64,000 bases of DNA. Source: Cloeon dipterum. Taxonomy: Eukaryota; Arthropoda; Insecta; Ephemeroptera; Baetidae. The position numbers and the translations under genes were made by a program. This document shows, piece after piece, positions 1-64,000 of the stretch. The notes beneath the pieces were generated by a model. It saw nothing but the letters and a program-made list of their open reading frames with translations, searched no databases and had not been told where the DNA came from. Each line of letters starts with the position of its first letter. Position 1 is the stretch's first letter. Location of the stretch: contig NC_088787.1 of the NCBI RefSeq assembly GCF_949628265.1, positions 1,974,501 through 2,038,500 of the forward strand, read 5' to 3'.

Positions 1-36
1 AAGGATATCTGCAAAAATAAAATAACAAAAAGATGT

Positions 37-3000
37 TTATTGTAAATTACTAACTCTGAGATTACTTGTGGGCGGTGATGAAACTTCTAAATGGTCTTCA
101 GACGTGCAGTTGAGTCTGGCATTGACTTGGTTTTGGTTTACATCCAAGAGCGTCACGTCGTAGTAGGATCCGGATACGCAAGAATTCAATTTATGCTTGT
201 AGTGCGTTTTGTTCACGATGGGTAACGTTTCCAGGAACTGTTCCCTTCTTATTTCAATATCAGTTTTAAGAAATATGTTTAAAGTGTCCAGCTGGCAGTA
301 ATCCTCTTCAATTGCAGCAGAAATCAGAGCTGCACCCGAGTCGTCAATTTGGATCTCGAGATTAGAGCCATCTAGGGAAATCCAATTAATATCAGAATCA
401 ACGCCATGTTTTGAAATTTGCAACTCACCAATCGGCCTGCAAGTTCTAACTGCGACAAATTCGCTAGGTATCAAATTTTGCAGGTACATTTCCCAATTAT
501 ATTCATGCACAACACAAACGATCTCGTAGTCCGTGTTGGGTGTAAGATTATCAAGCGTAACAAATTCACCGTCCGTCTCTTTATAAACCTTGGTGTGCCA
601 AAATAGTCCTCCATTAATCTACAAGAAGAGGTTTTATAAATATTCGAGCAATAGTTCCAAAAGGTTTTACTTCTTTGTACTGCACGGCGATGTGGTCATA
701 ACCAGTGAGCTGGCTACTGTCCGGCATCCTCAATTTAATGGCTGTTCTTGAAACGCTCGCAACAACAGGGGCAGCCTTTCTAATTGCTGCATTAAGGAAG
801 AGTTTATTACTAAGAAGAAATAAGCTAAATTATAGAAATTCTCCTACGATTGGTGCAAAGAGGAAAGATAAACATCCCAGGTCCACAAGCAACATTGCAC
901 GATCCATCTTTTCCACTGAATTCGTCGTTGAAACATCGGCCAGCTGGGTAATTTTCAGCACAGTCCATTCCAAAACTATTTCCGGAACAGCCTGGCGAGG
1001 TAAATTGATAAAATATTGTTTTAAAAGGCGTTCATAATATTACGTCTCTCGCATTTTTCTCCTGTATAGCCTGCAAAGCAATGCCGTCCCGCTCTCAACT
1101 CTGAACAGTCTTTTTTGCCCAATCGTTCGCAAATTTTCCAACTTAGAGCAACTATAATTCAAAAATTATTTATTAGATGTAATTTGGTCCACTGACAATT
1201 TCTGAATCCATGCAACATTACAAAAAGTGAAGTTATGCATTTGGATAGAATTAATCTCCGGGATGTTTTCTTATTATGAACAAAATATTTTGTTAATACC
1301 TTTTTTAATGTCTTATCCATTCGTTTTTGGGGGTTGATCAGACAGTATCTGACAGTTAAATTGATCACTGATGTCCTTTGGAACAACCATCAAGTCTCCT
1401 GAATATAGAGAAAAATTAAAATATCGTGAGAAAAATATTAAAACAAACCTCCTGTGCAGAATTTTACTCCGCCAATTTCCAGGTCTTTCGATCCAACGCT
1501 CAACCTGATCGTCACCTTTCCCTTGAATCGGCGTTGCGGATTTTCAAACCTAGCGACTTGCCAGGTGGCAGCACCTTTCTCTGAAGCTTCGTTATGAGTG
1601 AAGTGCTCCGTTAGGCCGTTCTGCATCGTCAAAGTGACGTTCAAAGGGCTTTCCGGAGTGTTCAGTTGGTTTTTCATAAGGTATACAACATCAACGCAGA
1701 ATGGACTTGCTTCCTTGATGTCTATTTCTCGCTCCATCCAAGTATTGGCAATTTCAGGCACGAGCACATTGTCTGGAATTAATGTTAATAAATTAATGCG
1801 AGGAACTTTATTTTTTGACAGGGTGGAAGACAATATTCCAAAGTGCCAATTCAATATGACGCGAAAAAAATTGTGGAAACGCAATTAATCGTTTTTTTAG
1901 CTGCCATGATCAGAACTTAGCAAGTATAGCGACAAGAATGCCGAGGACCAATCAGATGAAGGGAGCAGTTCTTTGATTGGCTCATTATGTTCTTTACAAA
2001 TAGCGAAAATTGGGCAGTTGGACATTTGAAAATCTTACAAGCATGATGCTTCACTCGACCAGGTCTTGACAGCAAGATGGTTGGGATGAAAACATCCACC
2101 CACCTAAAGGAATATTTCATGTTCGATGAAATTACAAGTACATTGAAATCTTATTACTTACTGTGATGTACCAGCAATTGAATATCTTTTTAAGCCTTCC
2201 TCCTGAACGATTAATTCAAATTTTGCAGTGTCTGCCGAGTAATTAAGAGTCATGCTGTGCCACAGATATTGCTTGGGGGATTCCACAGATGTAAGAAACA
2301 TTTTTACTGCGTAAATTATTCATACCTTTACGCGATAAAGATATTCGTGGAAAAATAAGTCTTGATATTTCGGAAAATCCCGAACGCTCCGAATATGAAT
2401 TTCATTGGCCTCATCCTCGGGGATATTTTTTGTTAGGTTTGACAAACTCCAATTGCCAAACATCACTCGGTAGTCAAGACTAGTTAGAATTGAGTAATGA
2501 GAGCTGGTTGATATGTTCTGCCTTATTTCCTCCGTCAGCAGCAAAGTATTTTCATGTCCGGAATATACTGGTAGGTCTGTAAAATCCCTAATTATTTCCA
2601 ATTATTTGGAAAAACTCATCAAAACGAACCGTGCCAACGAAAGTCAGTAACAGCCGGATAATTTCCATATTTGTTCGATTTCATTGAGAAATTTTGTGTC
2701 CGCCACTTGTCGCAGCCGCCTTTCTTCACCAAATTGCAGTCGAATTTTCCCAGTTCGTTGGAAGTTCCGTCCAGGCCAAAGATTTCCACATCGGTGTTGT
2801 TAACTTTTTATACATACAGGATTGTTGTTAAACAGAATAAAATGCCGAAATGTTATGTTGGACAAAAAAGCAGGAGGAAGCTTCGATTATGAAACAGCAA
2901 TCTTACAGAATTAACGGTGAGGAAATATAATTTGTAAAACCAACTAAAAAGCAAATGTGCAACTGTACAACTACTAATTATGTCAAGCTTTTATGAAAAT

Positions 3001-3317
3001 ATGACGAAATAGCCTTTCATAATTTTCCCCATCATCTAAAAAGCAATAATTATTATGTCTAAATAATCGTCAAACATATGAAATATATATACCACGTTGG
3101 CTCCACAAATCGACGAAAGCTACCGCATGTTGGTGGTCATCAGTGATGCAGGCCTTGATTCTGCTGTTAGATTCAACTTTGACCAAGTATCCAAGAGCAT
3201 ACTCGAAGCCTGCTTCATGTTTGAATGGTTCAAAATTATTATTTTCTGTCGGAGTGATAATTACTCACCGAGAAGGAACAGGAAAAACGTCACGCACGTT
3301 GGGATTTTCAACAGCAT
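37..3317 (-). CDS. Secreted multidomain protein with EGF-like and fibronectin-III modules
   Basis: Eleven exons join in phase on the minus strand: 3317-3269, 3245-3093, 2803-2630, 2576-2326, 2271-2162, 2103-2039, 1772-1449, 1151-1044, 991-848, 786-671 and 618-37, giving about 691 aa. The first exon is a signal peptide (MLLKIPTCVTFFLFLLG). Residues about 17-400 form an N-terminal region rich in predicted beta strands that I do not recognise; its last part resembles a galactose-binding or MAM-like sandwich. Two cysteine-rich EGF-like modules follow; the first ends CFAGYTGEKCER. Exons 786-671 and 618 onward then give one fibronectin-III domain (LTPNTDYEIVCVV). About 150 further residues have no helix and no GPI-type tail, so secretion is likely. 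The order EGF then FN3 recalls the ectodomain of Tie-like receptors, but no kinase follows. The exon set is well supported by phase; function is unknown. Confidence 0.8.
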
Positions 3318-4385
3318 GGCGATTTCTTAGAATAAAGAATCCTTCCTCTTGAGATGAAAAAATACAGTAGAGTTTTAATCGAGTAATTACGGGAATTATT
3401 AAAAAATCCAGAACGTAACAATGATACTGCGTGTGGCGCTAATATTTCAACAGTTTTTGCTCAAAAGAAATTAGACGCATCACTATGGAAAGCTAATTTA
3501 TTTTGCACGGAAATCACATGCACAACATGAGCAGAGTGGCAAATCAAATTCCGCCGTAAATCACGAAAATAGAAAAATAAATCAAGAGTGCGAGCGACAC
3601 GTCCGGTTTGCTCACTGTGCGAGGATTTCAACAGAGAACAGAATTTCGTAATGTTTTCGTTTTTGTTTCATTTGATCGAGGGAGAGTGTAGATTTTGAAT
3701 GCAACCAAATTCATGCAAGTTCAGTCAGTAGCTGACCAATAATAAAGGATTTGATTGGCTCGCACGGAAAAGGGACAAAAGCGGGTCACACATTTCACCG
3801 TCTCTGGCTCACCGTGGAAAAAGCTAATAAATAATAAAAAAATAGGTATTTTCCATTTAAATATGAGCATGTTTGTACACGCAGTTGAAAATATAAATAA
3901 AAAATCGACTAAATTGATCCATAAGCCCGTTTAAATATAGTCTAATATTTTCCTGTATAAAACTCACGGCCTTAATTATAAAAGCAAATTGTACCTTTTT
4001 GTCGCTGATTATTAGAAGCTTCAATGATCGATCAACCTTCTTTATCCACGCACAGCAAAAGCACTACTATTTGCTCACTGAATAAAGTAATTAATTTCTT
4101 CTCCTCCTCACTTCCTGGCATGTGCTAACGATCGCGTTTGTTAACACTTGAGAAATAATCAGCTAGCAAATGATTGAAAGTAAATTTCATTAAGCAAAGA
4201 AAGGAATTACAAATTCGGAGGTAATTGTGAAATTATCATCGAACAAATTACTTCCTGGTTTGAATGTGTTTTTACGTAATCTTTAGCGGTAGAGGAAATT
4301 TGAATTTAATTCAAAATAAATTTATTTAATGCACGCGGACTGTAATTTACATGTGTTTCTTTGTAGTAATCTTTTCAAAATAAGA
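3318..4385. other. Intergenic, upstream of the EGF/FN3 gene
   Basis: About 1.07 kb of AT-rich DNA. It must contain the promoter of the minus-strand gene that starts at 3317, but I see no convincing TATA/initiator pair. No coding exon is supported here. Confidence 0.5.
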
Positions 4386-4536
4386 CACTTGGTACCAGGA
4401 TGGCATGCGATGCAAGGAGGAACTTTTGATACCTTCTATTTTCCCCTTCACGGATGCCAATGGCTTGATGAAGTAGGGTTTTAAAGGAGGATGGAAACCG
4501 GCAACGCATCCTTGAATCATATCGGTCGATACTGGG

Positions 4537-4596
<60 letters not shown>

Positions 4597-4788
4597 CCCT
4601 ATCCTTTTACTTGGTACGGTATCGATGTATCACCCCCAGTATCGACCGATACTTTATTAAAAAATCGTACTGCAATGCGCCCCCTCCCCCTCAATCCCAT
4701 TCAACATGGTGCGATTTCGATACATCGCCCAGGTATGAATGGCAACCAAAGTACCTCCTTGTATCGCGTGCCCTCCTGGTACAAAGTG
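4386..4788. repeat. Foldback (long inverted repeat) element with a TA microsatellite in the loop
   Basis: The left arm near 4386-4423 (CACTTGGTACCAGGATGGC...) is matched in inverted orientation by 4751-4788, with a few mismatches. Nested inside is a perfect 17-bp inverted repeat, TATCGGTCGATACTGGG at 4520-4536 and its complement at 4635-4651. It brackets the TA run. No open frame of interest. The element resembles a MITE; no target duplication could be fixed. Confidence 0.7.
4539..4594. repeat. (TA)28 microsatellite
   Basis: An uninterrupted AT/TA dinucleotide run of about 56 bp, lying in the loop of the perfect inverted repeat at 4520-4536/4635-4651. Confidence 0.95.
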
Positions 4789-5305
4789 CCTATATTGAAG
4801 AGAAAAAGCGCGCATGGCGCTGCATATAGCGTTAAAATGCCCCACTATCTTATCAGGTTAGCAGGCTAGAAGAGGAGGTGCGCAAAATACTCCTTTTGAT
4901 ACCTCCTACCGTCTCATGCTGACCGCGTACGAAAGCTCGATTATAGCAGTTTTAGCTTAGGGATTAGGGATGCAATTCAATTAAAAATCGAGCATGATGC
5001 ATCCAGCCAGCAGGAGATCGTAGAAGGTGTTTTCACCTGCTTTTGCTGCATGCGTACCTCATAGAAAAAACAAGATTTTAATATAATATAGCCGTAAATT
5101 CTGATGCGAAAACCGCTGGTACCGCCACTGCTAGTTGGAGAGCTCTCTTTTCGAACAAATAAATCATTTTTGCATAATTGTATTTGTTTATTCATGAAAA
5201 CGCTTAACAAAGTGAATTATTATTCAGTGATATTGCCAAAGTCAATTCAATACCATTTTCTGTCATTAAATGTGAATAATTCGCGATACAAAATTTATGT
5301 AATTG
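4789..5305. other. Intergenic between two foldback elements
   Basis: About 500 bp. The stretch TTTTGATACCTCCTACC near 4891 resembles TTTTGATACCTTCTATT near 4424, so a diverged copy of foldback material may extend here in direct orientation. No gene seen. Confidence 0.4.
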
Positions 5306-5725
5306 ACCAGTTGCATAAACCCTTAGTTATCAAAGCCGCCAACAGATGGCGCAACCACAGAATTTCTTAAAAAATTTAGTTTTAAGCGGTTTTAAGGCAT
5401 TTCCGCTGCGATTTCAGACTCAATCCAGCTATTTTGCTTTTTTTAATTAATTTGCTTTTTTTTGACGTGCTGAAAACCAAAATCGGTTCAGCCATTCGCC
5501 GTAGAAACGTTGGAAAAGATTTTTTTATTTCAAAAAAACGTTTTTCACGATTCTACGGCGATTGGCTGAACCGATTTTGGTTTTCAGCACGTCAAAAAAT
5601 AGCAAATTAATTGAAGAATGCACATTAGCTACATTGAGTCTGAAATCGCAGCGGAAGTGCCTTAAAATCGAAAGTCTACGGTGGCGCCATCTGTTGGCGG
5701 CTTCGAACACCAACACTGTAACTAA
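5306..5725. repeat. Foldback MITE (palindromic copy)
   Basis: Two arms of about 190 bp face each other around 5520. They share GCCGCCAACAGATGGCGC/GGCGCCATCTGTTGGCGGC, the stretch reading CCGCTGCGATTTCAGACTCA, and GACGTGCTGAAAACCAAAAT with GGTTCAGCC. A single arm of the same family occurs inside the prolyl-oligopeptidase gene at about 41535-41690. Confidence 0.8.
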
Positions 5726-5737
5726 ATAATCTCAATT

Positions 5738-6365
5738 TGACATGGATAAAGCATGTCAACGACATTTGACAAGGTTTATCCTTGTCACGACAAGGATTAA
5801 ACTAGTCAACGACCTGATGACAAGTTTTACCCTTGTCATGACAAGGATAAAACTAGTCAAAGTTCTGTGACATGTTTAAAACGTGTTGCGATGAGAGGTT
5901 TTAACCATGTCAAAGTTTCCTGGTCAAATTGACATGGTTAAAACGTGTCAAAAACGTGATGACAAGTTTAAAACGTGTTGCAATGAGAGGTTTTATCCAT
6001 GTCAAGATTTCTTGCTCAAAATGACATGCATAAAACTTGTCAAAGGTCGTTGACATGTTTAAACAGTGTTGCGATGAGAGGTTTTAACCATGTCAAAATT
6101 TCCTGGTCAAATTGACAAGGTTAAAACTTGTCAAAAACACGATGACATGTTTGAAACGTGTTGCAACGAGAGGTTTTATCCATGTCAAATTATCCTACTC
6201 AAAATGACAAGTTTAAAACTTGTCAAAACGCGATGACATGGATAAGACTTGTTTCAACGACACGTTTTATCCATGTCAAAATTTCCTGCTCAAAATGACA
6301 TGTATAAAACTTGTCAATGATATGACGCGGTTTAAACTTGTCAAAATGACATGTTCTCTATCCTG
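5738..6365. repeat. Tandem array of about 91-bp units built of TGACA-palindromes
   Basis: Repeated palindromic cores of the form TTGACA-N-TTTAAAAC-N-TGTCAA occur many times. The marker GTTGC(G/A)A(T/C)GAGAGGTTTTA recurs near 5887, 5978, 6069 and 6161, a spacing of about 91 bp with a 182-bp higher order. Similar cores also occur at 7410-7660 on the other side of the GC-rich block, in inverted order. Confidence 0.8.
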
Positions 6366-6819
6366 CTTCTAAAGCTTTTCTTTAATTAAAAATGATTAAT
6401 TTAATTGATTGGATTGCTCAGAACTAATGAAGAAATTGGGGAAAGGAAATCAACTCTGTAACTACACATGACTCAACTTGTGGCACTATAGGGTTAGCGG
6501 GCTAGCAATCCAATTTAGAAAAGCATAGGATGAAAAGGAGGCAAAAGCATCAGTGGCGCTAGTATCGATATAGTAGGCGTAACATTGGAAGGGACAAAGT
6601 GAGGAAAACGGCAACCTCGCGTGAACTTCAAATCTCAGATGAAAGAGAAGCCCAACGGTCGACAGCGGAAAACCATGAAGAATTTGGCTGCGCGAGAATG
6701 TGCGGTGCTCGTTGTGAAAGCCGCGCGATGCTTGATTAAGATATAAGAGGTAGGACGTCAATGTTTCATAAATATGATTTATTTTGTAATTCGATATAAT
6801 GCAAATAAATGTAATATTG
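6366..6819. other. Unassigned stretch inside the composite element
   Basis: Ordinary AT-rich sequence between the palindrome array and the GC-rich block. The long minus-strand frame across 6486-7109 runs into low-complexity GC sequence and is not treated as a gene. Confidence 0.4.
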
Positions 6820-7405
6820 TAATGTGGCTGCCAGCATGCACCATGGGCGATGGGTGGCGGGGCGGCCGCAGCGGTGTCGGCCACTAGCGGGGGCGGTGGG
6901 CCAGCGTTGGCGGCCAGCACTGGGTCGGGGGCTGCGAGCATTGGGGTGGCCGCAGCAGTGGCGGCCAGCGTGCGGCGGCCAGTACCGGGAGCGGTGGGGC
7001 AGCAGGCCGGCAAATGACGCTTCTCAATTTGACAAGTTTGTTCCTTGTCAAATTGACAAGTTTGTTCCTTGTCAAATTGACAATTTAAGTACAGGGAAGG
7101 CGGCCGCATTGGCAGCGGCCAGCGTGCAGCGGCGGCGGGTTGGCAGGCCAGTATGTATGTCGCGGAGGCCAGCGTGCGGCGGCCAGCGGCCAGCGTGCGG
7201 CGGCGAGCGACCAGCGCGCAGCGGCGGCGGGGCGGCTAGCAAGCAGTGACTAGGATAAAGCTTGTCAATTTGACAAGCTTTTTCCTAGAGTCTAATTTAC
7301 CCATTTTAAATAGGGTTAATGCGGGCGCTATGGAAGCGTAGGTCGCAGCGGCCAGCGTGCGGTGGGGCGGCAGGTCAGCGTGCGGCGGCCAGCGTAGCAG
7401 TGACA
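6820..7405. repeat. GC-rich minisatellite of GGCGGCCAGCG-type units
   Basis: Imperfect iterations of GGCGGCCAGCGTGCGGCGG fill 6830-7005, 7100-7245 and 7320-7400. They are interrupted at 7023-7085 by three copies of the CAATTTGACAAG palindrome and at 7256-7290 by another. The base composition contrasts sharply with the surrounding DNA. Open frames through it are an effect of composition. Confidence 0.75.
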
Positions 7406-7701
7406 AGGATAAAGCGTGTCAAATTGACAAGCCTAAGGCTGGTCAGCGACCATCTTTGACAAGGATAAAGCATGTCAAATTGACATTTACCGCTTGACAT
7501 GCTTAAGGCATGTCAGCGACATGATGCTTTGACAAGCCTTAAGCTAGTCAAGAACTGTCGTTGACAAGTCTTAAGCTAGTCAAAAGCACAATGTCGCTGA
7601 CAAGCCTTAAGCATGTCAAGCGGTAAATGTCAATTTGACATGCTTTATCCTTGTCAAATTGAGATTATTTAGTTACAGTGAAGGGTTTATGCAACTGGCG
7701 C

Positions 7702-8660
7702 CAGATTAAAATTGACGTTCAGAATAAAAATGAAAAATTCTTGAGCTCAAATATGTACTAAATGTAAACAATCAAACAACTTTGTATAAAATTTATTGTT
7801 GTGATTCTTAACGCTGATTTGTTGTAATTTTTCCAGTTCTAGTGTACGGAGTGAATTAACACCCTCTACTCAAACACGAGACGAACGTTTTTTGGACTCA
7901 TTTACCTCCGCAAACCTTCAACACTGACCTTGGTCTAGGTGTCAACTCTATCAGTCGCCTGCGTGTAATTTGTCGTCGGCTCATTTCTTTTGATGACCTC
8001 GTGCCCTTGGAGGGCGTCTGCATCAGGGTAAGCGGCCATTCCCTCTATACAAACTGCGAACCGACTGCCTGCAGCGTCAGTCAGCGCACCCACTCGTCTT
8101 CTCATTCGCAGTTTTTTATGATAAATAAATTTCTTAATTTAACTGACCGACAAGAGGCTCCAATAATTGTTTTACACAAAAGAAAAAAAGGCTTTGAGTT
8201 GCTTAAAATTGTTTTTTTTTACAATCAATAAATTATCTCGGATGCTGGACTTTGTAAAGTGTAAAAATTTGCTCTTTTCTTTTAATGTAATCCAATTTCA
8301 GAACCTAGAGTGGAAATTTGAAGGATTAAGAACTCCTATTTTATGCCATCTTAAAAAAATATACAATTTATGAAATATTTTTCTTAAATTTCTCTACTTA
8401 ATCTTTAATCTTAATCTTTTAAATTTAAATCCAGTAAAACGCACAATTTGCAAATCTAAGCAAAAAAAAAAAAAATGGCAACTTGCATATATTATGGTCC
8501 GATGTACCGACGGAAAGCTGACAATGAGATGACTCAAAAAGGGGCGGATAACGGCAACACAACCTTGGGAGAAAATGAAAACGCTGGGCATAGGGCAAGC
8601 ATTAATAAAAGCAATTTTTATTTTCTTATTTTTTATTGAATAAGACAAAAACCATATACA
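7702..8660. other. Intergenic
   Basis: AT-rich sequence with no supported exon. Near 8560-8585 the phrase AACCTTGGGAGAAAATGAAA followed by ACGCTGGGCATA resembles 59975-60006, a dispersed repeat pair. Confidence 0.5.
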
Positions 8661-8699
8661 AATAACATAGCATAATGGAAAAAAATAAAAATAAAATCG

Positions 8700-10205
8700 G
8701 AAAAGGCAAATTCCCGCTGCTGGAAAGTTACCAAGGAAATGAATTTAGGGAAAATTAAAAAAAAACCAGCAGGGTTTTTCAAGCGTACGCCACGGGCGCA
8801 GGCGAATTCCCGCTGCTGGAAAGTTACTGGGAAATGAATTTAGGAAAAATTAAAAAAAACAGCAGGGTTTTTCAAGCGTACGCCACAGGCGCAGGCGAAT
8901 TCCCTCTGCTGGAAAGTTACTTGGAAATGAATTTAGGGAAAATTAAAAAAAGCAATAAGTACCCATTACTGGAAAGTTACTAGGAATTGAATTAAGGGAA
9001 AATTAAAAAAACAGCAGGGTTTTTCAAGCGTACGCCACAGGCGCAGGCGAATTCCCGCTGCTGGAAAGTTACTGGGAAATGAATATAGGGAAAATTAAAA
9101 AAAGCAATAAGTACCCATTACTGGAAAGTTACTAGGAATTGAATTAAGGGAAAATTAAAAAAACAGCAGGGTTTTTCAAGCGTACGCCACGGGCGCAGGC
9201 GAATTCCCTCTGCTGGAAAGTTACTTGGAAATGAATTTAGGGAAAATTAAAAAAAGCAACAAGTACCCATTACTGGAAAGTTACTAGGAATTGAATTAAG
9301 GGAAAATTAAAAAAAGCAATAAGTACCCATTACTGGAAAGTTACTAGGAAATGAATATAGGGAAAATTAAAAAAAGCAATAAGTACCCATTACTGGAAAG
9401 TTACTAGGAAATGAATTTAGGGAAAATTAAAAAAAGCAATAAGTACCCATTACTGGAAAGTTACTAGGAAATGAATTTAAGGAAAATTAAAAAAAAAACA
9501 GCAGGGGCTTTCAAGCGTACGCCACAGGCGCAGGCGAATTCCCGCTGCTGGAAAGTTACTTGGAAATGAATTAAGGGAAAATTAAAAAAAACAGCAGGGG
9601 CTTTCAAGCGTACGCCACAGGCGCAGGCGAATTCCCTCTGCTGGAAAGTTACTGGGAAATGAATTTAGGGAAAATTAAAAAAAGCAATAAGTACCCATTA
9701 CTGGAAAGTTACTAGGAATTGAATTAAGGGAAAATTAAAAAAAACCAGCAGGGTTTTTCAAGCGTACGCCACAGGCGCAGGCGAATTCCCGCTGCTGGAA
9801 AGTTACTGGGAAATGAATATAGGGAAAATTAAAAAAAGCAATAAGTACCCATTACTGGAAAGTTACTAGGAAATGAATTTAGGGAAAAATAAAAAAAGCA
9901 ATAAATACCCATTACTGGAAAGTTACTAGGAAATGAATATAGGGAAAATTAAAAAAAGCAATAAGTACCCATTACTGGAAAGTTACTAGGAAATGAATTT
10001 AGGGAAAATTAAAAAAAGCAATAAGTACCCATTACTGGAAAGTTACTAGGAATTGAATTAAGGGAAAATTAAAAAAAACCAGCAGGGTTTTTCAAGCGTA
10101 CGCCACAGGCGCAGGCGAATTCCCGCTGCTGGAAAGTTACTTGGAAATGAATTTAGGGAAAATAAATAAAATACCAGCAGGGGTTTACCACCTGCGCAAG
10201 AGGCG
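8700..10205. repeat. Two-unit satellite array (about 92-98 bp A unit and 60 bp B unit)
   Basis: All units share CTGGAAAGTTAC, GGAAATGAATTTAGGG and AAAATTAAAAA. B units are exactly 60 bp and carry AGCAATAAGTACCCATTA; at 9301-9480 they line up column by column. A units replace that part with an inserted hairpin whose arms are CCAGCAGGG and CCC(G/T)CTGCTGG around CAAGCGTACGCCAC and GGCGCAGGCG. I count about eight A units and eleven B units, mixed in irregular order. Both flanks carry ACATAGCATAATG (about 8664 and 10314). Confidence 0.9.
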
Positions 10206-10430
10206 CAGGCAGGATCTCACTGCTGGGAATTAAATGGAAAAAGCAACAAAAGGGAAAGGTAAAAAGGGAAAATAGAAAAAGCTGACATTAGAAATTCCCC
10301 ACCACTTCCAGTGACATAGCATAATGCAAAGAGCAGGAATTTACAATTTACAATCCTATTTTACATTCATTTCTGAATTACTTTACAGGGTTTATCTTTA
10401 TTTTTCCAATTACATATTTAAAATAACAAT
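10206..10430. other. Decayed satellite edge and flank
   Basis: A diverged A-like unit (CAGCAGGGGTTTACCACC and GCGCAGGCAGG) fades out near 10235, followed by plain AT-rich sequence. A minus-strand AATAAA lies near 10400. Confidence 0.5.
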
Positions 10431-10921
10431 TTAAATAAAGATACATAAAGTTTGAAGAAGAGCATAATTGGGACTGGTTGGAGGGATGAAGGTTCCAAAC
10501 GTAGTATCGTTGGTCGTTTCCAGGAAGCGAGGAACTGGTTGTCCGGATGGTACTCGAGGTCGCAAACCTGTGAATCAGAACATCTAGTTCAGAGAATGAG
10601 AGGAAAGAAGAACAAAAATAAAACAGGTTTAACTCTTGGCGCGCGAATTACCCTTTGATTTTAAGAGACGCCCCCAAAATATGAAATAATGTAATAATTG
10701 TACTCACCCGAAAATGTGAACGTCGGCCGCGGGTCAGCCGAGGTCCACGCTGTCCACGGTGGCCGTCTGGTGGTCGCTGGCCCCTCAGTCATCAAGCGCG
10801 GCTGCAGACCAGCACCACGCACGTCATCCTTCGCTGGCTGCCAGTTAAAGACTAATTTTAGGAGAGTAGGAGAAGCGATGCAGCAGTCAGAGTCAGCAAA
10901 AGAGGGGAAGCAGTGGGTCAT
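10431..10921 (-). CDS. Putative two-exon gene, weakly supported
   Basis: A minus-strand frame from 10921 reaches a good splice donor (TTTTCGG|GTGAGTA, exon end 10708). A good acceptor at 10568-10569 (TGATTCACAG) opens exon 10567-10431, which continues in phase to a stop, followed by AATAAA near 10400. The predicted protein of about 118 aa has no recognisable domain. The donor-containing block is duplicated at 11433-11810, where the frame is not preserved. That argues these blocks may be alternative non-coding first exons rather than coding exons. Confidence 0.25.
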
Positions 10922-11815
10922 TCACCCAGCAGCCAAGCGTCGTTTGTCCCCCCTCCTTCCCCTCTTTTGGCACTCTGGCTGCTTCTCCTTAAGTGCCACC
11001 GCTAGCTGCCAACCGCGCATGCGCACTTGTGCCATCTGGCCCCGCCCAATACTTTACAAGCATGCACGTCAGGTGTTTGGCCCGCAAAAATCAGCTTGCT
11101 TAAGGACGGTACAACTAGGACTGGCGGAAACCACCATTTTCCCGTCTGTAAGAGTGGTGGTGTCCGCCAGTCCTAGTTGTACCGTCCTTAAGCTTGCCTA
11201 CATTCGCGATTCCAAGTCAAAATAATTGAAATTTAAAGTTGTTTTTTTTAAACAAAAATTTGGTTAAATTTTTTCGATTTCTGTTAAACTTTTATTTTCC
11301 TCTTTTACAAATTCTAATTATTAATATTTTTTAAATTTAAAGATTATTTACTGGCATGCGTAATTTTTATTAATATCAAGATTTATGCCGTCAAGTGGCT
11401 CGCGATAACATAACGAAAACGCGAAGTTTCTTAGCCCCCAAAATAGGAAATAATGTAATAATAATTGCACTCACCCGAAAATGTGGACGTCGGCCGCGGG
11501 TCAGCCGAGGTCCACGGAGGCCGTCTGGTGGTCGCTGGCCTCTCAGTCATCAAGCGCGGCTGCAGACCGGCACCGCGCACGTCCTCCTCCCGTCACTGCC
11601 AGTTAAAGACTGACGTCACTGACGAGAGTAGGAGAAGCGAAGCAGCAGACAGACATAAAAAGAGGGGAAGGAGTGGGGGCAATGATCGCTTGTTCGCTCC
11701 CCACTCCTTCCCCTCTTTTGCTGACTCTGGCTGCTTCTCCTTAAGTGCCACCACTAGCTGCCAACCGCGCATGCGCATTTGTGCCGTCTGGCTCCGCCTC
11801 CTTCTTCACACGCAG
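10668..11815. repeat. Tandem duplication of a promoter-like, GC-rich block
   Basis: Block 10668-11055 is repeated in direct orientation at 11433-11810 at roughly 85-90% identity by eye. Shared parts include the minus-strand donor ACTCACCCGAAAATGTG, GTCGGCCGCGGGTCAGCCGA, CATCAAGCGCGGCTGCAGAC and CCGCGCATGCGCA. The last is the palindromic NRF-1 type motif (about 11015 and 11767). The second copy also has a perfect CRE, TGACGTCA, near 11613. Confidence 0.8.
11098..11193. repeat. 96-bp near-perfect hairpin
   Basis: GCTTAAGGACGGTACAACTA continues as GGACTGGCGGAAACCACCA and is matched by its complement ending in ACCGTCCTTAAGC. The stem is about 39 bp with one mismatch and a loop of about 16 nt. 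A diverged single arm (CTAGGACTGGTGGACACCGCC) lies at about 11838-11860 beside the second copy of the tandem duplication. It could be a MITE remnant or a structured RNA. Confidence 0.8.
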
Positions 11816-11869
11816 CACTAAGGACGATAATATGTAACTAGGACTGGTGGACACCGCCATTTTTACAAT

Positions 11870-13305
11870 TATATTTCAAGTCCATTATTTCAATATAATT
11901 TTACAAGTTTTTAGGAGTGTCTGGGAGGTTTTATTCAGGATTAATGATTTTTCGCGCCTCGGCCACCCTTGACACACTTTGCGGGCGGCGGGGGTGGTTT
12001 TTTGGGGTGACAACCGTCGATAAAATTTAGGCGCAATAGCGAGTATATGGGAGGAGGGTTTTAATTGGGTTGTAACCGTTTTAAAGTGATCAATCTTGAA
12101 ATTATGAATATGCTAGAAATAGAGAAGCAATTAATTTCCTTGTAAATGACCGGAAATAATTTTGAGCTGATTGTATTTTGGAAAATTTATTAAATTCTAA
12201 TTTCAATTCGTAATTATTTCGATAAAGACTAAAAGAAAATTTTTTCTAGTCGAGAAATCCTGGAACTTTCCTTTTGAGTAATTATTTGAACTTATAAAAT
12301 AATAGTATTCACAAAAATCGTATTTTTCGGGGCATGAATTTTGAGTTTTTTGTCATTTTAGCACAATGCACAAATCGATTATTTTCGTTTCTCTGTCGCA
12401 TTAATGCGGGATCTGGGATGCTGTGTAGCGCGCGATCACACACTTTTTGCGAGCGCTTCAATCTCTCGTGATTCTCCCAGCAGCCACCTGATATTGCAGC
12501 GGCCAGCGCCAACACTTGCTGGCCCAAGTATTCCATGTAATGACGTCATTTTCACTACTGGCAGGTAGATGGCGCCAAATTCAGAAACGATTCGAAGATG
12601 CGATCAACGCTTAATTAATAAAATTCTTTCCAGCAAGTCCGTTTTATTGCAAGTTCAAATCTAGTTCTCTAGAGTGTTGAACCAATTTAGATTGTACGTG
12701 AACACCAGAGCAAATAAGCAGGTTGCGTTTTTTATTGTTTAGGCTTCACCGAGCGTTGAAATTCGGGATCTCTGCGGCATTACAGTGGGACGTAGAAAGG
12801 AAATTCTTTTACTTAAAGGCATCTACTAACTTTATATCTGCTATAAATAACTTTCTAAACACTAGATTTTTAGGAATACAAATTATTTTAAGGCAGTTCA
12901 ATTGTCATTGCATATTTTTTTCGTTTAAAAAGGCTGAAATAGGATGCATGTGGGTCTTTTGGCCAATAGGAACGACGTTTGTCTTTGTAGTTTATTTGTT
13001 TTTTTTTTTTTTTTTTTAGAATTTTATTTATTTGAAAAAACATTACAAGTCCAGCCAATTCAAGACGAATTGACGGCTGGTGCTCGTTCAGCTGCTGCAT
13101 CGCAGCAGCTATTTAACAAAAATAAGAGTGCAACAACATTTTTGTATTTACAAAGTAGTGTGCGAAAAGAAGAACAAAAAAAAAATTAGCCACACGATGA
13201 CAACCAATCCTTCACTTTTTTTGTTCATTTTGTACGTTGTTCACTAAAATGACCTTTGAAATGTATGTTTTTTTGTCAGGCGACCACTACACTGGATTTA
13301 TTTAC
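11870..13305. other. Intergenic
   Basis: No supported exon. It contains a second CRE-like TGACGTCA at about 12540, a T18 run at 13001-13018 and several short open frames without homology or splice context. Confidence 0.5.
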
Positions 13306-13309
13306 TAAA

Positions 13310-13408
13310 TATAAATATTTGAACTGATAGCCACCGGAGAAGCTTGACAGTCATTCTTGCTCAGGCAACTCAGGCTTCACTACTACACAATTTTGGCAGA
13401 GTAAAATG
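13310..13408 (+). promoter_or_regulatory. Core promoter and 5' exon of yellow-like gene 1
   Basis: TATAAATA at 13310-13317, then CAGTC near 13348 as a possible initiator. The leader exon ends at 13408 with AAAATG|GTGAGA. That exon carries an ATG (13406) which splices in frame to exon 2, so translation could start here and add seven residues. Confidence 0.5.
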
Positions 13409-13753
13409 GTGAGAATCAACTAATTCACTGTACAATCTATTAAGAATTAACTTGGAAGAAGAGTTCTTGTACTTCATTCCTATAAATATATCTTAAAATT
13501 AGATTAAAAATACACTTTTTTCGATTGCCGCCGTTTCAGATACTTGATCACTATTTGTACATTTACCTATTCACTTTTTGTATATAGAATCTTAATAAGC
13601 AAATGAAATATTAGTTATAAATCGTGTGAGTTCGATCCTACGCTATTCCACTCATCTTCTCTCTTGCATTTTCGTAGATCCTTTATAGCATTTTCCCAAA
13701 ATGACGGTTGTGTTTTTTGTGCCTTTTGTCAACAGTTGAAAAACGCTGGAGGA

Positions 13754-15619
13754 ATGACGCCATTCTTCGTCGCCATTTTGTTGCTCGGCCTTTCGTCCAT
13801 GGCCACCGCCACGAACTTATTCTCTCAGGTCTTCGAATGGCCCGATGGATTGGACTACGAGTGGCCCTCTGAGGCAAACAGGACACAGGAAGATGAAACT
13901 TTGGAACCAGATGATATTGTGCCTCTTTACATGGCAGCATACGGACCAAAGATCTTCCTCAGTCTTAAGAAATATGGTAATATCCCGATGAGTCTGGTGT
14001 CTCTGCCGACGAGAAGTGCGTCCTCCGCACCTCCGAAACTCACTCCATTCCCTTCGTGGGACATGCATGTAAGTAGAAGAAAAATTCTTCAGCTATATTC
14101 CTGATGTTTCTATAAATTTAAAATAAGATTTTTGAGATTCCTCTTTTTGCAGGAAAATGAAAACTGGGAAAAGTGCAACAAAATTGAAGAAGCCAAAGGG
14201 CTGGAAGTGGACTCCATTGGCAGGCTGTGGGTGCTCGATGAGGCCAGCTCCAAATCCAATTGCAGAGCCAAACTATGGATTTTTGATTTAAACTCCAATA
14301 AAACCGAACTCGTTCATCATTTCTATTTTCACGACCCGATACACGACTTGGTGCTGGACGAAACGCCAAACGGAACCTTCGCCTACATCTCGCGTCAGAG
14401 TAAACAACACATTGTCGTGTTTAGTTTGGAGCAAAATGAATCTTGGAAGGTGAACACGTCAGGACTCGCGGTTTCGTCCATTGCCCTATCCCCTAAGAAT
14501 CAGGAACCGAGAACGCTCTACCTCAGCGAATACGAATCCAGTGAACTGTATTCAATTTCCGTCGCCGCTCTCCGCAACGGAACTCGAACTGCAAATCCGG
14601 AACTAATCGGAAACTGGACTGCAAAGCAATCGTATAGAATGCTATTGGACAACCACGGGACAATGTATGCCGCCTTTCAGTGGGAAAACTACACATCTTC
14701 TTGGAACTCTTCCCAGCCATTTCAGGAGCAGCGTTTTTATGAGGTAATTTAAGTCACCTGATCGGGAAAGTAAAATAATCTTACACCAAATTTTTAATTG
14801 AAAAGAACCTATCTAATTTATTTAAATACAGTGATGGAAAAAATGTTTAAATTCTACTAAGTCGGGGGTGATAATTATTTCTTTAAAAGAATGTAGCTAG
14901 AAAGTATATATTTGTTGGAGGGAATAAAACTTGTTTTAATTTAACATGATCTAAAACTTTTGCTTGGTTTTAGGCCGCTGATCTTCTTCCATTTTATTGG
15001 CAATTCACTTTTTCCTTGGGCCAAAGTGGATCTCTCTGGATGATGGTGTTTGATGAATATAGTAATCCAAGATACGCGCTCTTGAAGGCTGAAATAGGAG
15101 CAAAGTCATACATCTTCGAGGATCTGCCTGGTAAGGTTTATTTATTTGATTTTTTAATATTCGGGTGAAGCCAACCCAATAATCTACCCTCTTTATATTA
15201 ATTTAAAAAAAGAATTATTTTAATCGAATTTTTCCCAAGCACATTTTTGCTTATGTTTGTAGATTTAACTTTGATTATAAATTATGGTTGGAGTATCTAT
15301 TGATGCTTGAAAAAACATACGCCATAGGCCATCCATTTCAAGCCAACTGCTCAAAATCCATTTTGCTGTTGTCATTCCAGAAGAATCCATTTTGTGGCAC
15401 CTGTTTGGCATCATTCTGTCCGGCTCCATCGTATTTAGTGTGGTCATTTTTTGGCGCAACCTGAGACAGAAGAGGATCAATTCCCTTTCCCGAATCATCA
15501 CTAAAGAGCTCACCAAATACCGCACCACGAGTCCCACAATGACGTTTATTCCACGCCCACTCTCTCCTGATCTCAATATAAGAGCAGCCGAAAAATCCAA
15601 GCTTGGAACCGACGATTAG
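13754..15619 (+). CDS. Yellow/MRJP-family protein with C-terminal membrane anchor (gene 1)
   Basis: Coding exons 13754-14068, 14153-14743, 14974-15130 and 15381-15619 join in phase to 433 aa. A signal peptide (MTPFFVAILLLGLSSMATA) is followed by the Yellow-type start FEWPDGLDYEWPS, then GLEVDSIGRLWVLD, HDLVLDETPNGTFAYI and SLWMMVFDEY near the end of the propeller. These are hallmarks of the major-royal-jelly/Yellow domain. The last exon adds a hydrophobic helix (LFGIILSGSIVFSVVIFW) and a basic tail of about 50 residues, whereas most family members are secreted. The tail has one tyrosine and no SH2-type motif. Many N-glycosylation sequons are present. An AATAAA lies at 15704. The start at 13754 is chosen for its signal peptide. 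Confidence 0.88.
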
Positions 15620-15703
15620 AGTCCGCGATTAATTTGGAGAAGCGTCTCGTGCTCCATGTCCAATAATTTTAAGACATTCCTAATCGTGTTTCATTTGTAT
15701 TGG

Positions 15704-15709
15704 AAATAA
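15704..15709 (+). terminator. Polyadenylation signal of yellow-like gene 1
   Basis: AATAAA, 85 bp after the stop codon. Confidence 0.7.
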
Positions 15710-15719
15710 ATTATGTGTT

Positions 15720-16373
15720 TAACCCTTTATTTAATGCTATTTTTGTTCAATTCATTTCACCTATTTTTCTTGTAAAACTTAGCACTTTTCAATAAGGTTA
15801 ATTTCGTAATCAGAAAAGGCTTCCCTGCATTGTGTATTATGTTGTGTTAGTCACAGAAAGCGATAAAAAAATAATCAGGAACTGTGAAATGCATGTACCT
15901 GCGATTTCCATCTAGGGACACGAATGAAAGAGCCTCTCTCGATCAGTCTTTCAGGTTGACATATAATTTTAAGGAAGTCCATTTATTCCTCGACCTATCG
16001 TTGTGCAGAGGAAATGAAAAAAAGTAAGTTGAAACCAGTCAAAATATGCCGTCTTTTGCGCCTGTATTTTCGAAACAATTCGAGTGCAACCTGCGATACT
16101 CTATTGTCCAGCAGGTTGCATTATATTCTCCTACATTCGAGCAATAGAACATTAAAAAGGAGCGAACAGTTTTTATTTTAATTAACCGGACAAGAAATAA
16201 ACTTCCAAAACATTGTTGTGCATAATCCTACATACGTACTTTGTAGAAAACGAAACATTATTAAAATATTTTTATCTAGATTTTATTGAAGCAACTGCTA
16301 TAAATTATTTCAATTATTTTTGCATCATCTGGATTGTTCTGTTGTTGGATAGAGGAACGCATTTTCTGCACCT
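15720..16373. other. Intergenic
   Basis: About 650 bp between the 3' ends of convergent genes. No exon or repeat recognised. Confidence 0.5.
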
Positions 16374-17036
16374 TTATTTTTTGCAGATAAACCATAAGAG
16401 GGCGCAGAATGCTCCCACATATCCACCTAAAAACAAATTGTTGGTGTTATCGTTAGAGCAGATACTAATTGCTGGAAAAACGCTTACTGTAAAAAACACA
16501 ATTAAAAAATAAGGAATAGTCTTCCTCGGACAAGATGCTACTTGCAATTGGATACACAAGTAAACCAGAAATCATTAAGCCAAAAATTGCAGCCCAATGG
16601 TTCCAAACGGATTTGCTGATGAGCACGGTGATCAGACACCCAAAAATGTGGTAAACAGAGCAACCTAAAACTACAATTAAATTACAATTAAGAAAGTATA
16701 AGATATTTTCAAATGAACTTATCAAAAAGAAGATTTTTGTAAACACTGAATCGCTCTCTGCATTGTGTGATTTATCCTGAGATATTTAAAGACAATTTAT
16801 TAGCAAACACCGCAATATTTAATAAAAGAATTTACCTCAACAACGAGTGGATCGAATTTAAGTGGTATTTTCGTGGCCAATTCCAAAGTTTCAGGGTTTG
16901 GCTTCATTCCTGGAGTGTTTGAAGCCTCGGACTCCTGTTGAAATTTAGAAAAATAAATGTTAAGGATATTTTGGCCCTGAATACAAACCATTATTGGAAT
17001 AACGTAAAGTGCAGTGTTCGTTCGAGGTTGCTCCAT
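16374..17036 (-). CDS. Small multi-pass membrane protein, tandem copy A
   Basis: Exons 17036-16989, 16934-16836, 16776-16488 and 16426-16374 join in phase to 162 aa. The first 60 or so residues are hydrophilic (start MEQPRTNTALYVIP, then KIPLKFDPLVV). Three or four membrane segments follow (IFFLISSF..., LIVVLGCSVYHIFGCLITVL, WAAIFGLMISGLLVYPIA and the last exon, YVGAFCALLWFICKK). The stop comes right after the last helix, while copy B continues for 21 more residues. The homologous tail is still visible beyond the stop but out of frame. Family not recognised; topology resembles tetraspan MARVEL or MS4A proteins only in outline. Confidence 0.72.
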
Positions 17037-17900
17037 ACTTTGCCAGATAAAAAAGCGATTCAATGGAGCAGGAACGAAATAGCTATGACTTAAATGTTTT
17101 CGGTATTTTACGCTACTGCTATAGATTTTAAAAAGAGTGGGGAAAAAATTCCAATATTTTAGAGTTCCTCTGTTTTCTGAAGTCAGAAAAATAGAGCTTC
17201 AAATTATGAGAAACATGTTATCGTCTAAATGCCATGAAAATTGCGTTTTGATTTTTTTTAGTTGATTATACAAACTTTCTGTGTGCTGCCACTTAGGCCA
17301 AAGAAGGATATGTCTTGAATTGAGAATTGCTCCAGAACTCCTGTAATCTCCCAGGAATTCCCAGTGCAAGGAGCAAAATCTTTTCGAGGCAGCCACGGTC
17401 CGGAGGGAAGCAGGAATTACCGGGAGAAGATTTTAAAACGAAAAAATTGGAAATGAGGTAAAAACTCCGTCAGCTTGAAGGAGAGGCACCTTATCCTTTC
17501 ACTAGGTCTGTTATTTATCATATTCAGGCCAAATTAAACAGTCGAAATTATTTAGACGGCATATTTCGTATCAATTCATAGTCGTTTTTTGTTCGTAAAC
17601 TGCTTAAAAATATTGTGTTTCATTTTTATTAAGTTTGCGTGTTTACAGATGTACCAGAGCGCGCGGACACCACGAATAGCGTAGGGAATATCCTTTTAAA
17701 AGAAAAAAAAAATCAGAAAGAATCCGGAAAATACACCAAAAATTAACTTAGTAATCTGATTTGTCCACGAAAATCAATTCCATTTTTTTTCATATGGTAT
17801 TTTCGTTTTCTGCGTGTAGTGTCCTATAATCCTACATATTTTATTGAAAATGGAAAATAATAATTTGTAAATTGTGATCCAGAGTTTATTCAAGCAAATG
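17037..17900. other. Spacer between the tandem membrane-protein genes
   Basis: Upstream region of copy A and downstream region of copy B. Open frames here are short and lack splice context. No repeat recognised. Confidence 0.45.
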
Positions 17901-18632
17901 TTACAAATTATTTCCGTTATTTGCATCGTTTGGATTGTTCTGTTGTTGGATAGGATCTTCTGCACTTTTAGTTTTGTAGATATACCAGGAGATTGCGCAA
18001 AGCATTCCCAAAAATCCACCTAAAAACAAATTATTTTATTTGTTAGAACAGATTCTAATTATTGGAAAAGCACTTACTGTATAAAACACAATTAAAAATT
18101 AAAGAAAGGTCTTCCTCGGACAATTTGCTACTTGCAATCGGCCACAGAAGAAAATCAGAAATCAATACGCCAAAAAACGCCGCCAAATGGTTCAGCGGGG
18201 AATTGCTGCTGAACACGATGACTATTAACCCTAAAACGTTGTAAATAGAGCAGGCTAAAACAACAATTAAATTACATTCAAGAAGGTTTAAGATATTTTC
18301 AAATTTACTTATCAACACGAAGATGAAAACACAGATTTTTTTACACATCGATGAATCGCGTTCGAAAGCGGCATGCTGCGAGTTATCCTAAAAATTATTG
18401 TTTAGCAAACACCGCTATTTATTGAGAAATTAAGAACTCACCGCAGCAACCAGTGGATCGAATTTAAGTGGCATTTTCGTGGCAAATTCCAAAGATTCAG
18501 GGTTTGGCTTCGATTCCGGAGAGTGTGGAATAACCTCGGACTCCTGTTTAAAATATAAGATTAATATACGTTAAAGATATTTTGGCTCTGAATACAAACT
18601 ATTGGAATGACGCAAGTTTGAGGTTGCTCCAT
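17901..18632 (-). CDS. Small multi-pass membrane protein, tandem copy B
   Basis: Exons 18632-18600, 18543-18442, 18387-18078 and 18019-17901 give 187 aa. Exon order, phases and sequence parallel copy A: MEQPQTCVIPI, then PNPESLEFATKMPLKFDPLV, then NLIVVLACSIYNVLG and LNHLAAFFGVLISDFLLWPIA. The tail after the last helix is polar and Asn-rich (DPIQQQNNPNDANNGNNL). There is no signal peptide, so the N-terminus is probably cytoplasmic. Tandem duplication with conserved splicing supports a real gene; function unknown. Confidence 0.75.
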
Positions 18633-20380
18633 GTTTCGCCTTTATCAAATATAAAAACGATTCAACGAAGGAACGAAATAGTTGTGACTATAAAATAATG
18701 TTATCAATTTATTATTACGCTAGTGCTGTAGATTTTAAAAAATAGTGGGGGCTCTTTATTTTTATTTCGCTTGAATTTTTAATATTAGAGTAGTTCCTCT
18801 ATTTTCTGAAGTCATTTTATGCAATCTTAAAAATATGCTTTTGTTATTCCGGTAAGCGTTGGGAAAACATATTACAATGAGGCATTGCGTTATAAAAGTG
18901 AGCGTCAGTCTATCATTTGATTGAACGCATCTCAACATTAATTTTGAAAGATGAATGCTACAAAGAGAGTACTCCAAATGGACGAAGTAAGATTCAAAAA
19001 AATTGAACGTCAAGCGGTGGATTAATTCTCATCACTATATTTTTCACTCTCTCGAAAAGACGACGCTCTCGTGATCGTGACCTTTGCCATTTTCTTGTTC
19101 GGCCCCAACGCTAAACGCATATCAATTCCATCCAAGCACTCAACGAGAGGTTGTGAAATAATAAATTAAAAAATAACAATGTAACGACAAAGGAAAAAAT
19201 CACGCGTGTCTGCCATAATTAATGTGAAATTGGTCTGATATTTCGAAGTCAACAAAATGTATTACAACATGTTAGGTAAAATATGCCCCTTGAGTTAATT
19301 TACTGCAAATACACCAAATTATATTTTTTTATTGGGTTACGTGTTCTTCTGCTTTGAACTATTTATCTCTCATCAAGTCAATCAACTAACTGAGCAGCTT
19401 TTTTATAAATAAATACACTCTCTTCCTGCGTCAAGGTTGTTCCAGGAAGAGCACACTAATCCGTAAATTAAAGGCATTCACATAAATTTACCTAATAAGC
19501 CTCAGACACGAGCAGAGTTTGCTTTAAAATACCATGTCAGTGCCGGCCGAGAGTGAGTGAAATCGCGCGTGTTTGCATTTTTAAAAGACGCCGGCTGCCA
19601 GCGCGAACGAGACTCTTATTCCCCTGCGACACAGAACTGAGAAAAAAACGTAAAAATCCCCAGAAGTGATAGCTCACTGCTATTTTAGACTATTCACTAT
19701 CAGGATTTTTAAATTTGATTAAAAAGTTTTCTTTAAATTTGGTTTTGGAGCGTGTGTAGTGGATTCTTATCAATATATCTTTCACTCTCTCTCGTGACCG
19801 TGACCTTTGCCATTTTCCCTCACTCAGCGACGTAAAATTTAAAAAAAAAACACGTGAGCAAGATAATGTGTGGCAGTCAGGGGGTTCATCAGAGTTATTT
19901 AATGGATTATTTTTCGCGTTGTTATTTTAACCAGTTAAAATCAAATTAGTCCTTTTTTTAATTAATTTACTACATACACTCGCTCTCCACATTTTTATTT
20001 TTGGGTTCAATTTTTTCTCTCTTGTATAATTGTTTATCGCAGATAGAGATGGAGAGAGGTCAAGATCAAAGTGACAAAGTAGCCTTTTTGACCTCTTATT
20101 GTGCGATGCTTATAAATTTCTTGCGGCACGTAACTCAATTATTTTAATAATTACAATTATATAGAGTAAATTCATAAAAATAATCAATACTATTATTGGA
20201 CAGTCTATGAGTTTAAAACTCACATAATCATTGACCTCGCTCCCATATCAGCATAGAAATTATCCAAAACCCCGAATTAGGCCATGTAGCTGCTTGGCAA
20301 CAGCAACCGAGCATCTATTATCTTCGCAGTTTACTCGTTGCCCTTGAAACAAAATCGTTTGCCCTTTCCTTTGCGGATCT
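18633..20380. other. Intergenic with a dispersed direct repeat
   Basis: Long AT-rich gap. A segment around 19020-19105 (TTTTTCACTCTCTCG..., GTGACCTTTGCCATTTTC) recurs at about 19760-19820. No gene is supported. The 3' end of this gap holds regulatory DNA of yellow-like gene 2. Confidence 0.45.
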
Positions 20381-20387
20381 TGTCTGA

Positions 20388-20448
20388 TATAAAAAGGCGC
20401 TCGTGAATAATGCGATCAGTCTAAAACAGCAGCGGACCATCTCTTCTG
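20388..20448 (+). promoter_or_regulatory. Core promoter and leader exon of yellow-like gene 2
   Basis: TATAAAAA at 20388-20395 and the arthropod initiator TCAGT at 20416-20420 are about 30 bp apart, the canonical spacing. A non-coding leader exon runs to 20448 (TCTTCTG|GTAAGA) and splices to 20732. Confidence 0.75.
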
Positions 20449-20738
20449 GTAAGAAATCACTTTTTCTTGTTCTATTTAGCTCCGTGACAATTGTTGCAAC
20501 CAATTGTCACATGACTGTTCATCTGCGGTGGAAATTTTTATAAAATCATTAACCTGAGACAACCAAATCACAGTTCTATTTGAAAATTTTAAATTTAGTA
20601 TTTTTTTTATTATTTGTGAGTGTATTCATCGCGTTTTATGCATGTTTCCCCTTTTAAAATTTTGTTTGCTCTACATTATTTCTATATCGCGGCTGCATAT
20701 TTTATAAGGGTTTCGTTCCTTTTGTCTACAGTTTAAAC

Positions 20739-22233
20739 ATGACTCCATTTTCCGTCGCCATATTCTTGCTGGGCCTTTCATCGCTGGCCGCCGCCACCAA
20801 CTTCACCCAAGTCTTCGAATGGAAAGAATTGGACTTCGAGTGGCCGTCAGAGGCGAGCAGGGCAAAGGCCTTAGAGGACGGAACTTACGACCCGGCGAAA
20901 ATTTATCCTCGTTACATTGCTGTCCACGGTTCAAGAATCTTCCTCAGCCTTAAGGAATCGATTAGCATTCCGGCGACTCTGGTGTCTCTGCCGACGAGCA
21001 GCGCCTCCTCCGCACCTCCGAAGCTCACCCCTTTCCCTTCGTTGGACTTGCATCTGAATGTAAGTAGCAAATAAAAATTATATTTCAGAGTACAAAGTAA
21101 AGGGGAATATCTGCCATTTGCGCAATTCATGATTATTTTCGGAAAAGCCAACAACTCGATATATCGTTTTGCAGGAATCGGGAAACTGCGAAAAGATCAA
21201 CCGGGCAGAAGGGCTGCAAGTGGACTCCGTTGGCAGGTTGTGGGTGCTCGATCAGGGACTCTCTGCTTCCAATTGCAGTGCCAAACTATGGATTTTCAAC
21301 TTAAACAACAACGAAACCGAACTGATTCATCGATTTTCCTTCACTGACCAGATGCACGACTTGGTGATCGACGAAACACCCAACGGAACCTTCGCCTACA
21401 TCGCGCGGTGGAGTGAACCACACATCGTCGTGTTTAATTTGGAGAGGAATGAATCTTGGATCGTGGACACGCCAGGAGTCGAGGTTGTGTCCATCGCCAT
21501 GTCCCCTAAGGAGGAACGGAGACAGCTCTACCTCGAAGAGCTGTACAAGGATGAATTGTTTTCAATTAGTGTCGCCGCACTCCGCAACGGAACTCGAACA
21601 GCAGAACCGGAACTAATCGGAAAGTGGAAAGGAACACCATATAGAATGCTGGTGGACAACCACGGGACCTTGCATGCCGCCATTTTGTCGGAGGATTACG
21701 CTTCATCTTGGAACACATCCCAGCCTTTTAAGGAGCAACGTTTTTATGAGGTACGAAATAAATCAATTTAAATAATTTCTTATTTGTGATCAGAATATAA
21801 TTATCTGCCCTGCATCTCACTGTTTTAAATAATTCCGCTTAATTTCAATGAATTTCGATTGCTAAGTTGGTTCATTGCTTTGTTTTAGGTCGCTGATCTG
21901 GATTATATTTGGCCGTTTACTTTTACCTTGGACCAAATTGGAACTCTTTGGATGACAGTGTTTGATAACACAAAAACGCCAAGATTCAGGATTTTAAAGG
22001 CCTCGCCAGGTAAATTTCCTTGGCGCTAGTAATTCGGAAATTCGTTACTTAAATACTCCTTCTTTCTCCCTTATTGAATTGCCGCTTGAATTAGTTAAAG
22101 AGTTATCTTGCTCACCCTGAAATTTTCTCGAAAATTAGTCAATAATAGAACCCTCGATTTAAAAAAATATCACGTTATTTGTATTAATCAATGTTCTTTA
22201 ATTTTAGAATGGCCCAAGAGTAATACTGCCTAA
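20739..22233 (+). CDS. Yellow/MRJP-family protein, secreted form (gene 2)
   Basis: Exons 20739-21059, 21175-21750, 21889-22009 and 22208-22233 give 347 aa. The signal peptide MTPFSVAIFLLGLSSLAAA is nearly the same as in gene 1. FTQVFEWKELDFEWPS, GLQVDSVGRLWVLDQG, HDLVIDETPNGTFAYI and GTLWMTVFDNTKTPRF mark the Yellow domain. Splice sites and phases match gene 1. The last exon codes only eight residues, then stops. The membrane helix and tail present in the other three copies are absent, so this product should be released. Confidence 0.85.
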
Positions 22234-22715
22234 GGTCTGGAGAGTCCCTTTGCAAGGTTGGATGGAAAACTGCGACCCACCCTGGCTATGCGTCCACGGC
22301 ACCTTCGACCATCCCTGCCCACCCGACCTCATGCAAAGAACGATTGTAGCCTCGAGTAGTGATTTTAGTTGGGATATTAAATGTTTACTGGGAAGTTATT
22401 TGCGAGTTTTTCTTTACACCAAAAACCTGAACAGCATTAGTTTTTTAATACTCTGAGTGCGAATTTTAAGTCGATCAACTCTTTTAGCAGCTCTATTAAA
22501 ACGCCAAAAAAGAAAAAAAAATTGTTGCACATTTTGGAATTTTTAAGGTCGAAACTACCCTCCGTCCGGCTCATAGGGGAATGGAGAGGAAATCACGGAT
22601 GGCTTAGCACATCAAATAATTATATTTAAAACAAGTTTTTCCCCTAAAATAATTACAAAACACATGTTGAAGAGGATATTATATCTTATCTTATAAAAAT
22701 GCCATCAGTTGGTGC
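22234..22715. other. Short gap between convergent yellow-like genes
   Basis: The 3' flank of gene 2 meets the 3' flank of gene 3. No second hydrophobic exon for gene 2 is visible. A minus-strand AATAAA-like cluster was not clear. Confidence 0.45.
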
Positions 22716-25135
22716 TCATGGCAGGATTTTCAGGTACTGCGCCGATTCAGAAGAAGTGTCATCGAAACGTGGTGTGGAGTAATCCGGTGCAACTTCATCG
22801 TAGAGAGGTTCCGGTTCAGGAGGGCCGACGTCGTCGTTTTCGACTGGAGCAAGAGGCGCCTCTCCAAAATTCTCGAAAGTCCGCGGCCTCTCAGGCATCG
22901 CTTTCACTCTTCTCGCCGATCGCGGGCTGAGACATATCGGCTGCTCGTAGAGACCAGGAGAAGGGGGCGTGGCACCAACCTGGTCGTATTTGACTTCATC
23001 GTACAGTCCTTCCTCGGCGCCGACGTTTTCGTACTCGGCGGCGCCTCCCGAATCTCCATATTGGACTTCGTGGTACTCGGGTGGCTCGTTGGGAAAGACG
23101 GACATTTCCTGGGTCTCGTTGGTGTTTGATGGAAGGGAATTATTGTTCCTCCTGTGTCTCAGGATGAGCCAAAGAATGACCAGACTCGGCAGGATTACGC
23201 AGAACACGATGGAGCAGATCAGAATGACGGATAGTTCTGTAATAGCGGTAAACAGAAGGCATTTAATTGGGTTTTTGGAAGATCGGAATGATAATGTCGT
23301 TTTTTTCTAGCATGAGAATATGTCTGTCATCACAATCAAAAAATTTAGTCGAAAGTATATTGAAAATTGGTTCTCTAACGGTTTCTGCAATGCATTGAAT
23401 GGAATTTTGAAATTATTAATTATTTAAATAATCTCAAAAGCACTGGAAACCTTTTTTCATTATTTTTTGCATTAAAAAGTTGTCTCTGTTCAGATGAAAC
23501 TCACCTGGCGAGGCTTTGAGAGATTTGGCTCCGACTGCAGCCTTCAAAAGCCTGTATCTTGGCTTTCCTTTGTAGTTTAACGAAATCATCCAAAGGGTTC
23601 CATTTTGGTCCAGGGCAAAAGTAAAGGGGCAAGAGGATTCCAGACCAGTGTCCTATAATAAGCAATTGCACCGGCTCAACGATAGTGAAAACTACGAAAA
23701 GTGATTGGTAGTTGAATGAAAAATATATTATTGAAATGCAACAGTTAGATTTTGATCCTGTTAAAAAATAAATCATTTCGCGTATGTGAGCTAGGACAAG
23801 TTTTAGATTAAATTAAAGTTGAGACCAACGATAGTTTATTTTTCCTGCCACAAAACACTGCACGATTTTTTTTATTAAATTTTAACTTCCTGCGACTATA
23901 AAAGCACAAGAAAATATGTATGTAGAATAATTTCCGTCTCTGACTAACGAACCCGTTTTAGTACAAATTAATCCAAACTAATATTTGAATGTAATTGGCT
24001 GATTCATTAGGAGATATTTAATATCCAGATTTCAAAAATCATAATTTTGAATTACTGAACTTGACTTTCGCCAAACTAGATCAAAATTGTGTATTCTGTA
24101 CTGAAACGTTATTTTAAAATGGTGACCTCTCTACCTCATAAAAAGGCTGCTCCTCAAATGGCTGGGATGTGTTCCAGTAGTGTACGTAATTCGCCCTAAA
24201 AAAGGCAGCTAACATATTCCCGTTGTTGTCCACCAGAATTCTGCATGGCAGTGCAGTCCATTTTCCGATTAGTTCCGGATTAGCAGTTCTAGTTCCGTTG
24301 CGGAGTGTGGCAGTGGAACGAATTGAATACAGCTCTTTCGAGCGCCAATCGCCAAGGTAAAGATGTCTTGGTTCCTCCTTAGGGGACAGTGCAATGGAAT
24401 AAAACACGATTCCTGGCGTGTCCACTGTCCAAGACTGGTTTCTTTCCAGACTAAACACGACAATGTTGACATCACGCTTATGCAAGATGTAGGCGAAGGT
24501 TCCGTGTGGCGTTTCATCCAGCACCAAGTCGTGCATAAAATAGCGAAAAGAAAATCGATGAATTAGTTTGGTTTGATCGTTGTTGATTAAATCGATGGTC
24601 CATATTTTGTCATTGCATTTGTCGCTACCACTGTCCAACACCCACAGTCTTCCAACGGAATCCACTTGCAGCCCTTTTGCAACTTCAATTTTGTTGCAGT
24701 CTCCATTCCCCTGCAAACAGAGGAAATGATTTTTGACGCAGACGAGCGCATTGTTGCTTTTTGCAACTAAAATTTAAATTGGTGACCTGGCATTGTATTT
24801 TTGCAACTTACATTCATGTCCCACGAAGGGAATGGAGTGAGCTTCGGGGCTGCAGAGGACGCGCTGCTCGTCGGCAAGACAACCAGAGTGACAGGAATGT
24901 TATTATATTTAAATAGGCTGAGGAAGATCCTTGTTCCGTAGACAGCCATGTATCGAGGTTCAACATTGTCTGGTATGAAAGTTCTATTTTGCAAGACTTC
25001 TGTCCTGTTTGCCTCGGAGGGCCACACGTAATCCAATTCATTCCACTCGAAGATTTGACTGAAGTTATCGGCTCCGGTGCATATGGCCAGCGATGAGAGG
25101 TCGAGCAAGAAAATGGCGCAAAAGAACGGAGACAT
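22716..25135 (-). CDS. Yellow/MRJP-family receptor-like protein with tyrosine-rich cytoplasmic tail (gene 3)
   Basis: Coding exons 25135-24812, 24710-24135, 23652-23505 and 23236-22716 join to 522 aa; the acceptor before the start is at 25157. The ectodomain has a signal peptide (MSPFFCAIFLLDLSSLAI), FEWNELDYVWPS, GLQVDSVGRLWVLDSG and HDLVLDETPHGTFAYI. The last exon opens with a membrane helix (VILICSIVFCVILPSLVILWLIL), then RHRRN as a stop-transfer signal. A cytoplasmic tail of about 150 residues follows, with YHEV, YENV, YDEV, YDQV, YEQP and a second YDEV. YENV fits the YxN docking pattern for Grb2/Drk-type SH2 domains. The tail also holds QEMSVFP, echoed as QEMSVLP in gene 4. A tail of this kind is not typical of Yellow proteins as I know them. 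Confidence 0.85.
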
Positions 25136-25159
25136 TCTTCCAGCTTCTTATTCCAACTG

Positions 25160-25829
25160 TTCACAAAAGGCACGAAATCAAAAAATAAAACCGTACGTTA
25201 TTATAACGGGAAATTTTTGAAAGGAACGACGAACGAGCCCATCAAATGTGCAATTTTAAGCCATGCAAACAAAGCTAGAAATAATCTGCAGCCATCTGTA
25301 AAAACTCAAACAATTTTAAAATCGCACCAATATGAAAATTTGAGAGAAATTGAAGTAAATTTAAAAACGAAATAAATCCCACGGGTAAAATTATCTTTTC
25401 TCGACGGAAACATGAAGCAAACACAACGTGCACATGCCAAAAGTAAAGCAGCTGAACTCAATTTCCAGGATCATAATTACTAAATAGCAATATTTAAATT
25501 AAATGGGTGAGGGAAAGCATTAAAAGCGGGGCAAAAAACTGTTTCCTTTGGCGGAGGAAGGCTTGATTTCTTGCTCGAAATTCTTATCGCTCTTTTCGTT
25601 CGCGTGGATGCGACAGTCGCGAGAGAATTTGTAAGTAACGAGCATAGCATTGATCCTAGAATTCATTGCTTTTTCAATTTATTTTAATGCTGTTTTTTTA
25701 TTAATTAAATCAGAATTAAAAACAACAGGCTGCACGGAAGACGGAAGTGGTAATAGACGTACACTCGCTGCCTTTTCTTGATAAGAATTTGAGCAAAGCT
25801 GCAAGCAGTTAAAATCTTTTTATTTGTTA
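25160..25829. other. Upstream region of yellow-like gene 3
   Basis: Should contain the leader exon and promoter of gene 3 on the minus strand. I could not fix a TATA/initiator pair. Confidence 0.4.
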
Positions 25830-26401
25830 TTAATAACAATTTAAAAATAAATCGACAGGAATTAGAGGAAAATTTAAAAGAGACTTTTTCCATGCGTCGA
25901 CCGAAGGAGGTTTGCCAGAGAACGTGCGTCGTCCCTGACTTTCTCTTGAGGCTCAAAAAGAATGGAAATTGCCAAAAAATGTATTTTACGGCTTTATTTT
26001 CCCCTTGATCGTAATTAATTTCAAGCAAAAATGTTTTTTGATACAGTAGATAATTTATTATACAAAAAATTAAATAAATAATGCAAAAAACTATATATTT
26101 TAAAGATAAAAAAGTAGCCTGTGTCGACAATAAGTTAAGGCAAACATAACTTACCCCGGTGAAAGGGCGCCGCAGGCGGCTGTGCGGCACTTCTTTTGCG
26201 CTCGTCAGATCGGTGATTGCCGCTCCGCATCCGCACACTCGCCTCTGCTCGCGTTTTTGATAAGAGTGTTGTGTGGTTTTCCATTTCCATGTCCTCCGCA
26301 AACACGTAATTATGCCAAGTAAGGGGGATTTCTAGCAGTGATAAAGAGACCATATAGGTGGTTTTTTGTATTTCCGACAATTCAAACAGTGGGAAGTCCA
26401 T
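25830..26401 (-). CDS. Small two-exon gene of unknown function
   Basis: Exon 26401-26155 starts MDFPLFELSEIQKTTYMVSL and ends at a strong donor (CGGG|GTAAGT). Exon 25951-25830 continues in phase (SRESQGRRTFSGKPPSVDAW) to a stop, and an AATAAA follows within ten bases. The product would be 122 aa, basic in the middle, with no signal peptide or membrane helix. No family recognised. The second acceptor (TTTTTGAG) is modest, so the 3' part is the weaker half. Confidence 0.4.
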
Positions 26402-27189
26402 TTTTCACTCGTCAAAAAGGAAAAAATAAGCGGCGGAAGAGTGCGGTCAATCTCCAAGGCGTGAACACAAATCAGAATCGTGGTATGCTTTCTTTCTATT
26501 CTACTTGATTAGCTCTCAAATTTGAAAAGTGCAACACGCTTTTTCTCTTAACTATTCTGAATTTCCTATTAACCAGAAAAAATATATCAGAGTAAAGTGA
26601 ATGCGCGCGCTCCCCATCATAGCAGAAGATAACGAGCTCTGAACTGACAATGAGTTGCCCTAGTGATGAGTTTTAAGGTCGCAACCGGAAGATGGCGCTA
26701 CAAATACTGTTTCCAGTCGGGACTAAATCAGAGAGTAAGAACTTGACCGCTTCACCACCATGTGTCCTTTTTCCCACCGCTTTCCTAAAATAATGCAGAG
26801 CACCAGGATATTCGAGCGTTGATAAAGTGCCGCTGAAAGGAAATAATTTAACCTCAGCCGCAGAAACATGCGAGTGAAATGAATGCTGTGAACTGGAAAG
26901 GAAACAAACCGATGAACACTATACATGGGTTTTTATCGCCAAAGTGAGAGAGCCGGAGCCGGAGCAGGGCGCCCTTGCGTCCTTTTTACAAGTCGACCTG
27001 GGACGGTGGTTTCCCTTTGCAGGGGTCGTTTGATGTGCCAGGCTACCGAGAGCCTGAGGTGTCTAATGGGCCAATTTTAAGTTCAAAGGAAATTAATAAT
27101 TAATTGCCTTGCAAATTATTGAGACCAAGATCAAGTGCTTTCAGATAATATGTTAAGTTCGGTGCTTGGCAAACAAAGGAGGATTTTTA
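26402..27189. other. Intergenic
   Basis: No supported exon. A phrase of about 60 bp at 26441-26500 (GTCAATCTCCAAGGCG, GAACACAAATCAGAATCG) recurs diverged at 35626-35690. Confidence 0.45.
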
Positions 27190-27799
27190 ATCAATATAGT
27201 TTTGTAATTATTGTTTTAATTTACAATTTTTTGTTAGAAAAATATTATTTAATCGGGTAGAGAAAGAGAAAACCGAATAAAATTTTTGAACAGAAGAAGT
27301 TGCAGCTGTCAAATAGGATTTAAGGAATTTTGTCTTCTTGAAATAGCAGAGATTTCTCTCTTTGAATAAAAAATACAATGGACTGATCCCTCCCAGGTAG
27401 AGTTTACGCAATCTCATCCCCGTTTCCCCTCTTTTCAATTGTTGCTCAGCATTGAGCAGGGCCGGACGTTTTTGTCGACCGCTGCGATTCCGATTTTTTT
27501 CCGGAATTTCCTGCAACTGTAACATTTCATTTTTAAGGTAAAGTATTGCATAATATACGAGATATGATTTTAAAACTTTCGCCTTTCTAATAGCCATCAG
27601 CCCTAAATTAAGGCATGCAGAAAAACTTTCGTAATTTCATATATTGATTTATTTTATCACGCGTGTATTTTGTTCATTTTTTAATGTAAAACAAGAATAT
27701 TTGTCTGCCAATCAACCAAAATCGATTTCATATAGTAAGCGAAAAAATCTCTGAAATCCGACGGAAACGTAAAAAACCGTTACTTTGGTCGTTTTTGAG

Positions 27800-27962
27800 T
27801 AAACCAATCCAAAAGTGCCACAAGAATGCAACTGACCAATCAGAGGAAGGATGAGCGGCTCCCTGATTGGCTGATTATGACGATGCGTTCGCCTAAAAGA
27901 TCGAGACGGCAGCGCCACAGTATTAATGATTGGTCGCCGGCGTTTTCGTGGAATCTTTTGAT
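27800..27962 (+). promoter_or_regulatory. Cluster of CCAAT/ATTGG boxes upstream of the adaptor-like gene
   Basis: Five CCAAT cores in alternating orientation (about 27804, 27838, 27868, 27925 and 27956) precede the gene at 28107. Four are kept in the second copy (43222-43405). Paired ACCAATCAG...TGATTGGCT of this kind suits NF-Y binding. Similar pairs occur at 1947-1983 and 32114-32178. Confidence 0.5.
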
Positions 27963-28106
27963 TGGCCAACACAAAAAAAAACCGCCAAAATAAACGGTTT
28001 TACGTTATCACCGCGATTAACGACAAGGTTGTTCCGAATTTGAAAAGCAGAATAATACAACTAAACTCGTTTGTAGGGATTGAGAACGTGTATAAAAAGC
28101 GAAGAA

Positions 28107-28649
28107 ATGGAGAGCCCTGTACCAACGTGTACCAAAATCGCTACCCCGACCGAGAAGCAGCAGGAAAGGAGCTTCCAATTCGACGACCTCCATTGGCTTT
28201 TGATCTGCATCGTGCTCTTGTTGGGTTCCATCATTATTTGGCTCTTTCTCAAACCGAAGAAGTACACCTCGATTGCGAACCGGAACCAGGAAGAGGAAAT
28301 ATCGTTCGCCAGCACCGAATCGTCAGACGTGTACCAAGAAATCCCAGACGTACCCGCAAATGACGACGACGGCGCCAACCTTGCATTGCAACCCGCCGAA
28401 ACGAACGACGTTCACTACCTTCCAATGCGCCCCATTTTACCAGGCAAAAGGAACAACAACGTGTACGTGGAAATGCGCCCTGCACCTCTACCAGCCATGC
28501 ACGCGGAAACAAACTACATCAATGTTGCCCCTCTGCCGAAAATTGGCAGCCTTCCGAGGGCTAACCTGGCACAGGCGGACTCTGCTCCAGAGAGACAGCC
28601 CAGCCAGGAGGAATTGATAAATGAGAAAGAGCGACGAACTTGGTTTTAA
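28107..28649 (+). CDS. Single-pass membrane adaptor-like protein with tyrosine motifs, copy 1
   Basis: Intronless frame of 180 aa. The start at 28107 (MESPVPT) is the one conserved in copy 2. About 27 polar residues precede one hydrophobic helix (LLICIVLLLGSIIIWLFL) and a KPKK stop-transfer, so an N-outside, C-inside topology without signal peptide is expected. The tail carries YQEIP, YLPM, YVEM and YINV. YxxM is the docking pattern of the PI3-kinase p85 SH2 domain, and YINV fits the YxN pattern of Grb2/Drk. The overall layout matches transmembrane adaptor proteins such as LAT, PAG and LAX, but there is no clear sequence homology by eye. Reading-frame conservation with copy 2 supports coding. 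Confidence 0.7.
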   Translation: MESPVPTCTKIATPTEKQQERSFQFDDLHWLLICIVLLLGSIIIWLFLKPKKYTSIANRNQEEEISFASTESSDVYQEIPDVPANDDDGANLALQPAETNDVHYLPMRPILPGKRNNNVYVEMRPAPLPAMHAETNYINVAPLPKIGSLPRANLAQADSAPERQPSQEELINEKERRTWF

Positions 28650-29214
28650 ATCCTAGCAAAGAAGCGATGGACAATGCGAATGTTTCGCATTTGAAACATT
28701 CTATTTGAATTTCCATGTCTAAATTCTTTTTGATTGCATCCAATTTCTTTAGAAATCTAAGCAGAAATATATCGATAAATTTTGCAATCATCCACTTGAA
28801 TTCTTATTGAAAAATATACCTAATAAAAAAGTAAATACATATATAGGTGACCGGCAGGACTTCAAAGAGAAACAGGTTGCGTATATTCGCAATTTAAATT
28901 TTATTTTTCGTACTGGAGTCCAGCAGGTTATGATCTGCATTAGTTGTGACCGGTCAGTAGTCAATATGGCGTCGAATTTTATAATTGTTTGAATATTCGA
29001 CCATTTTTAAGCTGCGCAGTAAACGTTTGCGCATCTTAAGCATGCGCAGTACGTCCAGATCGCTTCTCCATCTCACAGGGAGGCTGAAACTCATCATTTC
29101 TGTATAAGAGGAAATAACTATATTAGTGATTAAATCACGATGACTGTCTGCTCATGATAATGCAAAGTTTGGTTATTAAATTATTGTGAAAACATTTTCA
29201 TCGCTATGCAAAAT
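28650..29214. other. 3' flank of adaptor-like copy 1
   Basis: Contains the tail of the segmental duplication (to about 29060). NRF-1-like GCATGCGCAG lies at about 29041. No exon. Confidence 0.5.
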
Positions 29215-29870
29215 TTAAAATCTACAATCGCGCGGTGCTTTTGCGTTCTCCATGTTTTTGCTCTCTTTTAACAGAAAGCCTGTTTGTGGTGGACGTGAGT
29301 CCGGATGTGCATGCGGTGTGCGCGCATGACGGAATTGAAGCGTAACTATAGAACTAGAGCACTTCCATAAGAACTGCTCTCGCCAAATTATTTCAGCAAA
29401 AGAAAACAATCTGTCAGGTTTTTTCATTTCTCTTCCAAGTCAATGGGGCAACCTGCCCTTTCTGAAAGAATCCTGACCGGCCTTCAACCTTCTGGGCAAC
29501 AGTAAAGTCAATTTATTATACAATAACTTTCTGCAGTCTTTTTGCAAATTTTGAAACTTAAAATGTGCTGTGCTTGAGCTCTCTTGAGTATAGTTTTGCT
29601 CTATTTAGATAGGAAGTCTGTTTGAAACCATTTTGTGGTGGACGTGACTTTACGTGAGTCTGCATGTGCCTGGTGTGCGCGCATCAAGGCAACGAAGCCG
29701 GACAAGCACTTCCGTGAAAACTGCTCTTGCAACATTATTTCAGCAAAAGCACAAGCTGACAGGAAACAGTCTGTCTGGTCGCTGGTGTTGAACATCACTT
29801 TTAACAGAGTGAAAACGCAACATGGTTGTGGTGAAAAGGCTCCTTTTTCGAGTCCTGCTTCTGCTCTCCC
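29215..29870 (+). repeat. Left arm of inverted repeat carrying a promoter and first exon
   Basis: Matches 31390-32010 in inverted orientation over about 600 bp (for example GTGGTGGACGTGAGTCCGGA and GGGGCAACCTGCCC). The arm itself contains two diverged tandem blocks starting near 29240 and 29600. It extends into the first exon of the lectin-domain gene: ATGGTTGTGG is present in both arms. Confidence 0.8.
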
Positions 29871-32800
29871 TCCTTGTAATCGTTGCAGGTTTGTTTAGAA
29901 TGTGTAATATGCAGGACTGGACTTACGTTATATTTTCTTTAGAGGTTTGGGGTGCAACCACTCGCAGGAAGAAATCAACCACCACAACCCCGAAAAAAAG
30001 GATCAGGAAATCAACAACTAGAACAACAGTCAAGTCAACGACCACCAGTCCGAAAACCGAGAGTCCGATTTATCAATTTTGCAGAAACTACAATCGAATA
30101 AAAAAGGTTTGGTTCGTAATTTAACTGCAATTATTTTTATAATGTTTTTTTAATAAATCAGAAAGTGCACGACACGGCACAAAGTGAAGGTTAACCATCA
30201 TTTTTCTTTTATTTTACATATTTAAATTTGTATACCTTATTCAAAGATTTCATCATAGGAACACGTGGTAAATAATATCTTGGGTCAAAAGAAAAAAAAT
30301 TCAATTAATTTGCGTCAAAGATTTCATAACCGAAATATTTGACGATCGAGACAGGCAGCACGGATCATTCTATCAAAGGGGCAGAAAACAGTTGAAATTT
30401 CATTTTGAAAGCTTTTACAAAGTAAACAGTACAGTATATTATATTCCGAAACTTAGAATTAACTCGATATTTTCCCTTCAAATAGGTTGAGTACGACAGA
30501 GCAGTGGAGGCGTGTTTGTACCGGAAACTGCACCTGCTGGCGCTCGACACGGCCGACGAAATCGATGATTTTTATTTTTACTGGAGGGGAGAAATAGTTG
30601 GATATGGTAATTACTCCGGTCTAAATTAATAATTTTAAAATATAACCTTTTGTTTCAGAGGACAGAGAGTTTTTGTGGACGAGTGCAGCGCCGTGTTCGA
30701 AAAGCGATCCGCTGAACAAAGCCACGAATTCATGCTCCAGCGTCACCTGGTGTCCAAACAACGTGGAAACTCGACTTAACTACACGTTGAATTTAAGCAA
30801 CTTTACTCGGCCCTACTGCATTATTTTTAGAACCACGGGGAAAAAATTCGAACCGATGGATTGCTCCTTTAAATCTATTTTTTCGTGCGAGGTGATTCAA
30901 GTCGTTAGCTTCTTTAATAAATATATTTGCATTCTTGGATTTAGTCAGCGTGCTCGAGGCCCATTTTACCGCCAAAGAATGAGTGCCAGAAAGATGTAAA
31001 TGGAAATTAATGAGATGTGAATAATTAAGGAAACAATGAAATTTTGGCAGGAGTCCTTATTTGAAGTAATTGGCGGGAAAACCTACCTTGGAAAAGGTTC
31101 CTTTTGAATTTTCCATTTAGAAACATTTAAGAATTTTAAAACAGAACATAACATCCGTGGCACGTGGGAGCAAACCAAATTTGGCTTTTATTTCCTTGGA
31201 GAGAAATTGGTATTTTTCATAAAAGTTTCCCAAACAAATTAAAAATATATTCTCGAAGGTGAACTGGAAGGAGAATTGGATGACATGCTGCAGTCTGGGC
31301 CTCAAACCTTTAGCTGTGACGAACGATCTTTGGGACCATTTCAAGAAAGCGAATAACTGTAAATATCTTTACAAATCGTTCCCAAATATGGTTTTTGGAC
31401 GTAGCCCCCATCCTTTTCGCCACAACCATGTTGGGTTTTCGCTCTGTTCAAAGTGACTTTCAACGCCAGCGACCAGACAGACTGTTTCCTGTCAGCTTGT
31501 GCTTTTGCTGAAATAATGTTGCAAGAGCAGTTTTCACGGAAGTGCTTGTTCCACTTCGTTGCCTTTATGTGCGCACACCAGGCACATGCACACTTCATAT
31601 AAAGTCACGTCCACCACAAAATGGTTTCAAACAGACTTCCTGTCTAAGCAGAGCAAAACTACACTCAGGAGAGCCCAAGCACAGCACATTTTAAGTTTCA
31701 AAATTTGCAAAAAGACTGCAGAAAGTTATTGCATGGTAAATTGACTTATTTACTGTTTGCCAGAAGATTGAAGGGCGGTTAGGATTCTTTTGGAAAGGGC
31801 AGGTTGCCCCATTGAATTGGAAGAGAAATGAAAAAACCTGTTGAAAGATTGTTTTCTTTTAATGAAATAATTTAGCGAGAGCAGTTCTTATGGAAGTGCT
31901 CAAGTTCTAGTTACTCTTCAATTCCGTCATGCGCGCACACCGCATGCACATCCGGACTCACGTCCACCACAAACAGGCTTTCAAGAGAACAAAAATATGG
32001 AGAGTGCATGGACAGATGGTCAATTTTCGTTTTTAAAACGAAAATCAGTGAAAACGTAGAAATCGTTAATTAGGCGGATATTTTCCGTCACTAGCGCCAC
32101 AAGAACGTCGGCGACCAATGAGAGAAGCGAGTGAAACAGCTGTAGCTTTGGTTTACTGTCGCTGCTGTCTCGATTAGGCCAATCAGAGACGGAGAGAGCA
32201 CCCGATGGGTCGTCGGCGTTCTGTGTAACGGTTTGTGATCGGTCCAGACCCTAAATACCTCCAAAGTTTTACGTTTCCGCCGATTTTTGGCACGTTGAGT
32301 GGGAAAAACCTGATTCGAAGATCCAGTGATCGATTGGCCCAGTCTAAAAACCACTTTTTTGCAGCCGTGCAGAATTTGGTTTACTGGTCGGCAATGAATC
32401 GAAATGGATGTCCTCTTCACTTCGAAAACTTCCTCCACAACTTATCAGCAACGTCCCTAAATAGTATACATGGAATCAGGAAAGGAGGGTCTTGCGTGGC
32501 CGTTTCGTTTCGAGAAAAAGTCAACATTGAGATTGACCCTGCTATAGTATTTAAGACCACCGCCTGCGCATCCAAACTGCTGTTGGGCTGCGAAGAAACG
32601 GAAAAGACCTTCGAAATCAGGGTTAAAAATGTTTAAAACTTTTTTTGTATCTCAAATTTATCTGGTTCAAGGAGGACACAATAAGCAACTGCGACCTTCC
32701 AGAGTGCACAGGGCTACCCGATTGCGTAATGGAAGTACGATTGCGAATCCTAGGAACTTTTGACAAAATTATTGAGATTTTTTGCAGCATGATTTTTTCC

Positions 32801-35175
32801 TAAAGCGACCCTTTCGAGTCTTGCTTGGTGAGTTAGGAATTAAAACATTCAAACGAAACTTTAAATTCAATTGAAAGCACCCTGGCGTTTCGGCAATTGG
32901 CATTCATGTTGCGACAACAGCATCCTTGAGTTGCATGATGAATATGTAATGAATTTACAATATTAACTATTGGATTTACAAAATTCTTAAATCAGGGCAC
33001 TTGGGACGAGGCTTACAAACGGTGCTGCTCCCTTGGAATGGACCTCCTCTCAGTCCACAATTCAGCCAAGCAATACTGCTTGGGCAATCCTTACAGTTGA
33101 GCTTTTATACAAGTAATTTTCAGCAATTAATAGAGAAAATAATAGAAAATAGCAATTCGAATGAGAAAGGGTATCTGCCATTCCGAACAGAAGCCTGGAC
33201 GGCGGGGCGGGACATCGATTCTTGTCGCGGACAATTGCGATGGTGCACCAGCTACCTGAACGACTACCTGAAAAATGACCTGACGTGGAAAAAGGGCCAT
33301 GATCCGAGATTTGCGAACAACTCGTGCGTCTACATCGATTTTGGGGATCCAGTTGAGCCTAGTCTGGCGTTGGCCGACTGCTCGGAAAAGAAACAGATCA
33401 TCTGCGAGGTTTGTTTTGTCAGAATAATGGGATTAGGGTTTAATTAACTTTTTTGCATAAAAGGCGCCCATGGGAGTTGGATTCAAATCGCAGATGCACT
33501 ATCACTCTTGCAGGAGAAATTTCAGAGTTAAAGAAAGTATTTCTTTATTTTCTTTCTTTGCTGTTCAAATTCTTTTTATGTTAACTATAAAAGGCGATGC
33601 TGTGAAAATGTGGAACACTGGCGATTTGAGCAGAACCAGTTACGCAGCTAAAGTGAAACCAAAAAATAAATGAAAATTCTATGTATGTAATTGTTTAATC
33701 CGTCTTTCAGAAAATGATTCAATGCCTAGCAGAGCACATAGGACTGGTTAAGTCGAGGAAAAGTTATTGAGATTAATTAATAATTTAATAATTAAAACCC
33801 AGGTGTACAACTCAACCAAAATCAACTTGCACGTTTACCTGAAATTGTTGTCAAGAATGATGCATCCCATGTAAATATAAATCAAGCAGTTTTAAATGAG
33901 AAATCCATTTTTTTCTAAAGTAACGCTGAATTGGAGAAAAAAATGGACACCAACCGAATAAAGTGGAACAGGTTTTCCAAACATCTTAACGGTGAGAAGA
34001 ACAGAATCTTAGACGATGCGTTTGGTGATGAATCAAGGGACGGCCAATACTCGGTCCACTTTGATTTTGCTACTGAAATGATGAACAAACTCTACGAATG
34101 CAGAGAAATCAATAGTATGTATAGTCTTGCTGAAGTCAATGGGAAAAACGGTAGCGGATTGCACCATTTAAAATTTCGTGATTTAACAAAATTATCACGA
34201 AAAGTCAGAAATTGTAAATGAACGGGGGTGCCATCTGCTGTTGCTCTGCGAACTTTTAATCATTCTTTTTAAAGTAACGAATGAGGAAACGTTTGCGTTT
34301 GACTTCCTGGTGTGTCTCCTTCAGACCAAAACGTTGGACGCAGCTACTGGAAAATCTACAGTTTTAACTTTGAAGTATTTCTCTTTACCCTATATTTGCT
34401 TACAGGACCTTAAAATTTGTTTTTTCCACCGATATCTTAGCGAGTCAGTGTGATTCCCGCGGAAAACGATCCTAACTCACCGTGCATGACGTTTGCCAAT
34501 ATTTTGAAATATGATACTTCTTGCATTCCACGTACGGTTTTCTCTTTTATTTTTCTTTTTTAATTTTCTTTTAAAAGTGGATGGCTTTCTTCCGCTGAAT
34601 GAATCAAGATCTTTTCTTACCCTGACACCGTTCAACAAAACAATGGTTCTATATTTTGCACAAATTTTTCATTTAAATTTTTCATATTATTTACTCTAGT
34701 TCAACTCGTCATCTTTCACCGCGTGTTTGGAAAGGAATGGCTCGCTGCCTTACGCGGAAACCAAACAGGAGTTTGAAGTGATCTACAATTATATCAGAAG
34801 TGAGAAATTCAAAGAAATAAAACCCATTGCTAACATTAAATCAAAGGCGTGGCTCCGACGCTGACTATAATCTGGGACCAAGGATTCTACGACAAGCTGA
34901 ACGATAAATTTATGTGGTGCAGCAGCGACTTCATCCCCTTCGGACCAAAGGCAAATATTCCGATCCCTGTCGCCGTGAACGCGACGACCAAAGAGGACTT
35001 CGTGATGCTGGTCTCGCTGCCGGGTGCGACGCCAAATCTGCACGCCGTCCCCGCCACCGAGCAGCTCATGTACCAAACCCTAGTCTTTTGCCGCTTACCA
35101 GATTACGTGGTGTACGAGTGCTTGACAAGAATGGAAGCCGAGTGGGATGAGTTCTTAAAGCTTTACGATTATTAG
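29822..35175 (+). CDS. Multi-C-type-lectin-domain protein
   Basis: Signal peptide exon 29822-29888 (MVVVKRLLFRVLLLLSLLVI), then a Thr/Lys-rich linker exon (29943-30106). Domain 1: 30486-30606 and 30659-30891. Linker 30945-30995. Domain 2: 31051-31096, 31145-31224, 31259-31358 and 32365-32621. Linker 32672-32734. Domain 3: 32788-32827, 32878-32945, 32996-33095 and 33146-33408. Linker from 33464. Less certain exons lie between about 33594 and 34640, and a last domain is in 34700-34799 and 34847-35175. A 100-nt exon (phase 0 to 1) recurs in domains 2, 3 and last (WMTCCSLGLKPLAV, AYKRCCSLGMDLLSVHN). No EPN or QPD sugar-binding motif is evident. An alternative stop at 31010 would give a single-domain secreted form of 216 aa. 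One long gene versus two or three cannot be settled here. Confidence 0.65.
31390..32010 (-). repeat. Right arm of inverted repeat, inside an intron of the lectin-domain gene
   Basis: Inverted copy of 29215-29870. On the minus strand it reaches an ATG at 31429 reading MVVAKRMG, homologous to the signal-peptide start of the lectin-domain gene, but the frame soon loses its hydrophobic run. It lies between the 100-nt exon ending at 31358 and the exon starting at 32365. Confidence 0.8.
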
Positions 35176-36440
35176 AATTGGGAATTAATTTTTCAACATT
35201 ACATTTATTTTGGCCTAGAAATTCCAAAACATGTAGCCTGGTTTGTGACATATTCTGTAATTGTTTTTATCTGACTGCATTATTGTTCCGAATTGTAAAA
35301 AGCAAAGTAAATAATTAAAAATTGATTTAAAAAAAAAATATTTTTCTTTGTTTTCCGAGTTTTTTTAAGCTAGTTAAATATGAAAATTTCTTATCGGCAG
35401 ATTCCTAATATGACGTTTTAGAACCTTCCGAATCGAGATGACTAAATTTAAATAATTGCTGAATTAGACCAATTTTTTTAATCATTTTCATTGTGTACTT
35501 GTTTGAACTGCGGAAAGAGTCGTGCGTTTGCTAAGGTAGGCCTCTAAACTGGTCTGCGTCTGCATTGACGCGAGAAGAGTCGCGGCAAAACAGTGGTCAG
35601 TCTGGAAAATGAGGTTGGCACATGAGTGTGGTCAATCTTTAAGGCGAGAACACAAATCCGAATCGGGGTGCTTGATAGATCAAATTTGGAAAACACAACG
35701 AGAAAACTATATGAATTTCTTTGGTGAAGTAGGAAGGCCATTTTCGCTTTAAATGACAGTTATTTTATAACTTTAAAATTAAATTTAAATATTCTTGACG
35801 GCCTATGATGAGGGAGGAAAAAATGTGTGTTGAGATGCACTCTTTACTTTATTTCCATGCCTTAAAACATTCAGAGTATTTGGTAGATTAAGAAAAATAC
35901 AAAACAGGATCCTTTTGCACTTGCGACAATTTATTAACTGTTACAAATAAGCCTCTTGAATCGAAAAGAGATAAACCAGAAGGATTTTGAATTTTTTGAA
36001 GCTGAGGAACGGTTCCTTGACGATCTCTACGATATGAAATTTACAGTTGAAATGCCGGAGGGATGAATTTTAGATCATTATGTGCGCGTCGGAATAACAA
36101 TCAAGTTGGGCTGTAGGCAATCTTACTAAATAATATTCTATTCATTATATAGTGCAAGCCGTTTTGATATTTCATCTCGTTAATGATATCTTTCATTCTT
36201 GCTTCGTCAGTTTTTCTTTTGTTTTTACTGAATTATTTAAATTAAATTTCAATTACAACAATGCTTGACTTAAGTTGAGCCATAAATTAAATTATTTTTA
36301 TTTGCTAAGGTTGCAAATAAAAAGGAAATGTAATTAGAACCGTTCCTTTTAAAGCTATAAGACCTCTACTGTACTTTAAGAATAAAAATCTACCTGTAGA
36401 AGCAAAATACTGCTAGAGAGCGAACTCACCCCTGACGTGT
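35176..36440. other. Intergenic
   Basis: About 1.25 kb AT-rich DNA. A run of ten A at about 35330 lies downstream of the lectin-domain gene. The only repeat noted is at 35626-35690 (see 26441). No exon supported. Confidence 0.5.
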
Positions 36441-36483
36441 GTTTCTCGCGCAGCCCCTCTCTTCTCGTTGCAGCTGCAGCTCA

Positions 36484-36572
36484 TTGTCAGTCAGAACGTC
36501 GAGCAGTGCACACGTCGGCCCTCTGCTGTTGTTATCACCACATTTTCTCGATTCTTGCAGCCTCGGTTCTCC
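36484..36572 (+). promoter_or_regulatory. Probable start region and leader exon of the prolyl oligopeptidase gene
   Basis: TCAGTCAG at about 36487 fits an initiator. A GC-richer leader ends at a good donor, GGTTCTCC|GTAAGTC (36572/36573), and would splice to the acceptor at about 37120. No TATA box is evident. Confidence 0.4.
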
Positions 36573-37150
36573 GTAAGTCTCTTAATAAATCTCATTTTAA
36601 ATAATTATGTTAAATAATTATTCTGATGTCTCAACCCTCTTTCGTCCCATTCTCTCTCTAAAATCCGAATTGCTTCTATAAAAACTAGACCTTTATTGTT
36701 ACACTGACGCTTAAATAATAATTGTTTTCTCTGAGATCCATTGTTCATACAAATTTTAAATTGACTGTAATTTGATATGTGTATGAACGATAAACAACTA
36801 TACAGATCGCAACGCAGTACTAAAAATCTGAATTATTTCTCAAACATTTGTATTTTCTGCCTTCCTTCCATGCGCGCAGCCGGCGTACCTGTCAGTTCAT
36901 TTTTTCTCTCCCCCATCGGCTTCGCTGCTTGGCATGCGAGCGTCTCAGGCACGGACTGTACCAAAAAATTAAAACAGGCACGGACTGGCCAGTTTATATT
37001 GTATCATTAATAAGTGCTTTTTTAATTCCCATTAAAAATATTGGTTTCTTCAAAATTAAACAGTTTATTTGATTCATTTTTTATTCCAAATTTCTTGATA
37101 CACCTTTTTCCCCGCAGCAGGTGGACAACGTGAAGGATCGTGTTGCGAGT

Positions 37151-40100
37151 ATGGCCTTCAAATACCCGGTTGCCAGGAGGAACGAGAGCGTCGTGGACGA
37201 TTTCCACGGCACCAAGATCTTGGACCCCTACCGTTGGCTCGAGGATCCCGACTCGCCCGAGTGCAAGAAGTTCGTGGAAAAGCAGAATGCCATTACCCAG
37301 CCGTACCTGGAAAACTTCTATTACAGGGAGGAAATCAAGAACCGCCTCACGCAGCTCATGAATTTTCCAAGATACTCGTGTCCCTCGCGGCATGGCGACC
37401 GCTACTACTTCTACAAAAACTCCGGCTTCCAGAATCAGGGGTGATATTTCTTTTGACAAATGGAAGAGCAGTTTTATATTTTGCGCATCAAAATGGCGGC
37501 CGTAAGGGTCTGGCCAGTCACGATGAATTATTAAATAAGATTCGGACATATCTTTTTAATCAATTTTAATCCTCTATAATTTTTTCAGCGTGCTGTACGT
37601 GCAGGATGATTTACACGACGAGGCCTCCGTGTTTTTCGACCCTAACGAGCTGTCCGAGGATGGCACAGTGGCGCTGAATCGAACCAAGTTTTCCGAGGAC
37701 GGCAAAACCATGTGCTACTGCCTGAGCAAAAGCGGCTCAGACTGGATCACCATCCACTTTAGAGACACCGAAACAGGCAACAAACAAAATACTGGTTAAA
37801 TAATTAAATTTATTAATCTTTGAAATTCAGGGTGGGATTATCCGGAGGTGCTGGAAAAGGTCAAATCTTCCCCGTTGGCGTGGTCGCATGACAACAAAGG
37901 AATTTTCTATGCCGTAATGTTTTTTCTATTTAAGATTCAAATTTGGTTTATTACTGATCAGCAGGGCAACTGTGCCCCATACATCCACATCCAGAACACA
38001 ACAAAAATGTAACAAAGCATTTTTTGTATTTGATAACAGAGGGAATAGTAAAATCAGTCTATCATATCAGTATTTGGCAAGAAATGTTTGGCTCAATTTT
38101 TGTTCCCATTCATACACAAATTCGGCGACAGGTTGTTCCACAGGCGATAACAAATGACTTGGAAGCACTGCTCAGGCACTGTTACACTGACAAAGGGGGC
38201 CCGAAGTCGCATTCGATGCACCCGTGACCTACCCAAAAAATCGACATCATGCATTGTTGTTACAAGATTGCGCAAATATTGGGGACTATTATTATACAAA
38301 ATTTTGTGAGCCTGCGGACTAGAACATGCAGTTTACGTCTATCAGTGACATTTTTTATACAACGGGGAAAGTCGCTGACCACGTTTCACTCCGAAAATAT
38401 ACCTTATGAGATGATTTTGAAATACTTGCAGCCTCTATTGATCTGCGCCGCGCTCAAGTTACAAAACACAACATCAGAGTAGTCGAAATGGGGTAGTATC
38501 AACGCTTTGACTAGTTTAATTCTGATTTTTTTCTGGAGTCACTATCCTAAACTTCTCCAAAGGGCCACTTTTTCATTTGTTAGTTCTTCGATTTTGTCCG
38601 ACATTGTTGTCAATCGAGTACCGAAACCCTCCACGACGTTCTTCAGGCCATCGATCGCGTTGTTATTTAGTAACCTTTAGTTTTTCATCGAGCAGCCTGC
38701 TGAGCGCCTCCATGCTAATGGGCTCGTCAGCAGGGCGGGATTGGTCTCGATGTCCATCATGGAAATTAGGATGATGATGAAATACGCTCCACTTCCGACG
38801 AAACAGAAATAAGCGGTTGTCATACAATGAGAATTTACGCTACCGAGAAGAAAGTAAACTGGGCGGCGCGCCGAGGGCATTCCTGGCATGAAAAGCAGGT
38901 GCCGAGCAGCACGCTGCAGCAGCACATTGCTCTCACGCCGCCGTCGTTGTCTGCATACCGCACGACTCTCGGCCACTTCAATGCTTCCATAGTGCACTAG
39001 CAGCATCCAAACAGGTACACTCACCCTGTGGACAACATGGGTGCGAACCGCACCATCCGGTGGTCGAAACTTTGTCCACAGATGTTCATGGGTGTTCTTG
39101 CTTCGTTGAAAGACTCTGATGGGCCGAAAAACCGCTGATATCGCAAGGCAAAGTAGGAGCCGCTTTACCAAGCGACCTGAGCCAGCCATTACTTTCTCCC
39201 CTCTCCCTATTTAAGAAGACCAGTCCTTATTCTCACATTATCTTTTTAAATCAGATGTATCCGGAACAGCAGGGAAAAGCAGACGGCTCCGAGACAGATT
39301 CGACGTTGAACCAAAAGCTGTGCTACCACAGGCTCAACACCCCACAGTCGGAGGACGTTTTGGTCGCCGAGTTCCCCGACGAGCCGCGTTTCAGAATGTA
39401 CGATTAACCGTTTTATTAATTCAAGTAATTAATTCTTTTAAATCAAACAGAGGTGCTTGTGTGAGCCACTGCGGCAATTTCCTGATCGTCTTGCCAGCGA
39501 AGGAATGCAAGGATAATTTGGTGTTTTTTGCCGAGATCGGCTCTCTGCCTGATGGACCTCAAGGACTGCTGCCTCTAACCCAAATCGTGCACAAATTGGA
39601 CTCGGACTATTGGGTAAGTTATCTTTAAAGGATAAATGGCCTCCAGAGGGGTGCAAGCGTCCGTAGAGGAGGAGAAATTGACCAAAAGAAACAAAACCAT
39701 CAGTCCGCGTAACTTGAGAAAAGTTTGATGATAGGCTAGCGTGAAAAATTGCCAAATGTGCTCCAAAAAAGCAAAAAATATCGGTCAAGCATATCTCAGG
39801 GCGGGGTACCCTGGAACAGGTCGTTAGGGTTGATTGATTTTTCAAGTACGTGACAAACGTGGGGTCCAAGTTCATCTTCTGGACAAACAAGGACGCGCCC
39901 AACTACCGTTTGGTCAGCATCGACCTGGAAAATCCAAGCATGGACCAGTGGAGGACCCTGGTGGCTGAGCACCCAAAGGACGTGCTTGACTGGGCCGTCC
40001 TCTCGAACAAAGACAAACTCGTCGTTCACTACATCCACGACGTCACGGTTCGACCCATGATTGTTTGATTCTTAAACGAATATTAATGCTTTTTAATGCA

Positions 40101-42125
40101 GAGTGTGCTGCAAATCCGAGATTTAGCCACCGGAAATCTGATCAAGAAGCTTTCCTTGGACCTCGGCAAGGTGTCCAGCGTGTCGGAAAATAGAAAGTAC
40201 CCTGAGTTATTTTTCAGCTTCTCCTCGTTCCTCACGCCGGGGGAGTTTTACATGTGTGACATGTCAAAGCCTGTCATTAGGCCTGAGGTACGGAGTTATT
40301 TTGAGAAAAATGCTTTAAATAAATATTTTGCAATTTCAGCTGTACAGAAAAACCAAGCTGAAGGACTTCAACGCCTCGTCCTACATGAAGGAGCAGGTGT
40401 TCTTCTCGAGCAAGGACGGCACCAAGGTGCCCATGTTCATCGTGCGCAAGAAGGGCTTGAAGAAGGACGGCAGCAGTCCATGCTTGATGTATGGATACGG
40501 CGGCTTCAACGTCAGCCTGCTGCCCTGCTTCAGCGTCATGAGACTGGTCTTCTTGCAGCATTTCGACGGAGTCATCGTCTATGCCAACATCAGAGGCGGA
40601 GGGTGAGTAATTTTTTGCTCTTTTTATCCCTATCCGAGGACCAGAAAGGGCACGTATGCTGAAACCCAGGTGCGAATGGATAACATGGGCGCACCAGATC
40701 GCACAGGGACCCAGCCCACTGAAGGGCTAATTGCCTCCGCACCAAGGACTTTTTGAAACGCTAGACATTCGTCCCGTGAAGCCAAATCACGCATGCTGGA
40801 AAGGTGGAAACCAGCAATTAGCGAGTCGGTGTAGAGTAATGCAGCACTCAATGTCGCTTAACTTTGGTGATCCAACGAGAACCGTTGTGTCCAACATACA
40901 CCCTAGACAGATGGATTCGAACAATATTTAATCTAAAACCAACAACTGTTTGTTTCCAGAGAGTACGGTGAGTCGTGGCACAACGCTGGCCGACTGTTGA
41001 ACAAGCAGAACGGTCTGGACGACTTCCAGGCCGCGGCCGAGTACCTGATCTGGGAGGGCTACACGAGCAGCCCCCGTCTGACGATCCAGGGCCGCACAAA
41101 CGGCGGCCTGCTGGTGGCGGCGTGCATCAACCAGAGGCCGGAGCTCTTCGGCGCCGCCATCGCAGAGGTCGGCGTCCTCGACTTGCTTCGCTTCCACAAG
41201 TTCACAATGGGCCACGCGTGGGTGTCCGACTACGGCAGCCCTGACGACCCTTATCATTTCCCCAACCTGCTGGCCATCTCGCCACTGCACAACATCAAGG
41301 TGCCGCCGAAAGAAGTCGTTCCGAGGCAGTATCCGGCCACGCTGCTTCTCACCGCAAACCATGATGACCGCGTCGTGCCCCTCCACTCTCTCAAGTTCAT
41401 CGCCCAGCTGCAGCACACCCTGCGCAACCACCCTGCCCAGGTGAGTGTTGTTCGGGAGAGATCCTGAGCAGAAATATTAGTGGTTATATGAGAATCAGGT
41501 ATTTTTCGGGACAGGAATGTCGATGAGCAGTTCCAGGTGATTTATCAGTTGTGTAAACCCTCAGACAGATGGCGCCACCGTATATTTCTTTAATAAATTT
41601 AAATTTAAGGCCCTTCCGCTGCGATTTCAGACTCAGTCCTACCACTTTACTAAATCTTTTTGCTTTTGACGTGTTGAAAACCAAAACCTACAGCTTTGAA
41701 ATCGGATATTTTTCTTTTGTATCTGTTTCAGACGAATCCGCTGCTCATCAGGGTAGACACCAAGGCTGGACATGGCGGCGGCAAATCCATTGCTAAACGG
41801 GTGAGACCCAAATCTTCTTTTTAGTTTAAAACTAAGCCGATTCGTGTTTGAAGATGAAAACAGGTGGTGCCGTGGTTGATTTACTATTTGAACTGTGATT
41901 TTAGATTAATTGCTTAAAAATATTTCAATTGAGGTGCTAAAATTCAAAAATTATTACGCCAATAACAGATTAAAACTTGAGAAATTTCTCAAATAAAGAT
42001 TTCTATGATTTTTTGATCGGAATCCATCCAATTTTTTAAATTTAAAAATCCTATTTCAGATTGCAGAGCACACGGACATTCTCTCATTCATCGGGCGTTC
42101 TCTGAACATCCAGTGCGTCTTCTAA
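37151..42125 (+). CDS. Prolyl oligopeptidase (S9A) homologue with altered catalytic serine
   Basis: Eleven coding exons (37151-37440, 37589-37794, 37831-37913, 39255-39397, 39451-39613, 39847-40047, 40102-40287, 40340-40602, 40960-41440, 41732-41800, 42060-42125) join in phase to 716 aa, full length for the family (about 710). The propeller ([34 protein letters not shown]) and the alpha/beta-hydrolase domain ([27 protein letters not shown]) are clear. Of the Ser-Asp-His triad, Asp (NHDDRVVP) and His (TKAGHGGGK) are kept. The nucleophile motif GGSNGGLL reads GRTNGGLL, because the bases at 41091-41105 encode Gly-Arg-Thr-Asn-Gly. The enzyme is therefore probably inactive or strongly changed. Normal function would be cleavage after proline in short peptides, in the cytosol. 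An AATAAA follows at about 42184. Confidence 0.93.
37914..39254. other. Long intron with probable retroelement debris
   Basis: This 1.34 kb intron is much longer than its neighbours. An antisense frame at 39189-38677 (170 aa) contains DIETNP, similar to the D(I/V)ExNPG motif near the N-terminus of several CR1/Jockey-type non-LTR retrotransposons. No reverse-transcriptase motif is present. Assignment is tentative. Confidence 0.3.
41535..41690. repeat. Single-arm copy of the foldback MITE
   Basis: Sits in the intron between exons ending 41440 and starting 41732. AGTTGTGTAAACCCTC, ACAGATGGCGCCACC, CCGCTGCGATTTCAGACTCA and GACGTGTTGAAAACCAAAA match one arm of the element at 5306-5725. Confidence 0.8.
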
Positions 42126-42189
42126 GTTACAATTAGCTCTCCTCTTCTTGTTAATTGTGTAACATAAAACATGAAAGAAAGAAAATAAA

Positions 42190-42595
42190 AATGAATTGAG
42201 CTCAACTAAAACTGCTATGCTGATTTAGCGATCGGCTGCTTCCTTAAAAAAATGATAACGATGAAAGTTAACGAGGGTATCAATGTGTCGTATAAATGAA
42301 CTATTAAATTACTCCAGCGCAAGTTCAGGAATCTAAAGGATCGCAAAAAACCTTCCCATACCTTTTGATATAAACTTCGGAAACGCTTGCATACAAAATC
42401 GGCGACAATGTGAGATAACTTTCTTACTAAAAGGCCTTTCAAAAGGAATATTTGCAAGGCTGGACGGATGAGGAATACTATGTTTATAAAAGGACACTCT
42501 ACCAACTTGAATGTTTTAGTGTTTTCAAGTTTTGCCACTTTAACAACGCCTGACGGAAGCAATAAATAATTTTGATTTGCAAGACCATTTGAACA
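42190..42595. other. Intergenic, 3' of prolyl oligopeptidase
   Basis: No exon recognised; a minus-strand frame here has no splice or homology support. Confidence 0.45.
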
Positions 42596-42599
42596 GCTT

Positions 42600-44430
42600 T
42601 ACCTTTGCAAAAAAGGAAGATTTTTAATCGATATTTTTGTTTACATTTTTTTGTAAAAATATATTTTTCAATCGTGTGGAGAAAGAGAAAATATTTCAGG
42701 CAGCTGAGGAATTTTCCTAAAATTCCTTTTTGAGCAGCAGCAGTTGCAGCGGCCAGAAAGGTTTTATGGAATTTTTCCTTCTTGAAATAGCAGAGATTTC
42801 TCACTTTGAATAAATACAATGGATTGATCCCTCCCAGGTAGAGTTTGCGCTATTTCAGCCCCGTTTCCCCTCTTTTCAATTGTTGCTCAGCATTGAGTAG
42901 GGCCGGACGCTTCCGTCGACCGCTGATTCCGATTTTTCTGGAATTTCTTTCAGCTATAACATTTTATTTGAAGGTAAATTATTGCATTTCCTAAAGTCTT
43001 TCATATCAAAATTTCACTTTTATAATAGCCATTGGCCCTGAATTAAGTGTGCAGATTAATTTCAGTAATTTAAAATATTAATTTATTTTCACACGTGTGA
43101 ATTTTCCGTCCTTGAATGTAAAACCGGGACTTTTCTTTGCCAATATGCCAAAATCAGTTTCAAAGTAAGCGCAATATTTAATAAAACGTGCTGAAATTCG
43201 ACGGAAACGTAAAAACCGTTACTTTGGCGGTGTTTGAGTAAACCAATCAAACTGTGCCACAAGAATGCAACCGACCAATCAGAGGAAGGATGAGCGGCTC
43301 CCTGATTGGCTGATGATGACGATGCGTTCGCCTAAAAGATCGAGACGGCAGCGCCACAGTATTAGTGATTAGTCGGCGGCGTTTTCGTGGAATATTTTGA
43401 TTGGCCGACACCAAAAAAACCGCCAAAATAAACGGTTTTACATTTTCACCGCGATTAACGACAAGGTTGTGTAAAATTCTAAAAGCAGAATAATACAATT
43501 AAACTCGTTTGTAGGCATTAAGAACGTGTATTAAAACCGAAGAAATGGAGAGCCACCATGTACCAACACCAAGCAGTACCTCTACCGAAATCGCAACCAC
43601 GACCGAGGTGCAGCAGGAAAGGAACTTCCAATTCGACGTACTCATCTTTCGACTTTTGTTCTGCATCATGCTCTGGTTGAGCTCCATCATTATTAGACTC
43701 ATTCCCGAACCGAAGGAACGGGAAATGACCGCCGTCAACAACGAGTTATCATGCGTGTACCAAGAAATCCCAGCTGCGCCCGCAGAGCCGACAAATGACG
43801 ACGGCGACGGCACCAACCTTCCAATGCGCCTCATTTTACCAGCCGAAGAGAACGACAACGGGTACGAGGAAATGCGCCCAGCGAGGGCTAACAGTGTCGA
43901 GCACCTGAAACAGGTGGCCGCTGCTCCAGTCGCTGAGCCGGAACCTCACTACGTAAACTTGTGGGATCACCAAAGTCAAGATGGTTTGGTAAAGGATCAG
44001 GTAGACGAACAAACTTAGCTTTAAAACCTGGACAACGTGAATGTTTCGCATTTGAAACATTCTATTTTAATTTCCACGCATAAATAATTTTTAATTGCAT
44101 CCAATTTCTTTAGAAATCTAAGCAGAAATATATCAATAAATTTTGCAATCATCCATTTGAATTTTTATTGAAAGATATACCAAATAAAAAAAGTAAATAC
44201 ATAGGTAACCGGCAAGACTTCAAAGAGAAACAGGTTGCATATATTCGCAATTTAAATTTTATTTTTCTCACTTGAGTGCAGAGGTTATGAGTTATGATCT
44301 GCGTTAGTTCTGGCATTGAATTTCATTAATTTTATAATATTCGCCCATTTTGAAGCTGCGCAGTAAACTTGTGCGCATCTTAAGCATGCGCAGTATGTCC
44401 AGATCGCTTCTCCATCTCAAAGGAAGGCTG
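42600..44430. repeat. Segmental duplication, copy 2
   Basis: Same order and orientation as 27190-29060. The conserved block CCGTTTCCCCTCTTTTCAAT with GTTGCTCAGCATTGAG is nearly unchanged between copies, although a minus-strand frame open in copy 1 is shifted here, so that block is probably not coding. Confidence 0.85.
43545..44018 (+). CDS. Single-pass membrane adaptor-like protein with tyrosine motifs, copy 2
   Basis: Intronless frame of 157 aa starting MESHHVPTPSS. The helix reads LLFCIMLWLSSIIIRLI, and the stop-transfer has fewer basic residues (PEPKERE) than copy 1. The tail keeps YQEIP, YEEM (a YxxM motif, followed as in copy 1 by RP) and YVNL (a YxN motif), while the spacing sequence has diverged and is shorter. 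Retention of the tyrosine motifs through indels suggests they matter. The arginine inside the helix (IIIRLI) is unusual and could mark pairing with an acidic partner or weakened insertion. Confidence 0.68.
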   Translation: MESHHVPTPSSTSTEIATTTEVQQERNFQFDVLIFRLLFCIMLWLSSIIIRLIPEPKEREMTAVNNELSCVYQEIPAAPAEPTNDDGDGTNLPMRLILPAEENDNGYEEMRPARANSVEHLKQVAAAPVAEPEPHYVNLWDHQSQDGLVKDQVDEQT

Positions 44431-45039
44431 AAACTCATCACTGCGCATGCGTGACCCAAATCAAAACCTTCTGCGCAGTCGTAATTCCCACCGGGATCCG
44501 GGTTGTTATCTTTTTTTGGTTTCCCGCTGTCAGAAGTCAATATGGCATCGAAATAATGGAGGCCAATCAGGAGACAGACCATTGGCCAATCAGGAGCATC
44601 GAAAAAGAGGCGTGCCAACCCGATAGTTTTATTTCCACGTATTTTGTTACTTTCCCATCAGCCAGACGTGCCATCTAACAGTCAACTCACCAATTACCGG
44701 GCTAATCATTTGTTAAATAAATATTCAAATTTCCCGCCGCACTCTTCCAGATGCCATTTGCGCGTCGCGTGAATCCGGCTCCCGGTGTTGTTTTCAGCAT
44801 CAATCCTCTTTTAAAGAATAAGGGAAAGTCGAAAATTGACAACAATGCATTTGTGTGCAGGAAAGAAATACTGTGAATGCGGTCAGTAAGCAGTTTTCTT
44901 TTCATTCTATCGCAGGATCGATTCAGGAGGCGAAAGGTTGTTCCGATAAATTAAAGCTTCAGGATCTCTTTCATATGTATCGGCGCTATTTATTAAAATT
45001 TAACCGGAGAAATCAAAAAAAAATATAACTGCGGGGTTG
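44431..45039. other. Intergenic
   Basis: Begins with NRF-1-like CTGCGCATGCGTG (about 44441) and a pair of CCAAT cores near 44564 and 44585, resembling a promoter. No following gene on either strand could be recognised. Confidence 0.4.
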
Positions 45040-46792
45040 TCACTTGTTTGACTTGTACGAACACCTCACCCTTCTTCTCTTATCGGAAAGCAATTCTTCT
45101 TCGATAGTCTGACAGCATCTGGTGCGTGCGACAATTTCGCCCTCAACTATTTGCTCGTTAGAGATTTGCAGCACGAAATTCGTGACTTTTTTCAGGATAG
45201 CACGCTTTGTGACCAAAAGCATCGTTTCCCATAATTCATCAAGAGTGGTAGGAACTCTGATCAGACTCACTTTCTCCAGATTCGGCACCGACAGGATTTT
45301 GGAGAGATGAACATACGTTTGATTAGAGCTGTGTAATATTCGTTTTAGTATAATTATGCAGTGAGTCAACAAAATTTACTCACGACTGCTCGGAAACGAA
45401 CTCCAACTTGATCTCTTTCAGTGAATCACAAGAGAATTCTCTAAAATGTTGATGCACCACGCAGTCCAGCTGGCAATTCCCGCGCTTTCCTTCCTTCGTC
45501 ACCGTAAAGGGTTCGACGTCTAAGTTTGTCATAGCTAGCAGTTTCAGATTGTCAAAAGAGCTGCTGCAAATTATGTTAAAAAGCCAGACGAAATCTATCG
45601 GATGCGATTTAAATGCGAGAGTCAGGCGTGTCAGGCGCTCTCCGTAGGCATTAAGGAATCGCTTAATGTAGACGGAATACTTTGTGGCCAAGCCACTCAT
45701 GGTGAGGATAGTTAGATGCTCAAATTCCAACAGTTCGGGCACATCAAATCCTAAATGTGGTTGATTTTGGTTCACCCAGTTGATCTGCAATAAAACAATT
45801 ACTTTTCTATATTCAAGTAACAGCCAAAATACTTTAACGCACATGCAAATATTCGACGTCAGGGAATTTAGAGAGCGCATTCTTTAGGATTTTTCTGTCC
45901 ACGCGGAGCACCAAGTATTTCAGTTTGCTTTGGTCTGTTGTTGCCAAGGATTCGTAGTACAAGCAAGTTGGCAACATGTCCACAAAATATTTGGGATCTC
46001 CCAAAACCTTTAAATTGGGCAGGTAGCGGATGCATTCGAGCGTTAATGACTTCCGGAATTCTTCGTCCCATTCACTTTCGTTCGAAACTGGGGAAAACTG
46101 GAAAATTTCCAAATGCTTAAAATTCTTCTCAAAGACGTCTAGGTTGCTGATTTCAAAATTGGGCTCAGCTTCGATTTTGAAGTAGAGTTGCTTCAGCGAG
46201 GGTAGCTTTCCACTCAGTTCCATGAGAGAGGAGAAGGAAATCGAGAAGTGTCGGACCTTGAGGACTTTCAATTTGCTCATTTTAGCAAAGGCACTGACCA
46301 TTTTCTCGCTCATGCTCCACAAAGTAAATTGTTGTTTTCGAGCAGATCCATCCATGATTTGGAAGTCGGACATGTTTGTAGCGTTGGATGCAATCGTTAT
46401 CAGAATCTACAGTCAAGTAAAACGTAAAAAACGAACCAAGAAATGTCAAAATTATGCTCACATTTGCTATTATCAAACGATCATCTTCAGGAATTAAATC
46501 CATGACTTTAGCGAAGTTAATTTTGGTTAACTTTGGACATCTATATGCCAGAATTCGCTTTTTGATCGCAATTGTTATAGGCAGTCTACGTTTTTTCATC
46601 ACATCCTTGACTAAATTGTAAAATTCCTCTTCTGGTGAAAGGGCTGCTGCAAATTTAGTAGCTCGATTTAGACAAATAAAAAATAAATCTTCAACATAAG
46701 TATATAATGAAATAAAGAAACTTCTTTAAATACTTACGCTGCAAGTTCAATCCATTTTCTGGATTATTTGAGGTCGAGTCAATTTGTTCCAT
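45040..46792 (-). CDS. Leucine-rich-repeat-like protein, palindrome copy 1
   Basis: Exons 46792-46738, 46646-46462, 46406-45843, 45784-45384 and 45328-45040 join in phase to 497 aa. The start is MEQIDSTSNNPENGLNL. The body shows repeated leucine-rich segments (LKVLKVRHFSISFSSLMEL, LPSLKQLYFKIEAE, FEHLTILTMSGLA, LKLLAMTNLDV, SLKEIKLEFVSEQ, VPNLEKVSLIRVP). There is no signal peptide or membrane helix, so it is probably intracellular. An N-terminal helical region precedes the repeats. Irregular repeats behind such a region are common in arthropod F-box/LRR proteins, but no clear F-box is visible. Its mirror-image partner starts at 48220. Confidence 0.82.
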
Positions 46793-48219
46793 TTTTATCC
46801 ACAGCTTTTAGACTTCTGCTGGAAATTATAATGCACCTTTAGAAATTATCTGGAATTTCAGGAATGCATTGAAAAAGATATCCATCATTCCTAAATCGGA
46901 CTATAAATTAATTTTCACGATAAAAATGAATATGCAATTTGAAATTATCTTTTGTATTATCAATTTAGTAAAATACCAGGTTAACTTACATGCTTGAGAA
47001 ATTCGATTCGATAGCGCGCACGGATCGACACACTTCTACCCTCGGAGGTGATGAGATAAGAATGGGAGTGGAAAGCCTTGCTTGGGCCTTAAACGCAGTG
47101 GAGGAGAGGAAAAGTTCCCCGCCTCACCAATCTCAGGTAGTTAAGGGATGTTGACAAGCCTGGAATACTAGAAATTACTTTCCTTTAGCAATTGCAACCT
47201 TCTTCTCTGTTCCGCATATCAATATAGATGTGGAATGATAGGAATTATAAAATTCTGAAAATCTGACAGCACCAAATAAAGCAAGCCTTGCATTTCTCAA
47301 GATAAAATATTAAATGATTTACCTGGTCATCACGTTCAGACTGCAATATTATAAATTAAATGGCTGATATTCCTCTGCGTAGAGTAATTTTAGTATCCTA
47401 TAAAACCTGGCAAATTTTAATCAATTTTCTCTGCGAAAGTAAATCTCCGAATTCACTTTTCTCGGACGATTTTACAAATTTTCCCTGCATAACCATCTAA
47501 TCAGTGGGGCTTATTTCTCCAGTCAACCTCTCGTTTTCTTTATAAATAGCAATTTCAAGCATAAGCTCCAAGCCTAAAATAATTTAAAACAGAAAATTGA
47601 TTGAACTTAGCTAAGTTTATTTTTTAGGACACTTTAATTACTCTGCGCGGAGATATTTCGCAGCTATTATAATTAAAACAAATAGTTGAGATTTAGAGAC
47701 AAAAATTCAAGGTTTATTCGCTGTTAAGATTTTCTGAATTATTTTGGCTGCACATAATTCCTGGCATTCCGTCTTTTTACAATTAGCTATGCATGAAATA
47801 ATGTTGAATTTGCTTCAATAGAATAATTTCTAGAATTCTAGGCTTGTCGATCATGCACCCCTTCCCTGCGATTGATGAGGAGGGGATATTTCTTTCCTCC
47901 ACTGCACCTACGGCAGGGATAAGTAAGGTTTTCCCCACGCCAATTATCATCTAACCACCTCCGAGAGTGGTTTATAGCGTCGTTCGTGCGCACAGTCTCA
48001 ATCAAATTTCTCCAGCATGTAAGTTAACCTAGTATTTTACTAAATTAATAATACAAAAGATAATTTCACATTGCACAATCTTCTTTATCATGAAAATTTA
48101 TAAGTTACAGTTAGATTTAGGAATGATGGATATCTTTTTCAATGCATTCCTGAAATTCCAGATAAATTCTAAAGGTGCATTGTAATTTCCAGCAGTTGTC
48201 TAAAAAGCTGTGGATAAAA
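46793..48219. other. Shared divergent promoter region at the palindrome centre
   Basis: About 1.4 kb between two divergent start codons. Both sides hold TCAATCA/AATTTCTCCAGCATG|GTAAGTT-like leader exons ending just before a donor (about 46990 minus, 48010 plus), so each gene probably has a non-coding first exon there. No other gene seen. Confidence 0.5.
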
Positions 48220-49989
48220 ATGGAACAAATTGACTCGTGCTCAAATAATCCAGAAAATGGATTGAACTCGCAGCGTCGTAAGTATTTAAAGAGAAATTCG
48301 AAATTCCTTTTTTGATTCTGCTGAGGATTTGTAATAATAAGCTACTGAATTTGCAGCTACCCTGTCACCCCATGAGGAATTTCTCAATTTGATCAAGATT
48401 TGGTTAGATTCTACGAATGATACAACAAACGAACGAAAAAAGAAAATTCTAGCAAAAAGATGCCGAATGTTCAGGAAAATCAACTTCGCGAAATTCATGA
48501 ATTTATTTCCTGAAGACGATCCTTTGATTTTAACAGATGTGAGCAAAACTTTGACATTTCTTGGTTCATTTTTAACGTTTTATTTGACCGTATATAGGTG
48601 CTGGTGGCGATTACATCTCACGCAACAAACTTGTCAAACTTCCAAATCATGGATAGATCTGCAAAAAATATTACTTTGAGGAGCATGAGCGAGAAAATGG
48701 TCCGCGCTTTTGCTAAAATGACCAAGTTGGAGGTCCTCAAGGTTGAGCACTTCTCCATTTCTTTCTCTTCACTCATGAAGCTGTGTAGAAAGCTACCCTT
48801 GCTCAAGATTCTCTTCTTCAAAATCGAAGCTGAGCCCAATTTCAAAATCGACGACATAGAAGTCTTTCAGAAGAGTTTCGGGCATTTGGAAAAGTTCCAG
48901 TTTTCTCCAGTTTCGAACGAAAGTAGATGGGAGATGAATATGCGGTTGACATTAACGGAACAATGCATCCTCTACCTGCCCAATTTAAGAGTTGTGGGAG
49001 AACCCGGCTATTGGGTGGACATGTTGCCAACTTACTTATACTACGAATCTGTGGCTAAATTCAAACAGAGTAAACTGGGTCACTTGGCGATCTACATGAA
49101 CAGAAATATCAAAGAGAAAGCACTCTCAAAGTTCCCTGAGGTCGGATACATGCATGTGCGTTTAATTTTATTCGGGGTATTGCTTTAATTGAAAAGTATA
49201 ATTGTTTGATTGCAGATCTATGGGGAAAATAATCGAAAGAATAAAGAATATCAGGTGCCTGGACTTTTGGAATTTGAGCATCTAACTTTCCTCCTCATGA
49301 GTGACTTGGGCACTAATCATTCTGTCTACATTAACCGATTCCTCGAGGTCTACGGAAAGCGCCTGACACACCTGATGCTCGAATTTCAATCGCATCCGAT
49401 CGATTTCGTTTGGCTTTTCAATTCGATTTGCTGCAACTCATATGACAATCTTAGCGGATTAGTTATGTATAACTTATTCGTCCAACCCAGTACGGTCAAA
49501 TTGTCTGAGAGGAAAAGCGTTGTTTGCAAGCTGGACTGCGAGAAGCATCAACATTTTGACGAATTCTCTTGCGAATCGCTGAAAGAGCTGGAATTGGAAT
49601 TCGCTTCCAAGCAGACGTGAGTAATTTTGCTGACCCACTGCTTTATTTTTTGACTTAAATGAATATTTTACAGCTTTCGTCAAGCGTATGTTCATCTCTC
49701 CAAAATCCTGTCGGTGCCGAATCTGGAGAACGTGAGGCTGTCCAGAGTTCCTACCACTCTTGATGAATTACGGAAAACGATGGATTTGGTCACAAAGCGT
49801 TCTATCCTGAAAAAAGTCACTAATTTCGTGCTGGAACTCTCTAATAACGAGCAAATGACCAAGAGGGAAATTGTCGCACGCACCATATGCTGTAAGACTA
49901 TCAAAAAAGAATTGCTCTCTGGTAAGAAAGAGGGTGCGGTATTCGTAGAGGTCACTCAATTGACGCTCCCGCATGAACCTCAGCAATAA
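48220..49989 (+). CDS. Leucine-rich-repeat-like protein, palindrome copy 2
   Basis: Exons 48220-48277, 48357-48538, 48598-49155, 49216-49616 and 49674-49989 give 504 aa with the same phases as copy 1. The start MEQIDSCSNNPENGLNSQ is near-identical. Second-exon sequence has diverged most (WLDSTNDTTNERKKKILAK against the KKRRLPITIAIKKRILAY of copy 1). Later segments stay close (SISFSSLMKL, LPLLKILFFKIEAE, LSVPNLENVRLSRVP). The C-terminus is extended and ends LPHEPQQ. Cytosolic and of unknown function; a substrate-recognition role would be inference. Confidence 0.82.
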
Positions 49990-50674
49990 AATGTCTTGGA
50001 TTTTCTCAATAAAATTTCATAAAGTGACACTTTAGTTTTTAATTTATCCGAAAAACATTCCTGGTAACAAGTTAAAAATATATAGAACGTTGGTGCCTCC
50101 GCAGCTGCAAGAAAAAATGTCTGGTTTTTTGATAAATTAATTAAATTTAAATTTATTTTCCTTAATAATTACGCGGCATACGCACATGTCTGACATCTGG
50201 TTTTGACGCTAGTCTGATTCCGACAGGAAATTAGATTAAAATTCAAAAGGCCTGAAAGGAAGCGCGTTTAATTAGCTATAACTGAAAGAAAAATATGTTT
50301 AAATATTTAACTGTTTTATTCCATATGACATCTAGAAAACTAGATGACCCGTATGTTTTTTCAAATAATTAATTAATAGTAAATTCAGAAGGTCTGATAT
50401 TTATTAAATATTAATTTTAACTTTTGTGCTGGGGATTGAAGGGCATACTTTTGTCTCTCTTGCATTGCAATGACGATTCTAAATACATCGTATTGAAATT
50501 AGTCAGAGTACCCGTCACTTCTGTTTGCTCTAGAGAGACTGAATCATTATATATTTATTCTTTTTAATTGGTTTAGAGAGTGCGTCATTTTAGCATCTGG
50601 AAAATGCAGACCAGTCAAATCCGGCAGTTATTTTTGGTTCTTTTCGTGGTTTACAAAAACTTCCTTGTGCAGAC
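49990..50674. other. Intergenic
   Basis: No exon recognised; AATAAAA at about 50008 could be the polyadenylation signal of the preceding gene. Confidence 0.45.
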
Positions 50675-50676
50675 TG

Positions 50677-50766
50677 CTTAAAAAGGCAAAGCTAATTGGC
50701 TTGAAAATCATTTCTTCTCAGTATTGAACGCGACAACACTTGATCTGTATTCGCAGTCAACCAAAG
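50677..50766 (+). promoter_or_regulatory. Possible core promoter and leader exon of yellow-like gene 4
   Basis: CTTAAAAAGG at 50677-50686 and TCAGTA at 50717-50722, a spacing of about 40 bp and so a little long. The leader exon ends ACCAAAG|GTTAGT at 50766 and splices to 50912, parallel to the leader introns of the other yellow-like genes. Confidence 0.45.
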
Positions 50767-50921
50767 GTTAGTTTTTGTCCGAAGTTTTCATAATTAATTC
50801 TAATCAATTAGCCGAACATACGGGGTTTATATTTTTGAAATGATCAGAACTAAAGCAATTAGCAGTTACATGCTTTGAAAAAATAATTTTTATAATTTTT
50901 TTGACTCACAGTTCTTGAACG

Positions 50922-53253
50922 ATGAGTTGGTTCCTCATCCTGGCTTTGCTGCTCGGTCTGTCCGCGGCCTCCATCAACTTCACCGCCGTTTTTGAGTGGG
51001 GGAACTTTGACTTTTCGTGGCCTTCAGAAGATTTTAGAAAAGAAGCTTTTAAAAAGAAAGGGTATTTTCGTATTATCCCAGAGGATCATGTCGTTTACGG
51101 GGAAAGAGTATTTATCAGCATTCATAAATCGAAAGATTACCCAATTCCATTTACCCTAAACTGGCTGTCGACCACTGCGTCTTCAAGGTCTCCGAAACTG
51201 AATCCTTTTCCCACATGGAGAATGCACGTAAGTATCTATGTGATCTTGGGCAACCGCATACATTAAATGTCATATCTTTTTAACGATTTTTCGGGGTCTT
51301 ATTAATTTCCTTTGGGATTAAATAAAAAAGTGGTGAAAAACCAAAGGTTAAGAAATTTAATGAAAGGTCAAAATCCGGTTGAGAGTTAATTTTTCGATCA
51401 TACGAATACTGAAAAATATAGTTTTTTCATTAATTCTTTATAGGAAACAGGAAACTGCATGACTATGCAGCGCATCAATGGCATGGTGGTTGACGTTTGT
51501 GGTCGCCTTTGGGCCGTTGACAACGGAAATGAGAATTGTCCAGCCAAGATCTGGATTTTTGACCTAACTGAAAACGATTCAGTCATTCTGGTCCACCAAT
51601 TCGGCAATGATGTCATCAAGCATACCTTTGGAAACAGGAATCTGACTTCCCTAGTCCTTGATAAGAGACCGAACGACACTTTGGCGTATATTCCTGACTT
51701 TATGTCGAAAAACTTGATCGTTTTTAGCTTCAAGGAGAACGTTTCATGGGCTATCAAAGTTAAGAACATCCCCATTCATTCTATTGCCCTTTCGCCAACA
51801 AAGGGCAAAGAATTGGTCTACCTGGGATCATCGGTACAAACGGAACTATATTCAGTTCCCCTTTCGGAATTAAGGATGAGGGGAAGAAAAACTGCTTTGA
51901 CCCCTACTCTGGTTGGCAACAAGAAAGCCGGCTCCTTTAGAATGCTCATGGACAACAAAGGGAAACTATATTTCGACCTCAGACTATTGAGCTACATCGG
52001 CACGTGGGACACCACTACTTCTCCCTTACAGGAAGAACAACTCTACAAGGTATTTACCTTGTTGAAAATTTTAACTCATTTAAATACCCTAGTTTAAACC
52101 TGTTTAAATATTCATTTGCCAAAGATGCATATTTAAAATATTTAAAACATCCTAGAAAATTATCATGAACATATAGTTCCAGGCGAACTTTTGTTCATCA
52201 GTTTGAAAAGATAATTTTTTCATTTTTTTGCTGCTAAAATATTGACGTGTTGCAGAATTACCGTTAGTATTATACTTGCTTAGAGACGAAAATCCCCAAA
52301 AATTAATAGTTTTGTGTTTCCGTAAAATGGTCTCTAAGAGAAATGCAATGTGCTTCTTTTCCTAGAAGGTTCTTAATTAGAAATTTATTAATTTAAGAAT
52401 GTTTTGACTCATATAATTCGTATTTCGCTTTGTTTTAGGATGAGCGACTGACATTTTTTGACTACAAGTTCAGTTTTGCCTTTGACACGTGTAGTAATCT
52501 TTGGATACTGTCTAAAGGTAGAGATAAAACGACAAATTTTCGGCTTCTTCGCGCCGCAGTCGCTGCGAAGTCGTACCTGTATAACGACATCTTCACTCCA
52601 AAAGGTAAAGCTAAAAAAATACCAACACAAGGTGGCTTTAGAGGATACTGCTAGAGGAAAATATAAATGCAAAAGAATATATTTTAACTCATTCTTAAAA
52701 GTTATCGAATTTGTCATATAGATTTTCAGAGTGTATTTATCTGTGTTGGCAGGTTGCGGAAGGAATCACTTGAGGTTCCTAACAAAAATAAAAGAACCGA
52801 CCACTGTCAAACCTACCGAATTGCCACAAACTTCGAAAACTGTGCCTTTCCAAGTATCAAAAGCCAACACTCAGACAACCGTTCAAGTTTTTTTGACTGA
52901 AAAGCCGCAACCTAAGAAAGAAGTAATAAAATTTCAAATTGATTGCTGAATATGTAAACTTTATTCTTCCCTTACAGGCACCTTTCTTTTTGTGGAGCCT
53001 CATTGACGAAGATTCCATCGAAAAATCCCACTTGATCATCGCTTTGATCTGCTTGGTCCTTTTCAATGTGATTTCCTACTGCAATATTTTGTGGTTGGCT
53101 CTATGGGTGAAAGGATTGAAGAGAACCATTAACCTGAGGAAGAAGGAAAACCAGGAAATGTCTGTTTTGCCTTCTGATTACGAAGTCATCCCACGCGAGC
53201 AGTTTGACGAGGATATTTACGATGAAGTCGGTGCTCCTGTCACCTATGGCTAA
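50922..53253 (+). CDS. Yellow/MRJP-family receptor-like protein with stalk and tyrosine tail (gene 4)
   Basis: Exons 50922-51227, 51444-52049, 52439-52604, 52753-52922 and 52978-53253 give 507 aa. Signal peptide MSWFLILALLLGLSAA; then FEWGNFDFSWPSEDF, VVDVCGRLWAVDNG, RMLMDNKGKLYFDL and a Yellow-type end, CSNLWILSKG. An extra exon codes a Thr/Pro/Lys-rich stalk. The last exon has a membrane helix (LIIALICLVLFNVISYCNIL), then a basic turn, QEMSVLP, YEVIP and YDEV near the C-terminus. It is the most diverged of the four but shares the domain and intron plan plus the tail motif of gene 3. Confidence 0.86.
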
Positions 53254-53380
53254 AAGTTTTAAGTTCGGAAGCCTTCTGGCTCAAACCTATATATTTCAAT
53301 ATCTAATGGAAAAACCCACCCATCTTAGTTAAAAATATATAATCTCATATTTAATAGCATATTAGACTTATAGTTACTTA

Positions 53381-53387
53381 GAATAAA
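53381..53387 (+). terminator. Polyadenylation signal of yellow-like gene 4
   Basis: AATAAAA about 130 bp after the stop codon. Confidence 0.6.
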
Positions 53388-53888
53388 ATGTACGCATTTA
53401 CTCTGATAAATTAAAATAGATTTAATTTCGTGAGCAAACCGAGTGAAGTGTTCTCAGGGTGTACCGAGAAGCTCGAGGTTCTCATTTGAGACAAAAAACC
53501 TGACTCACCTGGACGTGAGCACGGTAGGGAACCCTCAGGACCTCCTCCTTTTTACTTCAGAGGATCGAAGAAAAGAATGCAGTCAACCTGAAGGAGACAA
53601 GTTGTCACTGTCACACAACGCCGGAAGCCTTGAAGAGAAAGCTGTAAGCAAATAGCACGAAAAATTAAATCACAGAGTATATTATAGTTAATTTTCTCAA
53701 ATGTTTAAACTTTTTTTATTTTTAACCCAGAGGAATTTTCCGGGCATTAAAATTCTCTTTACTTTTATAGAATCTTATATTAATAAAACTTTTGAGTGCA
53801 GAATGTGAGTTTTAATTTAAGAAACCCTACTCCCATCGGTTAAATCTCGGTCGAAATAATACTCTCCTGCGATATAAGATCAAATTAA
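53388..53888. other. Intergenic
   Basis: An open frame at 53443-53655 contains NLTHLDVSTV, faintly leucine-rich-repeat-like, but it has no splice context and is not called. Confidence 0.4.
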
Positions 53889-54033
53889 AATAAAACCGTC
53901 ATGTAACTTGCTTCTTGTATTTGCATGATTGCAAGCAAATTGCTCAGGACAGTTTTCATCGCCAAATCCTTCAACGTCTTTGATCTGTTCAACCACCATA
54001 TTTAGTTTTCTCTAGAAGAGTAACACCCTCCAT
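53889..54033 (-). pseudogene. Relic first exon of the leucine-rich gene family
   Basis: On the minus strand, ATGGAGGGTG at 54033 leads to a region matching exon 1 of the gene at 61247: relic WLNRSKTLKDLAMKTVLSNL against LWRKSKKMKDLARRTVIRNL, and SYMTVLF against NYIQSIF. The frame is broken about 30 bases after the ATG. The splice donor at the exon end is missing: the base after TTTT continues AATTT where the intact gene has GTAAGC. No later exons of the family are found downstream before yellow-like gene 4. Confidence 0.75.
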
Positions 54034-54879
54034 CCTGTGTCCTGTGTCTGAGGGGAGCGATTCTATTTTTCAGAGTAAAAAGCACGCGTCATGAACTGAT
54101 CCTGTCGACTACCAGCTGGTTTCTGAGTAAACTTATAGAAATTTCGACACTTCTTTCTCATTATGAAGTAAAGGACGAGCTCTTTTGTCGCCATGTTTCT
54201 TTGAGGAATGTTTGGCCATGCATAAACTGGCCATTGAAAATCGTATAGGGTACAAGTTACCCCCTTTTTTGAATAAAAATGGCTACCTTGCATATCCTTT
54301 CACCTTTCAGTATATCAGCGCCGCTTCATGGATGGTGTTCACTGCAGAAATTACTCAACCCTGAGCGAGTGCGGGAATTGGACAGAAGATGGCGAGACTT
54401 TTAAAATAAGAACCGCGAGAAAACATTTATTTGGCCAAAGAAGCTGTCGTCGAACGAGAGAAGGGGGTCGAGGGGACACCCGGGGGCCGCACAGAGCCCA
54501 CGCGAGAGCAGCGAGCAGCGCACCAGCCAGCCGAGCCGACGTCATTTTCCAGACTGAAAATTTCTTTTTTCCGCCGCAACTCTCATCTCGCGTCAATGCA
54601 GATTGGATATTTATCTTAAAACGATCAAATTATCTCCCTGCTGCAGTTCCTCATTGATGTTAACACAACAAATTGTATTTGTTCCAACTGCCACTCTAAA
54701 AGGCTTTGTCGGCAAATAAAGCAATTGAGCAATTAATCATTTAATATATAGACTGCAAACAACCTCTATAGTCAAAAGATCTTAATTTATAATATTAGAA
54801 AAAATTTATACAATTTTAAAATCTCCATTCATGGTTCCCTCAAAATACAGAACGATATTATTTGAATTAAACCATCAAT
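54034..54879. other. Intergenic
   Basis: Contains a GC-rich stretch at 54430-54540. Minus-strand frames at 54293-54063 and 54596-54351 are open, and the second starts with a hydrophobic run, but no family or splice support was found for either. Confidence 0.4.
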
Positions 54880-57800
54880 TTATTCATACAAATTTAGAAT
54901 CTCGAAGAGATCTGTGTCAGCATATATGGCTTTATTTAAGCCATCGTAATTTGGCCAAGTGTAGCGCTTGAAGCGAATATTATCGATATTGGGTCTGATA
55001 CGGTTGATTGTGAACTTCATTTCCCTTAAATCTGGGAGATTTGCGGACGCATTCTTCATAATTGCTGCAATTTCTTTGTAAACAAGTCCTGATGTAATGC
55101 CTGGTATACTCCATTCGAGAGACTGCAACGAACCCAGGATCTTCTTTTCCATGATCAACTTTTTGACTTGCTGCAGATCATCTAGGCAGCATCTATGTAC
55201 TTCTAGTTTGCACTTTCGCAGGTTCGGATAAGAGGACAAAAGAGCAGTTAAGCTTCAATTCACCCTGCAGATAAATTTGCGATTAAAAATTAGAAAATCA
55301 AAACCATGCAAAAATACTCACATTGCATACGCAAGTTTCATATCTAATTCTTTGAGATGGCTAAAGTTGGCCTGTTTGGTGGCATTTTCAATGACCTGGA
55401 CTCTTGACAAACTGAGAAATTCCAAATTGGGGCAGAGTTCAGAAATGAGGTTCAGATCGAGTCTCTGGTCATCAATTCCTGTTAAGGAAAGCCAGCGAAG
55501 GTTTGATCCAGATTTGAGCAGGACGGCTTCAATTGTCTCTTGACAACTCAACACGGAGATGTCCAGACCATCAAGTGTCGTTGGCAGATTCAGTAGATTC
55601 TTCTCTAACTCATGTGATGTGGATTTAAGGGGCATAGTTGTACTGCTGATCTGCAATAAATAAATTTTGAATCTAATTAATCAAACCTTCTCTCAAATCT
55701 ATAAAACTGAAATTCATATAAGATGATATCCAAAACCATGGAAATGATTAAAGTTATATCATACCTGCAAGTATCTGATGCTGGAGAAATCTCCACCGAC
55801 ATTCGATTCCCATTGGTATTCATTAAAATATTGATATTTTCGCTCTCTTGGGATATTTTCGTCTTCAAGGAAATCTTCCAAAGTGAGACCACTTGGTAAG
55901 ACGTCGCAGATGATGTCCAAATTTGGCAACACCAACCAAATCCTCTTCTTTTCCTCCAACGTCAAACAACGTACATGAAGCAATCTTAGATGCCCAAATG
56001 ATAATCTGATTTCCTCCTCAGACATGTTGGTGAACTCAATCATAGTGCCAGGTGCGCTAAGTACTCGCAAATTGGGAAGTTCTCTTCCCAAAGGCGCCAG
56101 TAAGTAAATTATATCGTAAAAGAGTCCAACAATCTCCAAGATTCTCAGTTCCTTCATGGAGCTTAGAAATTCTAAGCACGAAATTCGGAATTCACCGAAT
56201 GCAAAGCAGAATTTAATCTGACGTGTATTCATTTTTAAATGCCGCACGTTTGGAGCAGCAATCGACACCATCCTCAGTACCTTTAAAGAAAAATATTATT
56301 TTGTTTACCCGCACAGAAAAATATGTTCCAAAGTTAACCCTGGGCTATACCATCTTCACCAAAGATTAACCGCCAGGAATGACTTTTTTATGTCCGAAAG
56401 TTAACTAATGTCACGCTTTTTCTTGTTCAAGGTTAACCTTTTTGGTTAATCAGAAAAAATATTCCTGGAATAACCCAGGAATATCCTTGGAGAAGAATTA
56501 TTTTCTGCCTCTTGGATTAACCCTGGGTTATTCTTGGAACAATATTTTGGTTAACCTTTCGATTATTCTTTAAGCGTGACATAAGTTATCCCTGGATTAT
56601 TTTTTTAAGTTAACCCTAGATTGTTCCTAGAGAATAACCCTGGAATATTATTTATTTTATTTTTATTTTTTTGCTTTTATTTAGGATTGTTGATTTAAAT
56701 AGCAAAAACTTTATTCTTTATTACTTAAAATATAGCATAATTTATTTTTATCCAAACAATTACATACATATTACGAAAAATTATGGAAAAATTACAGTTT
56801 CCGCCGGGCTACACAACTCGCCAGTTCCTGTGAGACTCCCATATTACTTTTATGTTGGATTCTCATAAGAACTGGCGAGATGTGACAATGAAGTCCGGCA
56901 GAAACTGAAATTTTTCCATGTACAAAATTTTCTAACACGCCGGTATCGTTTATCTTGAGGCCTAACTCAAAACTGAGGATCGCGGCAGCCGTTGGCAAAT
57001 AAGCGTCCGACGCGTCCTTGTCTAGCCGATCCAGGCAATCCGTCCGAACCGCCGGCTGTCCGATTGTCCTTCACTATCACTTTTGGCGTCTAGCGATGTC
57101 CGATGTCCGTTAAAACCGTTAATACACTTTGAACTTAAACTTTGAACGGCCGTTGACGACTCGCTTGCGCTTGACTCTTTCGTTAGACTAGGGAAGAGAG
57201 CGAAGCAGGAATTATGGAAGTGGAAGTTAGGGATGGGAATATCAAAGTTGATATATCAAAAAATTTTGATATTTCAAATATCATATCAATATCAAGCCTG
57301 ATATTTGATATATCATATCAGGCTGATATTGATATCAAAGTCAGATATCAAGGTTGATATCAGTTGAAATTTTTGACCGACAGATGGCATTTTTCATTCC
57401 GGTTTTCGTAAATTTTTTTTGACCGAACTGTACATTCCGTCACTAAAAGTGGGCGTTACCAATATTGAAGTTGTCGCAATGCACAAATGGCGCGAAAAAT
57501 GACTGAGCAGATCGATCACAGATGGATCTGCTGTCAGCTGTGATCAGCTGGCAGTAATTGCTTGATTGAAAATTAATCTAAATTGTTTGTAAACAATGAA
57601 TATGGATCTAAATGGTGATAATTAAGATAATTAATTTTAACTGAACCAATTAAAAATTGCATTTGCATATGATTTTTGCGAACATTGCTCTTTAAAAGGC
57701 ATAACCTAAATTAAAAATTTAAACACTTAAAACCAAACAGCTGCAGTTAAGTGTAATTTCATTCTGATTTCTCACAATTACGTGTATATCAATTAAACTT

Positions 57801-59757
57801 AACTATTTATCACTAGATAAAGGTTAGAGGGCACATTTGAGACGGAGAAACACCAATACTTTGATTTTAAGATAAATTGACGCTATTCACAGCAGCTGAT
57901 ATTGTCTAGTTATAAAGACTAACAAATGTAATTAACTCATCTTAAATGGCACAAATAAATTATAATATTTTATTAATTACTAACCAACTATATTTAACTA
58001 AAACTAATTAAAAACCCCTGTGGAGTAAGGGGGAAGGGAAAGCAGCTAGATGTAACTTGTGGCGCCATATGGCGGGAGCTGCCACACCCCTTTTCCATCA
58101 TCCGAAGTTAAAAAGGCGCGCAAAATTTAAATTATATATAAACTCATGCCCAGACTGCAGAAAACCGCGAAATTTTCAAAATTTGTCTCAAAAAACCGAT
58201 ATTTATAAAAAATCGGTCAAAAATACTAAAATAATCGGGTTTTAAGCCTTAAAAATGGCCATAACCGGTTTCGGTTCCTCCGGCGGCCATTTTTTGCTCA
58301 TCTGGAAATATCAACGTTGATATATCAGAAGTTGATATTTTTTCGGTGATATATCAAAATTTTGATATCTGAAATATCATATCAATATCAATTATCGATA
58401 TTGACTTTTTTCAAAAGTGCACATCCCTAGTGGAAGTCGCCTGCTTGTTCTTGCCTGTCTGTCCTGCTGCCCGTCGCCCCCTCCCCCGCTCCATAACACA
58501 GGCAGGCAGAAGGCATTCCATGCAAGCGCGTGCATGTTTGTGCAGCCGCCGCTACCGCGCGCAGAATAAAATCGTCCTTTTAACCCTTTTTTGTCCTTCG
58601 TCATGACCAGATCTGTATTTAAAGATTTGCCCGTTTGTCGTTATATTTAATTAGGAAAATTTATTTGGCTTTAGTGATAGTAAATAAGTTTATTTAAATG
58701 AATTTAAAGCAAAGTTTCAACTTTTGACTCTGGGGCTTCATAAATTTTAGTTAAATAATCAAAAAATTGTTTGGTCGTAATATTTTAATTAAATACAACA
58801 TCAAAAAATTATAAATAAATATTTGCGAGAGTATTTTTTGCGCGTACAAGTTTGATAAATCTATAAAAACGTGGAATGCGTGTATTTAATTTTTAATAAT
58901 TAAGAACCGCTCGAAAAATCTGGGGAAGTAGTTAATTATTCTAGTGGGCATCTTGAAGAAATATTCCTGGAATATTCATTTGGTTAATTTTTTAGGTTAA
59001 CCCTTGAATGATCCAAAAGAATATTTCTGGAACATTTAATAAGATTAATTTTTTGGGTTAACCCTGGAATGATCCAAAAGAATATTCCTGGAATATTTAT
59101 GCATGGTTAATACAATTTTCACCGCCAGGAATATTCTAGGGATATTCCTGATGATTAATTTTTAGGGTGAACTTTAAATAATCTGTGGCTAACCTGGAAT
59201 AATCGTGGAATAATCTTGGATTAATTTTTCGGATTAATCTTTTCGGATAAAAATCGAATAGCCCAAGATTATTCCGGATATTTTTGGAATATAATTTTCT
59301 GTGCGGGTATGTTGTCTTCTGTTTGTTTTTGCTTTTTTACCTCAATGAAGGCCTTTATGGGATTCAAATGGCTTGGGCAAAATGACAAAAGGACGTCCAA
59401 ATCGAGTTTGTATGTCCTGGTGTTCATCAAAACAAACACCAACCGCTTCAGGCTGGTGAAATCCTCCATGGTATTGCATTCTTTTGTTTCTCTCTTTAGC
59501 AGCTCCTGCAGAACGTTGTCCCTCAACTCATAGGGGCTGAAATCGAAAACAATTGCTCTTTTATCTGTTGCTTTTATTTGGTGGTTTTTATGATACATAC
59601 ACAATTTAGTTTTGATCTCATTTGCTTTCCCTTCTTGCGTGTAGACGTCCAAGTTACTCAGGACAGATTCAATCGCCCAATCCTTCAGCTTCTTTAATCC
59701 GTTCAACCGGAATTGGGTGTTCCTTAAAAGAGCAGCGTCCTCCTTCCTCTTTTCCAT
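54880..59757 (-). CDS. Leucine-rich-repeat-like protein, divergent pair member 1, with transposon-filled intron
   Basis: Exons 59757-59603, 59536-59341, 56280-55765, 55650-55322 and 55252-54880 join to 522 aa. The start MEKRKEDAALLRN follows an acceptor (CTTCCCACAG), implying an untranslated first exon. PYELRDNVLQELLKR resembles the core of an F-box-like motif. Repeats follow (PNVRHLKM, MKELRILEIVGL, LPNLRVLSAPG, NLRWLSLTGID, CPNLEFLSLSRVQV). Intron 2 is 3.06 kb and holds a DNA transposon. At the last intron the usual acceptor (ATCTGCAG) would give an early stop, so a second AG ten bases downstream (TTGAAG, 55253) must be used; this is the weakest joint. Confidence 0.75.
56790..56925. repeat. 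Inverted repeat inside the transposon
   Basis: ACAACTCGCCAGTTC near 56812 pairs with GAACTGGCGAG near 56870, and the flanks CAGTTTCCGCCGGGC and GTCCGGCAGAAACTG also pair, giving an imperfect hairpin of about 120 bp. Confidence 0.6.
57228..58429. mobile_element. hAT-like element nested in the transposon
   Basis: 1,202 bp with short ends TAGGGATG and CATCCCTA, and an exact 8-bp duplication GTGGAAGT on each side (57220-57227 and 58430-58437). Eight-bp duplications and a TAGGG/CCCTA-type end are typical of hAT transposons. Both ends carry TTGATATATCA-rich palindromes (57240-57365 and 58300-58412). No transposase frame is present, so it depends on another element. Confidence 0.8.
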
Positions 59758-61246
59758 CTGTGGGAAGTGATATTTACCAAAAATTAACATTTATGTAAAG
59801 AGCGCATTGGGTTTAGAGGGCACTGCCACATGCATAATTTACAAAAAATCCACAATTAATTTTTTACAAAAAAAGAAGCTTAAAATAAATCGCAAATTCG
59901 ATTGTTGACAGAATCAGTCTTCGATTAAAACAACTATTGAAATTCAACTCTTTGGGGTGGACTGCGGCAACGCAACCTTGAAAGAAAATGGCAACGCTGG
60001 GCATAAGGCTTGTATTGTTCTGTGTTTCAATGTCGAGCTAAAAAAACGGTGCCGCCGTAATCCACCCCATTGGTCCGACGTTACTAAAAATCGCCGTAGA
60101 TTAGAAGAATTCCTACTAAATCTTGCCTGCAGTAGCGATTTCTTGGCATTTCAACCAACCGGAACACTAAATAATTCCTAATATACGATAAAGGCAGCTT
60201 TACTCGCCTTGATTTTGAAGATTTTGCTGATCGATACACTTGTGTTTTTTTTCGCTTCACTCGGCTGCCATGTGGTTAGATGTAAACACAACACATGTGT
60301 TTTGGAATGCTTCATAAAATTCGATATCAAATATTCCTAAACATATTTGTTATTTTAGAGTTGAACGAAATAAAAATAAATTATGGTGCCAAACAAAAGA
60401 TAGTCTTGACCCAATTTGAATTTCCCGCGAATCCTATTGTCATCAGCTGCTCATGCCGACAATCAAGTAGTTTCTAATACCAACACAGCCCATGAAGTGG
60501 CGCTTATCTCACTGCTTTGAAAGGTAGTAAACAAAGTGTTGGTAGTTTCCTAACCTATCACCATTCACGGAGTGGCGCTCTTCTCACTGCGCTGTTATGG
60601 TCCAATGCATGGGAATATCGATACTTATCGAGTATATCATTTCAAAAATATTGCTACTTTTTTGGCTACGCTGTACAATGCCCAGCGTTGCCATTTTCTT
60701 TCATGTGTGCTGCCATGATTCGCCACAAGTAACAGCGTTGCATGCAATTTTTGTAAATATATCGAAAATATTGTGAGTAATATCATCGATATTTTATATC
60801 GACTTCTATGAGGCATTATTTCAAAACACATGTGTTTGTCTACCTCGAACCGCATGGCAACCGAGTGAAGCAAAGAAATAACAGTGCTTGTCTCATCAAA
60901 ATCTTCACAATCAAGGTGAGTAAAGCTGCCTGTAACGTAAATTAGGAATTATTTAGTGTTCCGTATGTTGGAAATACCGAGAAATGGCTACTGCAGGCAA
61001 GATTTAGTAGGAATTCTTCTAATCTACCACGATTTGAGAATATCTTACGGCACGGCACACACGCATACGAGCAGTGTCTGTTGTATGCATTTCCAAAACA
61101 CGCAATTTCTTCAGCTCTAGCATTTTACATTCCAGGCTAAGATATTGTCCTGCATCTCACAACGTGTGAAAATAATTAACCCTTTTGATAATATTTCTTG
61201 TAGTGACGATGAGAAATAAAATTAATCTCTACAGGTTGGACACAAG
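59758..61246. other. Divergent promoter region with an inverted repeat
   Basis: Lies between the divergent leucine-rich genes. A block at about 60060-60300 (GATTAGAAGAATTCCTACTA, CTTCACTCGGCTGCCATG) is matched inverted at 60820-61040. A shorter phrase, GGCAACGCTGGGCAT (59990), is inverted at 60678. A direct repeat of about 75 bp, GTGGCGCT(T/C)(A/T)TCTCACTGC, recurs at 60497 and 60572. No exon besides leader sequence is supported. Confidence 0.6.
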
Positions 61247-62940
61247 ATGGAGTTCGCTGCACTGCAAAAGAAATCCAAGTGCCTGTGGCGAAAATCAAAG
61301 AAAATGAAGGATTTGGCGAGGAGAACTGTCATAAGGAACTTGTCTCGATACATTAAAATAGAGGGAGTTAACTACATCCAATCCATATTTTGTAAGCATA
61401 CGGCATTTCGCAATATTAAGAGCAAAGGCATGATGAGAGTTTTCTGTTTCAGCCCCAGAGATGAGGGACGTCGTGCTGCAGGAGCTGCTCAGGACAAGGC
61501 ATCCTGGACTAATCAAAAAAATTGAAGAGTTCATGAGCATCAAGCGGTCTGTGTTGGCTTTGATGAACACCAGGACAAAGAAACTTGATTTGGATGTCCT
61601 CATGTCTTTTTATCCTCGTGATCAAAAAACCGTGTACGAATTCAACGAGGTAAAAAAGGAATAACACCCTGATTTCGTTTCTTGTATATCATTTTTTTAT
61701 AGGTCCTGATGATGGTCTCTATTTCTGCTCCCAACATCAGGCATTTGAAAATGAACATTATGGAGATCGAGAGATTTATCGCAAATGATGCTTATAAAAA
61801 CGCGATTATGAGTCATCTAAAATCTCTGAATGAATTGAGAATCGTAGAGATATACGGACACCCTTCTCGTCTGGAGGAATTGTCCCTGTTTTGCAGAGAT
61901 CTGTACAATTTGCGGGCTCTTAGCGTGTACCGCTTAGCCGATGATGACATGATTGAGGATGAAATCGTACAAACTTTTGGACATCTTCGTCTTCTCGAAT
62001 GCTCTACATCGTGGAACACGAAAAACCAAATTTGGAAAGTTCTACCGCATCTGGACATCGTCGATGACGTCAAGAATCACGGTCTCACGTTGGAAGACTT
62101 TCTTGAGGACGACCAAGCTCCAAGAACGCGAAAATTTTTTTCCTATGACGGGAACTTGGACAAATCTACAAATATTGATCTCTCCAGCATCCGGCATGTA
62201 GAGGTATTTTCCACTTCATTTAACTTCGTAAAGTTTGCTAATATTTCCATATTCTAGTTAATCAGTTTATCCGGTTCGTGGATCAAAGATATGGAAACAC
62301 TGAATGCTAGCACACTCGAGGGTCTGACCATCAAGTTGAGGTCGTCGGAAGATTCAATTGACCCTTTTTTGCTCAAGTATGGGCCAAACTTGCGAAAGCT
62401 CTTTTTGATTGGGAATTCAAATACATCTCCGAGTGTTCAACTGAACCGAATCTCAGAGCTGTGTCCCAGGTTGGAAGCACTGCATATGAAGTCTGTTCAG
62501 GTCGATGGAACGAACTGCAAACAAACCATCTTCAGCCGATTGACGGAATTAAATTTGAAATGCGTTAAAGGGTAAGTAAAGATTTGGTATAATTTGAAAA
62601 ATTTTATAATCTGTTTCATTACAGCTTGAATGATGAAGCCTTTCTCTCTACCCTCCTTCAATCCGCACCAAATCTTACAAAGTTGTATATATTTGTCCAA
62701 AAATTCAACCTTGAGGATATGCGGGAGGTGAAGAGTTTGATGATCGAAAAGAAAATCCTGAGATCTTTGAAGTCTCTTCACTGGAAGTTGATATTTCCAT
62801 GCTTCCCAGAAGGCGTTTGTCACGAAATTTCAGACACTTTGATGAATATATCTACAGTTCTTCCCGATTTGGACCTTTCTCTTAATTTTAGTAATTGTCC
62901 TCTAAATGATGACGATGACGAAGACTTTGACTCCGACTGA
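61247..62940 (+). CDS. Leucine-rich-repeat-like protein, divergent pair member 2
   Basis: Exons 61247-61391, 61453-61649, 61703-62203, 62258-62571 and 62625-62940 join in phase to 490 aa. The start is MEFAALQKKSKCLW. An intron at 61392-61452 (T|GTAAGC ... TTTCAG) explains what looks like a frameshift and restores PEMRDVVLQELLR, an F-box-like segment also present in the partner. Repeats follow (PNIRHLKM, LNELRIVEIYG, LYNLRALSVYRL, NLRKLFLIGN, CPRLEALHMKSV, LTELNLKCV, PNLTKLYIFV). The C-terminus is acidic (NDDDDEDFDSD). Probably intracellular. AATAAA at 63057. Confidence 0.82.
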
Positions 62941-63056
62941 TCTGTCTCACACGGCATTTTGAACCTTATGTAGTTTTGAAGGATAACCTACACTTGCATG
63001 CATGATGATATTATTAGTAGATTGCAAAAATCTCGTCTGTATTGAATATTCTTTAA

Positions 63057-63062
63057 AATAAA
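63057..63062 (+). terminator. Polyadenylation signal of the preceding gene
   Basis: AATAAA about 117 bp after the stop codon, followed by T-rich sequence. Confidence 0.6.
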
Positions 63063-63466
63063 AATTGATTTTTTACTTTTAAAAATTGTTTACTTTTAAA
63101 AATAGCTCTAGAGGTGATTTTGACTAGCGCCACTCGCCGCACAAGCCATTCTCCGTCTCCGTCCAGATAATTGAATAACGGGAACACGCAAAAATAAGTT
63201 TTTTCCACAGTTGCGCGCTGGGAAATTTTGTACGTTTATTCAATTTATATTATTCCTTTTTCGCTGTTTTGATCTTATATTTTCATTCAGGAAGGATGGC
63301 CACACGAGGAAAATGGTCTCTTCTACGACAAATGGGTCAAAAACGATCTTCTGGTCAGGTCCATTTCGTCAAGAATGGACGAGGAGGTGGAGGAATATTG
63401 GAAACTTCATGAAAAGTCGCTTGCCCGTTCAACAAAGAATTAAGAAGGCACGCGGCGAATTCCCTA

Positions 63467-64000
63467 ATGTTACGTGGGATGGACACAATCTACGCTTCTT
63501 TCGCAGGTAAAATTATAAATCACTAATTTTGGAGACAATTTCACGTTGAATTTTTTGTACAGCTGGAGAAAAGATTTTGGACTTTCAGCAAATGAGCCAG
63601 ACGATGAGAAAGCACGGCTACACCACGCGAGTGAATTCAATCGACAACGACGCTTTCATCGTCGGCTTCCGAGATCAGTAATAAGAATTAAAAATTTATT
63701 TTCCTTCTAACTTGTATGGTTTTTAATATTATAGGATTGGCGCAGAGAAGGCTTTGACGAATCAGGGTGGAAACATAATCACGAGGCCAATATTTAAGAG
63801 TGCCCCGAAAGCGGCGAACAAGCCTGTGCCGAGACTGGACGCGAGCGACCCTTGGGAGGCGCAGGCCAAGCAGCTGGCCGTCGCCTTCAAGTTGGCTGTG
63901 GCGCCGGAGGTCGAGGAGCAGCACCGCAAGCAGCAAGACCACCTTTTGACCGACATTGTGACAACCTTCCAGCCTCTGTGTCTACGGCTCCAGGGCCACC
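63467..64000 (+). CDS. Unrecognised gene, 5' part only (runs off the window)
   Basis: Exons 63467-63506, 63563-63677 and 63735 to the end share one frame: MLRGMDTIYASFAAG, then EKILDFQQMSQTMRKHGYTT, then EKALTNQGGNIITRPIFKSA. Later codons become GC-rich and regular (LAVAFKLAVAPEVEEQHRKQ), as expected of coding DNA. The start is uncertain. Upstream, 63297-63466 is open in two other frames (MATRGKWSLL..., and EENGLFYDKWVKNDLL) that do not join this one simply, so it may be leader sequence with short upstream frames. I do not recognise the family. Confidence 0.5.

Follow-up and report, generated by a model that had tools for sequence, protein, structure and literature searches.

Yellow/MRJP genes of Cloeon dipterum with predicted membrane helices and tyrosine-motif tails: candidate cell-surface receptors

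Introduction

The known Yellow proteins are secreted and include pigment, royal-jelly and salivary proteins. In general, a member of the Yellow/MRJP family comprises a signal peptide and one MRJP domain, as outlined in PMC6678240, and honeybee yellow-e3 is described as having a signal peptide and lacking any transmembrane region (PMC13147567). In bacteria, the Deinococcus protein DR1790 is reported to localise to the membrane (PMC4507557). Among the titles and abstract openings of the literature searched, no membrane-anchored Yellow protein of an animal was found.

Signalling through tyrosine motifs at the membrane is represented by LAT-type transmembrane adaptors, which feature a short outside part, one helix, several YxN/YxxM motifs and a juxtamembrane CxxC for palmitoylation. 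Paired immune receptor families, in turn, consist of clustered paralogues with similar ectodomains, whose members carry signalling tails, carry motif-less tails or are soluble. Moreover, the YDxV sites of nephrin are stated to bind Nck (PMC12203975).

Gene models and Yellow ectodomains

Within the window, that is, the whole stretch of 64,000 nucleotides of Cloeon dipterum DNA that was analysed, four Yellow/MRJP (PF03022) genes, A to D, were modelled from the DNA, along with two small genes, E and F (Table 1). Introns 1-3 have phases 0, 0 and 1 in all four Yellow models, and the last junction falls at the same P/E codon in A, B and C. The first-pass annotation had held that three Yellow genes end in a transmembrane exon, which gene models and hydropathy bear out for A, C and D. 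In addition, the junctions that it had singled out, 23505/23236 and 52922/52978, coincide precisely with modelled exon ends, next to which a GT donor and an AG acceptor are present. Gene B is predicted to be a secreted-type family member, and a helix-exon remnant was not found downstream of it (scores of 28 and 26 against shuffle maxima of 40 and 42). Neither ARAGORN nor Rfam, the latter at gathering scores, produced a match, and scans of viral, bacterial and archaeal contig collections confirmed no relatives outside the window.

Table 1. Positions of genes, helices, tails and duplicated segments in the window
Feature	Position	Strand	Details
Gene A	13754-15619	+	exons 13754-14068, 14153-14743, 14974-15130; transmembrane exon 15381-15619
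Gene B	20739-22233	+	exons 20739-21059, 21175-21750, 21889-22009, 22208-22233; without transmembrane exon
Gene C	25135-22716	-	Yellow exons 25135-24812, 24710-24135, 23652-23505; transmembrane and tail exon 23236-22716
Predicted helix of C	23160-23231	-	aa 352-375; KD 3.11; model helix 349-382
Tail of C	22716-23159	-	nine tyrosines; enrichment by shuffles
Tyrosine codon starts, tail of C		-	YHEV 23075, YGDS 23060, YENV 23033, YDEV 23003, YDQV 22988, YEQP 22949, YDEV 22802, YSTP 22781, YLKI 22736
QEMSVFP, tail of C	23111-23091	-	
Gene D	50922-53253	+	Yellow exons 50922-51227, 51444-52049, 52439-52604; stalk exon 52753-52922; transmembrane and tail exon 52978-53253
Predicted helix of D	53026-53100	+	aa 433-457; KD 2.45; model helix 430-473
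Tail of D	53101-53253	+	QEMSVLP 53152-53172; YEVI 53179; YDEV 53218; last tyrosine 53245
Gene E	28107-28649	+	single exon, 180 aa, short N-terminus; helix 28191-28256; YTSI, YQEI, YLPM, YVEM, YINV
Gene F	43545-44018	+	paralogue of E, 157 aa; helix 43635-43703; YQEI, YEEM, YVNL
Duplicated segment with E	27165-29096	+	blastn
Second copy, with F	42603-44440	+	blastn

Exon 2 scores 74.8 (A), 75.4 (B), 67.2 (C) and 79.3 bits (D) against PF03022, the curated cut-off of which is 19.8 bits, with E-values of 9.5e-21 and 6.5e-21 for exon 2 of A and B and of 3.8e-16 and 1.4e-21 for the full proteins C and D. The ectodomains of C and D share 40% identity, and all four proteins possess a cysteine pair of MRJP1 that corresponds to C113 and C140 in its alignment to gene C. 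By hydropathy, each of the four also features a hydrophobic N-terminal segment (KD 1.76 to 2.09), a putative signal peptide. AlphaFold2 models of C and D, with three sequences as input to each, comprise a propeller, a helix and a disordered tail at a best mean pLDDT of 56.9 and 59.3, respectively, the remaining four models being lower. For these models of moderate confidence, the top Foldseek match is 9w1k for C (1.9e-13) and 5yyl for D (4.2e-17), and the eight best PDB chains are Yellow-family for C and D alike (9w1k, 5yyl, 7asd, 3q6k). Ectodomain sequence, predicted fold and hydrophobic N-terminus are like those of Aedes dopachrome conversion enzyme (9w1k), MRJP1 (5yyl) and LJM11 (3q6k), whereas the helix and tail added in A, C and D and the replacement of three LJM11 pocket residues set the cluster apart.

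Thr327 and Asn342 of LJM11 hydrogen-bond the ligand and Asp328 is located at the pore, according to the roles given in PMC5094789 and PMC6678240. Of the LJM11 contacts, which also include Tyr90, Phe178, Phe223 and Phe344, the pocket comparison covered Phe325, Thr327, Asp328 and Asn342. Thr327 aligns to F in all four proteins, Asp328 to T in A, B and C and to S in D, and Asn342 to F, F, L and K in A to D, while the position of the aromatic Phe325 is occupied by W, W, C and Y. Amine sensing, to which the first-pass annotation had alluded, is unsupported by this comparison, given that Thr327, Asp328 and Asn342 are replaced in each of the four proteins, though the Phe325 position is aromatic in three of them. 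In the alignment, Aedes dopachrome conversion enzyme keeps Asp328 and Asn342.

Membrane helices and topology

A hydropathy scan for the 19-residue segment of highest mean KD places this segment at the C-terminus in A (KD 2.12), C and D (Table 1) and in the putative signal peptide of B (KD 1.76). Crude sums on the biological insertion scale amount to +0.7 for A, -3.1 for C and -0.7 for D, and the helix of A is hence the least certain of the three. More basic residues flank the helix C-terminally than on the other side in A (five versus one) and D (six versus one); a positive-inside signal was not seen in C (three versus three). As predicted from their sequences, A, C and D depart from the typical secreted, anchor-free Yellow layout, to which B conforms. 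Since the helix is followed by 50 to 147 residues, a GPI anchor in its place was rejected.

Tyrosine-motif tails

All tail motifs that had been claimed for C and D are present, namely YHEV, YENV, YDEV, YDQV and a further YDEV in C as well as YEVIP and YDEV in D, and the shared QEMSV(F/L)P likewise holds, with F in C and L in D. YDxV sites are located at Y428, Y433 and Y495 of C and only at Y497 of D. In shuffles of the tail of C, the occurrence of Yxx[VILM] at six of the nine tyrosines has a p value of 0.00025, and five instances of Y[DEQH][ENQ]V are reached in 0/20000 shuffles. For the tail of D, Yxx[VILM] is not enriched (p 0.14) and the strict motif yields a p value of 0.016, strict-motif p values being optimistic since the motifs were defined after the tails had been inspected. 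The window harbours 339 stop-to-stop ORFs with a length of 60 aa or more. Of these, 15 contain a hydrophobic 19-mer (KD of at least 2.1), and only four of the 15 (C, E, F and D) feature Y[DEQHNVI][ENQ][VILM] after it, a combination of helix and motif that arose in none of 40 simulated order-2 Markov windows. In A, the tail is 55 aa long, has a single tyrosine and lacks YxxV motifs.

When the membrane-tail parts of C and D are aligned, the score is 83, whereas shuffles reach at most 41 (0/1000), or 53 if helix and tail are shuffled separately (0/1000), and the tails alone score 52 against maxima of 50 (1000 shuffles) and 48 (5000 shuffles). At the DNA level, similarity of their transmembrane exons is not significant (36 versus a shuffle maximum of 44). 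Four of the seven QEMSV(F/L)P codons differ between C and D, all at the third position and three of them silently; for the membrane-tail codons as a whole, pS is 0.85 and pN 0.385, a selection test that is crude because pS is saturated. The transmembrane-exon DNA of A and C scores 90 against a maximum of 41 in 100 shuffles, and the tail codons of this pair are near unconstrained (pS 0.48, pN 0.40). No similarity was detected between the membrane-tail parts of A and D, where 115 of 1000 block shuffles score at least as high (pS 0.73, pN 0.56). The other reading frames of the A tail hint at a possible frameshift; the A-C alignment ends about 100 bases past the helix. Since the motifs were lost from A, or were never present there, and B is devoid of a helix, the tail is dispensable in the family.

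The small single-pass proteins E and F

Identity between the duplicated copies that harbour E and F is 93.8% across 27760-28020, 68.6% in the CDS and 89.0% in the 3' flank; the coding part has diverged more than the flanking DNA, with motif positions retained, as eight of the nine Y, +2 and +3 positions are kept in the three motifs common to both proteins. E and F carry YQEIP, YxEM and YxN motifs and display a motif excess as in C, by shuffles and the ORF control. Both were taken as single-exon genes because an in-frame stop just precedes the conserved stretch and a stretch upstream is highly conserved; an extra spliced exon upstream is a less likely possibility.

The tails of E and F show no similarity to those of C and D, the score being reached in 72 (D-F), 288 (E-C) and 177 (F-C) of 1000 shuffles. 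When helix and tail are compared together, E is weakly like D (5/1000) and C (10/1000), and F is not clearly like D or C (23/1000 and 192/1000, respectively); E may have a distant link to C and D. By features and not by sequence comparison, E (YLPM, YVEM, YINV) and F (YEEM, YVNL) resemble LAT-type adaptors in possessing one helix, a very short outside part and a long tail with YxN and YxxM motifs. Unlike LAT, they are devoid of a juxtamembrane CxxC, their cysteines being at positions 8 and 34 (E) and 40 and 70 (F).

Candidate receptor function and alternative explanations

The earlier proposal that a Yellow propeller, a membrane helix and a tyrosine-motif tail are united in one protein is upheld by the intron phases and the C-D membrane-tail similarity and, furthermore, by the basic flank C-terminal to the helix in A and D and by models that combine propeller, helix and disordered tail. 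Judged from these features, A, C and D are probably type I membrane proteins, with C and D signalling via SH2 adaptors at their tails; phosphorylation of the tails and SH2 recruitment are plausible in view of the motifs. In such an arrangement, A, C and D would possess a signal peptide, a propeller outside, one helix and a tail inside. Ligand binding or clustering of the propeller of C or D would lead a membrane-associated tyrosine kinase to phosphorylate the tail. An SH2/SH3 adaptor of the Nck type might then dock at the YDxV sites, of which C has three and D one, and a Grb2-type adaptor at YENV; adaptor recruitment might in turn drive local actin remodelling, adhesion or uptake. Gene C is reminiscent of nephrin in featuring three YDxV sites in a disordered tail, those of nephrin being Y1176, Y1193 and Y1217. 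This likeness is confined to the tail, given that the ectodomain here is a Yellow propeller and that of nephrin consists of Ig domains, and the gaps between the YDxV sites of C are 5 and 62 residues. If the receptor reading is true, a normally secreted Yellow protein became a cell-surface receptor of a new kind, a natural fusion of propeller and phosphotyrosine tail would show that a propeller can do the sensing in a receptor, and an ectodomain reporter would provide a direct route to Yellow ligands.

Alternatively, though this seems unlikely, the proteins may be endocytic or scavenger receptors, the tail motifs of which act as phosphorylation-free YxxΦ signals for AP-2/AP-3 and thereby serve ligand uptake and clearance with no signalling. 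Under the YxxΦ sorting-motif rules, every Yxx[VILM] site also fits (six in C, two in D, five in E and three in F); nevertheless, YxxΦ requires neither multiple sites per tail nor acidic or Asn residues at +1 and +2, where C and D show them repeatedly, and the retention of eight of nine motif positions between E and F likewise argues against this explanation. An uptake role would agree with soluble sand fly Yellow proteins, which are described as clearing small mediators (PMC5094789). Quite improbable is a third explanation, in which membrane-anchored Yellow enzymes or surface proteins are merely tethered by the helix and the tail serves localisation. Gene A, with a helix and no motif, fits such a role, as do the reported work of Yellow proteins in cuticle and eggshell and the presence of bacterial, Yellow-related DR1790 at the membrane (PMC4507557), but the motif excess in C and the shared C/D tail are left unexplained, and the Asp328 and Asn342 positions kept in Aedes dopachrome conversion enzyme are replaced here. 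Finally, it is very improbable that the helix exons are alternative or separate and that the main transcripts stop after exon 3 to yield secreted proteins: exon 3 of C does run into the intron with a short extension and then a stop (ORF 23434-23652), gene B is already of the secreted kind, and ATTAAA occurs in the C intron after exon 3 and AATAAA in the short intron 4 of D, but no AATAAA occurs in the intron that succeeds exon 3 in A, C and D, and A and D have one beyond their last exons (neither signal lies within 216 bases after C), and the common intron phase and the C-D tail similarity favour use of the exons.

The reading of C and D as signalling receptors may be extended, with considerable doubt, to a lineage-specific, fast-diversifying Yellow receptor family (C and D signalling, A motif-less, B soluble) and LAT-like adaptors E and F that would supply PI3K-type YxxM and Grb2-type YxN sites to one phosphotyrosine pathway, perhaps in blood cells. 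With B soluble, A motif-less and C/D signalling, the cluster resembles a paired receptor family; this is a likeness of cluster arrangement only, the ectodomain being unrelated to those of paired immune receptors. If true, this would provide an example from invertebrates of a receptor family whose members are signalling, motif-less or soluble, with candidate membrane adaptors adjacent.

Genes E and F are located within the interval 22716-53253 to which the first-pass annotation referred, yet they were absent from it, and gene A, in which the helix is present and the motif absent, sits outside that interval.

Gene Structure and Ectodomains

Four Yellow/MRJP (PF03022) genes, A to D, were assembled from open frames and splice sites, and at the DNA level their structure is shown (see table). 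Introns 1-3 have phases 0, 0 and 1 in 4/4 genes. Exon 2 of each scores 67 to 79 bits against PF03022, above the cut-off of 19.8; as lone Pfam queries, the first-exon frame of A and the third-exon frame of C gave zero matches. A profile of the four ectodomains retrieved the royal jelly protein MRJP1 (5e-26), Aedes dopachrome conversion enzyme (2e-25) and the sand fly Yellow protein LJM11 (9e-12), the remaining 20 of its 23 matches being designed Pizza propellers. Ectodomains of C and D share 40% identity; those of A, B and C differ by dN 0.24 to 0.26 and dS 0.53 to 0.68. N-glycosylation sequons are located in the ectodomain in 9/9 (A), 8/8 (B), 7/9 (C) and 5/5 (D) cases.

AlphaFold2 models of C and D, each built from three sequences (the best with a mean pLDDT of 56.9 for C and 59.3 for D, the other four models being lower), predict a beta propeller and a helix at residues 349-382 (C) and 430-473 (D), and the low-confidence tails of both, together with the stalk of D, are taken as disordered. 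For both models the best eight Foldseek chains are Yellow-family structures.

Positions of the Yellow genes and of two small single-pass proteins in the window
Feature	Position	Strand	Description
Gene A	exons 13754-14068, 14153-14743, 14974-15130, 15381-15619	+	open frames and splice sites
Gene B	exons 20739-21059, 21175-21750, 21889-22009, 22208-22233	+	open frames and splice sites
Gene C	exons 25135-24812, 24710-24135, 23652-23505, 23236-22716	-	open frames and splice sites
Gene D	exons 50922-51227, 51444-52049, 52439-52604, 52753-52922, 52978-53253	+	open frames and splice sites
E	28107-28649	+	within duplicated segment; short N-terminus, one helix, long tail
F	43545-44018	+	within duplicated segment; short N-terminus, one helix, long tail

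Predicted Membrane Helices and Their Possible Origin

The first-pass annotation had A, C and D ending in a transmembrane exon, which is borne out by a hydrophobic segment in the last exon of each (mean hydropathy of the best 19 residues, KD, 2.12, 3.11 and 2.45), followed by 55, 147 and 50 residues, respectively. The helix of A is the least certain, the crude insertion-scale sums being +0.7 (A), -3.1 (C) and -0.7 (D). Basic residues, as a topology check, prevail C-terminal to the helix in A (5 vs 1) and D (6 vs 1) and are even in C (3 vs 3). D carries an additional stalk exon; gene B reads into a 26-base exon with a stop, and a search downstream of it for a helix-exon remnant found none.

At the protein level the membrane-tail parts of C and D are similar, scoring 83 against shuffle maxima of 41 (0/1000) and, with helix and tail shuffled separately, 53 (0/1000); the tails by themselves score 52, with maxima of 50 in 1000 and 48 in 5000 shuffles. 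A and D show no likeness there (115/1000 block shuffles reach the score), and the block-shuffle control thus supports a C-D link and gives none for A-D. DNA comparison of the helix exons finds A and C alike (score 90, maximum 41 over 100 shuffles) and C and D not significantly so (36 vs a shuffle maximum of 44). Silent (pS) and replacement (pN) differences in the membrane-tail codons are 0.85 (saturated) and 0.385 for C-D (74 codons), 0.48 and 0.40 for A-C (65) and 0.73 and 0.56 for A-D (76), and among these pairs constraint looks apparent for C-D alone. In their common QEMSV(F/L)P, 4/7 codons differ, every change being third-position and 3 being silent. The C-D similarity, together with the 40% ectodomain identity, suggests that helix and tail joined the propeller before D split from A/B/C, with later loss of both in B and of the motifs in A; a gain in C and D only would be a less simple alternative.

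Tyrosine Motifs in the Tails of C and D

The tyrosine-motif tails described earlier for C and D, with QEMSV(F/L)P in both, were likewise recovered. Yxx[VILM] occurs at 6 of the 9 tail tyrosines of C (shuffle p 0.00025) and 2 of the 3 of D (p 0.14). The stricter Y[DEQH][ENQ]V, a pattern defined post hoc after tail inspection, which makes its p values optimistic, occurs five times in C (reached in 0/20000 shuffles) and once in D (p 0.016). Furthermore, the window has 339 stop-to-stop ORFs of 60 aa or longer. A hydrophobic 19-mer (KD 2.1 or higher) is present in 15 of them, and only C, D and the small proteins E and F carry Y[DEQHNVI][ENQ][VILM] after it; the same search in 40 order-2 Markov simulated windows returned zero. 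In sequence terms, a motif excess is shown.

Two Small Single-Pass Proteins

E and F, absent from the first-pass annotation, lie inside the interval 22716-53253 to which it referred. Their helices have KD 2.93 and 2.56, and Yxx[VILM] is found at 5/5 tail tyrosines of E (p 0.00015) and 3/3 of F (p 0.006), with YQEIP, Y(V/E)EMRP and Y(I/V)N(V/L) common to both. Within the duplicated segment, identity is lowest in the coding part (68.6% of 459 aligned bases), compared with 93.8% of 259 upstream (27760-28020), 87.2% of 86 between this stretch and the CDS, 89.0% of 410 on the downstream side and, in the distal 5' stretch, 80.2% of 555 (coding part vs the upstream 93.8% and downstream 89.0% stretches, p 3.6e-21 by Fisher test). 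The Y, +2 and +3 positions of the common motifs are identical at 8/9, vs 33/77 elsewhere in the tails (one-sided Fisher p 0.010, a result favoured by choosing sites whose tyrosines align), and pN/pS is 0.26/0.31. This pattern, in which the docking sites stay fixed and their surroundings change rapidly, fits a tail under diversifying pressure; relaxed constraint, or flanks made alike by gene conversion, would account for some of it.

With coding sequences that differ more than their flanks and tyrosine docking positions kept, E and F may be described as LAT-like paralogues. The approximately 94% identical stretch upstream of E and its match by F contain CCAAT-like boxes by eye and are perhaps a promoter. 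Shuffles revealed no resemblance of the E and F tails to those of C and D; when the helices are added, E shows a weak likeness to D (5/1000 block shuffles) and C (10/1000). A working link between the two pairs would be based on neighbourhood and motif type.

Possible Function and Ligand

Grb2 recognizes YxN and PI3K p85 YxxM; YENV (C), YINV (E) and YVNL (F) match the former, and YLPM and YVEM (E) and YEEM (F) the latter. In addition, YDxV occurs three times in C and once in D, reminiscent of nephrin, in which Nck binding at three YDxV sites leads to the assembly of actin (passages of PMC12203975 and PMC9333988). Going beyond gene structure, C-D similarity and motif excess, we infer by analogy, as the likeliest reading, a receptor that, once clustered, would become phosphorylated on its tail and recruit adaptors of these kinds. 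Uptake via YxxΦ signals is the chief rival, as every Yxx[VILM] site fits the YxxΦ rule too.

Sensing of amines, which the first-pass annotation named among the small ligands of Yellow proteins, is weakened. In LJM11, serotonin receives hydrogen bonds from Thr327, Asn342 and Phe344 (a passage of PMC5094789); Asp328 is a residue of the pore, and five aromatic residues, Phe325 among them, surround the indole (a passage of PMC6678240). A profile alignment anchored by the following LW, then rechecked, covers Thr327, Asp328, Asn342 and Phe325, with Phe344 beyond its end and Tyr90, Phe178 and Phe223 left out. The Thr327 position is Phe in 4/4 proteins; in A, B, C and D, Asp328 corresponds to T, T, T and S, Asn342 to F, F, L and K, and Phe325 to W, W, C and Y (aromatic in 3/4). 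The LJM11 polar contacts are thus not kept, which makes an amine ligand less likely, though one may still bind.

Titles, abstract openings and passages of some papers mention no membrane-anchored animal Yellow protein that we saw, most subscription papers and animal proteomes lying outside this survey; such proteins may well be present, unremarked, in public annotations.

Other Features of the Window

At 37.1-42.1 kb (+) lies a prolyl oligopeptidase gene with Pfam S9 matches in three pieces, and at 30.5-35.2 kb (+) are lectin-like exons by eye, with a single weak Lectin_C match that falls short of the curated cut-off (hand-joined query). Inverted copies at 45030-47204 and 47797-49973 (78% identity over 2.2 kb) hold LRR-like frames by eye, one piece of the pair giving no Pfam match; similar frames occur at 54.9-56.3 kb and 61.7-62.9 kb, the latter with a weak LRR match below cut-off. 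A 74% tandem duplicate (16222-17142 and 17826-18750) with hydrophobic segments resembles by eye the C-terminal end of insect odorant receptors, with nothing above cut-off in Pfam. At 1-3340 (-) a protein, secreted or membrane-bound, begins and runs past the left window edge, with cysteine-rich, EGF-like-looking stretches by eye; a minisatellite-like array of repeated units occupies 8704-10240.
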